Origin: Tetradesmus obliquus
Lineage: Eukaryota; Chlorophyta; Chlorophyceae; Sphaeropleales; Scenedesmaceae
Direction: 5' to 3'
Length of the DNA: 64,000 bases
Assembly (NCBI GenBank): GCA_030272155.1
Contig: CP126205.1
Span: forward strand, 2,034,501 to 2,098,500
The notes beneath the pieces were generated by a model, which saw nothing but the letters and a program-made list of their open reading frames with translations, ran no database searches and was not told where the DNA came from. Of this stretch, positions 1-64,000 are shown piece after piece. The position numbers were made by a program, and so were the translations under genes. Numbering within the stretch: the first letter of the stretch is position 1; the number at the start of each line of letters is the position of its first letter.

Positions 1-226
1 CAGCGCAGTGTCCCACCACAATTGTTGGGGCCTGCAGAGATTAGAAAGGGCCCTGCAGCTCATGCAGAAAGAGCCAAGCAGACTGCTCAGCCGCAGCCAT
101 AGTGACTTGTGCTTGAGCTTTTCCAGGTAGCTTGCACACCTTCAGCAGGCGTGCTCTCCACGGCGTGCTTTGCTGGAGTGTTAAACTGCGGCAGGTTGAC
201 CACTGTTATGTTTTACCAATTTGCAG

Positions 227-1116
227 GTGTTTCCATGGAAGACCCAGAGGTGACCAGCATATTGAAGGAGCACACGCTGGTGTGCGTGCAGCTGCAGGCA
301 GCTGTCCTAGGCAGCAGCAGCTTCAGGCTTTGGGTGCAGCCAGAAGAGCTCGCAGCTGCCTGTCAAGTGCTTGCTGCAGCCAAGTGCGGCAGCCTGCTAG
401 TGTTCCTGCAAGCGGCAGTGCAAGCACACGTATGCCAGCTGCACCAGAAGGTGCAGCAGCAGCTGGTACTGCTGCAGCAGCAGCTCAAGATGACGCAGCC
501 GGCAGCAGCTGGTGACCTGGCACTGGATCAGCACCCTGGGGTGGTTGAAGCACAGCAGCTGCAGCATGGAGGCGTTCCTGCAAGACAGAGTCATGCAGAG
601 CAGAAGCAGGCTAGTGAGGACTCAGCAGGGCTGTTCCAGCAGCCCAAGCAGCAGAGCACACACCCAGCTGGGCTGGTGCCACAGGATGGCCTGACAGGTC
701 AGCAGCCGTCAGATTGCAGCAGGGCTGCTAAGAAGCCGCGCATGGCTTGCATGCTGCCCCCACCACCACAGCAGCAGCAGCAGCGGAGGCACTCGCAGCG
801 CCGCTCTGCCAAGGGTACCGCAGCAGCAAAAGTGGAGCTGCAGCAGAACCTGATTGGTCGCCAGACAAGAAGCAGCAGCAGGATGATGGCCGCAGCTGGA
901 TCCAATGGTGGCAAGCAGGAGCGTGATGGCAGCTCTGTTAGTGGTGCTGCACGCACAGGCATGCTGCCTGCAGCCTCTGCAGCAGCAGGCAAGGCTGCTG
1001 CAATGCTGCAGAGCACAATGCGGTCCGCCAAGCAGCAGCTGCTGCAGATTGCCTCCAGCCTGGGCAAGCGCACACACCAGCAGATGCAGACTGGCTGCAA
1101 GCGTGGCAGCAAGTAG
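227..1116 (+). CDS. 3' terminal exon of an unrecognised gene (gene start outside the window)
   Basis: An open frame of about 295 codons ends in TAG at 1114-1116. The exon probably begins at 227, after an acceptor reading TTTGCAG, two bases into a codon. The first 100 residues are mixed (GVSMEDPEVTSILKEH onward) and look folded and helical. The rest is Gln/Ala-rich low complexity with basic patches such as KKPR and SQRRSAKG, which would suit a nuclear protein, but this is inference. Bases 1-226 contain a possible earlier exon (about 46-127, ending at a GTAGCT donor), but I could not make its phase agree with this exon. I do not recognise the family. It lies in the same orientation as the next gene. 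Confidence 0.5.
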
Positions 1117-1734
1117 CTACGGTGTGTGGGGCACATGCAACTCATGATGATGGCGCAGTGCTAGCAGCCAGATGACTGGTTGTTGCAACGTTGGCAAGGC
1201 CAGCAACGTGTACCAACTGTACCAGCTACCAGTTTACAATCTGATCAGGATGAAACAACATGTCTTTGTCCTTGTGTGTCGACTATGAGCTTGTTTCACA
1301 TAGTGGTGTGTACGCGCCTGGCGATGTGCTGTGTACACGCCTGGCGATGTTAGGTCACAGCGGTTGTGAAAATCCAGTGAAGGTGAGCTGCATCGCACTA
1401 CACACATGGTAGAGATACCATTGGGAGACGTATGCTCGAATAGCAAAGTTCTGCGCATTGTCAGTACCATGGTAGGCACCACAGACAGTGGGGTTTACCC
1501 AGCCACTAAGCCCTTGTGGTCAACACTGGTCAAACCCGTTTACATCCGTTATCAACAGAGCACTCAAGATTGCGTGTGTTTAAAAAGAGACAAACATACG
1601 TATATGGTGGTCATATTTTTGTTGCCCCTGAGGCAGGACGAGCCCAGCTGCAGGCCTGTAGCCGCTTGTCTCGCTGTAAGGGGAACACACACTATCCCGA
1701 GCGCCAGTGCAGCGCACAAGCTCATAGCTTAAAG
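1117..1734. other. Intergenic stretch between two + strand genes
   Basis: No supported gene. It holds the presumed 3' UTR of the upstream gene and the 5' region of the next one. A direct 23-bp duplication (TGTGTACRCGCCTGGCGATG core) lies at 1307-1352. The open frame entering from 1516 runs into the next gene, but its residues upstream of 1735 look like translated UTR. Confidence 0.5.
1307..1352. repeat. Two-copy 23-bp tandem repeat
   Basis: Two adjacent copies of a 23-bp unit containing GCCTGGCGATG differ at only a few positions. No function is apparent. Confidence 0.7.
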
Positions 1735-2566
1735 ATGAGAATCATGGCCAAAATGCTTTACTCAGACAAGACGAGGATAGCCAATGTACTGCATGATTGT
1801 CCCGGGCTGAGCTCGTGCATCGGCGTGCAGGGCTTGGCCTGCCTTGCGACAACCAGCAATGGCCTTGCACATGACGTGAATGATGTAATAAGCAAGGAGC
1901 CCGTCTACTTTCTGGATGCAGCGATAGACATAGCACGTGGTGACAGACAGCACAAGCAGTACCAGGCGGTGGGATGGCTTGCATCACTGCTGCTGCGCAA
2001 TCTGCCTACCATCACAGCAGATGTGACAAGGCGGCTATTGAGACTTCCAGATGTGCCTTTTTATTGTGCTAAGCACATGGTGGCGGCTGGCATGCGCATC
2101 ACCTATGCGCAGCTGCTGGCTGCAGCTGACAGGATGGTGGCAGGAGTGGAGGTGTGGGTGAAGGCGCAGCAGCAGCTGGGCATCAAGACTGACGTGCCGG
2201 TAGCTGCAGTATCCATTTGCTGCAGCCTTGACTGGGTGAGTCTTGTTGTTGGAAACCTGCAGTGCAGGCTTTAGGCTCAGGCCTGTGCACCTTTGGTCGT
2301 AGCAGGCTTCTGTGCAGCAGCCAACGGGTGCTCTGCCCTTGCCCACGTAGCTGTCCAGTCCACAACCAGCTGTCAAATGAGCTCATGCCACTTGATTGAC
2401 ACTCACTGATTGAACGTTCCTTGCCACTTGCTGCTTTGCTGTTCTGTGCTGTGCTTTACTGTGTTCTCAGGCGCACATCACGCTACCAGCAGCAGATGCC
2501 CCTGCCCTGTTGCATTCTGCCGGTCTGCCGGTAAGCGAATCCCAAAAGACCATGGGCTTGGTTTGA
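1735..2566 (+). CDS. Unrecognised protein, two exons, about 198 aa
   Basis: Exon 1 runs 1735-2235 (ATG then RIMAKMLYSDKTRIA) and exon 2 runs 2471-2566 (AHITLPAADAPALL, ending ...TMGLV then TGA). The intron 2236-2470 has a GTGAGT donor and a TTCTCAG acceptor and is phase 0. The protein looks like a helical globular protein: a segment rich in Ala/Leu/Asp with SLLLRNLPTITADVTRRL and AAGMRITYAQLLAAADRM. I see no catalytic motif, signal peptide or clear membrane segment. A second donor-like GTAAGC at 2531 would allow further splicing; reading through it reaches a stop after 12 codons, so I end the model there. The gene is convergent with the next one on the - strand. The family is unknown to me. 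Confidence 0.5.
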
Positions 2567-2945
2567 GTCGTTCCAGGTATATACAACCCTACTTTACCGT
2601 TGCCGGCGATAACTGCGCCAGCACAAGACGTCTGTTGGCACAGCTAGCACCATCTTTTCCTCCTCTGTTTGCACTGATGTTTGCGTTGCCGCTGCGCAGC
2701 CTGAAACAGGGACGCCACAACACATGCAAGCCCCCAGTAAAATGGCAGCCCCCACCGCACCTGCCAAACCTCAAACCCTGCCGAGCACTAACTCGCCTGT
2801 ACCCCGCACAGCCTTTACTTCTACAGAGGACTACGTTATAAAACCATCCACAGCTGCAGCCGGCGCCCAACATGCTGCACAAAACCCAATTGCCTGATCA
2901 CAGCTACACCTGCACAAGCACTGCCTGTTCATCACAGCTGAACCA
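2567..2945. other. Convergent intergenic gap
   Basis: About 380 bases separate the stop codons of two convergent genes. It presumably contains both 3' UTRs. I see no gene or clear regulatory element in it. Confidence 0.45.
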
Positions 2946-5900
2946 TCAGCCAGGCTTCTGCTGTGCCGCCTGCAGCGCCTGCTGCAGCAGCGGCACCTGC
3001 TCTGGCCTAGCACAGGCGCCCAGCTCCTGTGCAGCAGTCATCAGCTGCAGTAGCTCTGGAGGTGTGAGGGCCAGCGGAGGGGCCAGGGCACGGTCCAGAA
3101 GCGCCTGCGCCACCTGCAGACAAGCAGCAGCAGTCAGAACGTGCTGAGAACCAATGTAAGTTGCATATATGCGCAAGCAACTGGTTGAGGCAGTGTGCGG
3201 CTGAGCCACCTGCAGGCAGCCAGGCGCGCAGCAGCAGCAGCAGCAGCAGCAGGAGTGGACCATTCTGAGAAGCTGCTCCACAGGCAAACATCATGACGCC
3301 CCTTGAACTTGCTTACCCTTGGAACCAGGTGCTCAGTCTGGCAGCTACGCCAGCGCAAACAGCAGATTGCCCTGCCTGTTGCTGAATGCTATCACATTCA
3401 AATCACACATCACCTCACCACCTCCGTTTCAATCGCGTTGTATGATTGCTCACCATTGGATCTGGCGCACATATAACGAAAAGATACCACCCTTCACATC
3501 TCCTACTACTAGGTATGTGCATAGCCTGGCAGCTGCTGCACAGCCCGCATAATGAGGACACCTTTCAGATGATTGCAGTTGCAGCATCTTGTCTCACCGT
3601 TGGGCTGGCGCATAGCCTGGCAGCTGCGCCAGCACCACCAGCAGCTGCGCCGCCTGCTGCTGCCTCATGCCGCCCGCCGCAGCGCCCACATCAAACCTTC
3701 AAAACCTCTTGCAGCTATCACATCCTTCTCTCACCAAAACACTTTGTGGTCAGCTTTTCAACCACTGCACATCACACATGATACAGACTGCATCCCATCA
3801 CAGCATCCACAATAAAAAGCTCACCGTTGGGTCTGGTGCATAGCCTGGCAGCTGCGCCAGCACCACCAGCAGCTGCGCCGCCTGCTGCTGCACATCACGT
3901 ACATGACACCAGCCATATTCTGGATGCAGTCGCACACTCTCACCCTTCACATCTTCTATTTCTTGATCTGAGCGTAGACTGGCAGCTGCTGCAGATCCCG
4001 CATGTGGAAAACACCCTCCAGATCAACAAGACAGTAACATGCATTACACTCGTTTTGCTGCGCCTCACCGTGGGATCAGGCGCATAGCCTGGTAGTTGTG
4101 CCAGCACCACCAGCAGCTGCGCCGCCTGCTGCTGCCCCATGCCGCCCGCCGCAGCGCCCACATCAGCAAACAGCACAGCCAGTGCATCACCCCCTGATGG
4201 AGGTGTGTTCCCTAGGCATGGCAGGCCAGCAATGAGCGCTGCTGCGAGCTGTTGGGGGTCCCAGCGCAGCACCAGCAGCTGCAGCAGCACGTCAGCGTCT
4301 TCTGCGTCCAGCACCTGTAGCATTGATGACAAGACATATGCAGCCAATGTCAGCAGGTGCAGGACGCGAAGAACAAGTTGCTTGCCGTTTGTATCTTTTG
4401 CAGAATTTGCTGGAGCTGGCTAGAATCCCAGCGCAGCACCAGCAGCTGCAGCAGCACGTCAGCGTCTTCTGCATCCAAGACCTACCAGGTAAAGAAACAA
4501 GCAGCGAAGCGGGAACGGTTGTTGATGAGTGACCAACAGCGAGAGGATAGTTACATGTGGGTCCTGGCACCATCTTAGATGAGTGACCAACAGCGCCATC
4601 AGCTCCAGATAGGCAGGGGCAGTTGCGATCGGGGCATGCGGTTGTCATTTGGCCGGGCAATTGCAGGCAGGGTTGCACGACTCGTGCAAATTGGCAAATT
4701 GAAAACGTTTGAAGCACATCTAAAAGCGTATCGTTTTTAAACGTATGAAACGCATGGTGCAACCCTGTTTGCAGGCAGCCTGTCAGCATCTTCTGCAACC
4801 AGCACCAGAGGTGGGCAGCAGTTGCAACTGCTCCGTTGCACACCTCGGATTGGTCCATGGCAGCACACAAAACACCCAAACAGACGCGGCAATATGTACC
4901 AACTGTATTGACTGTAAAAACAGAGGTCACCTGGTAGTTGAGGCCAGGCAGGGCCAACACCCCCTGCAGCACTGCTGCTGCATCACCAGCCGCCGCCAGC
5001 TGCGGCAGCAGCCAGTAGCCCCCAACAGCTGACAGCCCTTGGGTGGTCTTGCGCCTGCCCCTTCTTTTACTTCAAACGCATGCGCCCTTGCAACCGTGCA
5101 TCACCCAGCATACAGCAGACAAGTTGCAACACAGCATGGCCAGATTCACAAACAAGCTCACCTGGTAATTGAGGCCAGGCAGGGCCATCACCCCCTGCAG
5201 CACTGCTGCTGCATCCCCAGCCGCCGCCAGCTGCGGCAGCAGCCGCCGCAGCAGCCAGTAGCCCCCAACAGCAGACAGCTCGCCTGTGCTGCAGATCACA
5301 TGCACGCGCCCTTGATGCCTGTGCTGCACAACACAGTTGGACATACAGTAGCCACGCCATGAACAGAACACAAGAATGACGAAACAAAGCGCACCTGGTA
5401 GTTGAGACCAGGCAGTGCCAGTACGCCCTGCAGCACTGCTGCTGCGTCGCCAGCCGCCGCTAGCTGCAGCAGCAGCCGCCGCAGCAGCCAGTAGCCCCCA
5501 ACAGCAGACAGCTCGCCTGCCAGCAGCCTATCCTGCTGAATGCCCATCAGATTGGGGCTGGCCACCATCAGCGCTGCCTGTAATGCTTCGATCTCTGCTG
5601 CCAGATCACTGTCCGATGTTTGCTGCTGCTGCTGCTTGGCGATCTGCCAGTCGAGGTAGAGGGGCTTGTGGCTAGACAGCATTGCTGACAGGTCTGAGAA
5701 CAGTGCAACCACACTGTGGGGTGGGGCCTGCAAAGACAGGCAATGTGCGGTAATGCTGTGATCAGCGGCAATCCAGTGGGTTATGTTGTTATGTGCCACA
5801 GCTCCCCTGTGCAGTGCACCGTATGCTCACTATCCTGAAGCAGGAGCCGCCCCAAAATGCATGCAGACAGCCCGGAATCAAGCAGCAGTACCGCCAATAC

Positions 5901-6944
5901 ACTCTTGTGCTGAGCTGCAATGCTACATCCACTAGAAGCATTTTTTGTCATGCACATGCATTACTGCCAAGCCATGATCCTGCTGGCAAACACATTGCCT
6001 CCCTTGCCCTTGTACCCTACCTCCTTGTAGAACCGCTCAAAGCCTCCTGTGTCAGCATAGATGATGGCTGCCAGCCACTCCTTATCAGGAATGTAGCGTG
6101 CCTGGGCACACAGCTGCAGCAGCGCCTGAAAATCCTCCAATTCAAACTGTTTGAAACATGCAGGCGCTGCATGGATGAGCCCCTGCAGCCGATTTAGCTG
6201 CTGCTGGCTGCTGCAGGTCGCTGCAGCAGCAGCAAGCAGCAGGCGGCAGCTCTCTAGGTCGAGTGCCTGTGCTAGCATACTCTGCCGCTCCTGCTGCTGC
6301 TTGGATGCTGCATCTTGCTGTCGATCCTGCTTTTGCTGCTGCTGCTGCTGCTCCTTGCTGTGTAGGTCAGCAATATGCTGCCAGAGCTGTTCTGGTGTTG
6401 CCTGCTGCTGCAGGCCAATGCGCTGCAGTACTGCAGGTGCTTGCTGCTGCCATTGCTGCTGTGAGAAGGCTGCGGGTTGCTGCTGCTGCTGCTGCTGCAC
6501 GCTCTGAGCATGTAAAGACATCCGCTGCCTTGCAGGTTGTCTGCAGGAGCGAGAGCGGGCCTGCAGCAGTATATTTGAACTTGAGTCACAGCTACTTGTG
6601 TAAGAGGGTGTGTCCAACATATCATCCAACAGGCAGAAGTGCTTGCATACTGCTGCAGGTGCACTTGTTGCAGGCCAGCAAGCATGAAACTGCCATGCAC
6701 GATTGCTGCACGTAACTTGGCCAAAACCCACCTGTTTGAACCCAGGCACATGCGCAGCAGAGCTCTGCCTGCTCCATGTGGCACCCTACAGCAGCAACAG
6801 CAGCAGCAGCAGCAGCAGCAGCACCAGCAGCACCAGCAGTGGTAGCAGCGTGATGCACGTACGCTAGCCACTAACGCATCCACAAGCACAAAGAAGCAAT
6901 ATTAAAGTAATTGTATCACACACCTGGCTTGATCCAGGCAGCAT
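2946..6944 (-). CDS. Helical-repeat protein, possibly OPR-like; seven exons
   Basis: Exons in transcript order are 6944-6924, 6785-6732, 6560-6021, 5727-5395, 4314-4069, a doubtful 21-nt microexon 3337-3317, and 3113-2946, all joined in phase 0 (453 aa, or 460 with the microexon). The N terminus MLPGSSQGATWSRQSSAAH is Ser/Arg-rich and would suit an organelle transit peptide. A Gln-rich stretch follows. Then come paired amphipathic helices: DFQALLQLCAQARYIPDKEW, LAAAGDAAAVLQGVLALPGL, QQQAAQLLVVLAQLPGYA, LLQLMTAAQELGACARPEQ. The pattern 'D..LL...A.....P...W' resembles octotricopeptide (OPR) RNA-binding repeats, which are abundant in green-algal organelle proteins; that family link is inference from pattern. 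Its introns carry several copied pieces of exons 4, 5 and 7. Confidence 0.6.
3598..3895 (-). repeat. Two echoes of exon 5's 3' edge (helical-repeat gene)
   Basis: Segments 3598-3694 and 3826-3895 repeat the 3' end of exon 5 (4069-4160) including the GTGAGG-type donor region. They encode the same QQQAAQLLVVLAQLPGYA stretch with small changes. Shorter, more diverged traces occur at about 3510-3550 and 3958-4005. All lie downstream of the parent exon in the same orientation. Confidence 0.8.
4431..4492 (-). repeat. Echo of exon 5's 5' edge (helical-repeat gene)
   Basis: This copy matches 4258-4320 nearly base for base over about 50 bp (AEDADVLLQLLVLRWD in translation) and lies upstream of the parent exon in the preceding intron. 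Confidence 0.8.
4926..5283 (-). repeat. Two echoes of exon 4's 3' edge (helical-repeat gene)
   Basis: Segments 5160-5279 and 4926-5031 repeat the 3' part of exon 4 (5396-5520). Both encode ELSAVGGYWLL...LAAAGDAAAVLQG and then ALPGLNYQ followed by GTGAG-type or GTGACC donors. The copy at 4926 lacks a 9-12 bp CGC-rich piece. Because the reading frame is open through both, in-frame inclusion as extra exons is conceivable. Confidence 0.85.
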
Positions 6945-7489
6945 AGCGCTGCCAGCTGCGTGTATTGATGCTCTTTTCGCTCGCCTGGTGCGCCTGGTGT
7001 GACCTGTGCGTTACGTGCGCTGTGCTGTAAAACGTGCGTGCGTGCTAGCGTTGCTGACTATGAACCTCAAGATCCGGCGAGTTGACACTTCTGGCCAAGC
7101 GACGTAACGTTGACGTGCCTTCTAGGGTTTGCTGTGTGGGGTGTTGCTGACAGTAACTTGCTGTCTGTAGCTGAAGAGGAGCGGGCGGCAGAGTTTCTCG
7201 TGCTGCTTCACATGCATTTACACCAGAAAACTCAGTGAAGCTGAAGCAGAAGAGCGGCGCTCAGCCGCGAGCACAGCATGAAGCAGCTGTCTCTTTACTG
7301 CGCAGTACTGCAGTACACAGCTGTGATTGTTCCAGTTGGTGCTGCACGCACATGCCGTGATGGTTGCTGCTGATACGTGTTGCTGTTTACTGCCTTGAGA
7401 TTGTCATGAAAGGTTGTGTTGTTGTCACTGTTTTTCCACAGAAATAAACAATGTCACTGTAAGCATCACGCCTGTCAACATCAGGTGAT
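6945..7489. other. Upstream region of the helical-repeat gene
   Basis: No gene is seen. This is the presumed promoter and 5' flank of the - strand helical-repeat gene, followed by the left edge of a dispersed repeat. Composition is less CAG-rich than the flanking genes. Confidence 0.4.
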
Positions 7490-8760
7490 CACCCGACATG
7501 ACGAGCCTGTGGCCTGCTCAAACAATGCAGCTGGCACCATGCACATGTGGCAGCTCCTGTCCCTCCTGTCGTACCTGCCGTACATGTGTCTGCTTGTGGA
7601 CAGGATGCATGTTGTTGGTCTTCAAGACCAACTGAAGTTCAGTGTCTTGAGTGTCACGAGGGTCAGCCCTTCCATCTCCTGGGACACTGCTCTCTATCTT
7701 GTGGCGACTTCTGTTCCCTGTGCATGTGTCTGATTGTTTGTGCTGCTGCAGGATTCCACTGCCTGTTTTCACTGCCGTTAGTCTGTCGTGCAATGTTTGG
7801 GTGTTGCCGCTGCCTTTACACCATCACTCTGGGGGTATCAGCTACCACGAGCCAGGCGTGGTGTAAAGCACCACAGCCTGCATGCGCTCTATGCAGGGCG
7901 CAGGCCCAGCAGTCGAGCGCAAGGTGGCCCAGGCCGCTCCCTCATTGGGAACTCGCAGGTCGTGTGTGACCCGGACACAGCATCCTGGCCATGGGGAAAA
8001 GCCAGGTGCTGCATCGCCTGGTGAGGCCTTTGGGCCCTGTGACAGTTGCTGTTTTCCTGCCAGTGTCTGTATATGCTGCTGTGTGTTTATGTTTTTGTTT
8101 TCACTGCCTTCAGGCCAGCACATTGGGCATTGATAAGCAACCACGAGCCAGGCATGGTGTGAAAAAGCACCATAACCTGCATGCTCTCTATGCAGGGCAC
8201 AGGCCCTGCAATTGATTGGATGGTGGCCCAGGCCGCTCCCTCGCTGGGAACTGCAGGTCATCATGCATATGACCTGGACACAGCTTCCTGGCTAGGCCAG
8301 GTGCTGCATCGCCTGGTGAAGCTTTTTCCTGCCCTGTGATGGCATTGGTTTGGCTGAGTGTGTGTACAATGCTGAAGTTGCCTGGCATCAATGCAATGCT
8401 GCTTTGCAGATTAGTTATCTGATATGTGACTGAGCTGAGACTGTGGCTGATGTATTAACACAGCAAGGTTTTCACTAATGTTGCAACTTGCATTGAAGCT
8501 GAGCAGCCATACCTGGGAGGGGATTGTGCAGCTGCCACATCAGCATTGCGAAAACGTTTCATGTGCGCAGGCAGCGCTGCAGCTTTGGCAAGAAGCTCAA
8601 CTTTTTGCTGGAAGCACATTGCAGCTGTGCTTGCAGCTGCCAGCATACCATGTGCATTGCATAACAACCTTCAGAGTTGCTGCTTACAGGCGGTCCTTCA
8701 GACTCTGTAGTGCGCAGCTGCTATGGCTTTTGCTCAAACTGTCTGTGTTGCCGTATCACA
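7490..8760 (+). repeat. Dispersed repeat, copy A (inverted relative to copy B)
   Basis: This stretch matches the reverse complement of 31200-32440, strongly over the central 600 bp and more loosely toward the ends. It contains two internal monomers about 285 bp apart (near 7842 and 8130), each carrying CACGAGCCAGGCRTGGTGT, CTATGCAGGGCRCAGGCC and GCATCGCCTGGTGA. No convincing coding region, terminal repeats or target-site duplication could be read, so the class is undetermined; a non-autonomous element or satellite-bearing repeat is possible. Several short ORFs on both strands are by-products of the repeat. Confidence 0.8.
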
Positions 8761-9806
8761 GGCATGATTAAACGTCCGTGCAGCGCCACCTGTGTTTAGG
8801 CGGGAGCAGGTTACTTCCCGCCTGCGCCGCAAGGAAATTGGCTTTACTGGCTTATCACTGCAACCATAACCAACGTAAAGCATAGTTATAGTAGTAACAA
8901 TAATATAAGAAGAAGGCGACCACAGCTTGCAGCCTTTGTTCAAAATTGAACACATAATCAGGTTCAATGCACTTGAGCTTCGAAGCTCACACCTTTGCAT
9001 CGGTACATTAACTATGCAATATATGCGTGAGCGAACTGAGGCAAGTGGCTTGTGTGCAGTTTGTAGCACTCAAGCAGCAGTCGTGCAGCACTGCTGGCAT
9101 GCCCACGCCTTGAGCCATGCGCACATGTGCATGCACGCACATGCCAGCATTCTACCAGTTTCAAGTGCGAGAATGCAAAAGCATGCGCACAGCGGGGCCG
9201 GTTAGCTCAGCCTGACATGGCGTCGGTGCTGTTGCATCATGCTCAGCAGCACTGCTGCTCTGATGCCATCGCATAATTCACACTGCACATGGACCTCTTG
9301 AACACGCAATCAAACATGGTTGCTGAATGCCGAGCTGATAAAACAGGACATTCGGCATTCAAGAAATTGCGTAGCAACCTCCTTCATGCAGCGTGGCAGC
9401 TGTACACACTCTCATGTCATTCAACTTTGGACATGCCACTGGCATGCTGGCAGCATTTGACACTGTGTGCTGAGCAGCTGCAGGCATTGCCAGTCAATGT
9501 TCATTCAGTTCAGCAATCAAATTGTTGCGAGTGAGAGTGTGTACGGCACCGTGCCAGCCCTCTAGGAACATTGGGGTTACCCAACCTTTCAACTATTTTC
9601 CTTCCTGCCCCTGTGCCTGCGCGCAACCCCAACATATTGCCCAAACACGAGCCCAACCGCACGTGAATGCAGAGTTGATGTAGCGACAGCGTTGTTGGGA
9701 TGTTACATGATGGGAGAGTCAGCTGCAGCCACACACGGCTGCCCAGTTGCAAGCAACCCAGCTGCCAGCAGCATAACCCCACCGCCAAATGCACAAAGCA
9801 ACGAGA
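8761..9806. other. 3' flank of TAF2
   Basis: No gene is supported. It holds the 3' UTR of TAF2 (- strand) and spacer that becomes AT-richer near 8880-8920. A short inverted repeat (AGGCGGGA with TCCCGCCT) lies at 8797-8822. Confidence 0.45.
9703..9707 (-). promoter_or_regulatory. Candidate polyadenylation signal TGTAA for TAF2
   Basis: TGTAA on the - strand lies about 100 nt beyond the TAF2 stop codon. TGTAA is the usual polyadenylation signal of chlorophycean algae; assignment here rests on position only. Confidence 0.45.
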
Positions 9807-10503
9807 TCATGGCTGCTTGTCCTGCTTTGCTTTGAACTTGAGCGTCCCCGGCCTGCTTCCCTGCTGCTGCTGCTGCTGGGCGCCTGCTGCGCCGCCGCCA
9901 CTGCCAGCTGAACCCTGCTGCTGCTGCCCTGGCGGCCTCTTCAGCCCTCCTAACTTGATCTTCAGCCTGGGTGCACCACTCATGTTGCTGGCAGTGGGGC
10001 CAGCGCTGGCAGACGGCGCAGGCGCTGCTGCTGCTGCTGCTGATGCAGGTGAAGGTACAGCAGGTGACGGGTTCAGCCGCGCTGGTAGTGCTGCAGGTGA
10101 CTGGCCAGCCCCTGCTGCTGTTGCTGCTGGTGGTCCTCCAGAGCCAGTGCTGCCTGCTGCTGCTGCTGCTGGTGGTGCCAAACCCTTCACCTTGATCTTA
10201 GCCTTTTTGAAGGGCCTGGCAAGCACCGCCTGAGCTGCAGGTGCTGCAGCAGCACCTGCTGCTGCTGCTGGTGGTGAGGGCGCTGCTGCTGGTGAGGGCG
10301 CTGCTGCTGCTGCTGCGGGTGCTGCTGGTGGTGTTGGCGAAGGCGCCGGCCGCTTTGTGCCAGCAATCCTAACACCCACAGCACCTGCAGCAGGTGACGC
10401 TGCTGCTGCTGGTCCTGATGCTGCCGTGAGTGCTGCTGCACCACTGGCAGGAGCGGGAGCTGCGCTTGCTGGGGCAGCAGCAGTGCTAGTCGCTGCACCT
10501 GGT

Positions 10504-10538
<35 letters not shown>

Positions 10539-13500
10539 GGCAGCAGCCCCGCCTGGAAGTGACAGCTTCTTCAGCTTTGTGATAGGCTTGCCACGAGGCA
10601 GGCCACTGGCAGTGAGAGCAGGGCCACTCTGAGCTGCTGCTGCTGGCACTGCTGCTGCTACTGAACCTGTTGTTGCTGCTGTTGTTGCTGCTGCTTGAAT
10701 GCCTGCAGGAGCAGCAGGCGCTGCCTGAGCTGCGGCAGCGGCAGCAGGTACCTGCTGCTGCTGTGGCACTTGCTGTTGTTGCTGCTGCTGCTGTGGCGCT
10801 GCTGCTGCAGGCACTTGCGCAGCAGGCGATGCAGCAGCAACAGCAACAGGCTGTGCCGCTGCTGCTGCCGCCGCTGCTGCCTGTTCGGAGCTGGGTGCTG
10901 CGCCTGCTGACATCACTGCGCTGCTGCTTTGCAGCACACTGCCTTGCTCAGCACCTGCAGAAGCAGCAGGTGCTGCCAGCCCAGCTGCAGAACCACTGGC
11001 AGTCTGCTGCTGCTGCTGCTGTGGTGCTGGTGGCATGCCTGCAGATGTTGTTGCTGCAGATGCTGCTCCGCCTCCGGATGCTGCTGCTGCTGCCATTCCT
11101 GGCGTGCTTGGTGGCCGTTTGAGTTTGACGCCCAGTTTGAGTTTGGTGATGGTGGTTGCGCCAGTCTGGTTGAGGGACATGCCACCTGCAGAAACAGATA
11201 TGCGGCAAGCACAGGACGTTGCTGCGCAGGCTACTCAATGATACAGGTTATAGCCAGGCAATGCATCACCGGCAGCGGGAACGTGTGCCAAAGACAGCTG
11301 TTGCTGTTGCTGATGAATGAATAGGCTGTGATCTGGGGTGATGCCTGGTGGAAGCAGCCATGATGTGCCCAACAAAAGCGGATGGACAGTAAACACCTGC
11401 AGCAACAAGGCACGCGGGAACACCCAAGATGAACCGCAGGCTGGCTGCACAACATTGCATGACGACACTCAGCGCTCTCCCACGACACAGCCCATGACCA
11501 AGCACAGCGAGCAACAGCAGCAGCATGTGACGAGCCCTGACAGTACACACAGCCGCACCTGCAGAGGCTGCAGGCCTGCTGCTGCGAGCTCCAGCTGCTC
11601 TGCCGCCACCTGCCACTCTAGGCATTTTGACAATGCGCTTGCATTCAAAACCGCTCCAATGCACTCAGCGAGATCTAGAACACCAGGTTGCAATTCAATG
11701 CACAGCAACCTCCAAGGCATAGCAATACAGTAGGCACGGCGACAGCAAATACTACACCCCGAGTGCAACACACAGCCGCACCTGCAGAGGCTGCAGGCCT
11801 GCTGCTGCGAGCTCCAGCTGCCCTGCCACCCCCTGTCACTCCACTGGGTGCAGCGCCACCACTGGCAGCAGGGCCCTTGGTAGGAGTAGCACCAGCAGCA
11901 GTGAGGCCTGCTGCTGTGTGAGCTGATGCTGCTGGCAGCAGGGCCTCCTCCTCCTCTTCCACACGCTCTCTGCAAATGTGTCACAACAACATGTGTAACA
12001 CATTGTTATACTGTTACAAATGTGTTAGTGACATGGCGGGCTTGGAGTCATTCTCATTGGAGTGATTGCGCACCGCTCTGCATCCGTCCCCAGCAGCAGC
12101 ATGCATCACCTCGCAGACACACAGAGCACATGAACCCTGCCAACCAACTGAAACAACAGATAGAAAGCCAACTTTGAGCCAAGTGGACCAACCTGTACAG
12201 TGTGGCGGGCTGCCCAGCCAGTTTCTGCAGCAGCATGAATGCCAGCTGCCTTACAGCCGGCTCCTCATGCCTCCACATCAGCTGCTGCAGCGATAGCAGC
12301 GTTGCCACACTGACTGGTAGCACAGGCTTGGATACAGCGGCAGCAGCAGCCGCTGCTGCTGCAGATGCCGCCTTGGCTGCTGCTGAGGCAGCAGCAGAAG
12401 CTTCTGCTGCAGCTGTGGCATCTTGCTCAGCTGCCGCTGTTGCTGCCGCTTGATTACTGCCATCTGCCGGGGCAGCAGCAGGTGCAGCAGCACCTGCTGC
12501 AGCCTGCTCAGTTGGAGCTGCAGCATCTGGTGCTGCTGCTGCTGCTGGGTCAGCTGCAGCTCCAGTAGCACCAGCTGCCGCTGCTGCTGCATCGCCTGCT
12601 GGTAATGCTGCTTGTGCGGCAGGGTCAGCAGCTGCAGCAGCAGCGGCAGCAGGATCTGCTGCAAACACTGCAGCACTTGCAGCTGCTGTGGCTGCTGCTG
12701 CCGCAGCTGCCGCCTCTGCCGCAGTAGCAGCAGCCGCTGCAGCTGCCGCCTCTGCCTCTGCTGCTGTTGCTGCCGCTGCTGCAGCAGCCGCTGCTGCTGC
12801 CAGCATACCATCAGGCAGTAATGCTGCTGGGCTGAGCTCACAATACCCCTGCTGCTCCAGCTGGCCCACAAGCAGCAGTGCCTCCTTGAGTATGTTAACT
12901 CGCATTGCAGCAGAAGCCTCCTGCTGCAGCAGCTGCAGCGCTGTGCCTAGCACTGCATCTAGCAGCAGCGGCGGCTGGTATGCCAGCAGCTGCTGCAGCA
13001 GGTCGCCGTACCTGGCTTGCAGCGCGGCTGCTTGCGCTGCAGCAGCAGCAGCAGCTGCAGCTTCTGCGGTTGCATCGTAGCTGTGATGATGCAGTGTGTC
13101 AGCTGCTGCAGCAGCGAATGCGCTGCCGTCCGCTGCAGTACCTGCTGATTGCTGCTGCCGCTGCTGCTGCTTCTCATCAACATCCATAGCATCTGAAGCT
13201 GCAGCAACAGGCACAGCTGCTGCTGCCGCTGCTGCTGCCGCCTGCATTGCTGCTGCTGCCAGGCTCCGCAGAGCTGCCTCTGACTGCGCTGCTGCCACCC
13301 GCAGCAGGCAGCTGTATGCAGTTGCCTTCATCTGCCCACCTCTCACACTGCTGCTGCTGCTGCTGCTGAACCCTGCTGCTGCTGTGCCAAGTCCTGGCCC
13401 TGTGTATGATAGCAGCAGCTGAGCCACTTGGTCAAGCACTGCTGCTGCTGCCGGGTGCTGTAGCTGCACTGCTAAGTTGGTTGCTGCAGTGAGGCATGCA

Positions 13501-13573
13501 CAGCCCAGCACTGCATTGTGTGTGGTAACAACTTCCTCGTGTGCGAGCTGGCGGTCAATCTCGTGCAGCACCT

Positions 13574-13631
<58 letters not shown>

Positions 13632-13707
13632 CAACACATGGCTGCCGAGCAGTGTGCGTTCACCACTTCCTCGTGTGCCAGCTGGCGGTCTATTTCATGA
13701 AGCACCT

Positions 13708-13750
<43 letters not shown>

Positions 13751-16700
13751 GATATAAACAAGAGGCTGCTGAGTTGTGTGTGGTCACCACTTCTCGTGTG
13801 TCAGCTGGCGGTCGACCTCGTGCAGCACCTGCAGCAGCAGCAGCAGCAGCAGGAGCCAACCATAACATTGCAGACTGGTGCAGCCAAGCCCTGTGTGCAG
13901 TAGCAGCCCACATGATACGTTGATTTGCACGGCAGTCAAGCACATAGCAAAGTACACGCGCACACACACTGTCTGCCACGTTTGTAACACACTTCTCACC
14001 CTTGCCAACTCTGCCGTGTTTTGTTGCCGCAGCTGACCCGGACTTGCCACCAGGCCTGCCAGCCAGCGGCCATCATCCAGCACGGTGCACATCAGCAAAC
14101 ACCACAACCCACGAGGCTCTTTCAAAAGGCTGCTGCCACGCGTGCCGTGCTGTGGCAGCCAACACGGCATGCGGGCCTAAACAGCAACCCACACGCGTAC
14201 AAAGAATTACTGGTAGCAGTTCACGCACGCTCACCTTGGCCAGCTCAGCCGTGTTTTGCAGCCTCAGCTGGCCCAGCGCCGCCACCAGGCCAGCCCCCCA
14301 GTAGCCACCTTGCACACGACACAGCAACACAAAGAAACGCTACAAACACACAATATCTATAAGGCCGCTGCCAAGCCTGCTGTGCAGTGACAGCCAACTA
14401 GACACTCCCGCCTCGCACACAGCAGCCACAGTGCGATTAGCAAACGCGCACACACCGCCTGACGCATGTCGAATTCACCTTTGCCAACTCGCCAGTGTGC
14501 CGCAGCCGCAGCTGCCCCAGACCTGCCACCAGGCCTGCCAGCCAGTGGCCGTCATCCAGCGGGTTGCTGCTGTTGTCATTGCAAGCGAGCAGCTCCAGCA
14601 GCAGCGCCAGCACTTGCGGCGGCGTGAAGCTGCAGGTGAACACAGCAGCAGCAGCAGCAGCAGCAGCCCTGTGTGTGAGATGATGGGGGCAGTAGCAACA
14701 ACATCAGCAACAGCAGCAGCTGGCTGTTGTCATTGCAGGCAAGCAGCTCCAGCAGCAGCGCCAGCACTTGCGGTGGCGTGAAGCTGCAATCACAGGCGGC
14801 AGCAGAAGCAGCAGAGACCTGGCCTTCACCTGGCATGCATGGATGAGATCTTTCTGATTCACCAAAACATGCACCCCCATGATCTCAAAACCCGCAAAGA
14901 TGCCGCAACCTGTTACGCCTGTCGCCACTGACAGCCTTGCAGACTGCAGCCATAAAAGAAGCACAAATTGCCACCAGCACATGCATTGTCTTGCTCACCC
15001 CTCGGCGTCCCGTACAGCAGCCAGTGCAGCAGGCAGCGCCTGGCTCAGCAGTGCTTCGCCCAGGTCTTGAAAGCTGTTGGGGCGCAGCAGTCCAGTCAGG
15101 GGGTCATACAGCCGCTCCCTGCAAGTGCAAGCGGCAGTTGGGTGGGCGGCAGAAACACAAAAGCTGCTTAGGAATTGTGCAGCTGTGACACAAGCAGCAG
15201 CTCCCTGCGAGTAGCAGAAGCAGTACAGCAGCGGGGTGACAGGAACCCTGATCAGGGCTCAGCAGTGCCTCCCCCAGGTCTTGGAAGCTGTTGGGCCGCA
15301 GCAGCCCTGTCAGCGGGTCGTACAGCCGCTCCCTGGCAGCAACAAGGCATGGGCAGCAACACAGTGGTGCAACATCTGGTTCAACTAAAAACGAGAATGG
15401 ATGCGTGTTGATCAGCTGTGATGCGTTAAGCATCAAGGATTGCACAAACGCTCCCTGCGAGCAGCACCAGCAGCAAAGCAGGAGTGTCATTTGACATGTG
15501 GTTACAGCTCAGCAGCAAAACCCCAGGTCTTGGAAGCTGTTGGGCCGCAGCAGCCCCGTCAGCGGGTCACACAGCCGCTCCCTGCAAGTGATAAGAGACA
15601 CAGAGTAAAACAGTGGCGCTCGTTGCACAGAATCAATGTATAAGCGATCCAAGCCCTTGTCATGCATCATGCATTCCAAGTGTGTACATCATCATGGTTG
15701 CGGCGCTAGGGACAAACCGGGTGTAGGCAAAACAACGCACCGCGTGTAAGCGATGAGCTCCCGCAGCGGCCGGTCCCCTCTACACACAGCTGACGCGCGC
15801 CCCAGCGCAAGCGCAGCATCCACGCGCACCCTGCAGCGTCAGCAGCAGCAGCAGCAGCAGCAGCAGCGGCAGGACAGTTTCGGTTGCTGCGTTATGCACA
15901 GTTGACTGCAGAATAGACTGATTTGCTTGCGTGAAACATAGTGCTGCCCAAAGTGGTGGCCTGGCATAGTGCAGCCCACCGGCAACACTAGGCCAGAGTA
16001 CTTTTCTACTCAACACACCGACCAATACCGCAGGCACATTGCTCAACAGCATATCACGTTGCGGCAACGTACTGTTGCTGCTGCTGCTGCTGCTCCTTTT
16101 CCACTGGTCCTTGCACACACCAAACCTGCAGAAGACCGCGGGGTTGCGCATGACGCCTGCCAGCACTGAGCACAGCAGAATACCCGATGTGTTATTTCCC
16201 ATACTTTTCGTGAAAGCATGCTGCGCAGCGCACCTGCAGAAGACCGCAGGGTTGCGCATGACGCCCGCCAGCACTGTGGCGATGTAGTCAGACATGGCCT
16301 GGCTGCCTGGCCCCATCTGGCGTGACAGCCCCACCACCGCCTGCGCCTGAGCAACCACATCCTTGCTGTGCTCCAGCTGCGAAAAGAGGGTGCAGGGCAG
16401 CACAAAACAAACGGAGTCAGATCAAAGTACAGCAGGCCACAGCCCAACCACAGCCTGCGCCTGAGCCACCACACCATTGCTGTGCTCCAGCTGCAGCAAT
16501 GAAATAACAGCAGGGCATTGACACATTTGCAAGCCGGTGCGTAAAACAAAGCAGGTTGTGCCTGCGCATGAGCAACCACATCCTTGCTGTGCTCCAGCTG
16601 CAACATGACACAGCAGCAGCAAGCGAAACATAGCATGTGAGCTCAGGCTTCCCAGACGCAGATCGCATTGAAGGTCAAAGCTGCAGCCTGTGCCAAGGCC

Positions 16701-18033
16701 ACCACGTGCTTGCTGTGCTCCAGCTGCAGCAATGGAACAACAGGGCCGCGCAAAAGAGAAGATAAGGCAAGGCAGGCGGCACAACGTCTGTGCGTGCTCC
16801 AGCTGCAAGATGCCAAAGCAGCAGCAAACGCACTAGAGCATGTGAACTCAGGGGTTCACGAAACTGAATATTTAGGTTATTTAGGTTACTGAGGTTATTA
16901 AAATCATAAGTTGTAGCCTGCGCCTGTGCCACAACATTCTTGCTGTACCCCAGCTGCACAAGAACAGCGCACGGGAGCCCAACAGGCACAGCACAGCCAA
17001 TGCATCTAGAATCCAGAGCACGGCGCTTGCTACTTTCAGCCCCTTTCAAACCACATGTAAGGCCCACTGTGCCCGTTTATATTCTCCAACATCACACAAC
17101 AGCGCTGGCCGCACCTGCAGCGCCCACCAGTGTGCAGGCTGGCGCAGGCTGACCGCAGCCAGCCACTCCTGGCCGCTGTCCAGCGCCACCCACAGCACAG
17201 GGATACCCCGCAGCTCCGCCTCACTCACATCGAGCTCCTCAGCTGCACCTGAACACAGCAGATGATGTGGCAAATGATGTGAGAACAGGTGCAGGAAAGC
17301 AAAGCTGTGCAATGCCGTGCATCTCCCCTTACACTGACGTCCAGATCTACGCTGCACGTGTAAGGCAGACGCAGAGGATGAACAGCGCAAACGTGTCAGA
17401 ATGACTGCTGCCACGACATGGCCACCCTTGCAGCTCAGCCTCACTCACATCGATTGATTGATTCTCATTATCAAATCTATGAAACCAGATGTTCGTAGCT
17501 TCGAACCCCACCTGCTGCCCAAGAGGGTGCGCCGCGCGCGCCACGCCCGCCGCCTCCCGCTGCTGCGCGCTGCTGGCGGCGCCGTTGGTCGCCAAGCTTG
17601 CTGCTAACCTTGAGCTCGTGCAGCGAGTAGCAGGCAGTTGCGCCAACCTGCACATGTGTGCAGCAGCCAGCGCGCAGCAGAACACATACACACAGCAGGA
17701 ACACGTGTAGGAAGGCATGGCAATGATCCGCACCAGAATTACAGGACAGTGACCGACATGAGACTATGGTGCACAGGTAGCAGATATCGGCCGCTGCATG
17801 TACCTGAGCAGCATAAGCAAGCAATGCATGCAACACTTTGTTACAGCTTTGTTATATCACTATCACCCACCTGTATGGGGTGCTCCTCCAGCACATCAAG
17901 CTCCCTCACAAGAACCTTCAGCTGGCAAGTCGGCACGCCAGCCTGAACCCCAGCAGCCACTAAACCCTCAGGACCGCCAGGCAAAACCCCAGGCGGCAAA
18001 CCCTGCTGCTGCGCAGCCGCCGCAGCTGCAGCT

Positions 18034-18069
<36 letters not shown>

Positions 18070-21000
18070 GCTTGCACGCCTGGCGGCAGTTCTGCTGCTT
18101 TCAGCGCGCCGCGCATGACTGCCTTGCTGCCAGATTGGCGCAGCGCCAGCTGCAGCAGTGAGCGCTTGGGGTCCCAGGTAAGGCCGGCAGTGAGGTGAGG
18201 CATGCCTGCAAGTTGATGTATGCAAAACAACAACAATGATTGTTGATATGGGCTGTAAGCAGTGGTGGGATTATCTAAGCTTTCTTTGGTCTTGCACGTA
18301 ACAGGCCTGGTTTATGAGATGAGCAGGAGAAGTGCTGTATATGGTGGAATGGTGCTGGGAAAGCACGCACATCATCACAGAAACTCCAGCCACTCTGAGG
18401 CAGTACATACAGCAGCAGAAGACACACACAAGGTGCCCTTGCCGCACCTGTGCCGTGCACCCAGCGGTCAAAGAACCCCGGCGCTTCCTTCTTGAACCCT
18501 TGCTTCTTGCCCATCTGCTTCTGGAACTTGGCTGTGCTCATCAGCCGATCTGCAACACCCCCAAAAGCAGCAGCAGCAGCAGCTGCAGCGCCGCCGCCTG
18601 ATGCTGCTGATGGCGGCACAGCAGACACGCCTCCTCCAGATACTGCCGGAGCGGCAGCAGCAGGGCCAGAGATAGCCGGGTTGCCTGCGCTTGCTGCAGG
18701 CTTGGCAGGAGCTGGGCTGACTGCTGCTGCTGCTGCTGTTGCTGTTGCGTCGGCTGGCGAGAGTGCATTGCTGGCTGCCAGCTTGGCTCCATTTACAAGG
18801 CGCTCAAGCGCCCGCCGCAGCTCGTCCTCGCCTGCAGGAAAAGAACAAGCAAAGTTGTGCGTTCGCGCTCAATCAACCACCGCAGCTCCTCTTTGCCTGC
18901 AGCAAACGCGCACATGCTGTCAGCACACACATGCATCCAGACTCACCGATGCGCCGCTCCAGCATCTGTATCACTGCTGTTGCTTTCCAGCACAGCGCGC
19001 TGCAAGGGTCCAGCTCCTGCGTGCCGTGCAACCTGCCCCAGGCTGCGGTGACGCCCCTGTCGCCACCCCGCACCACAGGACTCAGCGGCGGCAGCTGCTC
19101 GCCATCATCCACCAAGGCCAGCGCAACACGCTCCTGCAAGATCAAGAGGGTTCAAGGGCGTGAAACTGTTTGTCAGCGCATGGCATCAATATAGTTTGCG
19201 CAAGCGTGCGACAGGGCTGAGCGGCGGCAGCTGCCCGCCGTCATCGGGCAGAGAGCACAACAGTTGCCTGCCAGCGGCGGCGCCGCAGCTCGTTGCTGCC
19301 GGTCAGCATGCCCAGCACTTCCAACGTCCCAGGCATGAGGTTACATACCTCTTTACATGTTATCCAACCCGCACACCTGCCAGCGCCTGTACTGCAGCTC
19401 GTTGCTGCCGGCCAGCGTGCGCAGCGCCAGGCCCTGCAGCCAGCCTGCGAGGCCCGCCAGCAGCCAGCCATCTTCCGGCCCTTTGGGCAGCAGCAGCACG
19501 CCAAAGTACCTGAGAGCAGCAGCAGCAGGTGAGTTGGCAGCATGTGGTTCAGCAGCAGCCAGCCATCAATAGGGCTACACTGCAGTAAACAAACCGCTTG
19601 AGCGGCCCAGTCAGGTGTTCAGCGGAAACGATGCTGAATTGCCTGCTGCTGCTGCCGCCGCCACAGGCGCACCCAGTGATCCGTTTCCACTGCATGATGT
19701 CCTCAGAACTCACTGTGCAGCCAGCCCAGACGCCAGCGCAGCCGCTGATGTCAGGCGCGGCTCCAGCAGCAGGCTGTCATGCACCAGCAGCGCCTCACTT
19801 AAAAGGATGCTGCCGCAGCCAGCCTGCAGCAGTAGCAGCAGCAGGTGTTAGGAGGAACACGGTCAACCGACACAGACTTGCGTGGGAGCTGCTGAGACAC
19901 TTCTTCTATGTCCCGCACCTGCCACGAATGCATCGTCAGCCTGAGCAGGCAGGCGGACCACCTACCTCATCCTGCACCTATAATGCGCGTAACACGAGCA
20001 TGCATAGCTATCTGTACACACCCGCACCTGCCACGGCTGCACCATCAGTGCCTCAGGCAGCACAGCCACCTGCAGGTGCCCCCAAGGTAGGCTGCTGTTC
20101 AGCACCTTGCCACATGCACGCAGCAGCACCCCCAGCGGCTTCAGCGTATCAGCCAGCAGCCGCAGCCCCTCATGACTAATGCCATGCTGCGATGAGGCGT
20201 TGTTGTTGGCTGCATCAGAGGCTGTGGCACCGCTGGCGTTCGCTTTTGAACCTGCTGCTGCTGCTGATGCACCAGGAGCTGAAGGTTTGCTGCTGCCGGC
20301 GTCGTTGCTGCTCCTGCTACCTGGATGCTGACTTGCCTGCGTGCTGCCATCCGCAGCAGCAGCAGCAGCAGCAGCATGGTCTGCTGCATCTTTCAGCGCG
20401 AACACATTGATGATGGGCGCGCCAGGAGGCAGCGCTGCGCCTGCAGTGCCTGCTGCTGCCAGCAGCTCGCCGTATGGCATCACCGCAAACTGCCCCACAG
20501 CAATGCTCAGCTGGCTCGGCATTACCGGTGTCTGCACTGCATACTCAAACGTGCGCGCAACAACCTTGCCGGCACTGCTGCTACTGCCGCCAGTAGAAGC
20601 ATCACCAGCAGTTGCTGCTTCATCGCCGGCGGTTGCTGCTGCTGGCATCGGGGCCATCATGCACGTCTGCTGCAGCAGCTGCCCACTGCAGACAGCCATG
20701 AAGCTTGCAGGAACTGTGACGTGCAGGTCAAACGTGTAAGGCAAGCAATGCGGAGCTCCAGGGCTGTAAACATGCAGCGGGCTGTCTACACAGGGGAACC
20801 AGCCGCGGGCCCTTTTTAGTACAGGGTTTGCCACCAAGCAGTTGCCCTGACTCAGCAGCGAAGTGTCGCTGCTGCTGCTGCGTGGCTTGCTGAAGGCAAT
20901 GGTGATGGTCACCTGCTGCTGCTGCTGCTGCTTGTTGGCACCTGCCTGCTGCTGCTGCTGCTGCTGCTTGGTGGGTGTGACTGTAGGCCCTGGTGTGCCT

Positions 21001-21233
21001 GTTGCTGCTGCTGCTGCTGAAGTGCCTCCTTGGGTGCCATCCTTGCTTGCTGCTGCTGGTGCAGGCGAGGCAGCGTCAACCGCACTAGCAGCAGCAGTAC
21101 CACCAGTAGCACCTGACACTGCTGCTGCTGCTGGTCCAGGAGTGCTAGCTTTGCTGGCCTCCTGCCCCGTTGCTGCTGCTACTTGCGATGCTGCTTTCAC
21201 AGGCGTGCCATCTGCAGCCGCTGCTGCCGACAC

Positions 21234-21270
<37 letters not shown>

Positions 21271-22195
21271 TGCGGCAGTGTGATGAGCAGCCCCGGCTCC
21301 TGCTCCCTGTGCAAGAGCCGCACATACTGGTCGTATGCATGCTCGCTGACTGAGCTGATACCGGCGCTGCCTTTGTGCAGCTGGTCGATGGTCAACTCAG
21401 GCAGCACTTCTGAGGGGTACTGCTGCAGCTTGAACTGCAGTCAAACAGGGTTTGCGGCGGCGGAAGGAGAGGTGAGAAACAGCGTGTGTGTGCAACATGG
21501 CAGGGTGCGGGGGATGCTTGCAGGAGCTTCATGCTTGCTTGCAGGATGCTTGGGGATGCCTGCAACTGCGCCACTCACAAGGAGCTTTGGGTGGCAGCCA
21601 ATCGCGTGTTACTATTAATGCTTATTGTGCTAAGGCTAGGCAGTATGTGTGTACCTGTGGACGCCTCCTATCTGTCTGAATCAACACGGGGCTGTGTGCT
21701 GCATGTGTGCTTGGCCTGCCTGCTACAGTGCACTGTGCACTGCTGCACTTCACCACTCACTGCTGCTTTCAGCAGCTAGCTCGTGAGCCTCTTATCTTTG
21801 CTGCATGGCTGCCAGTGCACAGCTGCCCTATACAAGGGCGCACCTCTGCAGCAACTCCATTCACTGCCACGCTGTGTATGTCCAGATTGAAGCAGTGCAG
21901 GCCAACTATCTGCTGCCCAGGTGACAGCACCACCTTGAGCTCCGTCCGCCTGCGGTAACAGACAGCCAACAAACATTATGCGGGTAATTTTGTGCTGTAG
22001 CGGCCGCTGCTCATGCTGCTGCCTAGCTAGCAGGGCAGTACAGCAGTGCAGCATGCAGCAGTGTGCTGTGGCAGGTGTTGCGCGACTGATCGTGAGGCCG
22101 GTGATCGGTGCTACTTACCCTGACCATGTCCGCTTTCTTGGATTGACGGACACGTGCACGGCCTGGTGCACCGGGCTGGGTAGAGTGCCACTCAT
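9807..22195 (-). CDS. TAF2: Transcription initiation factor TFIID subunit 2 (TAF2), 17 exons, about 2152 aa
   Basis: TAF2 is a TFIID core-promoter recognition subunit acting in the nucleus. Exons: 22195-22119, 21949-21844, 21434-20028, 19823-19714, 19509-19377, 19133-18947, 18831-18448, 18205-17871, 17647-17512, 17248-17115, 16376-16234, 15830-15741, 15118-14999, 14629-14479, 13571-12193, 11969-11782, 11185-9807; all phases agree and the total is 6459 nt. Residues 1-800 form the M1-aminopeptidase-like part (VHQAVHVSVNPRKR, RARGWFPCVDSP, YFGVLLLPKGPEDGWLLAGL). The zinc-binding HExxH site is absent (ASGLAAQYFG there), as expected for this non-enzymatic relative. Residues 1000-1650 match the helical-repeat region of plant TAF2 (LEHSKDVVAQAQAVVGL, DPLTGLLRPNSFQDLGEALL, LAGQPATLYR). 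The last 460 residues are Ala/Gln-rich with basic KLK patches. Exon 3 and exon 15 carry long Ala/Gln inserts not expected in land-plant homologues. Confidence 0.95.
11540..11612 (-). repeat. Echo of TAF2 exon 16 3' edge
   Basis: This copy repeats the end of exon 16 (GGGRAAGARSSRPAASAG with its GTGCGGC donor, parent about 11782-11840) and lies downstream of it in the same intron. Confidence 0.8.
13665..13830 (-). repeat. Two echoes of TAF2 exon 15 5' edge
   Basis: Segments near 13665-13710 and 13787-13830 repeat the start of exon 15 (VLHEIDRQLAHEEVV in the parent at 13571) with its CTGCAG acceptor and a CAG-rich tract. Both lie upstream of the parent exon. Confidence 0.85.
13995..14310 (-). 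repeat. Two echoes of TAF2 exon 14 3' edge
   Basis: Segments 13996-14083 and 14228-14308 repeat the end of exon 14 (parent encodes WLAGLVAGLGQLRLRHTGEL), each with a GTGAG donor. Both lie downstream of the parent exon. Confidence 0.85.
14719..14795 (-). repeat. Echo of TAF2 exon 14 5' edge
   Basis: This copy repeats the acceptor side of exon 14 (FTPPQVLALLLELLACNDNS) and lies upstream of it. The match is near-perfect over about 55 bp. Confidence 0.85.
15256..15590 (-). repeat. Two echoes of TAF2 exon 13 5' edge
   Basis: Segments 15256-15340 and 15515-15590 repeat the start of exon 13 (ERLYDPLTGLLRPNSFQDLG) with its CTTGCAG-type acceptor. Both lie in the intron upstream of the parent at 15118. 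Confidence 0.9.
16110..16171 (-). repeat. Echo of TAF2 exon 11 3' edge
   Basis: This copy repeats the end of exon 11 (VLAGVMRNPAVFCR and the adjoining splice border), downstream of the parent that ends at 16234. Confidence 0.85.
16425..16960 (-). repeat. Five echoes of TAF2 exon 11 5' edge
   Basis: The exon 11 start (LEHSKDVVAQAQAVVGL) recurs near 16436-16495, 16558-16603, 16680-16731, 16795-16815 and 16915-16957. Each has a CAG acceptor and decaying similarity (LEHSNGVVAQAQAV, LEHSKDVVAHAQA, LEHSKHVVALAQA, LGYSKNVVAQAQA). All lie upstream of the parent at 16376. Confidence 0.9.
17415..17460 (-). repeat. Short echo of TAF2 exon 10 5' region
   Basis: A diverged copy of the DVSEAELRG-coding part of exon 10 lies upstream of the parent at 17248. 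Confidence 0.65.
19212..19318 (-). repeat. Composite echo of TAF2 exon 5 3' edge and exon 6 5' part
   Basis: Bases 19262-19318 copy the end of exon 5 (LTGSNELRRRRWQ against LAGSNELQYRRWQ) and 19212-19250 copy the GEQLPPLSP-coding part of exon 6. Both sit in the intron between these exons. Confidence 0.75.
19885..19930 (-). repeat. Echo of TAF2 exon 3 3' edge
   Basis: A diverged copy of the last 35-40 bp of exon 3 with its GTGCGGG donor lies downstream of the parent end at 20028. Confidence 0.6.
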
Positions 22196-23137
22196 AACTG
22201 GGACTGCTGCTGTTGCTGCTGCTGCCTCATGCAACTCATGTTATTGAGTAAACATTCGACATCAAGCATGAAAGACATGAAATCACCAGCGTTCGGCTTG
22301 ACTTGCTGAACAGCAAGAACAAGAGCAGCTTGCTCACAACATCTCGGTGTTCGAACTAGGACGGGCTGCAGCTCTGCGTTTCTGTGCAGCTACGCTTGAT
22401 TTGACATTACAACGAACCGAGTGTGATCCAGCAATGCCGAGCATCCAGAAGTAGCAATGGGTGTGCCTGGCCAGCTGACCTGGCAGTCAAGAACCCCAAA
22501 GCATGTAACACTTCTTCAGCTGTAGCATCCCAGTTACCAGGGGCCACGCGTGAGAAGTCCTTTCCAGAGTATACAATTTATTTTAGCATAACTTGCAGAA
22601 CTACAATGCAGCAGAGTACAGCTGCTGGCACCACTTTCACCAGGTTCACAGCACTGGATGCAGCTGAGCTGGCACAGTCAGAGTATATAAGATCCTGAAA
22701 GAGGGAGCAGGCCGCTGAGCAGCGCAACTGCAAATCCACACATAGTCCCACAACTGGCATCTTGCAACGCCATAAAGCCAGCAAATCTCATGCAGCAGCT
22801 TAACGCAGTGCTCCAGCAGGAGCGTCGATCAACTCAATGTAGACAACCTCCTGGTGGAAGTCTTTTTAAGCGCAGCTGCCTGCAGGCTTGCACCCTAGGT
22901 GGCAGATCTCAGAAACTCTAGCTACCCCAGCCAGGGAGCACTATACCAGGCATAACATGCTGTGCATGGTGCACAACATGCTCATGCCATGGCTCCAAAA
23001 CTAGCGCTAGGACAATGTCTTGAACAAGATGGATCACCTGTATATCAAAATAACTACTGCTGCTGCTGCTGCTGATTCGAAGCTGTAAGCAGCCTGGCTG
23101 CTGCAGCAGAGCGCTCCGCCATGTGACTGCCACCGCC
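22196..23137. other. Gap between TAF2 start and cytidine deaminase end
   Basis: No gene is seen in 940 bases. It must contain the TAF2 promoter and the deaminase 3' UTR (both genes are on the - strand). No clear TATA box or other motif stands out. Confidence 0.45.
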
Positions 23138-26100
23138 TCATTGCCGGGTGACGTGCAGCACAGTAACGCGTACATCTTCACTGAAGGAGGCTGCGACTGC
23201 TGTGGTGATGCGCGCGTGCTGGACTGGCGCTGCTTGCACCTCCACCAGCACCACCTCAAGTATCTGGCACGTCAGTTGCAGCAGTTGTTGGTTGAGCAAT
23301 GGCGGTGCAGAAAGGAAGCGTCAGCAGCATACATGTTATGGGGTGCCACGTTCATGAACGCTATGGCAACAGATGCAGCCCCTTGCAGGAAATGTACCAT
23401 TTGCATCCTGCAACGTGCTCCAGCCGACGCCAGCAAAGATTGCACTTACAGCAGGCCACTGGGCTAACGTCGAGCATCACATCAGCACTGCCACCCTGCA
23501 TACTGCTGCAACGCCGCCAACATCAGTGATTTGTGAACATCCCATTAAAACCATGCGTCTAGGTAGATGTGGCCAGTCGCAAAACCACTACCTGTGTAAA
23601 TATGCCCTCACCTGATCATAGCTTGGCAAGCAGCCACCCACAATGCCTCCCACTACAGCTGCCTGCAGCGGCGGCAGCCCTGGGTTGTGTGCAGCGGACT
23701 CGATGTAGCCGCCAGCAGCAACACCACCGCTGCTGGTGACGAATGCAACTCCAGAGGGGCAGTGCGTGTATGGCGAGTAGGACTGCACAAACAGTACAAG
23801 CACAGCAGTAAAACACAAAAGGATGGGCGGAGTCAGTGGTTGCCATGCTTGAGCCTGCATGGCTTGCAATACAGCCCGGGGTTGTGTGCAGCGGACTCAA
23901 TGTAGCAGCCAGCAGCAACACCACCGCTGCTGGTGACGAGCGCGACACCGGAAGGGCAGTGCATGTATGGCGAGTAGGACTGCACAAACATTTGAAGCAC
24001 GGCAGTGTCAAAGCACGGGCCCAGTAAGTGGTTTGCTATGCTTGAGCCTGCTCTGACTTGCAAGCACACCCTGCGGTGTGTGCCTTTCACCAACATTGCT
24101 TGCAGCTGCTTACCGCCCGTGCCGCTTGCAGTGCTGCCTCTGCTGCTCTCTGGAAGCCCTGGTCGTTCCCACGCTGCTGCAGCACCTCCTGTGCATCAGC
24201 GGTCCAGGCCAGGCTATGCTGCTGCTGCTCCAGCAGCAGTGGCGCAGATGGATCCTCAAGAAGGTCGAGCGGGCCAAACCTGCAGGTGTTGATGAGACAA
24301 GCAGTGCAGGCAGTCTGATGATGCACACATGGATGCTGCGCTGGCCACAGGGAGCAGGTTCAGCAGGCCAAACCTGCAGGTGTTGAGTGAGACAAGCAGT
24401 GCAGGCAGTCGGATGCACACAGGATGCTGCGCTGGCCACAGGGAGCAGGTTCAGTAGGCCAAACCTGGCAAGTCGCAACTAGAAGCGGTGCAGGTGTGCT
24501 TGTGGTTAGTCAGTTCACATGCGCGCTTTTGCTGAACAGAGCATATGCGCATTGCAGAATCACTGCTGCATCAGGCAAGACAGCAGAGACGTGCGACATG
24601 ACGATGTATACTGAGACCTGCGAAGCACTGCACATGACAAGCAGTAGGATTGATATCAAAGCAGCAGTGTGAGCTGCCAGCATCACGCACCTTGCAGGCA
24701 GCAGCTGTGCCAGGCTGAAGACCTCAGGCTCATCATGGCCCCTGTAGCCAAACACAAAGCGCACACGGTCCTGCGAGGAGGCAGCAGCATGCAGCAGCTG
24801 GATGAGACTGGTGGCTTTGGAGGCCGCCTTTCTTCGGCAGCCAACAACAAAGCGCACACGAAACTGCAAGTGACAGCAGCAGGCGGCAGCGACTCGTGCA
24901 GAGGTCAACATGGGCCGCTACGTAGCGCAATGTCTGCTGCTGTGACACACATACAAGTGCTACAATCCCGTTGAAGTCAACTGGCTGTGCTTCAGTCGCA
25001 TGCTTCTCGGCTTGCACACAAAGCCCCTAACAAGAGCGTGGCAACAGCCACACAAGCATGCACGACTGAACCGTGTCGGCTGCTGGTTGCTGCTTGCTCA
25101 CCGCGCAGGCCAGCTCGCTATAGAACTGCCTGCAGTGCCCGCTTGCATGATCATGGCATCATGAACGTGTTGGGTTGCTGCTTGTCAAGCCAAGCAAGCT
25201 GTGTGCTCCCGCGCAGGCCAGCTCGCTATGCAACGTCCTGCAGTGACCACATGCATGATCATGGCAGTGATAATGATAGTGCTGAGCTGCTGCTTGTCGC
25301 GCCAGGCACGCTGCTTGCTCACCGCACATGCCAGCTCGCTGCAGAACTGCCTGCAGTGCCCACATGGCGCTGCGCTGATGGCCAGGCTCTGCAGCACGCG
25401 CTCCTGGTGCAGCAGCAGGTTTGCCAGCAGGAACTGCTCCCCATGCACCTGCATCAAACGCCAGTTGGCAAAATACATCAATGTTGAAGAACTCAGCTTG
25501 TACATGCTGCAACTGTTGCGCGTCGTACGTTGCAGGGGACCAGCAGCACGGCGGTGACACTTGGGTTTGGGTGTGCTCTGAACTGCTTTCTGCGCATTAA
25601 TGCTGGAAAGCATGCCGTAACATGTCATTGGGCAGCTGGATTACTCGTGACAGCTTTGTAGCTGCGCTGTGACCAGCGTCTGCAGGCAACTCACCGACTG
25701 GTTGAGGGCATTGCCAGGCATTTCAAGGTTGCAGCCAATGTATACAGCACCAGATCCTCCTAGACCAACAGCCCTGCAAGCAGCCAGGCACGGCATGGCA
25801 CAGGAGGGCATGTTGTGGCAGCAAGCACAGCACGCGGAGCAGTTCATCTTGGAGCCCTGCAAGCACTGCTTCCCATGTAACAGGGGGCAGGGAAACGCAC
25901 GGAGATCGTACATAAGACGCTGCAAAAGCTTGTTATGTGCACCATGAGGCCTCACTTGAAATTGCCGCAGCAGCTGCAACTTGAAGCTACACTTGTACTG
26001 CTGTGCGTCATGCAAGGACGCATGGGGCACCTGCCGCCACCTGCCACATGCACACATGCATGACCAGCCTGCCACAGCTGCAGCAAAAGAGAACCAGCAA

Positions 26101-26339
26101 GCTGGCAAGCACTGAACTTTGACATCACCTCACACCAAGATGACTCACCCCACTTTGTAGTGTGAGATGAGGGGCCGGGCTTCCTGGGCTGCCTCGTCCA
26201 GGATCGACAGCAGCAGCGTGTCCATGCTGCAGCCTGCAGCCTGCTGCAGCTGCTTCACCTCCTCTGCAGGAATGACAAACCTGCCCCGTGCAGCTGCTGC
26301 GATCTGCTGCAGTGCATCGGTCTGCATAGTGCCAGTCAT
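23138..26339 (-). CDS. CDA: Cytidine deaminase, plant-type two-domain form, seven exons, 312 aa
   Basis: The enzyme hydrolyses cytidine/deoxycytidine to uridine/deoxyuridine in pyrimidine salvage. Exons: 26339-26149, 25773-25695, 25448-25323, 24770-24691, 24279-24114, 23782-23612, 23263-23138; phases agree. The catalytic domain shows the nucleoside-binding motif GCNLEMPG (residues 77-84), the zinc/catalytic motif HGEQ (92-95) and SAAPCGHCRQF (115-125) with the two zinc cysteines. FGPLDLLED (about 159-167) matches the plant linker. The second, non-catalytic domain follows (SYSPYTHCPSGVAF, YIESAAHNPGLPPLQAAVV). Arabidopsis CDA1 is of similar length and layout from memory. HGEQ instead of the usual HAEQ is a conservative difference. 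Four of its introns hold exon echoes. Confidence 0.95.
23880..23985 (-). repeat. Echo of deaminase exon 6 5' part
   Basis: A copy of about 105 bp of exon 6 (SYSPYMHCPSGVALVTSSGG to SAAHNPGL) has its own TTTGTGCAG acceptor and lies upstream of the parent at 23782. It is about 90% identical by eye and runs into unrelated sequence at its 3' end. Confidence 0.9.
24363..24470 (-). repeat. Two echoes of deaminase exon 5 acceptor region
   Basis: Short copies of the intron-5' exon border (CACCTGCAG|GTTTGGCC-type) occur near 24363-24400 and 24440-24470, upstream of the parent at 24279. They sit within a local tandem duplication of about 80 bp (CAGGATGCTGCGCTGGCCAC shared). Confidence 0.8.
24800..24872 (-). 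repeat. Echo of deaminase exon 4 5' part
   Basis: A diverged copy of exon 4 (RVRFVVGCRRKA against RVRFVFGYRGHD) lies upstream of the parent at 24770. Confidence 0.7.
25080..25255 (-). repeat. Two echoes of deaminase exon 3 3' edge
   Basis: Segments 25084-25140 and 25200-25250 repeat the HCRQFCSELACA-coding end of exon 3 with the donor border. Both lie downstream of the parent ending at 25323. Confidence 0.8.
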
Positions 26340-27077
26340 TGCCCAGGGCTCTTACAAGCGGTACTGCCTCTGCTGTAGCTGTTGCTGCTGCTGGCGCTCT
26401 AGGCACGGGTACGCCTTGTGGAGTTGCTACCAAAGAAGCCTGCAGGCGTAGCAGCGAAGTTTTGGTCTTGATCAGAACCACCATGCAGAGCAGCTCATCA
26501 CAGGCATGCTTTGCTGCAGCACCCCACCTGAGCAGTACCAATTCTGCAGCGATCGCTTCCGACTACGGTTCCTTTACGCTATCTGATAACGTTTGCCAGG
26601 ACCACCACTGCTAGCGCGGCCTGCTGCGATCTCGGGGGTATGGTTGATAGGTGAAAGTGGGTAGGGTTGATGGCTTGATGGAGTCACCAGACAAGTTTCG
26701 GCAGAATTGTTTCAAGAATCCACTAAATGTGCTTAGAGCTGTTATGGGAATTGATCCAAGCTTACCAGGCTGGTGCAAGTAAACTTGTTCAAACAGATCG
26801 TCCTTACTCTGTGTTCAGCTGTACTTAGGCATGAAAAATACACTGACACAATTTGAGCTTGTGGATTGTTTGTTGGGAAAGCTGCTGACAGCAATACGAA
26901 AGCCCACCCAAACCCTGCACCACCCTGTCACCAGCTTGGTCACCCTGCCTGTCTGACAGGAGGTAGATGGGTGCTGTAGGGAGCTCTGAGAGGTCACAGT
27001 GGAGTAAACAACACTTTGCTGTTCCTCATTTTGATAGCATTTGTTAGCCGGCACCAACCACCTCCCGCAGCAGCAGC
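26340..27077. promoter_or_regulatory. Divergent promoter region between cytidine deaminase and ARID-HMG gene
   Basis: The start codons of the two divergent genes are 738 bases apart. The middle (26600-26900) is AT-richer and poor in CAG triplets. No gene is supported inside it, and no single TATA box is convincing. Confidence 0.5.
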
Positions 27078-30000
27078 ATGACGGAAGAAGTCGAGGCTGC
27101 AGCTCCTGCAGCCCCTGTAGATGTGAAAGAACATTCATGTGGAGATGATGATGGCCATACCACCTACCCTGCAGCCCTCGCAAGCCAGGAGGCCGTTTGC
27201 GAAGATGGAGAGCTGTTCACGAGGCTGTTGCAGGATCTTAACGCCAAGCTGCAGACAGCGCAGCCCAAGAAGTACAGGCCGAGCAAGTATCGTGTACCAA
27301 CCGGTGAGTGCGGCCAGGCAACCGCTGGCAGGGCTGGGAGCAGGCAGGCAGCTGAGGCCTAGGTGTTAGACAATGTACAGACAAGGCCTTGAGTGGCATG
27401 TGCACTGGTCTGACGTGCGTTGGGTGTCGTCTACAGCTGCTGAATCATTTAAACAGCGGGCAGACAATGGCTGCTCTCAGTCAAGCAGTTGGTGACCTCA
27501 GGCATATGCCTTGCTCTTCCCCTGACGGGTTGCTTTGCTGTGTGTCGCTTGTTTCTGTCCTGCAAACGCGCAGTGGCTGGAAAGGACCTCAGCCTGCATG
27601 CGCTGTACCAGCAGGTCACGGGCCTAGGTGGTGTCATTGCAGTCACAGCAGACAACAAGTGGCCGGTGAGTGGAGGGAGCCAGACTGCACTGCTGTGCCA
27701 TGGAGATGCGCGGCACATGTGTTTACTTGCTCTGTAGAATCACTGCAGTGAACACAGTTTGTACTCAAGTACAATGTGCAGTAGCGGCAGCAGCAAGACC
27801 AATGCTGGCCAAGCAGTGCTCACAGGCTAGGTTGGCCAAAGAAAAGGGGTCGTGCAGCGGGAATGTGAACTGTCATGGCATGAGGCAGTGCCCCTACGGT
27901 CATGCTGTGTGACGCTTGCATGTCAGCAGTCTTAGTGATTCACCAACGATTCTTTTGCTGAGCAGTTTGCCAGGGGTACCCAGCACACGCACAAAGCAAG
28001 TGTGGTTTGCAGTGTCAAGTCGACTTTTTGACCGGGTGCCTTGTGTACTTGCAGGAGATCATCGCCTCATTCAGCTTCCAGTCAAAGGTCAACCTGTCTG
28101 CCATCAAGCGCATCTACAGCTCACTGCTGTGGCACTTTGAGCAGGTGCGCCACAGCAGCAGCAGGAACAGCTGACATACAGTACTGCAGCCGCAGCAACT
28201 GGCAACAGGAATAACATTGACCTCTCACTGCCTGCCAGCTTGCGCATGTGCACATTCATGCCGGTGGGTACTTCCTGCAAGGGAATCTAGCGTCTGCCAG
28301 TACTACAGTCAGATAGTGCTTAGGCAGGCTGCTGCCACCAAACCAAAAGCATATGCATGAACTCACAACATGTGGCTTCCTTCTTTTTTATCTTGTTTGT
28401 AAAATGCTCCTGCAGGTGTACCAGCATGGCATGGGTGGCCAGAAGCTGCAGGAGCCCCCAGAACTTCCTGCAGGAGCAGTGGACCCTGCTCTGCAGGATG
28501 GCGCAGCAGCAGGCGCAATCGCAAGCGCCAGCAGGCCTGCGCGCAACAGGCGTGGCACCAGCTTGGCTGCCATCATTGCTGCCACAGATGGCGCTGACAG
28601 CGACGATGGTGATGCAGGCGACGCGCCAGCGTCTGGCGCTGCAACAGACGGGAAAAAGGCAGGCGATGGAGCAGCAGCAGGGGCAAACGGGAAGGCCGCA
28701 GCTGACGGCAAGACGCCGCCGCCGGCAGCAGCAGCAGCAGGCAAGGAGGGCGGGAAGCCTCCTCAGCAGCAGCAGCGCAGCCGGGGTCCATCGCAGCAGC
28801 GAGGGGGTGCAGGGGCAGCAGCAGCGCCAGCCAAGGCTCCTGACCTTGTGGGGTTCATGAAGGCTGGCCGCGCCCGCAAGGACTTGACAGGCCAGGCTGT
28901 CACGGGGCGCGTGGATGCTCGCTTTGATTGCGGTTACTTTGTGAGCCTCAACATCGCAGGGCAGAGCTTCAGCGGCATCCTGTACTGCCCTACAGCAGTC
29001 GCTGCAGCAGCTGCTGCAGGCGCATCCGGGCAGGCTGCAGGCCGTGCAGCAGCAGCAGTGAAGCGGGAGGACAGCGGGGCAGCTGCTGATGGCAGCGGCG
29101 GCGGCAGGATGGCTGGGGCAGCAGCAAACGGCAGCAGCGTTGGCGTCAAGCGCAATGCTGCAGCAGCAGCAGGCGGGGACGCGGGCGAGCCTGCCCAGCG
29201 GGGCGGCAAGCGGCGCCGCGGGCCTGCGCCTTCTGCTGACCCTGGCTCTGCTTCCAAGCCCAAATCAGCAAAGGTGCGCTGGCGGTGGTTGCTGGTTTCT
29301 TTGACTTCACCTCCATCTGTCAGTGCTCGCAAAGCATGCATAGTGGAGGTTTAGTAGGCGGCATGCATGGTGATAGTGTGGCGGCATGTTGGTCGGTGCT
29401 GTGCTGGGCGGCATAGTGTGTTGGTGTGTACAAGCTGTGCTGCCCTGTGCCGCACATCCTCGGCCATCGCAAACCCTGCAGTCTGTCATACTGACTTGCC
29501 CTCCTGCTGCCTCACTCGCTGCTGCTGCTGCTGCGCGCAGACGGCCTTCAACTTCTTTGCTGCCGAGCAGTGGCCGCTGGTCAAGGCGGAGCTGGGGCCC
29601 AATGCAGTGCCGCAGGAGATCAGCAGAGCTGTTGGCGAGCGCTGGAACAAAACAACGGACGCGGAGCGGCAGCCATACATGCAGCGCAGCAATGAGGACA
29701 AGGAGCGCTTTGAGAAGGCCATGGCCGGCTGGAGGCAGGGCCTGGAGTCTCCTGCAGGCAAGGAGGCTGCAGCAGCAGCAGGCGGGGACGCAGCAGCGAG
29801 CCCTGTGCCGGCAGCAGCAGCAGCAGCAGGGGGTGGGGCGGCTGGCACCCCTGCTGCAGCAGATGCAATGGAGGTGGATGGGGAGGCAGCGGCGGGGCAG
29901 CAGCAGCAGCAGCATCAGACCAAGCACAAGCTGAAGCTGAAGCTAGGGCAGCATGGTGTGATGGGACCGCCCTCTAAGGGAGGTCCTGCCTCACCTAACC

Positions 30001-30257
30001 CTGTGGCAGCAGTAGCAGCGGCAGCAGCGACGCCGGAGCAGCACACGCAGGAGCCAGCAGCACCAGCAGCAGCGCCGACTGCAGCAGCAGATCCAGAGGT
30101 AGAAGCGCCGGCGGCAGCGCCAGCAGCAGCAGAAGCTGCAGCAGAAGCAGCTGCTGCTCCACCTGCTGCTGCTATAGTGCCAGAGCAGGACGCTGCAGCA
30201 GTGCCTGCAGTTGTGTCAGCAGCTGCTGATGTTGCACCGCAGCCCATGCAGCAGTAG
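27078..30257 (+). CDS. ARID and HMG-box DNA-binding protein, five exons, 660 aa
   Basis: A nuclear DNA-binding protein of the plant ARID-HMG class (Arabidopsis HMGB9/10/11/15 group). Exons: 27078-27303, 27574-27665, 28055-28144, 28416-29273, 29541-30257, phases consistent. The ARID spans about residues 45-138 (ELFTRLLQDLNAKL, DLSLHALYQQVTGLGGVIAV, NKWPEIIASFSF, SAIKRIYSSLLWHFEQVYQ). A conserved mid-region follows (VTGRVDARFDCGYFVSLNIA, FSGILYCP), then one HMG box across the exon 4/5 border (KPKSAKTAFNFFAAEQWPLV, AVGERWNKTTDAERQPYMQR). Ala-rich linkers flank these domains, with basic patches KRRRG near 395 and KHKLKLKLG after the HMG box. The ATG at 27078 opens the frame. Unlike its neighbours, I saw no exon echoes in its introns. 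Confidence 0.95.
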
Positions 30258-31199
30258 CTGCGCTGGTAGAGGGCAGTGCAGTAGGGCCCTTGGATAGTGG
30301 GCGGGCAGGTGCTGACGCAATATGTCTTCTGAACGGCATTGCAGCAGACGGGCACCAATTCCTGCCAGGTTGCTGCTGCAGTAGGTGTTTTGGGGTCAAT
30401 AGGGCACTGGGACAGCAGTGACTGCTGTGGGCTGTGGCACTCAACATGCTATCACCGTGGCAATGCGATTGGATTGAGATGTGCGTGGAGGCAGTCACAA
30501 CTGGTCTGTCTGCCTGCAAGGTCAGCCATGCCGCCTTGCAGCTGCATTGCAGCTGACGCTGCCTAGGCTGCGTGCTCATGTGTGTGGCACTGCATTTGCT
30601 GTGCCTTGTATCCCTGTGCTGCTCTGCCAGCAAGCCTGACTTGCCCTTCACATGGAAACGGTTGAATACCTAGGGTAGCTGCATCTAACGCTGGCTGCCA
30701 GCCTGAGTAGTTCTTTTGCAACTCTTGATACTGTCCGAAACCTGCCATTGCCGATATCTTACTCGGCTGAAGGCCAGCATTAATCCTCTGATGCTGTCCA
30801 CCACTGGATATTAATCCGACGTCTTTGCACACATGAAAAAAATGTTGCGAGAGCACTTAAATGTGCATATGCTGCTTGTTTGGTCAAAGTAACACTTGTT
30901 GCATGCGTACATACCTAAAAAATCACATAGTAAGTAAAAAAGCCGGCGGTGTACAGGCCGGAGCTCGAGCCTGAGATATCCGATGATCGGAAAGTTGTGG
31001 AACAGCGCGCAAGGCGTGGTCACACTGTTATCGAACACGGATAAACATTCATTGAACGATGTTAGTGAATTTTCAGGGCTGCAAGCTCAGTTCTGCAGGT
31101 GCCAGCGGGAAATAGGCTGCTCCCGCCAAAATGCGCAGCACGCAGAAAACACGCATAATGATGTATGTAACACGCAAACTTCAGACTCTTGAGCATAAG
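30258..31199. other. 3' flank of the ARID-HMG gene
   Basis: No gene is supported. It holds the ARID-HMG 3' UTR followed by AT-richer spacer (30780-31080) leading into the dispersed repeat. Short ORFs here look like chance. Confidence 0.45.
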
Positions 31200-32440
31200 G
31201 CGACGCATCAGCGTGGCAAACTGTTGGAAACGCCCTGCTGTCAGCAGCAACCTTGCTCTTTGGTCTGCACTGCATTTTGGGCAGCCAGCAGTAGCACGCG
31301 CAGCTGCATTATGCTTCCAGCAACGATGTATGCATTGTGTACAAGCGGCAGCACTGCCCGTGAACTTCAAAGTCTATCTGAATGCTGACATGGCGGCTGT
31401 CATCACTGGCAGCTAGGTGTGGCTGCTCGGCTTCCATGCAAGAGTTAATACAAGCCGCAACCTCACTGTGTTTCTGCATCAGCCACAGCTTCAGCTCAGA
31501 TACATGTCAGATAAGCAATCCTGCAAAGCAGTATTGCATTGATGCCAGGCAGCTACAGCAGTGTACACATGTGCAGCCACATCCATGTTATCACAGGGCA
31601 GGAAAAAGCTTCACCAGGATGCAGCACCTGGCCTAGCCAGGAAGCTGTGTCCGGGTCATATGCATGATGACCTGCGAGTTCCCAGCGAGGGAGCGGCCTG
31701 GGCCACCATCCAATCGATTGCAGGGCCTGCGCCCTGCATAGAGAGCATGCAGGCCATGGTGCTTTTTCACACCATGCCTGGCTCGTGGTTGCTTATCAAT
31801 GCCCAACGTGCTGGCCTAAAGGCAGTGAAAACATCAGCAAGCAATAGCAGCATTGACAGACACTTGCAGGAAAGACAGAAACTGTCACAGGGTCCAAAAG
31901 CCTCACCAGACGATGCAGCACCTGGCTTTTCCCCATGGCCAGGATGCTGTGTCCAGGTCACATGACCTGCGAGTTCCCAATGAGGGAGCGGCCTGGGCCA
32001 CCTTGCGCTTGACTGCTGGGCCTGCGCCCTGCGTAGAGCACATGCAGGCAGTGGTGCTTTTCACACCACGCCTGGCTCGTGGTAGCTGATACCCCCCAAT
32101 GTGATGGTGTAAAGGCAGTGAAAACAACCAAAACACGTTTAGACTAAAGGCAGTGAAAACAGGCAGTGGACACCTGCAGCAGCACCAACATGAAGACACA
32201 CTCAGAAAGAACAGAACATGCCACAGGGCAGAGAACAGCCTCACAGGAGAGGTAAGACCTGGTGCTCATGACGCTCAAGGCACCGAAGACCTACAACCGC
32301 ACCAACTCCACAACAAGACACGGCAGGTACGGTAGGAAGGACAGGACCTGCAGCTCAGCTGCCACATGTGCATTGTGCCAGGCTGCATTGTCTGGACGAT
32401 TTGCGCAGGCCGTCAGGCCCCGTAACTGCAATGCACCTCT
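31200..32440 (-). repeat. Dispersed repeat, copy B (inverted relative to copy A)
   Basis: This is the reverse-complement counterpart of 7490-8760. Shared blocks include the pair of 285-bp monomers (here about 31640-31960 and 31965-32100), the GCACATGTGGCAGCT block near 32365 and a weaker tail down to about 31200. Similarity by eye is about 85% in the core and lower at the ends, so the copies are not recent. No transposase-like ORF is visible. Confidence 0.8.
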
Positions 32441-32717
32441 CAAATGATTATGTAAAGATTTTATACATTTGCTTGTGTGCTTGTTTGCGCCTGTGGTTTC
32501 GTTAACAGCAGCCACTACGATGATATGCCTGCGATGGGAAGCACGATGACTGATGATGACACGCTCGCTAGCTCGGACAGCAACATCATCAAGCCAAGAG
32601 ACGGTTCAGCGATAGTCCTTCATTGCACAGTTTTGCTGCGAGACAGTTCAGTAGGAGAACTGGTGCTGGTACGAAGAGGCGACTTTCGTGTGACCTCCCT
32701 CAAAGCAGACAAGCATT

Positions 32718-35138
32718 ATGGGCGACAACAAGGAGACCGTGGCTCAGGTGGGCAAGGGCTTGACGAGATTGAGGCTGGCTGCAGCTGTGCCAGAGCAGGG
32801 TCTGCTGAGTTGGGTGAGCTGTGTGCCTTCTGCCAGATCACCCTGTGGTGATCTGCTGCAGCCAGGGCTATCACAGCAGCTGGCACAAGCAGCATAGCTC
32901 AATAGGACATCTCAGCATCTGATAAATGCTATGGGAAGTCTTTTGCATGAAACAAACTGAGCACAATAGGCAAGTGCGGAGGGACAGCAAACACAACCGG
33001 CTGCAGATGTCCGAGGTTCACAAATGACTGCACAGCAGCGCAGCTGCATCCCACCCTTGCAGGTTTCCAAAGAACAACTGGCAGAGCACTGCTCCCGATT
33101 CAGGGCTAGTATTTTGTACCATGTGTCAGCTGGCACTGCATGTGGGCATCATACCCACAGTGCACCACTGCATTGCGAGATGCAACCCTGCAGCTACCAG
33201 CTGCCAAGCCAGCTGCACAGTGCTGTGCATTTCAGTTGAGGCGGTTGCTTATGACACACATGTCAAGAGAAATCCAGCAATAGTGAATTCACCGGCATCT
33301 GCTGCTGCGTGTTGCTGCTATTGCTGCTGTTGTTTGCTGCTGCAGGCCATGTACGGCAAGTCTGAGGAGGACCTTGAAAGGGAGGAGCAGGTGGGCAGGG
33401 CTGTGCCGCATTTAACCTTTCAATAGTCAGCAACATATGGTCGTGAAAATGCACTAGGAACGCCTGGCAACAGTTGTGCCGCACCAGATCTTGCCAGCAG
33501 CCACCACACCCCGGCTTCAACGTAATTACATGGGTGGCCAAGACTGCATTGCCGTGCCACTGGATCACCAGCACCAGCATGGCCATTAAACAGCAAACCT
33601 CTGATTGTCAGGCCCTGCTGCTGCTATCTGCAGGTTGAGCTCAAGCGGCTCATGAAGGGCCAGGCAGGCAGCGGACCTGGCAGCTAGGTTGCAACACCAC
33701 TGCATAACTCAGGAATGCTTGTCACTGCTGGATGCACCTTGCACCCTGCACTGCAGGTTGAGCTCAAGCGGCTCATGAAGGGCCAAGATGTGTTTCGTCA
33801 TCAGCCCACTTGGCCATAGATGTTTTGCACATGCTGCACAGCCGTCATTCACGCCTCTGATCTGCTGGCTGCAGGTGGAGCTCAAGCGGCTCATGAAGGG
33901 CCAAGATGTGTTTCGTCATCAGCCCACTTGGCCATAGATGTTTTGCACATGCTGCACAGCCGTCATTCACGCCTCTGATCTGCTGGCTGCAGGTGGAGCT
34001 CAAGCGGCTCATGAAGGGCCAAGATGTGTTTCGTCATCAGCCCACTTGGCCATAGATGTTTTGCACATGCTGCACAGCCGTCATTCACGCCTCTGATCTG
34101 CTGGCTGCACCTTGCACCCTACACTGCAGGTTGAGCTCAAGCGGCTCATGAAGGGCCAGGCGGGCAGCGAGGAGGAGCAGGCTGCAGAGCACGACGCGGC
34201 AGTGCAGGGCGCTGCACAGGGCGACAGCGACTACGCAGGCAGCCTGCACAGGTGAGGCTGTTGCTGTCTTGCGCACATCTGTGCAGCGCGGTGAGCTTGT
34301 TAGTGACTCTCAATGTGGCGGCCTCTGGTGTGACAGCGACTACGCCAACAGCCTGCACAGGTGGTGCTGCACGCCAGCTGGAACGCTGCTGTGCACTGCT
34401 CTCTTTGCAGCACAACGAGCTGGTCATTGGCAAAGGCAACGCTGCTCTCCCAGAAAGGCTTTGCAGCGCAGTTCGCTTGTGGTTGGCTCCCTCTGTGCCG
34501 GCCCCTGGTCTGTCAGGGGCGCGGTGCTGTTGGAGCTGCTGCTGTTGCTTCACCATTTTCAAATTACTTATCAAGCCATAGCCACAACTGCTGTTGGAGC
34601 TGTTGCTGTTGCTTCGGCGCGCGGCATGTCCATCGCACAAGGGGCTGCTCGCCCTCATCCACTTCAGGGCATGGTGATGAGGGCAGCAGCTGCTTGTGCG
34701 ATAGACAAGAGAGGCTTGCATACTTACTAGTGGCAGCTAACTGTGTTGGTGGCATGATAAAACGTCTCAGCATGATTTTTCTTGTGGCGCCAACAATAGG
34801 CAATGCTACACAAGCCAATGAAGGAGGCCTGGCAAGTGCTGGCCAGCAGCCTGTGGGTGCCACTTGTCAACATGGAGTTTGCAACTTGTGCTACGCTGCG
34901 TTCAGCTTCCCTTCTCTGCGGCTTGTTGCACTGTCACCTTGAAACCAGCACTCCTCAGCCCTGCTGCTGCTGCTGCTGCTGCTGTTGCTGCCACAGGCCC
35001 ACTCGCACAGAGGCACCAGACGACCAGCTGGCTGCCACTGGCCGCATGTCAGTTGACGATGTGAGGCGGGAGTACCCCTCAACTGACCACTCTGCGCAGG
35101 GCGTCACCACAGCAGCAGTATCTGACAAGAAGCCCTGA
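32718..35138 (+). CDS. Small hydrophilic protein of unknown function, four exons, 112 aa
   Basis: Exons 32718-32747 (MGDNKETVAQ), 33346-33390 (AMYGKSEEDLEREEQ), 34130-34251 (VELKRLMKGQAGSEEEQ to SDYAGSLHR) and 34997-35138 (PTRTEAPDDQLAATG to AVSDKKP, stop TGA) join with GT-AG borders and consistent phases. The protein is charged and probably disordered, with one short helical segment EEDLEREEQVELKRLMKG. It has no membrane segment, signal peptide or recognised domain. The short first exon is the least certain part. Intron 3 upstream of exon 3 is built of tandem copies of the exon 3 start, and the gene's 3' end is also duplicated downstream. I do not recognise a homologue. Confidence 0.65.
33628..34129 (+). 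repeat. Four tandem echoes of exon 3 5' edge, mostly a 118-bp unit
   Basis: Copies of the acceptor and exon start (TGAGCTCAAGCGGCTCATGA core) begin at about 33634, 33758, 33876 and 33994, before the parent at 34130. Units 2-4 are almost identical and 118 bp long. Each copy has an AG acceptor, but reading on reaches an in-frame stop after 17-20 codons, so use of a copy would truncate the protein. Confidence 0.95.
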
Positions 35139-35234
35139 CGTGTTCGAGACATCACAGCAGTGCTGTGTCAGAGGCTTGATGCTGCCATGCATGTTGTTAC
35201 ATAATGCCTGATGTGAGGCGAATGTTACTGCTAT

Positions 35235-35355
35235 GGCTGGATGGGTAATTGGAGATGATGTGATGTGAGGATACCCCTCAGGGCCTGTATTGGCCACTCT
35301 GCACAGACAGCGCGTCACCACAACAGCAGTAGCTGGCAAGAAGCCCTGAGTTGTT
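35235..35355 (+). repeat. Downstream copy of the small gene's last-exon end
   Basis: About 115 bases repeat 35050-35160 with changes, including the CACTCTGC, GCGTCACCACA and AAGAAGCCCTGA blocks and the bases after the stop codon. It lies outside the gene, 3' of its parent. Confidence 0.8.
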
Positions 35356-35704
35356 CAAGGCATGCTGTGCCAAGGGCCAATATTGCTGCTACGTTATGTC
35401 TCAGAAGACGTAGTGCAGCATGCACGGATATCCTATAAAAAGGTCAGCACGCCTGTCGTATGCAACAGCGGCTGTTGTAATGCAGAGGGCCTGCAGTGGG
35501 GAGGTGTGCTTTGCTGGTGCACACCAGAGTTGTATTATACAACAGAGTGGATGGTAGGAACCGTATGCGCACCTGGTGTGCTTTGCAGGCTACGCTGTAT
35601 GCAGATGGCCTGCATATAAGGGGCAGATGCCGCTTGCGCCCTGGGATGGGGCGGATTTTTTTTAACCCAGGGATGGCCATTTGATGGGGCCCATGGGGCG
35701 GCTT

Positions 35705-35815
35705 GAAAACGTACCACTGTGCAGCCCTGTCTTACATGTTGTTACGAGCATATCGCCTTGAAGGCGATATGCTTGTAACAACATGTAAGACAGGGCTGCA
35801 CAGTGGTACGTTTTC
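35705..35815. repeat. 111-bp near-perfect palindrome
   Basis: Two 55-base arms around a single central base (35760) are reverse complements with one mismatch, which would be a G-T wobble pair as RNA. The right arm carries TGTAA twice (CTTGTAACAACATGTAAGAC) and the left arm carries it on the opposite strand. It could fold as a hairpin precursor, be a fold-back element, or arise from replication error. Confidence 0.95.
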
Positions 35816-36353
35816 AGTTGCTTGAGTTGAATTTACAAAAGCCACGCCATGTGCTTTCCACCATGCAAGCACATCGTGATAGGCAGCCAGCCTGCTTGAG
35901 CAGCCAATGTTTGCTTCTCAGGGTTATGCAGCGGGCCCTTCTTGCTTTCGCCAGTGACGAGCTAAGATTTGATGCTTATGTCCAGATGGCATAAGTAGCG
36001 GCTCAGTCCAGGCACAGTGCAAAAAGCTGTGCCATTGGCGATCAGGCTGCAGATCATCCTCAGGATGCTGGAGCAGTGCTGTTACGACCGCAAATATCTG
36101 GCAAGCTTGTCGCAGGGCGGTGATTAGGCATGCGCGAGTCCTCTAAGCGTTGAGAATATAACTCTAGATATCATCAATATGCTTTTCAGCCAGTGTTTCG
36201 TCCCCACCGAGCCGAGCAAGCGAGCGTAATCGAAGTACTCTGGGTGTGTAATCAAGTGGTGGTCAGACACTGCGACAACAGCGGCGTGCTCGGGCTCTAC
36301 TTATGTACCCTGAGTTTACAGCTGAAACTAACTCTTGTAAGGCTATTTCTGGG

Positions 36354-36361
36354 CTATATAC
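36354..36361 (+). promoter_or_regulatory. TATA-like box of Gln/Ser-rich paralog A
   Basis: CTATATAC lies just upstream of a block (CTGCAGTTGCTG..ACAG/CAGAGCC.ACTAGCA) that is conserved in front of paralog B, where TATTTAAATA takes the same place. The first exon would end at 36453. Confidence 0.55.
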
Positions 36362-36639
36362 TTCACTCCTGCAGTTGCTGGGTACAGCCCACTAGCACGC
36401 TTGAACGTGTGATACGGCATCAATTGGCAGAATTACAATATCATCCCTAATCGGTGAGATCCTGCTTCATCTAACTGTTCAGCCAACGAGTTTACCCGGA
36501 TAGGTCGCCTTGGTGCCTACGAGGACTTCTACGCGCAGCTATGTAGCCAACCATCGGCAGCTCACCAGTTGCTGATCATTTCTGCTTGCTTATAGGTATC
36601 AACTACAACACTTGCGGGCTGCATATGCAACGCCTGAAG

Positions 36640-37533
36640 ATGTCAATCGACGCCGGGGCCGGGAGCAGCAAGTCAAAGCATCATGCTCCCCCACCCCGCA
36701 GGGGCACTGGAGTTTACATACCAGGGTTTGAAATGGCCTCAGGGACAGCCGAGACCCCTGTGCCAATGACCCTCACAGCGACACCCACACCGGACAGGCA
36801 GCAGCAGAAGAAGAAGCAGCAGCCACAGCAGCCGGTTCCACGTTGCAGTGGCGGCAGCAAAGCCCCTAACACCAACAGGGCGACAAATTTATCACCAGTA
36901 GCTTCTGCTATGGGCTCAATGCAGCAGACGGCTCGCTCCCAGAGCAACGCTGCTGCAGCTTCTGGTGCTGGTGCTGCAGTAGCTGCCAGCAGCCAGCTCT
37001 TCTCAACAGCTGCTGTTAGACCAAAGGCAGTACACAAAAACAAGAGCCTAAGAAGCAGCAAGCCGCATGCAGCAGCAGCAGCAGCTGCAGTGTCTTCGGC
37101 TTTCGCACCTGCAGCCAGGTCTGCCTGGAGCCCACCAGCTGTTTCATCACTGCAACCGGTGAAGGCAGCTCAGCAGCAGCAGCAGCAGCAGCAGCGCCCA
37201 CAGCTGCCGTATCCACAGTTGACCATCAACACTGGCAGCAGCAGCAGCAGCAGGGCTAACACACCGCAGCAGCTGCAGCTGACCCAGGAGAGCCTGGCAG
37301 CTGAAGCTGCTGGCTGCAGCCCTCTTATGATGCCGATAGAGCTGCTGCGGCTCAACAGCAGCAGCAGCAGCCAGCAGCAGCCAGCTGTCAGCACTGCCTT
37401 TGGTGCAGCAGCAGCTGTAAATGCAGCAACTCCCTTTGCACAGGATTCTGCAGACATTGTGCTGTTGCAACAGCTGGCAAATGCGCAGCAGATGCAGTGC
37501 ACAAGCTCTGGTACCCTGAACAGCTTCGAGCTT

Positions 37534-37566
<33 letters not shown>

Positions 37567-37922
37567 CAGCAGCACGAGTACTGCGGCAGCTTTGAAGCGC
37601 AGGGCCCCCTGGACTCTAGCTCTGCACTGCAGCAGCTGCGGCAGGCTAGCGCTCCAGCTATGTTTGCTGGTGCAGCTGCTGCTGGCTATGGTGGTGCCAG
37701 CTACAGTGTTGCTGATGATGTGACAACACAGCTGGAGGACTTGCGAGTAGCCAGCTGGCCTCCGCCAGTTCCACGCAGGGCAACTGCCAGCACAGCCTTC
37801 CCACAGCAGCAGCAGATGCTGCGAGAGCAGCAGCGGCAGCTGTGTGAGCAGGAGCAGCAGCTGCGTGAGCAGCAGCAGATGCTGCTGCTGCAGCTGCAGC
37901 AGGAGCAGCTGATGCACGAGAC

Positions 37923-37964
<42 letters not shown>

Positions 37965-38622
37965 GGCGGATGCTTCGGTGGATCATGCAATGGCAGTCAT
38001 CGACTCTGAAATCACCAGGCTGCTGAACCTGCGAGCCAAGACCAACCAGTACAAGCTACAGACCACAGCTGCTGCTGTAGCAGCCCCAAGTGCCGGCTTC
38101 AGCAGCAGCAGGAGCAGCTTAGATGTGGTATCACCCTACAGCAACAGGAGCAGCATGGATGCTTCTTCATACGCTGTGCAGCGCAGCAGCCGCAGCAGCA
38201 TGGAGCTTGGATACCAGCCTCCATACAGCAACAGGAGCAGCATGGACGCTAACCTGTGCGCCGTGCAGCGCAGCAGCCGCAGCAGCGTGGAGCTGATATA
38301 TGCCCCGCCCTGTAGCAACAGGAGCAGCATGGACATTGGTGCTCCAATGGCAGTGCAGCGCAGCAGCAGGAGCAGCATTGATCTGGCTCCACAGAACCTC
38401 GGACAGTCAATGCCAGCCGGGTCTTGGCTGGCGCCTCTTCCCGAGGCACCGCAGCCGCCTGCTGCTGTGCTGCTGCAGCTGCGGCTGCAGATGGAGGAGC
38501 AGCAGCAGCAGCTGCAGCAGCGGCTGCAGCAGCGCCAGATGCAGCAGATGCAGGCGCTGCTGGCGGAGCAGGAGACGCAGCGTGCATTAGAGAGCCAAAT
38601 CTTGCAGTTCCTGCCGCTGTGA
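36640..38622 (+). CDS. Gln/Ser-rich protein, paralog A, 660 aa, unknown function
   Basis: One coding exon; a 5' UTR intron is inferred at 36454-36595 (donor GTGAGA, acceptor TTATAG). I chose the ATG of MSIDAGAGSS because it is the first one shared with paralog B; an upstream in-frame ATG at 36625 is not conserved. Shared blocks are APPPRRGTGVYIPGFE near the N terminus, LEDLRVASWPPP in the middle, SVDHA.AVIDSEI.RLLNLR after a poly-Gln run, a tandem SNRSSMD...AVQRSSRSSMEL repeat (four units ending RSSIDL), and a Gln-rich coiled coil ending QFLPL. Serine repeats of the RSSRSS kind would suit phosphorylation by basophilic kinases, which is inference. No catalytic domain or membrane segment is seen. 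Confidence 0.8.
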
Positions 38623-41600
38623 AAGGCTTGGTGCTGTGTGTTTACGTGCTGTGTGCATGTGCTGTGTGTGTCAGCACAGCGGGGGTGCTTTTGGTGGGCT
38701 GTACTACTTGATATCAGGTGGGTGTGAGTGTGCACAGCTGGCTGATCTTGGTCCAGCACTGCGTCTGTGGAGCTTGACTTGCCTTGTTTGCGTTGTTGTG
38801 GGGTTGCATGATGCCTCACACAGCGATGGCTGGGTTGCTGACACAGTGCTGGCATGTCTGCATGATGCTGGCTTTCCGATTTTTCAAGTTTCACCAAACA
38901 ACGCCTTTGCTCTGCAACAATGCGGCGGGACACTTTGAGCATCTTGGAAGCAGCAGCTTTGCAGCCTTGCATTGCTGTTAGTGGGCTGTGTGTGGTGTCC
39001 CGCTGCGGCGGGATGTGCTGCGTGCCTTTTGGGCCCAGCCTGCCTCGCATTAAGCAGCTTGTCCTGGTATCTGCCTTTGATCTTTGCACAACAACTGTCA
39101 CAGGCCCTGGCTGTAGCCGGCATGTGCTGTGTGAATTTTGACCTGTGTCAGCGCTCTCTCACTGTTGCGCAAGCTGCTGCTTGTCACAGCTCCAGCTACG
39201 CGCTACAGAACAGGCAACTGACTGCATCTAGTGTTGCGGCTTTTTTGGCTGATTTGCATATGTTTTGCGCGCTGCAGATGCCTGTTGTGCAGCCCAAATT
39301 TGGCAAGGGATCTGGCGGATTCCTTGTTGTATTAGTATGGTGGAAGCTTTCTGCGCTGGCTACACACTCATCACGCGCATGAGTGACTGGTTCAGTACAT
39401 GAGGCTTCTGCTGTCTGACTGGGGTTGCGGCTGCTTTGCATCTGAGGCTTTCGTCTGATCTGCAGCTATTGGCAGGCAGAGTAGGATGATATTATTCATA
39501 CATACCTGTACATATCCCTGAATGCAGCCGCTTGGGTTGCTCAGCATGTGCTGCTTGTAGTGGCGGCTTGCAGTCTTGCACAGGGCTGCTTGGCGGCTGA
39601 GGTTCTTTCGTTTTGACGCTGCAAGCATACGGCTCCAGCATTTGTGTCTTTTCGAGGAACTTTCCAGGAACTTTTTGCAATTGTTGTGCATAGTTATGTT
39701 CTGTGAGGCATGTGGTGCGCCGCACCAGGAGACTTGGCACTGATCGGTGCACCAATCAGGGTCTCAGTCAGCAGTCTTGTTGCACAGACAGCAGTCAAGA
39801 CCGCTGCAGCATCGTTGTCTGCAGGATGGGACAATGGTTGCAGCAGGCACCTTGGTGATGAGGCTGCTTGACAATGCGGCACAGCAGCAGCAGCTTGGGG
39901 AGTCAGCTTGCAGGATCTGTGTTTCCTGCAAGTGCATGTACATGTCTGCACTTGTCTTATCAAAAATGTCTTTTCAACTCGCAGGCGTCTGTACTGGTCA
40001 CCGACTTGCAGGCACCTGTGCTCGAGTCCAATGCACAGGCGTCTGCGCTGGTCACCAAATCACAGGCGTCTGCCCTTGTCTTTTCCTGCAGGCGTCTGTA
40101 CCGGTCACCAACTTGCAGGCACCTGTGTGCGACTCCAAATGCACAGGCGTCTGCGCTGGTCACCAATCACAGGCGTCTGCCCTTGTCTTTTCCTGCAGGC
40201 GTCTGTACCGGTCACCAACTTGCAGGCACCTGTGCTCGACTCCACATGCACAGGCGTCTGCGCTGGTCACCAAATCACAGGCGTCTGCCCTTGTCTTTTC
40301 CTGCAGGCGTCTGTACCGGTCACCAACTTGCAGGCACCTGTGCTCGACTCCACCTGCACAGGCGTCTGCGCTGGTCACCAAATCACAGGCGTCTGCCCTT
40401 GTCTTTTCCTGCAGGCGTCTGTACCGGTCACCAACTTGCAGGCACCTGTGTGCGACTCCAAATGCACAGGCGCCTGCGCTGGTCACCAAATCACAGGCGT
40501 CTGCCCTTGTTTCTTCAAACTGCAGGCACCTGTGTTTGTCTCCAAACCGCAGGCGTCTGTACTGCTCTCTCAACTCGCAGGCATCTGTGCTGGTCACCAA
40601 TCCCTGGCGCCTGTACCTGTCTTCAATCACAGGCGCCCGAGTGGTCACCAACAAACAGGTGTGTGGGGTATGGTCAGTGGGCTTGCCTTCTCTGTGCCTT
40701 GAAAGAGAGCAAGTGTTGAGGCGATGATTGCCTGCTGACTGGTGAATGCTGAGTGCAACGTGATGCGGAGATCAGATCGCAGGGCCAGGGGTGCCTTGCT
40801 GTACCGCTGCACCAATGTGCTGCTGTCCTGTGTTGAGGTTGTGCAGTAGCGGTGCTGGCCTTTTTGATTGTGGGTGGGCTGCTCCCTGCGTGTGGAGCAG
40901 CCTGCCAGAGCGTGTTGTGCGTGTGCATGCTCCTTGTCGCATGGGCCAATGAGCAAGCTGGGAATTGCCAGCCGTTGCTGTGGCACTCCCAGGCTTCAAG
41001 GGGTATGCCTGCACTGTATAAGTACTATTTCTGGTTGTGTTGGGAGTGTGCCATTGCAGCTGAGGCCTGCAGTGGAATGGGTACGTGCCAGGAGCACTGC
41101 GGCTGGTGTTGTGATGCAGCAAGCAACATTCTGCTAGATGAAACCACGCACAAGGTGCCGTCATGGGATCTTGAGCCTCAGTGTGGGGTGCACTAGTACT
41201 AGCTGGGGCATGCTGCGTCAGTTTTGCTGCATCAGCTGTCAGTGTTTCCTGCAAACGTGTTATACCGAAGATGGGGTGGGGTGCAGCAGGGGCTTTCTGT
41301 GGGTGGTGTATGGCCGCTGCTGTCTTTGTATGGGGCTAGCAGCTCATGGGGCCATACATGAGCCCAGTTCTTTTGATTCAGGCGATGCACAGCCAGACAG
41401 ACATACAGCTGTGTACAGCTCTGTTGGTGGGCTGTGCACTGACCTGCCTGACTGTGGCCTGGCAAACGCCTGATACTGTACTTGAATTGATCTCAGTTGA
41501 GGGACGCTTGGCGTGTGGTGGTGATGTTTCGGCAGGGCCGTGCCACTTGTAGGAAGCAACCTTTCTTCCTGGTGTGTGTGCCGGCCTTGCTTCCCTCTCT

Positions 41601-43844
41601 AGCATAACGGTGTGCGACTCCCTTGTCTTGCTTTGACGCAAAGCGCTGTTGGGGGGTATGGCGGCTAGTAGGCCGACCACTTGCTTTGTTGGCAGCACTT
41701 GCATTGATGGCTGAAGCCATTTTTGACCAGATCTTTGTTGGTTGAGGCCATATCGCACCAGATCTGTGTTAGCCGTGGCCAGATCTTTGTTTGCTGAGGC
41801 CAGATCTGGCTGGCCAGCTTGTGCTGTGTGGTTTCTACTAGCTGCTGGCAGTTCTCTGCATGCGCTGCTGCGCCTATGCCAGCTGCATGCTTTCAGTTTG
41901 CACACCGCGTGTGTTAGAATGGGGTTGTAGGAGTGTCTTGAGGGCATCTTTGCTCGGTAGCACTTTCAAAGCAGCACATCACTTGTGTGTTTGCTACCTG
42001 CTGGGTTTGTATGCATCTCTTATTTCAGCAGCCTGCTGAGACTGCTGTGTGGGGGCACAGGGACAGGGTGCTATGCAGCTACGGGCCGCCAGGCCATGTA
42101 TGTGCTGATGAATTGCGGCTGTGTCTGGTGGCTTGTGGTATTCATTTTCTTGCTGTTGCTTGGTGCAGCGCTGCATTCATTCAGTGCTGCACCGGTCCTG
42201 TGCTCCGAGTATGCTAGCATATGCTGTGCATGTGCCGTCGACAGAGTGCAACGCAAACGCCAGGGGTAACACATTTCACATTTTCACATTTTGGAAGTCA
42301 TGAGCCCTGGCTGCATGCGTTGCAGGTTGAAGGGGAGGGCAGGGCAATGCTTGGTTGCTGGTTGCTTTGTAGCTTGTTGCGGGCCACTGCTTGCTGTGAC
42401 AGCATCAAATGCCCACTGGCCTTGGTGCGTCCTGGGTCTGCTGATGCAGATCTTGTCAGGTTGTTTTACTGTCCTGTTCTTGCACTGCAGATCAACAGGG
42501 TTTGCTGCATGTCCAATTGGTAGCCGCAGCTTAGTTGGGGCATTTTGGCTGCCTGCATGGCAGCTGTGTCATGGCTGACACAAATCATGTGTCAGTCAAC
42601 CAAACACTCTTTGAACTGCTTGCAATGCGCTGCTGTTTTGCTTGCGGTTGGGCAGCTACTGTAGGGCATCACATGGTCACTCGACTCACGTATCAGGCAT
42701 GTGTTGCAGTGGCTGTGTGATTGAACTGGGCGATTGCACGCTCCATAGTTACCCAAAACATGCGTCCATCTGCGCTGGTCAGCATCAGACTATCTGTCTT
42801 GTTCACTACAAGCAGACGGCTTGCATTTGGGCGCATGTAAGCAGTCCAGTGGTCTGCTGTTCACGCAGGTTGGGCGCTGTGCCGTGCCACTGCCAGGCGG
42901 ACGCACCATGGCTTGTTGTACTGCGTCTGTGCGTTCAGAGGGCGTGCCTGACACGTCTTTTGTTGGGCTGGCTTGCCTGTTACTTTTGTCTCTGTGCTCT
43001 GGGGCTGTATGCAGTATCATGTGTCCTGCATGTTCACTGTGCTGTTGTTTGTTTGAACCCAAATCGTTTGCTGCAGCACGCCAAGATTGTGCGAGGGTGC
43101 GCCGCCCGTGCCTTTCCTGGGTTCAGGAGCTGGGCACTTGCAGGGATGGGGGTGTTCTTTGTGATTGTACTGGCGAGGCAGTGCCTCAGGCCCCCCGCAG
43201 TAGGGCTCGACTGACTGTGTGGTGTGTGGCCAGCCAGTAGGGTCCCATTCCCTTGGTAACAAGTTAAGGTTCCAATTGCCACGTGGGGTTTGACTTGGTT
43301 CTCAGGAGCAGTATAGCTATCGTACGGTACCATACTGTACTCCTACTTGCGCAACTTCATCATCTTCTACCTTTGTCTAGAATCCGTCATGTTAAATTAT
43401 CAACAGTTGACAGTTGACAGTGATGACTCAGCAGCTGAGCTGCTGGCAGGCTGCGGATGGATGTCCGCAGCAGAGGCACCTTCCTGAAGAAACGCGGCAC
43501 CTGTGCAGCTGACAGCAACAGCAGCGCTACCGCATCCGTGCTAAGAGGGGTTCAGCACTTGCAGCAGTGCTGCTGGCAGCAGCAAAATATCCTGATGTTA
43601 TAACACAAGATATCTGCCTATCCTATTGCAGGGCGTTGATCAGCCGAAAAGCAATGATCTGAGCTTTAGAGGACGGTATCAATGGCCAATATCGGCTCTT
43701 ATCCTGCCTTAAATTGGCACAGCCAAGCCAGGGAAGCGTGCGTCATCGACTGGAGGGCAACGGCTTCTCCATTGTTTCCAGCCGGTTCCATCTAGGACAA
43801 TCAAAAACATTGAAATAAAGTTCTTTCTGTGACGAGCAGCATCG
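38623..43844. other. Long T/G-rich 3' flank of paralog A
   Basis: No gene is supported in 5.2 kb apart from the minisatellite. The + strand is strongly T/G-rich, which keeps stop codons scarce and produces many Cys/Leu/Val/Trp-rich ORFs on both strands. Blocks at 38890-38990 and 42200-42680 match 47390-47510 and 50540-50960 behind paralog B. It may be a long 3' UTR, a non-coding transcript or decayed duplicated DNA. Confidence 0.6.
39983..40640. repeat. Higher-order minisatellite, 27-bp subunits in 108-bp units
   Basis: Subunits start with CAGGCGTCTG or CAGGCACCTG and are about 27 bp long. Four subunits form a 107-108 bp unit; unit starts read at 40089, 40196, 40304 and 40412. Units are nearly identical in the centre and diverge at both ends. 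All three forward frames are open across the array, and one reverse frame is open over 495 bp. No splice or start context supports translation. Confidence 0.95.
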
Positions 43845-43848
43845 AAGC

Positions 43849-43859
43849 TATTTAAATAC
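43849..43859 (+). promoter_or_regulatory. TATA-like box of Gln/Ser-rich paralog B
   Basis: TATTTAAATAC stands at the position matching the CTATATAC of paralog A, in front of the conserved CTGCAGTTGCTG block. Confidence 0.55.
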
Positions 43860-44129
43860 AGGTCTGCAGTTGCTGTGCAGAGCCACTAGCAAGCGCAGCC
43901 CAGCGCCAAGTCTTCCATTGCAGTTTTGTTAGCAATACTGCTGTTGGTGAGTTGCGACTGCGGCTGGTCTTCCAGCGAACAAGCTTACGAGGACTGTTCG
44001 CCCAGAATGCCTACGAGGACATCTGGTTGGAAGCAGTCCAGCCAGCCAGCGATTCTCGTAACTCACCTGTACAATTGTGTTGCCTGTAGGTATATCGGCA
44101 GTCACGGGCTGTGTACGCAACGTCTGCAG

Positions 44130-45355
44130 ATGTCCACTGACGCCGGTGCCGGGAGCGGCAAGTCCCACCTGCATGCTCCCCCACCGCGCAGGGGCACAGG
44201 GGTCTACATACCAGGGTTTGAAGCACCTTCAAGGACAGTGGATACGCCCGTGCCGCCGACGCCGACAGTGACACCAACCCTTGACAGGCAGTCGCAGCAG
44301 CAACAGCAGCAGGCTGCTCGTTGCAGCAGTGGCAGCAATGTCTTTAGTACCCACAAGGCCATGACGCCACCCCCTGCAATGTCATCATCAATGGTGTCAG
44401 CACAGCAGCTGGCTCGCTCCCACAGCAACGCCGCAGCTGCTGCAGTTGCTGCCAGCAGCCAGTTTTGGTCCCCAGCTGTGGTGCCACCACAGCAGCAAGC
44501 GCACCAGGGCCCCAACTGCAAACCTCAAGCAGCAGCAACAGCACCTGCAGCTGGAGTCGTGTGGGGCCCGCCAGGCGAGACCCTACTGCAGCAGCGGGTG
44601 AAAGCATCGCAGCAGCAGCAGCAGCAGCAGAAGCAGCAGCGTGCACAGTCGCCCTACGTGCCACTGACCACCTCAAACTCCAGCACCAGCAGCAGGGACA
44701 ACACACCGCAGCAGCTGCAGCTTACTCGGGAAAGCCTGGCAGCGGCAGCAGCAGCTGCAGTAGCAGCTGGCTGCAGCTCTCCAATGCTTCCAGCTGCAGT
44801 GCTGGGCCTTAGCAGCAGCTGCCAGCAGCAGCAGCAGCAAGCTGCTAATGTTGCTCTTGGTGCCACTGCTGTGAATGCAGCAACTCCCTTTGCGCTGGAC
44901 CCTGCCAACATCCAGCTGTTGCAGCAGCTAGCGCACGCGCAGGAATTGCAGCGCTCAAGCGCTGAGGCTTTACACAGCTTCGAACTTCTGTCAGCACAGC
45001 AGCAGCAGCTGCAGCAGCAGCAGCTTGGCGTGCGGCAGTCAAGTGCACCATCCAGGTTTGCGTCTGCAAATGCAGCGGCTTGTGGCAGTGCTGCTGCCAG
45101 CAGCAACTCTCGGGAGGATGTAGCATCACAGCTGGAGGATCTGAGAGTAGCAAGCTGGCCCCCTCCAATCCCCTCCAGGGGAAATGCCGGCACAGCTCTC
45201 CCACAACAGCAGCAGCAGCAGCTGCGTGAGCAGCAGCAGATGCTGCTGCTACAGCTGCAGCAGGAACAGCAGCAGGAGCAGCTGCTGCAGCAGCAACTAA
45301 TGCACGATATGCAGCAGCAGATGCAGCAAGAGATGCAGCAGCAGCAGGAACAGCT

Positions 45356-45403
<48 letters not shown>

Positions 45404-46001
45404 GACGCCTCAGTCAGTGGACCACGCACTTGCAGTCATCGATTCTGAGATCAGCAGGCTGCTGAACCTGCGCCTCCAGGCAAACCACGTCAAGCATCTG
45501 CAACACACTGCTGCTGCAGCTGCTGCTGTAGCTGCACCGCCCGCCGGCTGCAGCAGCAACAGGAGCAGCTTTGATGTCATGTCTCCCTACAGCAACAGGA
45601 GCAGCATGGAAACGTCTTCCTATGCTGTGCAGCGCAGCAGCCGCAGCAGCATGGAGCTGGTATACCCGGCTGCATGCAGCAGCAACAGGAGCAGCATGGA
45701 AGTGGGGACGCCACTGGCAGTGCAGCGCAGCAGCAGGAGCAGCATTGATCTGGCCCCATCCAACCTCGGGCCTGGCATGGCATCAAACCAAAACCTCGGA
45801 CCATGGCTGGCGCCTCTTCCCGAGGCACCGCAGCCGCCTGCTGCTGTGCTGCTGCAGCTGCGGCTGCAGATGGAGGAGCAGCAGCAGCAGCTGCAGCAGC
45901 GGCTGCAGCAGCGCCAGATGCAGCAGATGCAGGCGCTGCTGGCGGAGCAAGAGAGGCAGCGGGAGCTTGAGGAGCAGCTGATGCAGTTCCTGCCGCTGTG
46001 A
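44130..46001 (+). CDS. Gln/Ser-rich protein, paralog B, 623 aa, unknown function
   Basis: One coding exon after a 5' UTR intron at 43947-44089 (GTGAGT donor, CTGTAG acceptor), matching paralog A in place and size (143 and 142 bp). The start ATG (MSTDAGAGS) is conserved with A. It shares APPPRRGTGVYIPGFE, LEDLRVASWPPP, SVDHALAVIDSEI, the SNRSSME...AVQRSSRSSMEL repeats (three units against four in A) and the C-terminal Gln-rich coiled coil ending QFLPL. Poly-Gln and poly-Ala tracts differ in length between the two. The ends of the proteins are nearly identical while the middle is diverged, consistent with a tandem duplication followed by tract change. Function unknown. Confidence 0.8.
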
Positions 46002-46149
46002 AAGTGCAGGTGTGCGTGACAGCGAGCAGTTCCTGCCGACATGAAAGTGCAGCTTTAAGCGACAGCTGATGCAGGTCCTGCTGATGTCAGCAGCTGTTGG
46101 GTGCTGGCTACACGCGCAAGCTTGCACTAGTTGTTGCTGCAGCGTGAAG

Positions 46150-46222
46150 TTGTGTGCAGCTGGCGGAGCAGGAGCGGCAGCAGTCTATAGAAAGCCAGAT
46201 CATGCAGTTACTGCCGCTGTGA
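46150..46222 (+). repeat. Echo of the C-terminal coding end of the Gln/Ser-rich paralogs
   Basis: A copy of the last codons (LAEQERQQSIESQIMQLLPL and TGA) follows an acceptor-like TTGTGTGCAG about 150 bp behind the stop of paralog B. A shorter trace lies at 46022-46090. The IESQI wording resembles paralog A (LESQI) more than B (LEEQL). It could serve as an alternative last exon. Confidence 0.75.
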
Positions 46223-46470
46223 GCAGCTGTTGTGGATGCTGGCTGTGCGTGCGCGCTGCAAGCTGGCACAGCAATACTGCAGTATGGTGTGTTGGCAGCC
46301 GCTGCAGGGACGGCTGATTTGAGTCAGTGCGCTGTGTCTGTGCGGCGTAGCATGCAGGTTGGAAGGATTGGCACACCAGTAGCAGTGCTGGCAGGCGAGC
46401 AGCAGCTGCTGTTGCACATGACGGGCTGTCTGTATGTCTGGTTTGTTGTGTTTGAGCATGTTTTTTGAGC

Positions 46471-47060
46471 AAGAGCGCTGTTGGGATAAGCTAGCTGGGC
46501 TTGGAGCTTCTTCGGTGCTTGTCCATCCTTTGGATATGACACGCTTGAGCTGTGCTTGCGGCTGTTTGCTGTATTGAGGAGCGTGTGTCGGCTCTGCGCA
46601 TGAGTTGTGTGCAAGCGCGATGGACTGTCGGGTTGAGCTGTCTATGTTTTTGATTGTGTGTCTCAGTAAGAGGGCTGTTATAGAAGCATTGGCTCAGTTT
46701 GGAGCTTCTATGCTGCTTGTAGGAAATGCATATGGAAATGCATTGGAGATGCATCTGGCGCAGTGTGGAGCTTTTGTGGTGCTTGTCCTCCCATGGGATG
46801 ATGACACACAACACTTGCGAGCTGCCTGTGTCTGTCTGCTATGTTGAGATGCAAAGGTGTATTGGCTCTGCGCGTGCATCGTGTGTGTTTGAGTATGTGG
46901 TTTGGCAAGAGGGCTGTTGCAGCAGCACTTGGCGCTGTGTGGTGCTTCTGTGGTGCTTGTCCTCCCATGGGATGATGACACACCACACTCGAGCTGTGCC
47001 TGTGTCTGTCTGCTAGCAATGTTGAGCAAGGTGTATCGGCCGTGCGTGTGCATCTGGGTG
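46471..47060 (+). repeat. Tandem repeat, about three diverged units of 140-240 bp
   Basis: Units begin near 46471, 46669 and 46907 with AGRGGGCTGTT-type sequence and contain GTGCTTGTCCTCCCATGGGA-like blocks followed by a run of TGTGTCTGTCTGCTA. Copies are 70-90% alike by eye. Confidence 0.75.
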
Positions 47061-47520
47061 TCTTGTATGCGGCCTGTGCGCCACCACACATGACGCCCTA
47101 CATGCGTAACATGCGCTACATGCGGAACAGCCACCGTAGCTGTGCGTGTGCATCGTGCGTAGCAGCATCCTTGTGTCTTGTATGCGGCCTGTAAATCGCG
47201 TGTACATGAAGCCTTACATGCGTAACAGCCACCACAGTAGCAAACATCTTGCCTGCTCATACGCAAGGTCTGCAACTGCGGAGCGCTTTGCGTGGGGCGG
47301 TTTTGTGTTTGGGGGTTGTTTTTGGGTTGTGGTGGAGGGCAGCTCACACGGTGGCGGCTTAAGATGCTCACACAATGCCTGGGGCATCTAGCACGACGCC
47401 GGTGTTACAAAAGTGTTATGTCACTCTGCAATAACGAGGCAGGGGCGCTGGGAATTTTGGGTGTCAGCAGCTGTGCAGTCTCGCATTGCTGTGTATGGGC
47501 TGGCTTTGTGTAATCAACGG

Positions 47521-48256
47521 GCCGTTGCTGCATGTTTTGCATGTGTGCTGGGCCACTAGGCTCAGACACTTTGCTCAGCGGCTAGGCTCTCATACTGTGC
47601 CTTCCAGGCACTTGTGTGTGTGCTTTGCAAGGGTATGTGCTGCGCAGTGTGGTATGGTTTGGCATCGTCAGTTTCAGACATGCGGAGCATGTTACAGCGT
47701 CAGCAGCTGCAGCACTAATTGCTGCAGGCTTCAATGGTAACCGCTGCTGCATGTGGCTTGCATGTGTTCTGAGCCACTAGGCTCAGTCACTGGGCTCATA
47801 CTGTGCCTTGCAGGCACTTTTGTGCTTGCTTTGCAAGGGTAGTGTGCAGCTGTGCAGTATGGGTGTGGCTTGGTTCAGCAGTATACGCTTTGAGACGTGC
47901 AGAGCAGGATACAGCAGCAGCAGCTGCGATGAGCGCTGCAGCCTTAATTGCTGACCGTTGCTGCAGGTGTTGCACGTGGCCTACGGCACCAGGCTCGGCG
48001 CCTGTATGCAGGTCACCTGCCCAGTAGTACTGGGCTGAGGCACTAGGCTCATAATGTGCCTTACAGGCCCTTGTTTATGTGCTGTGCATGGTCATGTGCT
48101 GCTGCGCAGTATGGTGTGGTGTGGTTCAGCATCATCAGTGTCAGACATGCAGAGCATGTGACAGCGGCAGCAGCTGCAGTACTAATCGCTGCAGCCTTGG
48201 ACGCTGACCGCTGGCATGTGTTGCCTGTTTTCTGAGCCACTAGGCTCAGACAGCAG
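47521..48256 (+). repeat. Tandem repeat, three units of 210-257 bp plus a partial fourth
   Basis: Units start near 47522, 47742, 47952 and 48209 (partial). Each carries CCACTAGGCTCAG or a variant, a TGTGCCTTRCAGGCMCTTGT block and a CAGACATGC.GAGCATG block. The unit is absent from the paralog A flank, so it arose after the duplication. Confidence 0.85.
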
Positions 48257-51200
48257 AAACTAGGCTCGGCCACTAGGCTCAGCCTTTAAATCTAAATTCG
48301 GAATCAAACTCGAAAGTACTGGATGCACGGGTACATCTGCAGGCCGGCCTGGGGCTGCACCAGCAGCCATATTGCCTGTTCGCTTTGTGTGTGTCAGCTT
48401 GTCTTGGCGTATGCGCCTACTGCTGCTATTTGCACGAAGGTTGGCTTGTCTCAGAGGTTGGGGTTGGCCGGCTTTTCGGCTCCTGTTAGTGTGTTGACAG
48501 TAGAGATGCACCAGCTGCTGCTTGTCACAGCCTTGCTATGAGGTCAAGGTGATAGGCAAATGATTGCAGCTGGTGCTGTGTATTTCTTGCCTGCGTTGCA
48601 ACTGGCTGCGCGTTGTGAAGGCCCATTGTGCGGTGACAAAGGTGTTTGTCGCCAGGCAATCTGGCCTGGCGCTGCAGATCTGTCATACCCTCGGGCAGGA
48701 GTGCTATCCCTGCTGCATGCCTGGTGTTGTCAAACCAGTGCGCACATCTGGTTGAGCCATGGCTAATCGCTGTGGAAAGCCACCACCTATAGTTTGTGGT
48801 GCTTGCCTGCAGACGCCAGGATGAAGGTTTGCATCATCATCAGCACCATTCATGATGATGGATGGTAATGATGATGCCAATCCTGTCTTCCTGATGAAGG
48901 AGGGGGAGAGGCAACAGCAACAGCAGCAGCGCAGCGCAGCTGCGGTACTATTCGTTGCAGGCTGGAACGCTGAGAATGCCAGCCGCCGCTGCTGTTGTAT
49001 GACGGCCTGGCTGTGCGGCTTCTGAGTTCAAGAGGCTGCAGCATTTTAAAAGCGTACCTTTTGCGGCTGCTTACAGTCATGTGGTGTGCAGAAGTGTGCG
49101 GAGCTTGCCGATTTGCAGTGCAATATCTCTGCAGGTCTGAGTAACGGCTCACGTGCTTACTGTTGGCTGCATTGTGTGCTGCACATCAGTATGCCTGGCA
49201 GCCAAGGGTCTTGCTGCACTGTTGGTCTGCTTTCTGTTGGCTGCATTGTGTGCTGCATATCCGTCCGCCTGGCCGCCTAGGGCCTTACGATACGGCTGCA
49301 CCGTTGTTCTGCTGTACTCTGGTACTGCAGTGCGTCAGCACTGTCTGTTACTCCATAGCTTTTGGAGGTCTTTGTGCGCTCAGCGCTGCCCTTGTATTGC
49401 GGTGAGAGTGTGTGTGTTGCGTGCATGCTCCCTGTTACATGAGATAACAGGGCAGCGTGAAGTTACCGGCTGGTGTTGCACTGTGCTTTTTGGAGTGCGT
49501 CGACGCAGTTATTGTGTGGTTTTGGATGTTTGGGGTGCCTCTTGGGAGTGTGCCTGCTGCTGCGCAAGGCATGCACAGGGGTTTTGGGTTTTGGAGTTCA
49601 GGGAATGCAGGCTCCAGCTGTTGTTGGCTGCAGGTTGTTTTTGAGTCCAAGGACTGCAGGCCTCAGCGGCTGCTGGCAGCAAGCAGCAGTTGTCCGCCTG
49701 CGTGAATTGCCTTCCTGCTGCCTGCGTGAATTGCCTTCCTGCTGGCTTGACTGAGCAACCACACCATGCCAGGCCTAACACCCACGCAGAATCTGCCATC
49801 TTCCTTCTGCCTGGGTGGAAGCCCAGCTGGTGCATGTTCTTTTGTGTCCGTCTTTTTGCTTCTGTGGCTCTTGCTGTTTGGTGAAGCCAAACGGCAGTGC
49901 ACAGTGGGGCACCTCTTTTGTTCAGCCATTAAGGTGCTGCCAGCACGTGCCTTTTGTAGTTCAGAGATCGCACTGCCTGTTGGGTGTGCCCTTCTACCCC
50001 TATTGGCATGCCAGTGTGCTGCTTCTTGTCCTGCTGCCGCTGTGTTATGCACTCTCAGCTCAGGGAACCAGGAGTTGGCACCCCAGTTGCTGCTGCTTTG
50101 CGCTGCAGACTTGTGCGGCTGCTGCCACGTCGTCGCTGCTGCTGCAAAATGTGGCAGCTGCACGGGTGTCAAAAGGCCAGCAGAAGCGCCAATAGCTTCT
50201 GCACTGGAGGAGAATATAGCACGTGCTGCGCTGATCATGTTTGAAACCACTTGAATTCAGCGGCTTTGGTTTTCAATACGGAGTGCGACGTTTGCTATGA
50301 GCAGCGTTGCTTGGTGGTGTTTGTTAGAGGCATAGCTCATCACTTGTCTATTTGCTATCTGCTGCCATAGGTGATCTGTTATTGCGATAGCTGTGGTGTG
50401 CTTGGGGCTCATAAGCATTGTGTGATGGGAGGTTGAGGCCGCCTAACCGGCCATGCGTTGAAAGCAGCCGTGTTGGGCGGTTGTGGGTATTGCTTGGCTC
50501 TCTCGCTGTGCACAGCGCAGCGCATCTCCCCAGTGCCGCACTTGTTGCGTGCTCAAATGCATGCTGGTGTATGTTGTGCTTGTGCCGTCGACAGATGCAA
50601 TGTGGGCAGGTTTTGACGCCTTGGCTGCAGGCGTGGCAGAGAGGGCAGAGCAGGGTAATGTTTGGCGCGCTGTAGCTGCGCTGGTTGGTTTTGTTGGTTG
50701 TTACGGGCTGCTGCTTGCTATTGCATCAGATACCCAGTGGTTTTGGTGCGTCGCCTGTCTGCTATTACAGATCTTTTTGGCCCTTTGCGACTAGGCTATA
50801 GTTGCATTGCATGCGGAGGCTTTCTACGTGCAGAGTTGGTGGCCGGTATATGTTCTGGTACACACATTTTGAGACCACTGCTTGGTACGCTTGTTGACTG
50901 ACACGCATTATGTGTCACCAAAAACACTTTGAACTTGTTTGCGTGTGTGCAGTTTGCACAGGCAGCTGATATGGCTGTGGGGTGTGACGGGTTCACCAGA
51001 GCTGGTGCCTTGAGCCACGTGCATTCCGTCCGTCCGCGATTCGACTGTCAATTGCATGCTTCCAGACAGCTGGCACGGCGCGAGCGCTCCGGCTGCGGGC
51101 CTTGCATTGACCCGTGTGCAGGCTGGTTACTGACCCCAGCACCATATGCATGTGCTGCTTATCAGCAGGACCAGCTGACACAGCGCAGCATCCGGGTGTG

Positions 51201-53589
51201 TGGGCAGTTGTGGAACTGACAGATTTGGTGCGGAAGCTCACTCACCAGATTTGGTGCTGTGCAGGTTTTGACAATCAACCAAATCAATCAATCAAAATTT
51301 TTGATTTGAGTGAATTGTGATTGCTTCTGCGGCGCACTGGTGGCTCCAAAAGGCAGCCGAAGCACTGGCAGTCCAGCATGCGCAGCTGCTGTTGGCGTGT
51401 GTTTCAGCAGTTTTGCACTTGCTGTCTGTGCTGCACTGCCATGCTGGCGTGTCACGTCTTGCTTCACCGCACCGCATCCTTGCTGTGAGGCTGTTGTTAT
51501 GTCTGTGCGTGAGCTGGCATGGCGGCTCAGCACAAGAGGCCTTTGTGTGGCTGTGTGCTGAACACAAGGCGGCCTCAGCATGCAATTTGACGGTTGACAT
51601 GAGACGGCATGTAGCCTCGTGGCTGGCAGGAGGTAGTATGCAGCTAATGACCACGTGTTGTGAAGGTTTCCTGCCATGGCATTTCTGATCGTACACAAAC
51701 CCAATTGCAAGGAAAAGTTGTTTATGTACACCTATCCTATGCTATCCGAGCCGGTATACCTGTAAGTTCGGCCACCAAGCAGTGTGAGGTGTACACAAGT
51801 ATCCAGGGTCCGTGCGCAGTTCCAACTGAGCAGTGACGGCGGCGCCAAGGGTGTCAGGCGTATATCGTGCTGGTGGAGGTGACTCTGGTGACAAAGAAAT
51901 CGAGCAGTATGATTACCAAGAGTGCCGAAGCCCAAAGTTCAAGGGAGCTCCCAGCAGTGGACCACACTTGCAAGCTGTAGTGATAATGCTGCTCAAACGA
52001 TTCGCCCCACGCTGCCCACACCATTAGCCACGAGAAATGGCGCCCTACAGGCTACCACACGCATGCCTGTGAGTCATGCAGAAACCAAACCCAGGAACAG
52101 AGCCGTGCCATTTGCAGGCCACGACAGCAATAACACGCCCCACAACGCCACGGGGTACATCAATCAACAGGTAAGTTCACGGCAAGACCCTGCCTAGAGT
52201 GTTTGGCAGGCTGCAAGTACTCCTGGCTTGGTGGATGTGTAAAAACACTTAGCCTAGTGTGGCACACCAGTGGCACCAGTGGCAGGCCTGCTTGGGGCGC
52301 TGCAACCGAGTCACCCACAAGTTGAGCAGACTGCACCACTCCACACACCACACCATAACAGCATTGCACCACGCGTTGCTGACCCGCGCGCACAGTGGCT
52401 AGATATGCATGCATCGAACCGCGCTGAAAGACCTCGCAGGTCTGCACACTGCTGCAAAGCAAGCATCAAGCGACGTACATTGACACTGACCCCCGTTTTG
52501 GTTCTAAAATTTTTGATGGTCCTGGTACTACGCGTGACAGAGTGACACGTGTGCCATTCAGCATAGACGCATCGGTCACGCTGATGTGTGCAGCCATCCG
52601 TGCAACCACCTAGCGATATCCCAGACACGACTGTTCACACGCGTTGCCACACCTCACCACACACCCCCAGTTCAAAACCCCACAGCAGTATGCAGCGCAG
52701 CACCCCGGCTTCTAACGAAAAGAATAACTTCCTCCAGCAACGTTGGATGAGTACCAAGGCATCAGCTGCTCTCGCTGTTGCGGCTGCTGCCGCTGCTGCT
52801 GCATGTTGTGCAAGCCAAGCCAGCAACAGCAACAAGCGCGCCGCAGACGAAGAGCACACACACAGTCGCACACAATCATACGCACACAATCATACACAGC
52901 CACCCCAATAGCAGCGATGCAGGCAGTGAAACAAAGCACAGTCACGCAGTCACACGACTGGCGCTGGGCTTCTGTTCACACTTGCCTGCAGCATGGCACG
53001 CCAGCCAGGCGTCTGTCACACCATTGCGCTGCCGTTCAAATGCGTTAGAGAGCACAGCAGGCTTCATGCAAAGACACGATGACCGGTGACTGAACCGCAG
53101 CAAACAGCTGCAAAGTGAGCAGCCCCAATCATGCTCACATCACACATGCAGTACATGCAGCACCCGCACACGCACAGCAACTCGCCACCCATCAGACACC
53201 TGCCTGCAGTTGGGTGGTGCGCTGCCACAGCACCACAGAAGCTGCTGTATACAGAACCAAGCAGGGCTACTGGCAGTTGCCTGCCTCACGCCTGGCATGG
53301 TGCCCCAGTCAGCGTCAACAGCCAAGGCTAGCAGGTTGCAACATTGCCTCGTTGATTCAACCTGCAAAAAATGGCCGGCTAACAGCTGCTTACAAGCTGT
53401 CAAGCTGCCGCAGCAAGACAAAAGCGCGGGCACAGCAGCAGAGCTTGGTCCAGCAAGCCAGCATGTGGGCAGCAGTGCAATGCCTGATGTAGGGCGCTGT
53501 ACTGCAGACACGCGCACAGCCAGCGGCGGCATAGCCGTACAACAGAAGCACTTGTTGCCCGAGGACACACGCGGCATACACACCAGCAT

Positions 53590-53655
53590 GCATAGAGCGT
53601 TGCCAATACATAATGCGTTGCCAATACATAGAGCGTTGCCAATACATAATGCTTC
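53590..53655. repeat. Short tandem repeat, unit of about 19 bp
   Basis: GCGTTGCCAATACATA recurs three times, alternating with ATG or GAGC, for a period of 18-19 bp. No function is apparent. Confidence 0.85.
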
Positions 53656-56600
53656 CTAGGTGATTTGGATAATCCCCACAGGTAAGAGTGCAGTAGTAGA
53701 CCGTCAAAGTATCGCCGTGCACCACACATCAGTTCAGGCGCGCTGCCGCAGCCAGTACTACATCGCCATGCAGGCCTTCTGCAGCAACTGGGAGTGGTGC
53801 TGCAGTGCTCGCACTTCATTCCATAGCCCTGGCTTGCTGCAAGGGCAGTACAAAGAGCAGTGAAACTGTAGCTCCTCTCAACAGCAACACAAAACCACGC
53901 TGTGGCATTGTAAACAGGCAGCCGGTGCCAAGGCACAAGAACGGGCGTTGCGTGTGTGGCGGCTGTCCCTGCTGCACCAAGCAGCCACGCACAGGCACAC
54001 ATCGACGCCGGCACAGCACCTCAGCAGCACGTGAATACTGCAACCACGACCGCGCACCAAACAGGGATCTCTGCAACCCGCACACAGGGACCGGTGTGTT
54101 GTCACACTGCAAGCCATTGCATAGCTGCAACGGCAGCACAGGGCAAGCAGCCGCCGAAACCGGCAGGGCCCCGCCGTCCAAATAAGATGTATGACTGCCA
54201 TACAAATCAGCACATACACGTGTGTGAGCACGTGCATCTGCAACAGCAGCGTTTGCATAGCAGACAACCACAGCCGTGTACCTAGACTGCCGCGGCATTT
54301 GCAGGCACCACTTGATTGAAACAGCCAGACGCGGAGCAACTGCGCCAAAGGAATGGGGATTGAGCGTGGGTGCAAAGTGCTCTGGAGGTGTGCGGTGACG
54401 TATGATGCACGAGTCAGCAGGAGGATGGCGATCTGCGACGCCCCTTGCTACCTTTCAAGCAGGGGCCATGTGCAGCAAGTGACCGTTCAATCCCAAAAAT
54501 ATACTTCACTCAAGCCGGCACCCCGGCTGGCTGCTTCTAGTGCATCACCGAGCACGCAGGGTGCACATGCCCGTTTTGCCACACAGCTGACTGGCAGCCA
54601 GGCGCACAGCACAGGAATCGATCACACAGTGCAAAGTGCAGATGCACCAAGCCACTGAACCAAGAAAACAAACCCTGCAGGAAGCTGCGCAGCTGCAACA
54701 TGCACTGTGGCAGCAGGCGCCAAGTTTAGCGGCCGCTGAAGCCATTAGGCAGAGTGGAGCTGCTCAGCTGCCCCAGGGGTGTCAGCAGCACAAGCGTCAG
54801 CAAAACCGGGGATCGGGGTGTAAACCCCAGCCCCAAAACCACGGATTCAGAACGTGCCGATGACAGATAGACGAGCTCACCGCCTACAGCCCGGCAGCCC
54901 AATGCCAAACCACAGCAGATGTCCAGATGCAAGCTGCATGTGCCTGAGAGGGCTACCGGCACCGTAGGTCTCAAACAGCCACCACCACACTCTCTGAACC
55001 GCCTTTTCCCAACCACCAGACGCACCACAGCGGCCCTGCCGGGCGCAGCCTGGCCACACCACACGTGTCCCTGCAAACAAACCAGACACACCTCGCTCTT
55101 TTGCACAACATCGGCACAGCGGCATACACGTATACATGTTCCAGCCGCCTGCGATATCGCAATACACAGATTCACTGCCGACCACAGCCAGCCACAACCA
55201 AGGAAGCTGCCTTGTCTGAGTTCACACATTCCAGCCACCCACAGCACTAGCAAGGGTACCCACACACACGCTAACCACGCTCGAAGGAAGAGCAGCAAGC
55301 ATACCAACCCAGGCCCTAGCGGAAGAATGATCAACCCAGCCTGCTGCATTGCAGAAGCCGTAGCATCAGGCAGCGCCAATGCAACCTGCAGCTCCTGAGC
55401 AATCACAGCAGCAGCAGCACATTGAAACCTGCCAGCCAAAGCACACTCCAGGCACCCAACCCCCCAGCTCTTGACTGCTGGCTGCCGCCACACCAGCACA
55501 TGTACACCTCTGCGGATGATCTAGCTCGACAATGCAGCGGCAAAGCAAGGTGATATCAACCAAAAGTGCATGTATTTTGCACGCCATCTAAGGCGAGCCA
55601 ACATGGCTTCCAAAGGCAGATGCTGCAGCTGCGGCAGATAGCAAGGCACAGCAGCCGCAGCGCAGCACGCATCGCAATGCAAGGCTATGCGCCAGGCACA
55701 ATCCACGCAAACGAAGGCAGAAAGGAAGGCCGTGCAGTGCTGGGAGGCTGCAATAGCAGAAGGCAATGCAGGTGAGGCAGTACAGCAACAGACGCAAAGA
55801 GCAGCGTAACAGATCAACTCCAGACAAACCACGCGCTTGTAGGGCACCGGTGCTCAACATATCTGCAACATGCGCAGTAACGCTGTTGCAGCTGTGTCCC
55901 CCACCAGCCTAGTTGCCACTTGCCGCATAGAGCGCCGTGAGATGCTCGCACAGCAACCCAGCAGGCAGCGGACAAACAAAAGCCCAAAGGACTCCAAAGG
56001 AAGGGCAAGCGTGGCAGACACAGGCTTCCAAAGGCATGGAGCACCGCTGTACACCACTGCCTGCGATGCAATGCGATGCAATGCATCACACTGCTGCAAG
56101 CAAAGGAATAAGCTGGTGCACATCACCATAAAAACTGCTGCACGCCTGCACTCGGCCCAGCTAGCACGCTCCAAATGACAAGCGCCTGGAAAAACTGGAC
56201 ACGTAAAACTCGGCAGTTCTGTGCTCAGTCAAAACAGCTGGCGCCACATGCAATCCAGCTGCTCGCATCAAGCACCCAAGAAAGGAGAATCACTACGTGA
56301 GCTAGCAGCGAGCCGCACCAATGCTGACGCACCCGCGCCACTGCTGCAGTGCAATGCACACCTGCCAATGCTCGGCCCTAGCGACGACGGATCCACACCA
56401 ACAGCTACTATGCGCCTGTTGTGATCTGCTATACATCCTCCACCCCAGCTTGTGCAACTCGTCTCTCCAATGCCAGCTACGCAATGCCAGCTATGCAACA
56501 GCTGCGCCCAGCGCCAACCACACGCCCGCGCAGCAGCAGTTTTCATGCAGACTGATGCAGATAGATGCCAGCTGCCCCTGGCAGCCCCCCACGCATGATT

Positions 56601-58086
56601 CTGCTCCACACACATCCAGCGCAATGCACATACACAGAAGCAGAAGCTCCTGGAAGCCTCACATGTTTGGAAACCGGCAGACAGCCATGCGCAACCCACC
56701 AGTGTTGGCACAGAAAGCAGCACTGTGAGTGCCACATCCTCCTCCTGCTGGCCGGCCATCAGCATGGCACGGCAGCCCATAGCGTCTTTGATTCGCACGC
56801 CGCAGCAGCAGCAAGCTAGCTCGCAAACCCCACACACAGTAAATGGCTGCATGCCAGCGCCCTGCAGCAGCATCAGGTTTCTGGAGCCGCGTGCTGCGCA
56901 CAGCTGCTCAGCTATCAGGCTAGAATATTCTTTGTCACGAGCCAGCAGAGCAGGCATTGGCTGATGTTTCAGCACCCCTGTATTGAACTGGTCTCCCAAC
57001 TGCAGTGCAGCTTGCTGGGCTGGCAATGCCTTGCTGCTTTTTAATCAGCAAGGCACGCGCCTGCCACAATGCAAGGTAACGCATGTCTGCCGGGCAGCAG
57101 CAGCACACTGAAGCACGCCGACACACCCGGACAGGCAGCAGGTCTTTGAATAATGCTCTACTGTACGATATACGCAGCAGGCTCAGCAGCTGCAGGTAGC
57201 TCACAAACATGCATGTATGCACAACCCTCCAAAACACGAGCACTACACAGTCAAACTGCGCATACGGCCGCATGCAAGCTTGCAAGCAGGCGTGCGGCAG
57301 TCATGCACATGATGGCAAACACCCACGCATTAACAGCCAAGCCAGAGCAAGGCCAATGCACATGCTGGTTGTGTGTGCATGGCCTCTGCAGTGGCTATGG
57401 CTGCACACCAAGCTTTCCATATCAGGAGCAGTATGTAGCGTTCTGTCAGTTGAGGCACACGCCAGGGTTCAACCACACGCCGCAACATGGCTGCTGCAGC
57501 TCGCTGAACACTCGGCGCGGCTCAGCATGGGGGGCAATTGTGCAGCAAGGCTGCCTGTGCACCACGTGTTTTGGCGTAACAGCACAGTGCAAGCCCGCCG
57601 CTACACATTTCTTGATGGTTCATGTCAGGGACACACCCACAGACGTACTGAAATGGTACACACAAGTTTTTAAGGAGTCACGGCAGGCCTAAAACCACCC
57701 GCAGAATCGACTACATCACACCGTAACACATACACGCAGCCAGATGCTGCAAGATATGCCCCCCGATTCCAGCACCTCAGCACGGCCAGACATTGAGGAT
57801 GCCACATGTCAGCGACATGATGCGATGCCCATGCCAGTGTGTGCAAGGTGCAGCCTTGGTGTCTGCAGATGACATCAACCACGCAGCGCCGTGCCAGGGG
57901 TGGTGCTGCAGCTGATGTGGCAACAGCAAACTCAGAACCTGCACGCGCCGCGGCGCATACAGCATGCCTGCCGCACACACAGCTTGCGAGTGCTGAGGCA
58001 CCGCTGGCATGCCCACATCTTGCACAGCTCAGCACGCCGCGTGACAGGCTGCGCCGCATGTGCTGCGCCGCGGGCCTTACGCCACA

Positions 58087-58165
58087 AGTGGTGCAATGCT
58101 GGCAGGGATTGCCGGCATGCCCCACATCTTGCGGAAGTCCTCAAAGCCCACGGTTCCGTGGCAGT
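58087..58165 (-). repeat. Echo of CDPK exon 7 3' part
   Basis: About 75 bp repeat the [20 protein letters not shown]-coding end of the last exon, downstream of the stop codon at 58199. Confidence 0.85.
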
Positions 58166-58198
58166 CTGGGCTGCAACTGCGCCTCAAGGCATCAGGCC

Positions 58199-61100
58199 TC
58201 ACGCCACCAGCGGCACAGTGCTGGCAGGGATGGCCGGCATGCCCCACATCTTGCGGAAGTCCTCAAAACCTACAGTACCATCGCAGTCCGCGTCCACCTC
58301 CTTGACCATAGCACTGGCCATGTCCAGCGACATCTTGCGGCCAGCAGGGCCCTTCATGGTTGGCCGCTCATCCTGCAGCACCTGTGGCAGCAGCAGCAGC
58401 AGCAGCAGCATGTGTCTGGTGAGTGCTGGCACACATATTGCGGCCAGCAGGGCCCTTCACGGTGGGCCGCTCGTCCTGCAGCACCTGCAAACGGGTGAGC
58501 AGCATGTGCACGAGGTTAGTGCTGGTACGAAGGACATGAAGCCAAGGAACGCAGTCATCGCCATCACACCAGAAACATAGGGACTACAGCATTCACAACA
58601 CGGAGACAACAAAGAGGACACATAGCAGACAAAGAGAAGGACACAACCTGCACAGACCCTAAACCCACCTGAGCCAGGTCTTCCACGCTGATGTAGCCAT
58701 CCCCATCACGGTCCAGCTGCTCAAAGCTGCGCCGCACCGCGTCCCTCCTCTTTGCCACGCGCGCGCTGTCCAGCATCGCCGCAATGAACTCCTCATAGTC
58801 AATCACGCCCTGCCCGGACATGTCTGACACCTGGAAGAGCTCGGCCATCTCGTCTTCGTCAATGGCAGCGCCGACTTGTGCCAGGGCCTGGTGCAGGTCG
58901 TGCGCGTCAATGCGGCCGTCGTCGTCCTTGTCCATGGCCATGAACAGCTCCTGTGGCAAGACAGGAAGCAGCAGCAGCAGCAGCAGCAGCAGCAGAGGGT
59001 CAGCAGCAGCAGCAGCCGTTGTTCAAGAGCAGCGGGCTGAACTTGTCCAAAAGCACGAACAGCTACTGGGGGCAGCAGCAACAGCAGCAGCAGCAGCAGG
59101 GAGCCAGCAGAGGACCAGCAGATGCCTGCTGTAAGCAGTGCTGGTGATGCAAGCAGGAGGTGGTTTTAAGCCTTGCCCAGGCGCCTCACCCGCAGCCGGT
59201 TCACATCCTTGTCTGTCAGCGTGCGCGCCAGCACCACCAGCGCCAGGCGCTTCATGTGGTTCATGTTGGCAAACGCGCGCAGCCGCCGCACCATGTGTGC
59301 GCCCAGCGCCGCCGCAGGCGCAGCCGCGGGGCCGTCGCTGAGGAACCAGCGGTGCTGCAGCAGTGCGGCTGCTGGGGAGCGCTGCTGCGGGTCCATCACC
59401 AGCATGTCTCCAATCATGGCCTTGGCAGCCTCGGTGACGTTGTCCCACTGCAGGCGGACACAGCAGCAGCTGGTGGTTGTGCGGCAGTTACACCATGAAT
59501 GGCTACTCAGCAAAGCAGCATGCAAAGCATGTCTTCGATCCTGGTGACGTTGTCCCACTGCAGGCGTTGTGGCAAGCAGGGACGTCACGCAAGTGCTAGG
59601 TAACTTTGCAGCAAACGAGCCGGTTGACACCTGATCAACTGCTGATCAGATTGGCCAGCGGCCATGCAAAAGCCTCAAAACTGATACGCAGCGGCATGCA
59701 ACATCAGCTGACAGCAGCGACTCAGGCAGCCGCCTGCTGCTGGGCTCACCTCGCGGTTCACGAAGCTGTAGCTGCCCTGCTGCACCTTCTGCAGGATGCG
59801 CGAGTCGCTCTTGCCGCCAAAGGGCGGGTAGCCGCACAGCAGGATGAACATGATCACGCCCGCAGACCACACATCAGCCGCATTGTTGTAATCGCGCCGT
59901 AGCACCTGCGTGGTCAGCAGAAGCAGTGCAAATTTTCAGCGTCAGGAACGCAGCAACTCGTTTTGTTATGCGTGTTAGATGTGCACCTTGCCACAACACC
60001 TGCTGATAGTGTTGTGCTGGACACCAGATGCAAGCTCCCATCAAGCTGCCACCATATCACCTGCTTCGGCTCGAGCAAGGCCGCACCTCAGGCGCCACGT
60101 AGTAGGGCGTGCCAAACTTCTGGCTGAGGCGCTGGCCTGGCTTGCAGAACTCGCTGGTGCCAAAGTCGATGACCTTGAGCACGGCATCCGGGCCCTTGCT
60201 GGTCAGCAGGATGTTCTCGGGCTTCAGGTCCCTGCGGGAGGCAGATGCAGCCAGATGGAGTCATATGCAGCGGATGACTGTACTCATCATATATTAGAAG
60301 AGAGACTGTGTTGTTCAAATTGAAGCGTCACAAGCAGCATTACATGCCCCCGGCGCGGGTCGCGTACACTATCACCATGCGAACTGCAGCAGAAACGCAT
60401 GCATGCAACAGCTTGCTACTCAATCGCAAGCGGAGCACTGCTGCAGCTGCCTTCTCGGCGCGCCAAAACGCTCAGCAACTGCGCCCCCAGCTCTCTAAAC
60501 GCCTCGAATCACACCAAGCCCACCTGTGCACGATGTGCTTGCTGTGTGCGAAGCTGATGAAGTCCAGCAGCGCGCGCATGATCACAGCTGCATCGCGCTC
60601 GCTGAAGTGGCCGCGGCTGATGATGCGGTCAAACAGCTCGCCGCCGCTGCACAGCTCCATGACCAGGTGGTAGTGTGCATCATCCTCAAACACGTCCTGC
60701 AAGCCCACCACGTGCGGGTGGCCATGCAGCATGCGCATGATGGCCACCTCCTTAATGATGCCTGCAGCAGCAGGGGCAGAGGCGCACAACACAGCCGGTT
60801 AGCATCATTGGCAACAGTGGCTGGCATGGGTGCCGGCAGCAGGCGGTTTGCTGCAATTCCCACGCCTCAGCTGCTGCTGCTGCTGCTGCAAGTTGAGATG
60901 TGCAGGGCTAGGCGTGCTGCAAGGGCAAGCTGGTAAGCCACTCGCGCGTTGTGCTGCTGCAATTCTTGGCGTGCCATGCACTGCCACCGCTGCAAAACTG
61001 CCATTCGCTCCTCCATGTCACAACTGTTCCCCCTGCTGATGCTAATGCTGTGCATTTTGATCAATAGTGCCATCAAAGCTGTTTGCAGCTGGTTGCTGTG

Positions 61101-61543
61101 AATCCTGACTGTGCTGTGCAGCGAGCAGGGGATGGAACATCCCCAGCACACCTCGACTTCCACAACTGCGAAAGCATACTGAGACCAACACTGCAGCGCA
61201 ACCGCTGCAGTTCCGTCTGCACAGGAAACCCACCTTCTCGCTGCTTGAGGTCTTCAGGTGATTTCTGTACAGTTTTCACCGCAAACTCCTGCCCAGACTT
61301 GATGTGGGTGCATGCCTGTACCTTGGCAAACGCACCGTGCCCAATGATGCGGCCAATCTGGTAGGTATCCTCAAACACGCGCTGCCGCGCTGCATCCAGC
61401 TCCTGTCGTGCCTCTGCAAGGGACTTTTCTACCTCATCATGATACTCTGGCGCTACAGCCTTGCAGCTACAGCTGCGGTGTGGAGATACCACGCCTCTGT
61501 CCTGCAACCTGGCGCTGCCCGCACACCCGCACACATTGCCCAT
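58199..61543 (-). CDS. Calcium-dependent protein kinase (CDPK), seven exons, 523 aa
   Basis: A Ser/Thr kinase regulated directly by calcium. Exons: 61543-61234, 60761-60524, 60231-60087, 59905-59750, 59447-59190, 58950-58669, 58381-58199; phases agree. The N terminus MGNVCGCAG fits N-myristoylation (Gly2) plus palmitoylation of nearby cysteines, so membrane attachment is likely; it is the first in-frame ATG. Kinase domain about 61-330: glycine loop [11 protein letters not shown] lysine 90, HRDLKPEN (182-189), DFG (205-207), YYVAPE. The autoinhibitory junction is about 340-369 ([15 protein letters not shown]). Four EF-hand loops lie at 376-387, 412-423, 449-460 and 493-504. Loops 1, 3 and 4 end in Asp rather than the usual Glu at position 12. 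Length and domain order are typical of the family. Confidence 0.95.
58435..58495 (-). repeat. Echo of CDPK exon 7 5' edge
   Basis: This copy repeats [15 protein letters not shown] with its TTTGCAG acceptor, upstream of the parent exon at 58381. Confidence 0.85.
59528..59570 (-). repeat. Echo of CDPK exon 5 5' edge
   Basis: About 28 bp around the acceptor (CTGCAG|TGGGACAACGTCACC) recur upstream of the parent at 59447. Confidence 0.8.
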
Positions 61544-62559
61544 GCCTGTTGCCCTGTTGCTGTTGCAGTTGCAGTGCCTGCAGCCGCTGGTTTGGCGGCC
61601 GCCGCTGCTGCCGTTAGCGTGGCTCCAGCTGCTGGTCGAGCTCCAGCTGCTGAACGCGGCTGTGCAAGTGCTGCTGCTGTGCAAGTGCTGCTGCTGTTCG
61701 ACTACTGCGGATGGGCCGTCCTGCAAGCACAGCCAGCAGACAGGTTGTCAACCCGCTCAACACAGCGGCAACGCTGAAGACGTTAGTGGACGCCGGACTG
61801 GTCAGCCAAAGGTCAAGTCCACAGCTTAGCTGCTGCTGCAAAGGCCCTGGTGCATGCGGGGTCTGACTGGTGAACTGAGCGACTGCGACTGATCCATAGA
61901 TCATACCAAAACCACCCAAAGTGTCGTGCAATTGAGTAATGGGAGATTGACGCTGCACAGTAGTGGCGGAGGTGTTTCGAATGAAATCATCCCACCCGCC
62001 GATGGGCGAGCTACTTGCTTTTGAGTATCTATGAACATATCAAAAGACGCTTAGCCTGCTAGGAGGCCCCCGGCAATAGCCCCGACAAGGCTTTCCGACC
62101 AAAAGCCACAGACCCTCCAACTCGGCTTTGCATCTCACCGTGCAAGCATGTAAAAGCCTATTGCTACCTTAAATGTAAGTTCAGGCCTGCTTTGAACCAG
62201 TATCTAGCGGCAAGGCTCAGTCTTCTGCTCTCCGGACTTCCTCTCTTTGCACACTTCGCTGCCGTAGCACCCAAACGCCTGTTCACACAAACATAGTCAT
62301 GTTCAGCTCCACTGCACCAGCAATCGGAGCAAGGCAGCGGGGTGTTGCGCCTGCTAAGACCTCGTTGTAATGTCCATAGTGTGAAGGACGTGCATTCGCT
62401 TTGATCGGACGAGTGCAAACTACAGTCGGTGTTTGAAGTCTTTTAGTCCTGGTCTGTTCACCGACAGCCCCTGATCTGCTGCAGCAGGGCGTTTGTCGTG
62501 GCTTGTTTTGTTTGCTGTTTCATCCAATATTTTATATTTGTACCACACATCCTTGGAAG
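61544..62559. promoter_or_regulatory. Divergent promoter region between CDPK and a 72-aa gene
   Basis: About 1 kb separates two divergent start codons. The part near the CDPK (61560-61720) is CAG/CTG-rich and probably its 5' UTR. The part before the small gene has an AT-rich stretch, CAATATTTTATATTTGTACC, at about 62525-62544 that could serve as its core promoter. Confidence 0.5.
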
Positions 62560-63058
62560 ATGCCTTTCGCCTCCACGTTCGGCTTTGCAGTGGGGGTGGG
62601 CATCACCTGCTTCAAGAATGGCCTGCAGTATCTTCCAGCGTACAGGTGCGCTGCAGCGAGCTGCCTGTGCTCAAAGTGACAGGCTCGCGTATCAGGGGCT
62701 GCCAGCAGCGGCTACCGGGCTGCGCAGGACGGCTGCTGTACAGGAGCTACAGCAGCAGCTGCTGTCTTGATGCAGCATGCCCATAACAGAGCAACGTCTG
62801 CCAGCAGTGGGACCATCAGCTGCTAACCCAGCAAACACATAGCAGTCAGCGCACTGGCGCTGGCTGTTCCGCTCCTGTTCCACCTTGCCCACCTCACACT
62901 GGATGTCTTCTGCTGCTGCTTGCAGGAAGCCGTGGGAGCACGTGATTGCAGGCACAGCAACAGCGTACTTGTTCCAGTGGATTGTGGACCAAGAGGAGTC
63001 GCTAGTGAAGCAGATTGAGGACCACTACTCGCGCATGTCAGAGCAAAAGCAGCAATGA
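62560..63058 (+). CDS. Small protein with two hydrophobic stretches, two exons, 72 aa
   Basis: Exons 62560-62645 and 62926-63058 join with a GTGCGC donor and a TTGCAG acceptor in phase 2. The sequence begins MPFASTFGFAVGVGITCF (hydrophobic, glycine-spaced). After LQYLPAYRKPWEHV comes a second hydrophobic stretch, IAGTATAYLFQWIV, then a charged tail DQEESLVKQIEDHYSRMSEQ. Two short hydrophobic helices and a charged tail suggest a small organelle inner-membrane subunit, perhaps of a respiratory complex, but I cannot name it. The ATG sits right at the hydrophobic start, with no long presequence. It is transcribed away from the CDPK. Confidence 0.7.
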
Positions 63059-64000
63059 CGGCAGCAGCAGCAGCAGTCACAGCTGCTGGCCACTGTGGTG
63101 TTCCCCAGGCTCTAGAGGCAGTGGCAACAGCTTCGCCACGGAGAGCGCGGCGAAAAGCTGCAGCAAAGTGATTGGTGGCACGTTCGCGCCTGTTCACTTT
63201 GGTTGGCGCGCTGCTGGCTGGCCATGGGCCTTGCAACAGCGCTTGCCGTACTTGCTGCTGCAACTGTGGCAGCAGCAGCAGCACGCGCTGTGTTCAGCTG
63301 AGGCAGTTTTTTTGCAGCCGCAGCACTCGTTGTTTGTGCAGCCTCAAAGCGGCAGGGGGCTTGACGGCAGCACTCACAGCGCCTACTAGCAGGCAGTCCT
63401 TGCATCACGTGCTAGCGCCAAGGGGTTTAATTGCCCAGGCTAGGGGAGCAGCTCAGCTTGTCCTGGCTTATAACAGCCCGAGTTGCAGCTGCACTGGCAG
63501 GGTGTAGAAGCAGGTTTTGTACGGCTTATGGCAGGAGCCTTGTTTGGTGTCTGTCGTCGTTCCACCAGCTGCCAGAGTTCTAGCTACAGCTGAGACATCG
63601 GCTTTCTCTAACACAGGACAGGAAATATGGCATGGCAGCCACGTGTATGGTTTACTATGGTGGTGTGGTCGTAGGCTAGGGGTTGATAAGTTGGTGGCAG
63701 TTGCTGGCATTACAGGTCAGCTTGATCATCGGGCACTAACGTACATTTTGTGTACCATTAGGGTGGAGTGCAAGAGCTTTGTAATTGAGCTATTGTTCAC
63801 TGTGTTCATGCCATCACGGCAGGATATGGGCCATCTTTCCAAAAGGTTTGCGTGCAGGTATAAGATGGTTGCTGTTGGTTGGTGTCAAGGATCACTGAGG
63901 ATTGAAACGGTTGGGGAATAGGACTTCAAAGCGGTGTACAGCCTGTGAGTAAGTCCGCAGGTCGCGGACTTACCCACATTGAATGGGGGTTACACAGCAA
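63059..64000. other. Downstream region at the window end
   Basis: No gene is confirmed. Up to about 63420 the sequence is CAG/CTG-rich like 3' UTR or spacer. From 63500 on it is less repetitive and AT-richer, with a 135-codon open frame (63517-63921) of ordinary composition but no recognised domain; it may be part of a neighbouring gene or mobile sequence. A TGTAA lies near 63779. Confidence 0.4.
63949..63973. repeat. Short perfect hairpin
   Basis: GTAAGTCCGC and GCGGACTTAC form a 10-bp perfect stem around a 5-base loop near the window end. There is no T-run, and a terminator role is not implied in a eukaryotic nucleus. Confidence 0.8.

Follow-up and report, generated by a model that had tools for sequence, protein, structure and literature searches.

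Introns of many genes of the alga Tetradesmus obliquus carry partial copies of the edges of their own neighbouring exons. These copies probably arose by tandem duplications that cross splice sites and are dense in certain genes, with an offset in silent divergence followed by neutral decay. An initial annotation of one stretch of this genome had claimed such copies in six genes, always in the orientation of the parent, with 5' edges copied only upstream and 3' edges only downstream of the parent exon (here called the side rule).

Sequences and Counting Rules

The sequence set consisted of the window, i.e., the whole 64-kb stretch of contig CP126205.1 that had been annotated, and a 240-kb sample from elsewhere in the genome. 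Exons were the predictions of a self-trained gene finder; its first round of self-training was drawn into GCA repeats and dropped, while the second round was stable. The gene finder called 29 of the 99 rule-obeying copies exons. Self-matches were searched at distances of at most 1500 bp with a score of at least 26 and simple repeats masked. In the edge test, 550 predicted exon edges were compared with their own flanking introns, using the introns of other genes and reverse complements as controls. The 256 edge/copy events were reduced to 226 in 18 retained genes and then to 113 by filters that removed parents resembling copies and copies that were other predicted exons. The repetitive, single-exon or doubtful models S1.0, S1.3, W0, W1, and W6–W9 were excluded from the edge counts. 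Of the 99 rule-obeying copies, the 86 that aligned without gaps over at least 24 bp were used to count codon positions; the main codon table holds one copy per parent edge, giving 57 pairs.

Exon-Edge Copies in the Window

In the helical-repeat gene (minus strand) two parent exons were defined from the gene model and the sequence. Exon A (5395–5727) has its donor just below 5395, and its 3' edge recurs downstream together with the donor at 5162–5286 (125 bp, 92% identical, with 1/1/8 mismatches at first, second and third codon positions) and again at 4918–5036. Exon B (4069–4314) has both edges copied. Its 5' edge is found upstream with the acceptor at 4413–4483 (87%) and its 3' edge downstream with the donor at 3820–3891, where the mismatches to the parent are 0/0/7. 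A second copy of the 3' edge (3593–3663) is 97% identical to the one at 3820–3891 and has a 1-bp deletion, and a further decayed copy at 3311–3384 is 76% identical to that first copy (here 3819–3890).

In the deaminase gene (minus strand) exon 25323–25448 has copies of its 3' edge downstream at 25089–25253. The 5' edge of exon 24114–24279 recurs at 24353–24467 with a period of about 91–94, and that of exon 23612–23782 recurs together with upstream intron at 23872–24083 (unit of 197 bp). In TAF2 (minus strand) the 5' edge of exon 16234–16376 recurs four times within 16439–16982, and the 3' edge of the same exon once downstream at 16124–16168 with 96% identity. The 5' edge of exon 14999–15118 recurs upstream at 15256–15335 (mismatches 0/0/8) and 15522–15590 (0/1/5). 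Exon 14493–14629 is copied at its 5' edge (14723–14805) and twice at its 3' edge (within 13996–14308), exon 12193–13571 twice at its 5' edge (within 13652–13837), and exon 11782–11969 once at its 3' edge (11545–11618).

In the 112-aa gene (plus strand) exon 34130–34251 has its 5' edge copied four times within 33628–34109, including a near-identical 118-bp array at 33751–34109 (359 bp = 3 × 118 + 5), and its 3' edge once downstream at 34332–34369. The last coding stretch of the gene is copied past the stop codon at 35308–35363 (mismatches 3/1/0). Similarly, the last 90 coding bp of the CDPK gene (minus strand) are copied, with a stop codon, past the gene at 58073–58166 (mismatches 1/3/9), and the 5' edge of its exon 58199–58381 recurs upstream at 58433–58487 with 93% identity.

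After filtering, the window holds 29 events. The deaminase and TAF2 genes, merged into one model, account for 19 of them, the 112-aa gene for 5, the helical-repeat gene for 4 and CDPK for 1; the 5' edge copy at 4413–4483 and the two copies past gene ends come in addition. Exon-edge copies were thus found in the introns of the genes named in the initial annotation with the exception of paralog B (plus strand). The conserved blocks behind the reading frame of this gene show no codon periodicity, and its arrays (46447–48252) therefore lie in non-coding, 3'-UTR-like sequence. Its sole copy resembling an exon end is that of the last 67 coding bp, at 46156–46222. The tandem array at 47522–48252, with spacings of 208–253 bp, is present in paralog B and missing at the same place in paralog A, and represents duplications without a tie to exon edges.

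Orientation and Side of the Copies

Self-matches were almost exclusively direct: 102 versus 0 inverted in the window and 220 versus 2 in the sample (322 versus 2 together), which extends the pattern to other parts of the genome. No self-matches were seen in shuffled controls of the window and S1 with letters permuted in 300-bp blocks. At a looser score of 20 the window gave 146 direct and 17 inverted matches.

Both exon edges are affected. Across window and sample, 37 of 272 3' edges had a match in the intron downstream of their own exon and 6 of 230 in the one upstream; for 5' edges the counts were 27 of 278 upstream and 1 of 230 downstream. Against length-matched introns of other genes the counts were 2/816 for 3' edges and 3/834 for 5' edges; in this comparison of exon edges there was thus no sign of introner-like dispersal. 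Pooled, 64 of 550 comparisons matched on the expected side and 7 of 460 on the wrong side. None of the seven is in the window, where the side rule held without exception (18/84 versus 0/74). All 29 filtered window events obey it as well, with 18 upstream copies of 5' edges and 11 downstream copies of 3' edges, as do 99 of the 113 events overall. The 14 that break it come without exception from S5 and S6; the predicted exons concerned measure 30–165 bp, and we take them to be mostly unrecognised copies.

The side rule is the geometry of ordinary short tandem duplications over exon-intron borders, since a tandem duplication that spans a splice site permits no other placement. What is unusual here is the number of copies and their unevenness between genes rather than the rule. 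The density claimed earlier is not uniform: at three places, all 14 genes tested had no edge copies. Six features of composition and length did not account for which genes are affected among 39 genes with at least four edges.

Extent of the Duplicated Unit

The adjoining intron is also similar in 33 of the 57 parent-copy pairs by shuffle-based significance (34 on a rerun with other shuffles), including 8 of 16 pairs in the window and 27 of the 37 pairs that are at least 90% identical. The intron part keeps its register within 12 bp in 28 of the 33. In the other 24 pairs intron similarity was not significant, and 10 of these have exon parts at least 90% identical. Two young arrays run head-to-tail with periods of 118 and 91, and the nearest copy lies 98–233 bp away (10th to 90th percentile). 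Among exon matches in flanking introns, 16 of 71 end more than 8 bp short of the exon edge, and in 10 cases the gap is 39–149 bp. These displaced matches, like the 24 pairs lacking significant intron similarity, count against tandem duplication across splice sites as the source. Introns with an edge copy (56 of 290) have a median length of 461 bp compared to 269 bp for the others.

A dedicated junction-copying process, e.g., repair or template switching tied to transcription or splicing in certain genes, would fit the strong differences between genes, the loss of similarity soon past the splice site in some pairs, and the 63 junction-spanning pairs seen against 9 pairs within introns only. However, much of this excess is predicted by geometry and detectability. 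Simulated ratios were 1.2 to 1 in a first run and 1.1, 1.9, and 5.4 to 1 in a second with rising indel rates; to reproduce the loss of intron similarity actually seen, the indel rate would have to fall between those giving 1.9 and 5.4, for a ratio of about 4 to 1 by eye. Geometry and easier detection hence explain much of the excess, perhaps not all, and a residue of about two-fold may be left. The frequent similarity of the intron in young pairs and the arrays in non-coding sequence also speak against such a process, which we find unlikely. The same observations, together with the generic nature of the side rule, do not support the earlier idea that exon borders as such are being copied.

Silent Divergence and Decay

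Mismatches by codon position sum to 56/43/167 in the 57 pairs (18/13/55 in the window, 38/30/112 in the sample), divided into 16/13/85 for the 37 pairs of at least 90% identity and 40/30/82 for the 20 pairs below. The unfiltered sample rows give 212/249/271, to which the dropped repetitive gene S1.0 contributes 131/187/115 and the remainder 81/62/156. Where the copy lies beyond the gene model (15 pairs, several of these models being poor), the counts are 26/26/39, with no third-position excess over neutral. The third-position share in the 57 pairs is 0.63 (bootstrap 0.56–0.70), whereas neutral copies reach at most 0.5 at equal mutation rates. Our first explanation, in which tandem copies decay neutrally without an initial offset, was therefore rejected on the codon positions. 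Lasting protein constraint, which we favoured next, was beaten by a model in which silent divergence between parent and copy is about 0.11 at zero protein divergence, followed by neutral decay. This constant offset gains 14.4 log units over lasting constraint (at most 2.3 in 25 constraint simulations) and 27.8 over plain neutral decay (at most 2.9 in 25 neutral simulations). In 34 pairs the divergence is 17.0% in the intron part, 14.7% at third positions, and 4.0% at first and second positions, so the two silent classes show a similar offset. A silent diversity near 0.1 would be extreme within one species, which counts against the explanation given below. The copies span a wide range of ages, as previously claimed, and in the oldest quartile (14 pairs) first and second positions have diverged by 15.5%.

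The third-position share above the neutral 0.5 could also mean that the copies are used exons, both versions being spliced into some mRNAs and temporarily under protein-level selection. Early use with later release would also yield an offset, and the gene finder's acceptance of 29 copies is in line with use as exons. Yet the constant offset fits better than lasting constraint, and parent-copy distances modulo three (17/15/25) show no bias to multiples of three. The copy at 3593–3663 has its 1-bp deletion despite 97% identity to its sister, and human TAF2, in the single alignment examined, aligned with one version only of the copied peptide TGLLRPNSFQDLG. The second splice site that a cassette exon needs was not in excess in the copies compared to random windows, with median best scores of 3.92 versus 3.65 for acceptors and 1.83 versus 1.95 for donors. 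We consider use as exons improbable.

The decoy splice sites described in the initial annotation are present, with mean identities of 0.93 and 0.94 at the splice dinucleotides. Special conservation of these sites was rejected, as it was high only in the set selected for splice sites; in an unbiased set, identity is about what drift in the copy alone would leave while the parental site stays fixed.

Tandem duplication that crosses splice sites would probably account for the pattern as follows. Short direct tandem duplications would recur in a subset of genes, presumably by unequal exchange or slippage. A duplication confined to a coding exon would usually harm the protein, whereas one spanning a splice site would be tolerable, with the original site still adjoining the rest of the exon. 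The extra exon piece would become intron, and copies of 3' edges would thus lie only downstream and those of 5' edges only upstream. Such copies, probably harmless, would then be free to decay. Indels would wear away the intron part first, and old copies would be known by their exon piece alone. If copy and parent carried different old alleles from birth or soon after, as the offset suggests, they would start with a silent divergence of about 0.11 and no protein divergence. A bolder and doubtful variant is a process that, in certain genes, favours exon-intron junctions and takes letters from the homologous chromosome, with introns as archives of lost exon alleles. An assembly artefact, with two haplotypes of short stretches of a heterozygous genome laid in tandem, would give a silent offset without protein change but is very improbable, as many copies are old, stand in graded arrays, and lie inside contigs of several megabases.

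Known Systems and Implications

Duplications inside genes are, as Gao and Lynch reportedly found in 2009, frequent across eukaryotes; the duplications here differ in being partial exon copies in introns, uneven between genes and with an offset in silent divergence. Minisatellite-type unequal exchange produces head-to-tail units that expand and may be transferred between alleles. The algal copies are likewise head-to-tail units near 100 bp, but the units cross splice sites and mostly occur as small sets of diverged copies rather than long homogeneous arrays.

In the Rogers model of intron gain, as outlined for ATP2A1 and potato RdRp, a new spliced intron is created when a segment of exon with AGGT, or a unit of intron plus exon, is duplicated in tandem (PMC4974935, PMC3443670). 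In these accounts, too, the duplication is direct and takes splice signals along, and the protein can remain readable (PMC4974935, PMC3443670). However, the cases described gain a new intron, whereas here existing introns are lengthened by putative decoy junction copies. The tandem duplication in Arabidopsis TOUCH3 comprises an intron and parts of both flanking exons and, as summarised there, belongs to the same mutational class as the algal copies (PMC4974935), but it multiplies a whole intron where the algal units typically hold one junction. A literature search, with most subscription papers beyond its reach, did not find the pattern described.

One intron in five of those analysed in window and sample carries a dated and oriented record of splice-junction duplication. 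Gene finders are at risk from such copies, many of which were called exons here. If the proportion holds genome-wide, the copies would form a natural series from birth to decay of duplicate splice sites that are ignored, used, or lost, in which intron lengthening and the timing of intron gain could be tested. The silent offset would turn them into a gauge by which one genome could reveal the allelic diversity of its ancestors.

Edge Copies in the Window and Across the Sample

The window (C15:2034501–2098500) belongs to an assembly of 104.66 Mb in 17 contigs. The GC content of the genome under study is ~57%, and PMC5966456 gives 57% GC for Tetradesmus obliquus together with a mean intron length of 462 bp, the longest among the five algae it compares. 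Training of the gene finder returned cAG|GTGAGc as the donor and CTGCAG|Gt as the acceptor signal. Protein family comparison placed neighbouring genes of the window in unrelated families, including ARID/HMG box, cytidine deaminase and CDPK, the last with a kinase domain and EF hands. TAF2 was recognised through solved relatives, while the helical-repeat and 112-aa proteins had no Pfam match at E 0.001. DUF3707, a pherophorin family that is large in volvocine algae, gave a single match only; taken with the GC content and the splice signals, this suggests that the genome is that of a sphaeroplealean alga.

The partial exon copies named in the initial annotation are present in the window introns, except in paralog B, where the arrays (46447–48252, behind the reading frame) do exist but are non-coding rather than exon copies. 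Copies of 5′ edges had been said to lie only upstream of the parent exon and copies of 3′ edges only downstream, and all 29 filter-passing window copies are on the predicted side; three further copies fall beyond those counted. Comparing predicted exons with introns in the window plus 240 kb drawn from seven contigs, we found a match in the expected-side intron at 64 of 550 exon edges (37/272 for 3′ edges and 27/278 for 5′ edges). The opposite-side intron matched in 7/460 cases and reverse complements in 3/1010. Introns of other genes, used as a mismatched control, matched in 5/1650. Over the same 304 kb, local self-matches at score 26 were direct in 322 cases vs inverted in 2.

Probable Tandem Duplication Across Splice Sites

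If a unit containing a donor is duplicated in tandem, the first of the two copies would keep its junction with the remaining exon, and the second copy would come next, followed by the intron; an acceptor-spanning duplication would give the mirror arrangement. Since no other placement is permitted, the side rule is a signature of tandem duplication across a splice site rather than of a special copier of exon borders.

Tandem duplication should also copy intron sequence along with the exon piece, and the adjoining intron was similar in 33 of 57 parent–copy pairs, 28 of these lying ≤12 bp from register. Exon sequence found in introns should likewise extend to the exon edge; 55 of 71 matches reached to within 8 bp of it. 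The remaining 16 stop early, six by 9–18 bp and ten by 39–149 bp, the latter ten being unexplained or due to chance. We consider it likely that dense, gene-specific short tandem duplication across splice sites, with a silent offset and subsequent neutral decay, is the main explanation; the 16 early-ending matches and the pairs with copies beyond the gene model lower its probability slightly in favour of two rivals.

The 221 non-redundant pairs (53 in skipped genes) include 63 edge/intron, 9 exon/intron and 29 intron/intron pairs, the last comprising 20 copies of copied edges and 9 purely intronic pairs. In a first simulation that placed duplications at random, edge pairs outnumbered intron pairs by only 1.2 to 1. 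A second simulation, with unaffected introns, gave ratios of 1.1, 1.9 and 5.4 with rising indels, the intron part of edge pairs being detectable in 0.91, 0.76 and 0.48, respectively; the observed value of 0.58 lies between the latter two. Geometry and detectability largely, but not surely, account for the excess of edges, with a two-fold residue possible.

Uneven Susceptibility Among Genes

Three sample pieces (S2, S3 and S9) contain 14 genes with ≥4 edges, none of which has a copy, while 16 of 25 such genes elsewhere have some. This clustering never recurred when genes were shuffled over places (20,000 trials), a figure that overstates the case because the three pieces were picked after the data were seen. 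Even adjacent genes are unlike: in S4 (L021–L024, C2:6600001–6640000), the 20-exon model S4.0 has 0/36 edges copied and S4.2 has 6/20. Susceptibility to edge copying is gene-specific, and the six features of composition and length that were tested all fail to account for which genes carry copies.

Paralogs A and B and Other Repeats

The same conserved non-coding blocks are separated by 178 bp behind paralog A (38988–39166) and by 1005 bp behind paralog B (47502–48507), where a tandem array has been gained. A copy of the reading-frame end of paralog B (46156–46222) is 82% identical to the end of paralog A (38556–38622) and 76% to its own parent (45935–46001), as if it retained an older state. 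A five-unit 108-bp array 3′ of paralog A (39967–40510), beyond the presumed coding region, was left out of the exon-edge copy counts. The gene model at L011:6914–9009, made up mostly of diverged in-frame repeats, was omitted from every edge count.

A dispersed inverted pair (7519–8828 and 31098–32394) is ~78–81% identical, and both members contain direct repeats spaced 292–294 bp. With at least 22 other genomic matches to its final third, the pair resembles a mobile or repeat element. The segment at ~1765–2514 has at least 39 further matches in the genome, many on contigs C11, C12, C14 and C15.

A Silent Offset Between Copy and Parent

Parent–copy mismatches at codon positions 1/2/3 numbered 56/43/167, while a neutral copy under equal mutation rates would show a third-position share of at most half. 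The excess is greatest in near-identical pairs and declines towards neutral in old pairs. By far the best fit was a fixed silent divergence of 0.11 at zero protein divergence, followed by unconstrained decay; neutral decay without offset and lasting constraint both fitted far more poorly, a choice backed by 25 simulations under each model. A similar offset is seen in introns, which are 17.0% diverged vs 4.0% at first and second codon positions. As counter-evidence, the 15 pairs whose copy lies beyond the gene model have mismatches of 26/26/39.

A rival account of the offset is an early period in which the copies were used as exons. The natural reading is instead that copy and parent descend from distinct alleles that had previously diverged under coding constraint. 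The allelic difference could arise by exchange between homologues, or later recombination could bring another allele next to the copy. Diploidy is known in green algae, with Auxenochlorella as the source's example and allodiploid hybridization also mentioned there. An allelic origin of the offset would need a highly diverse or hybrid population.
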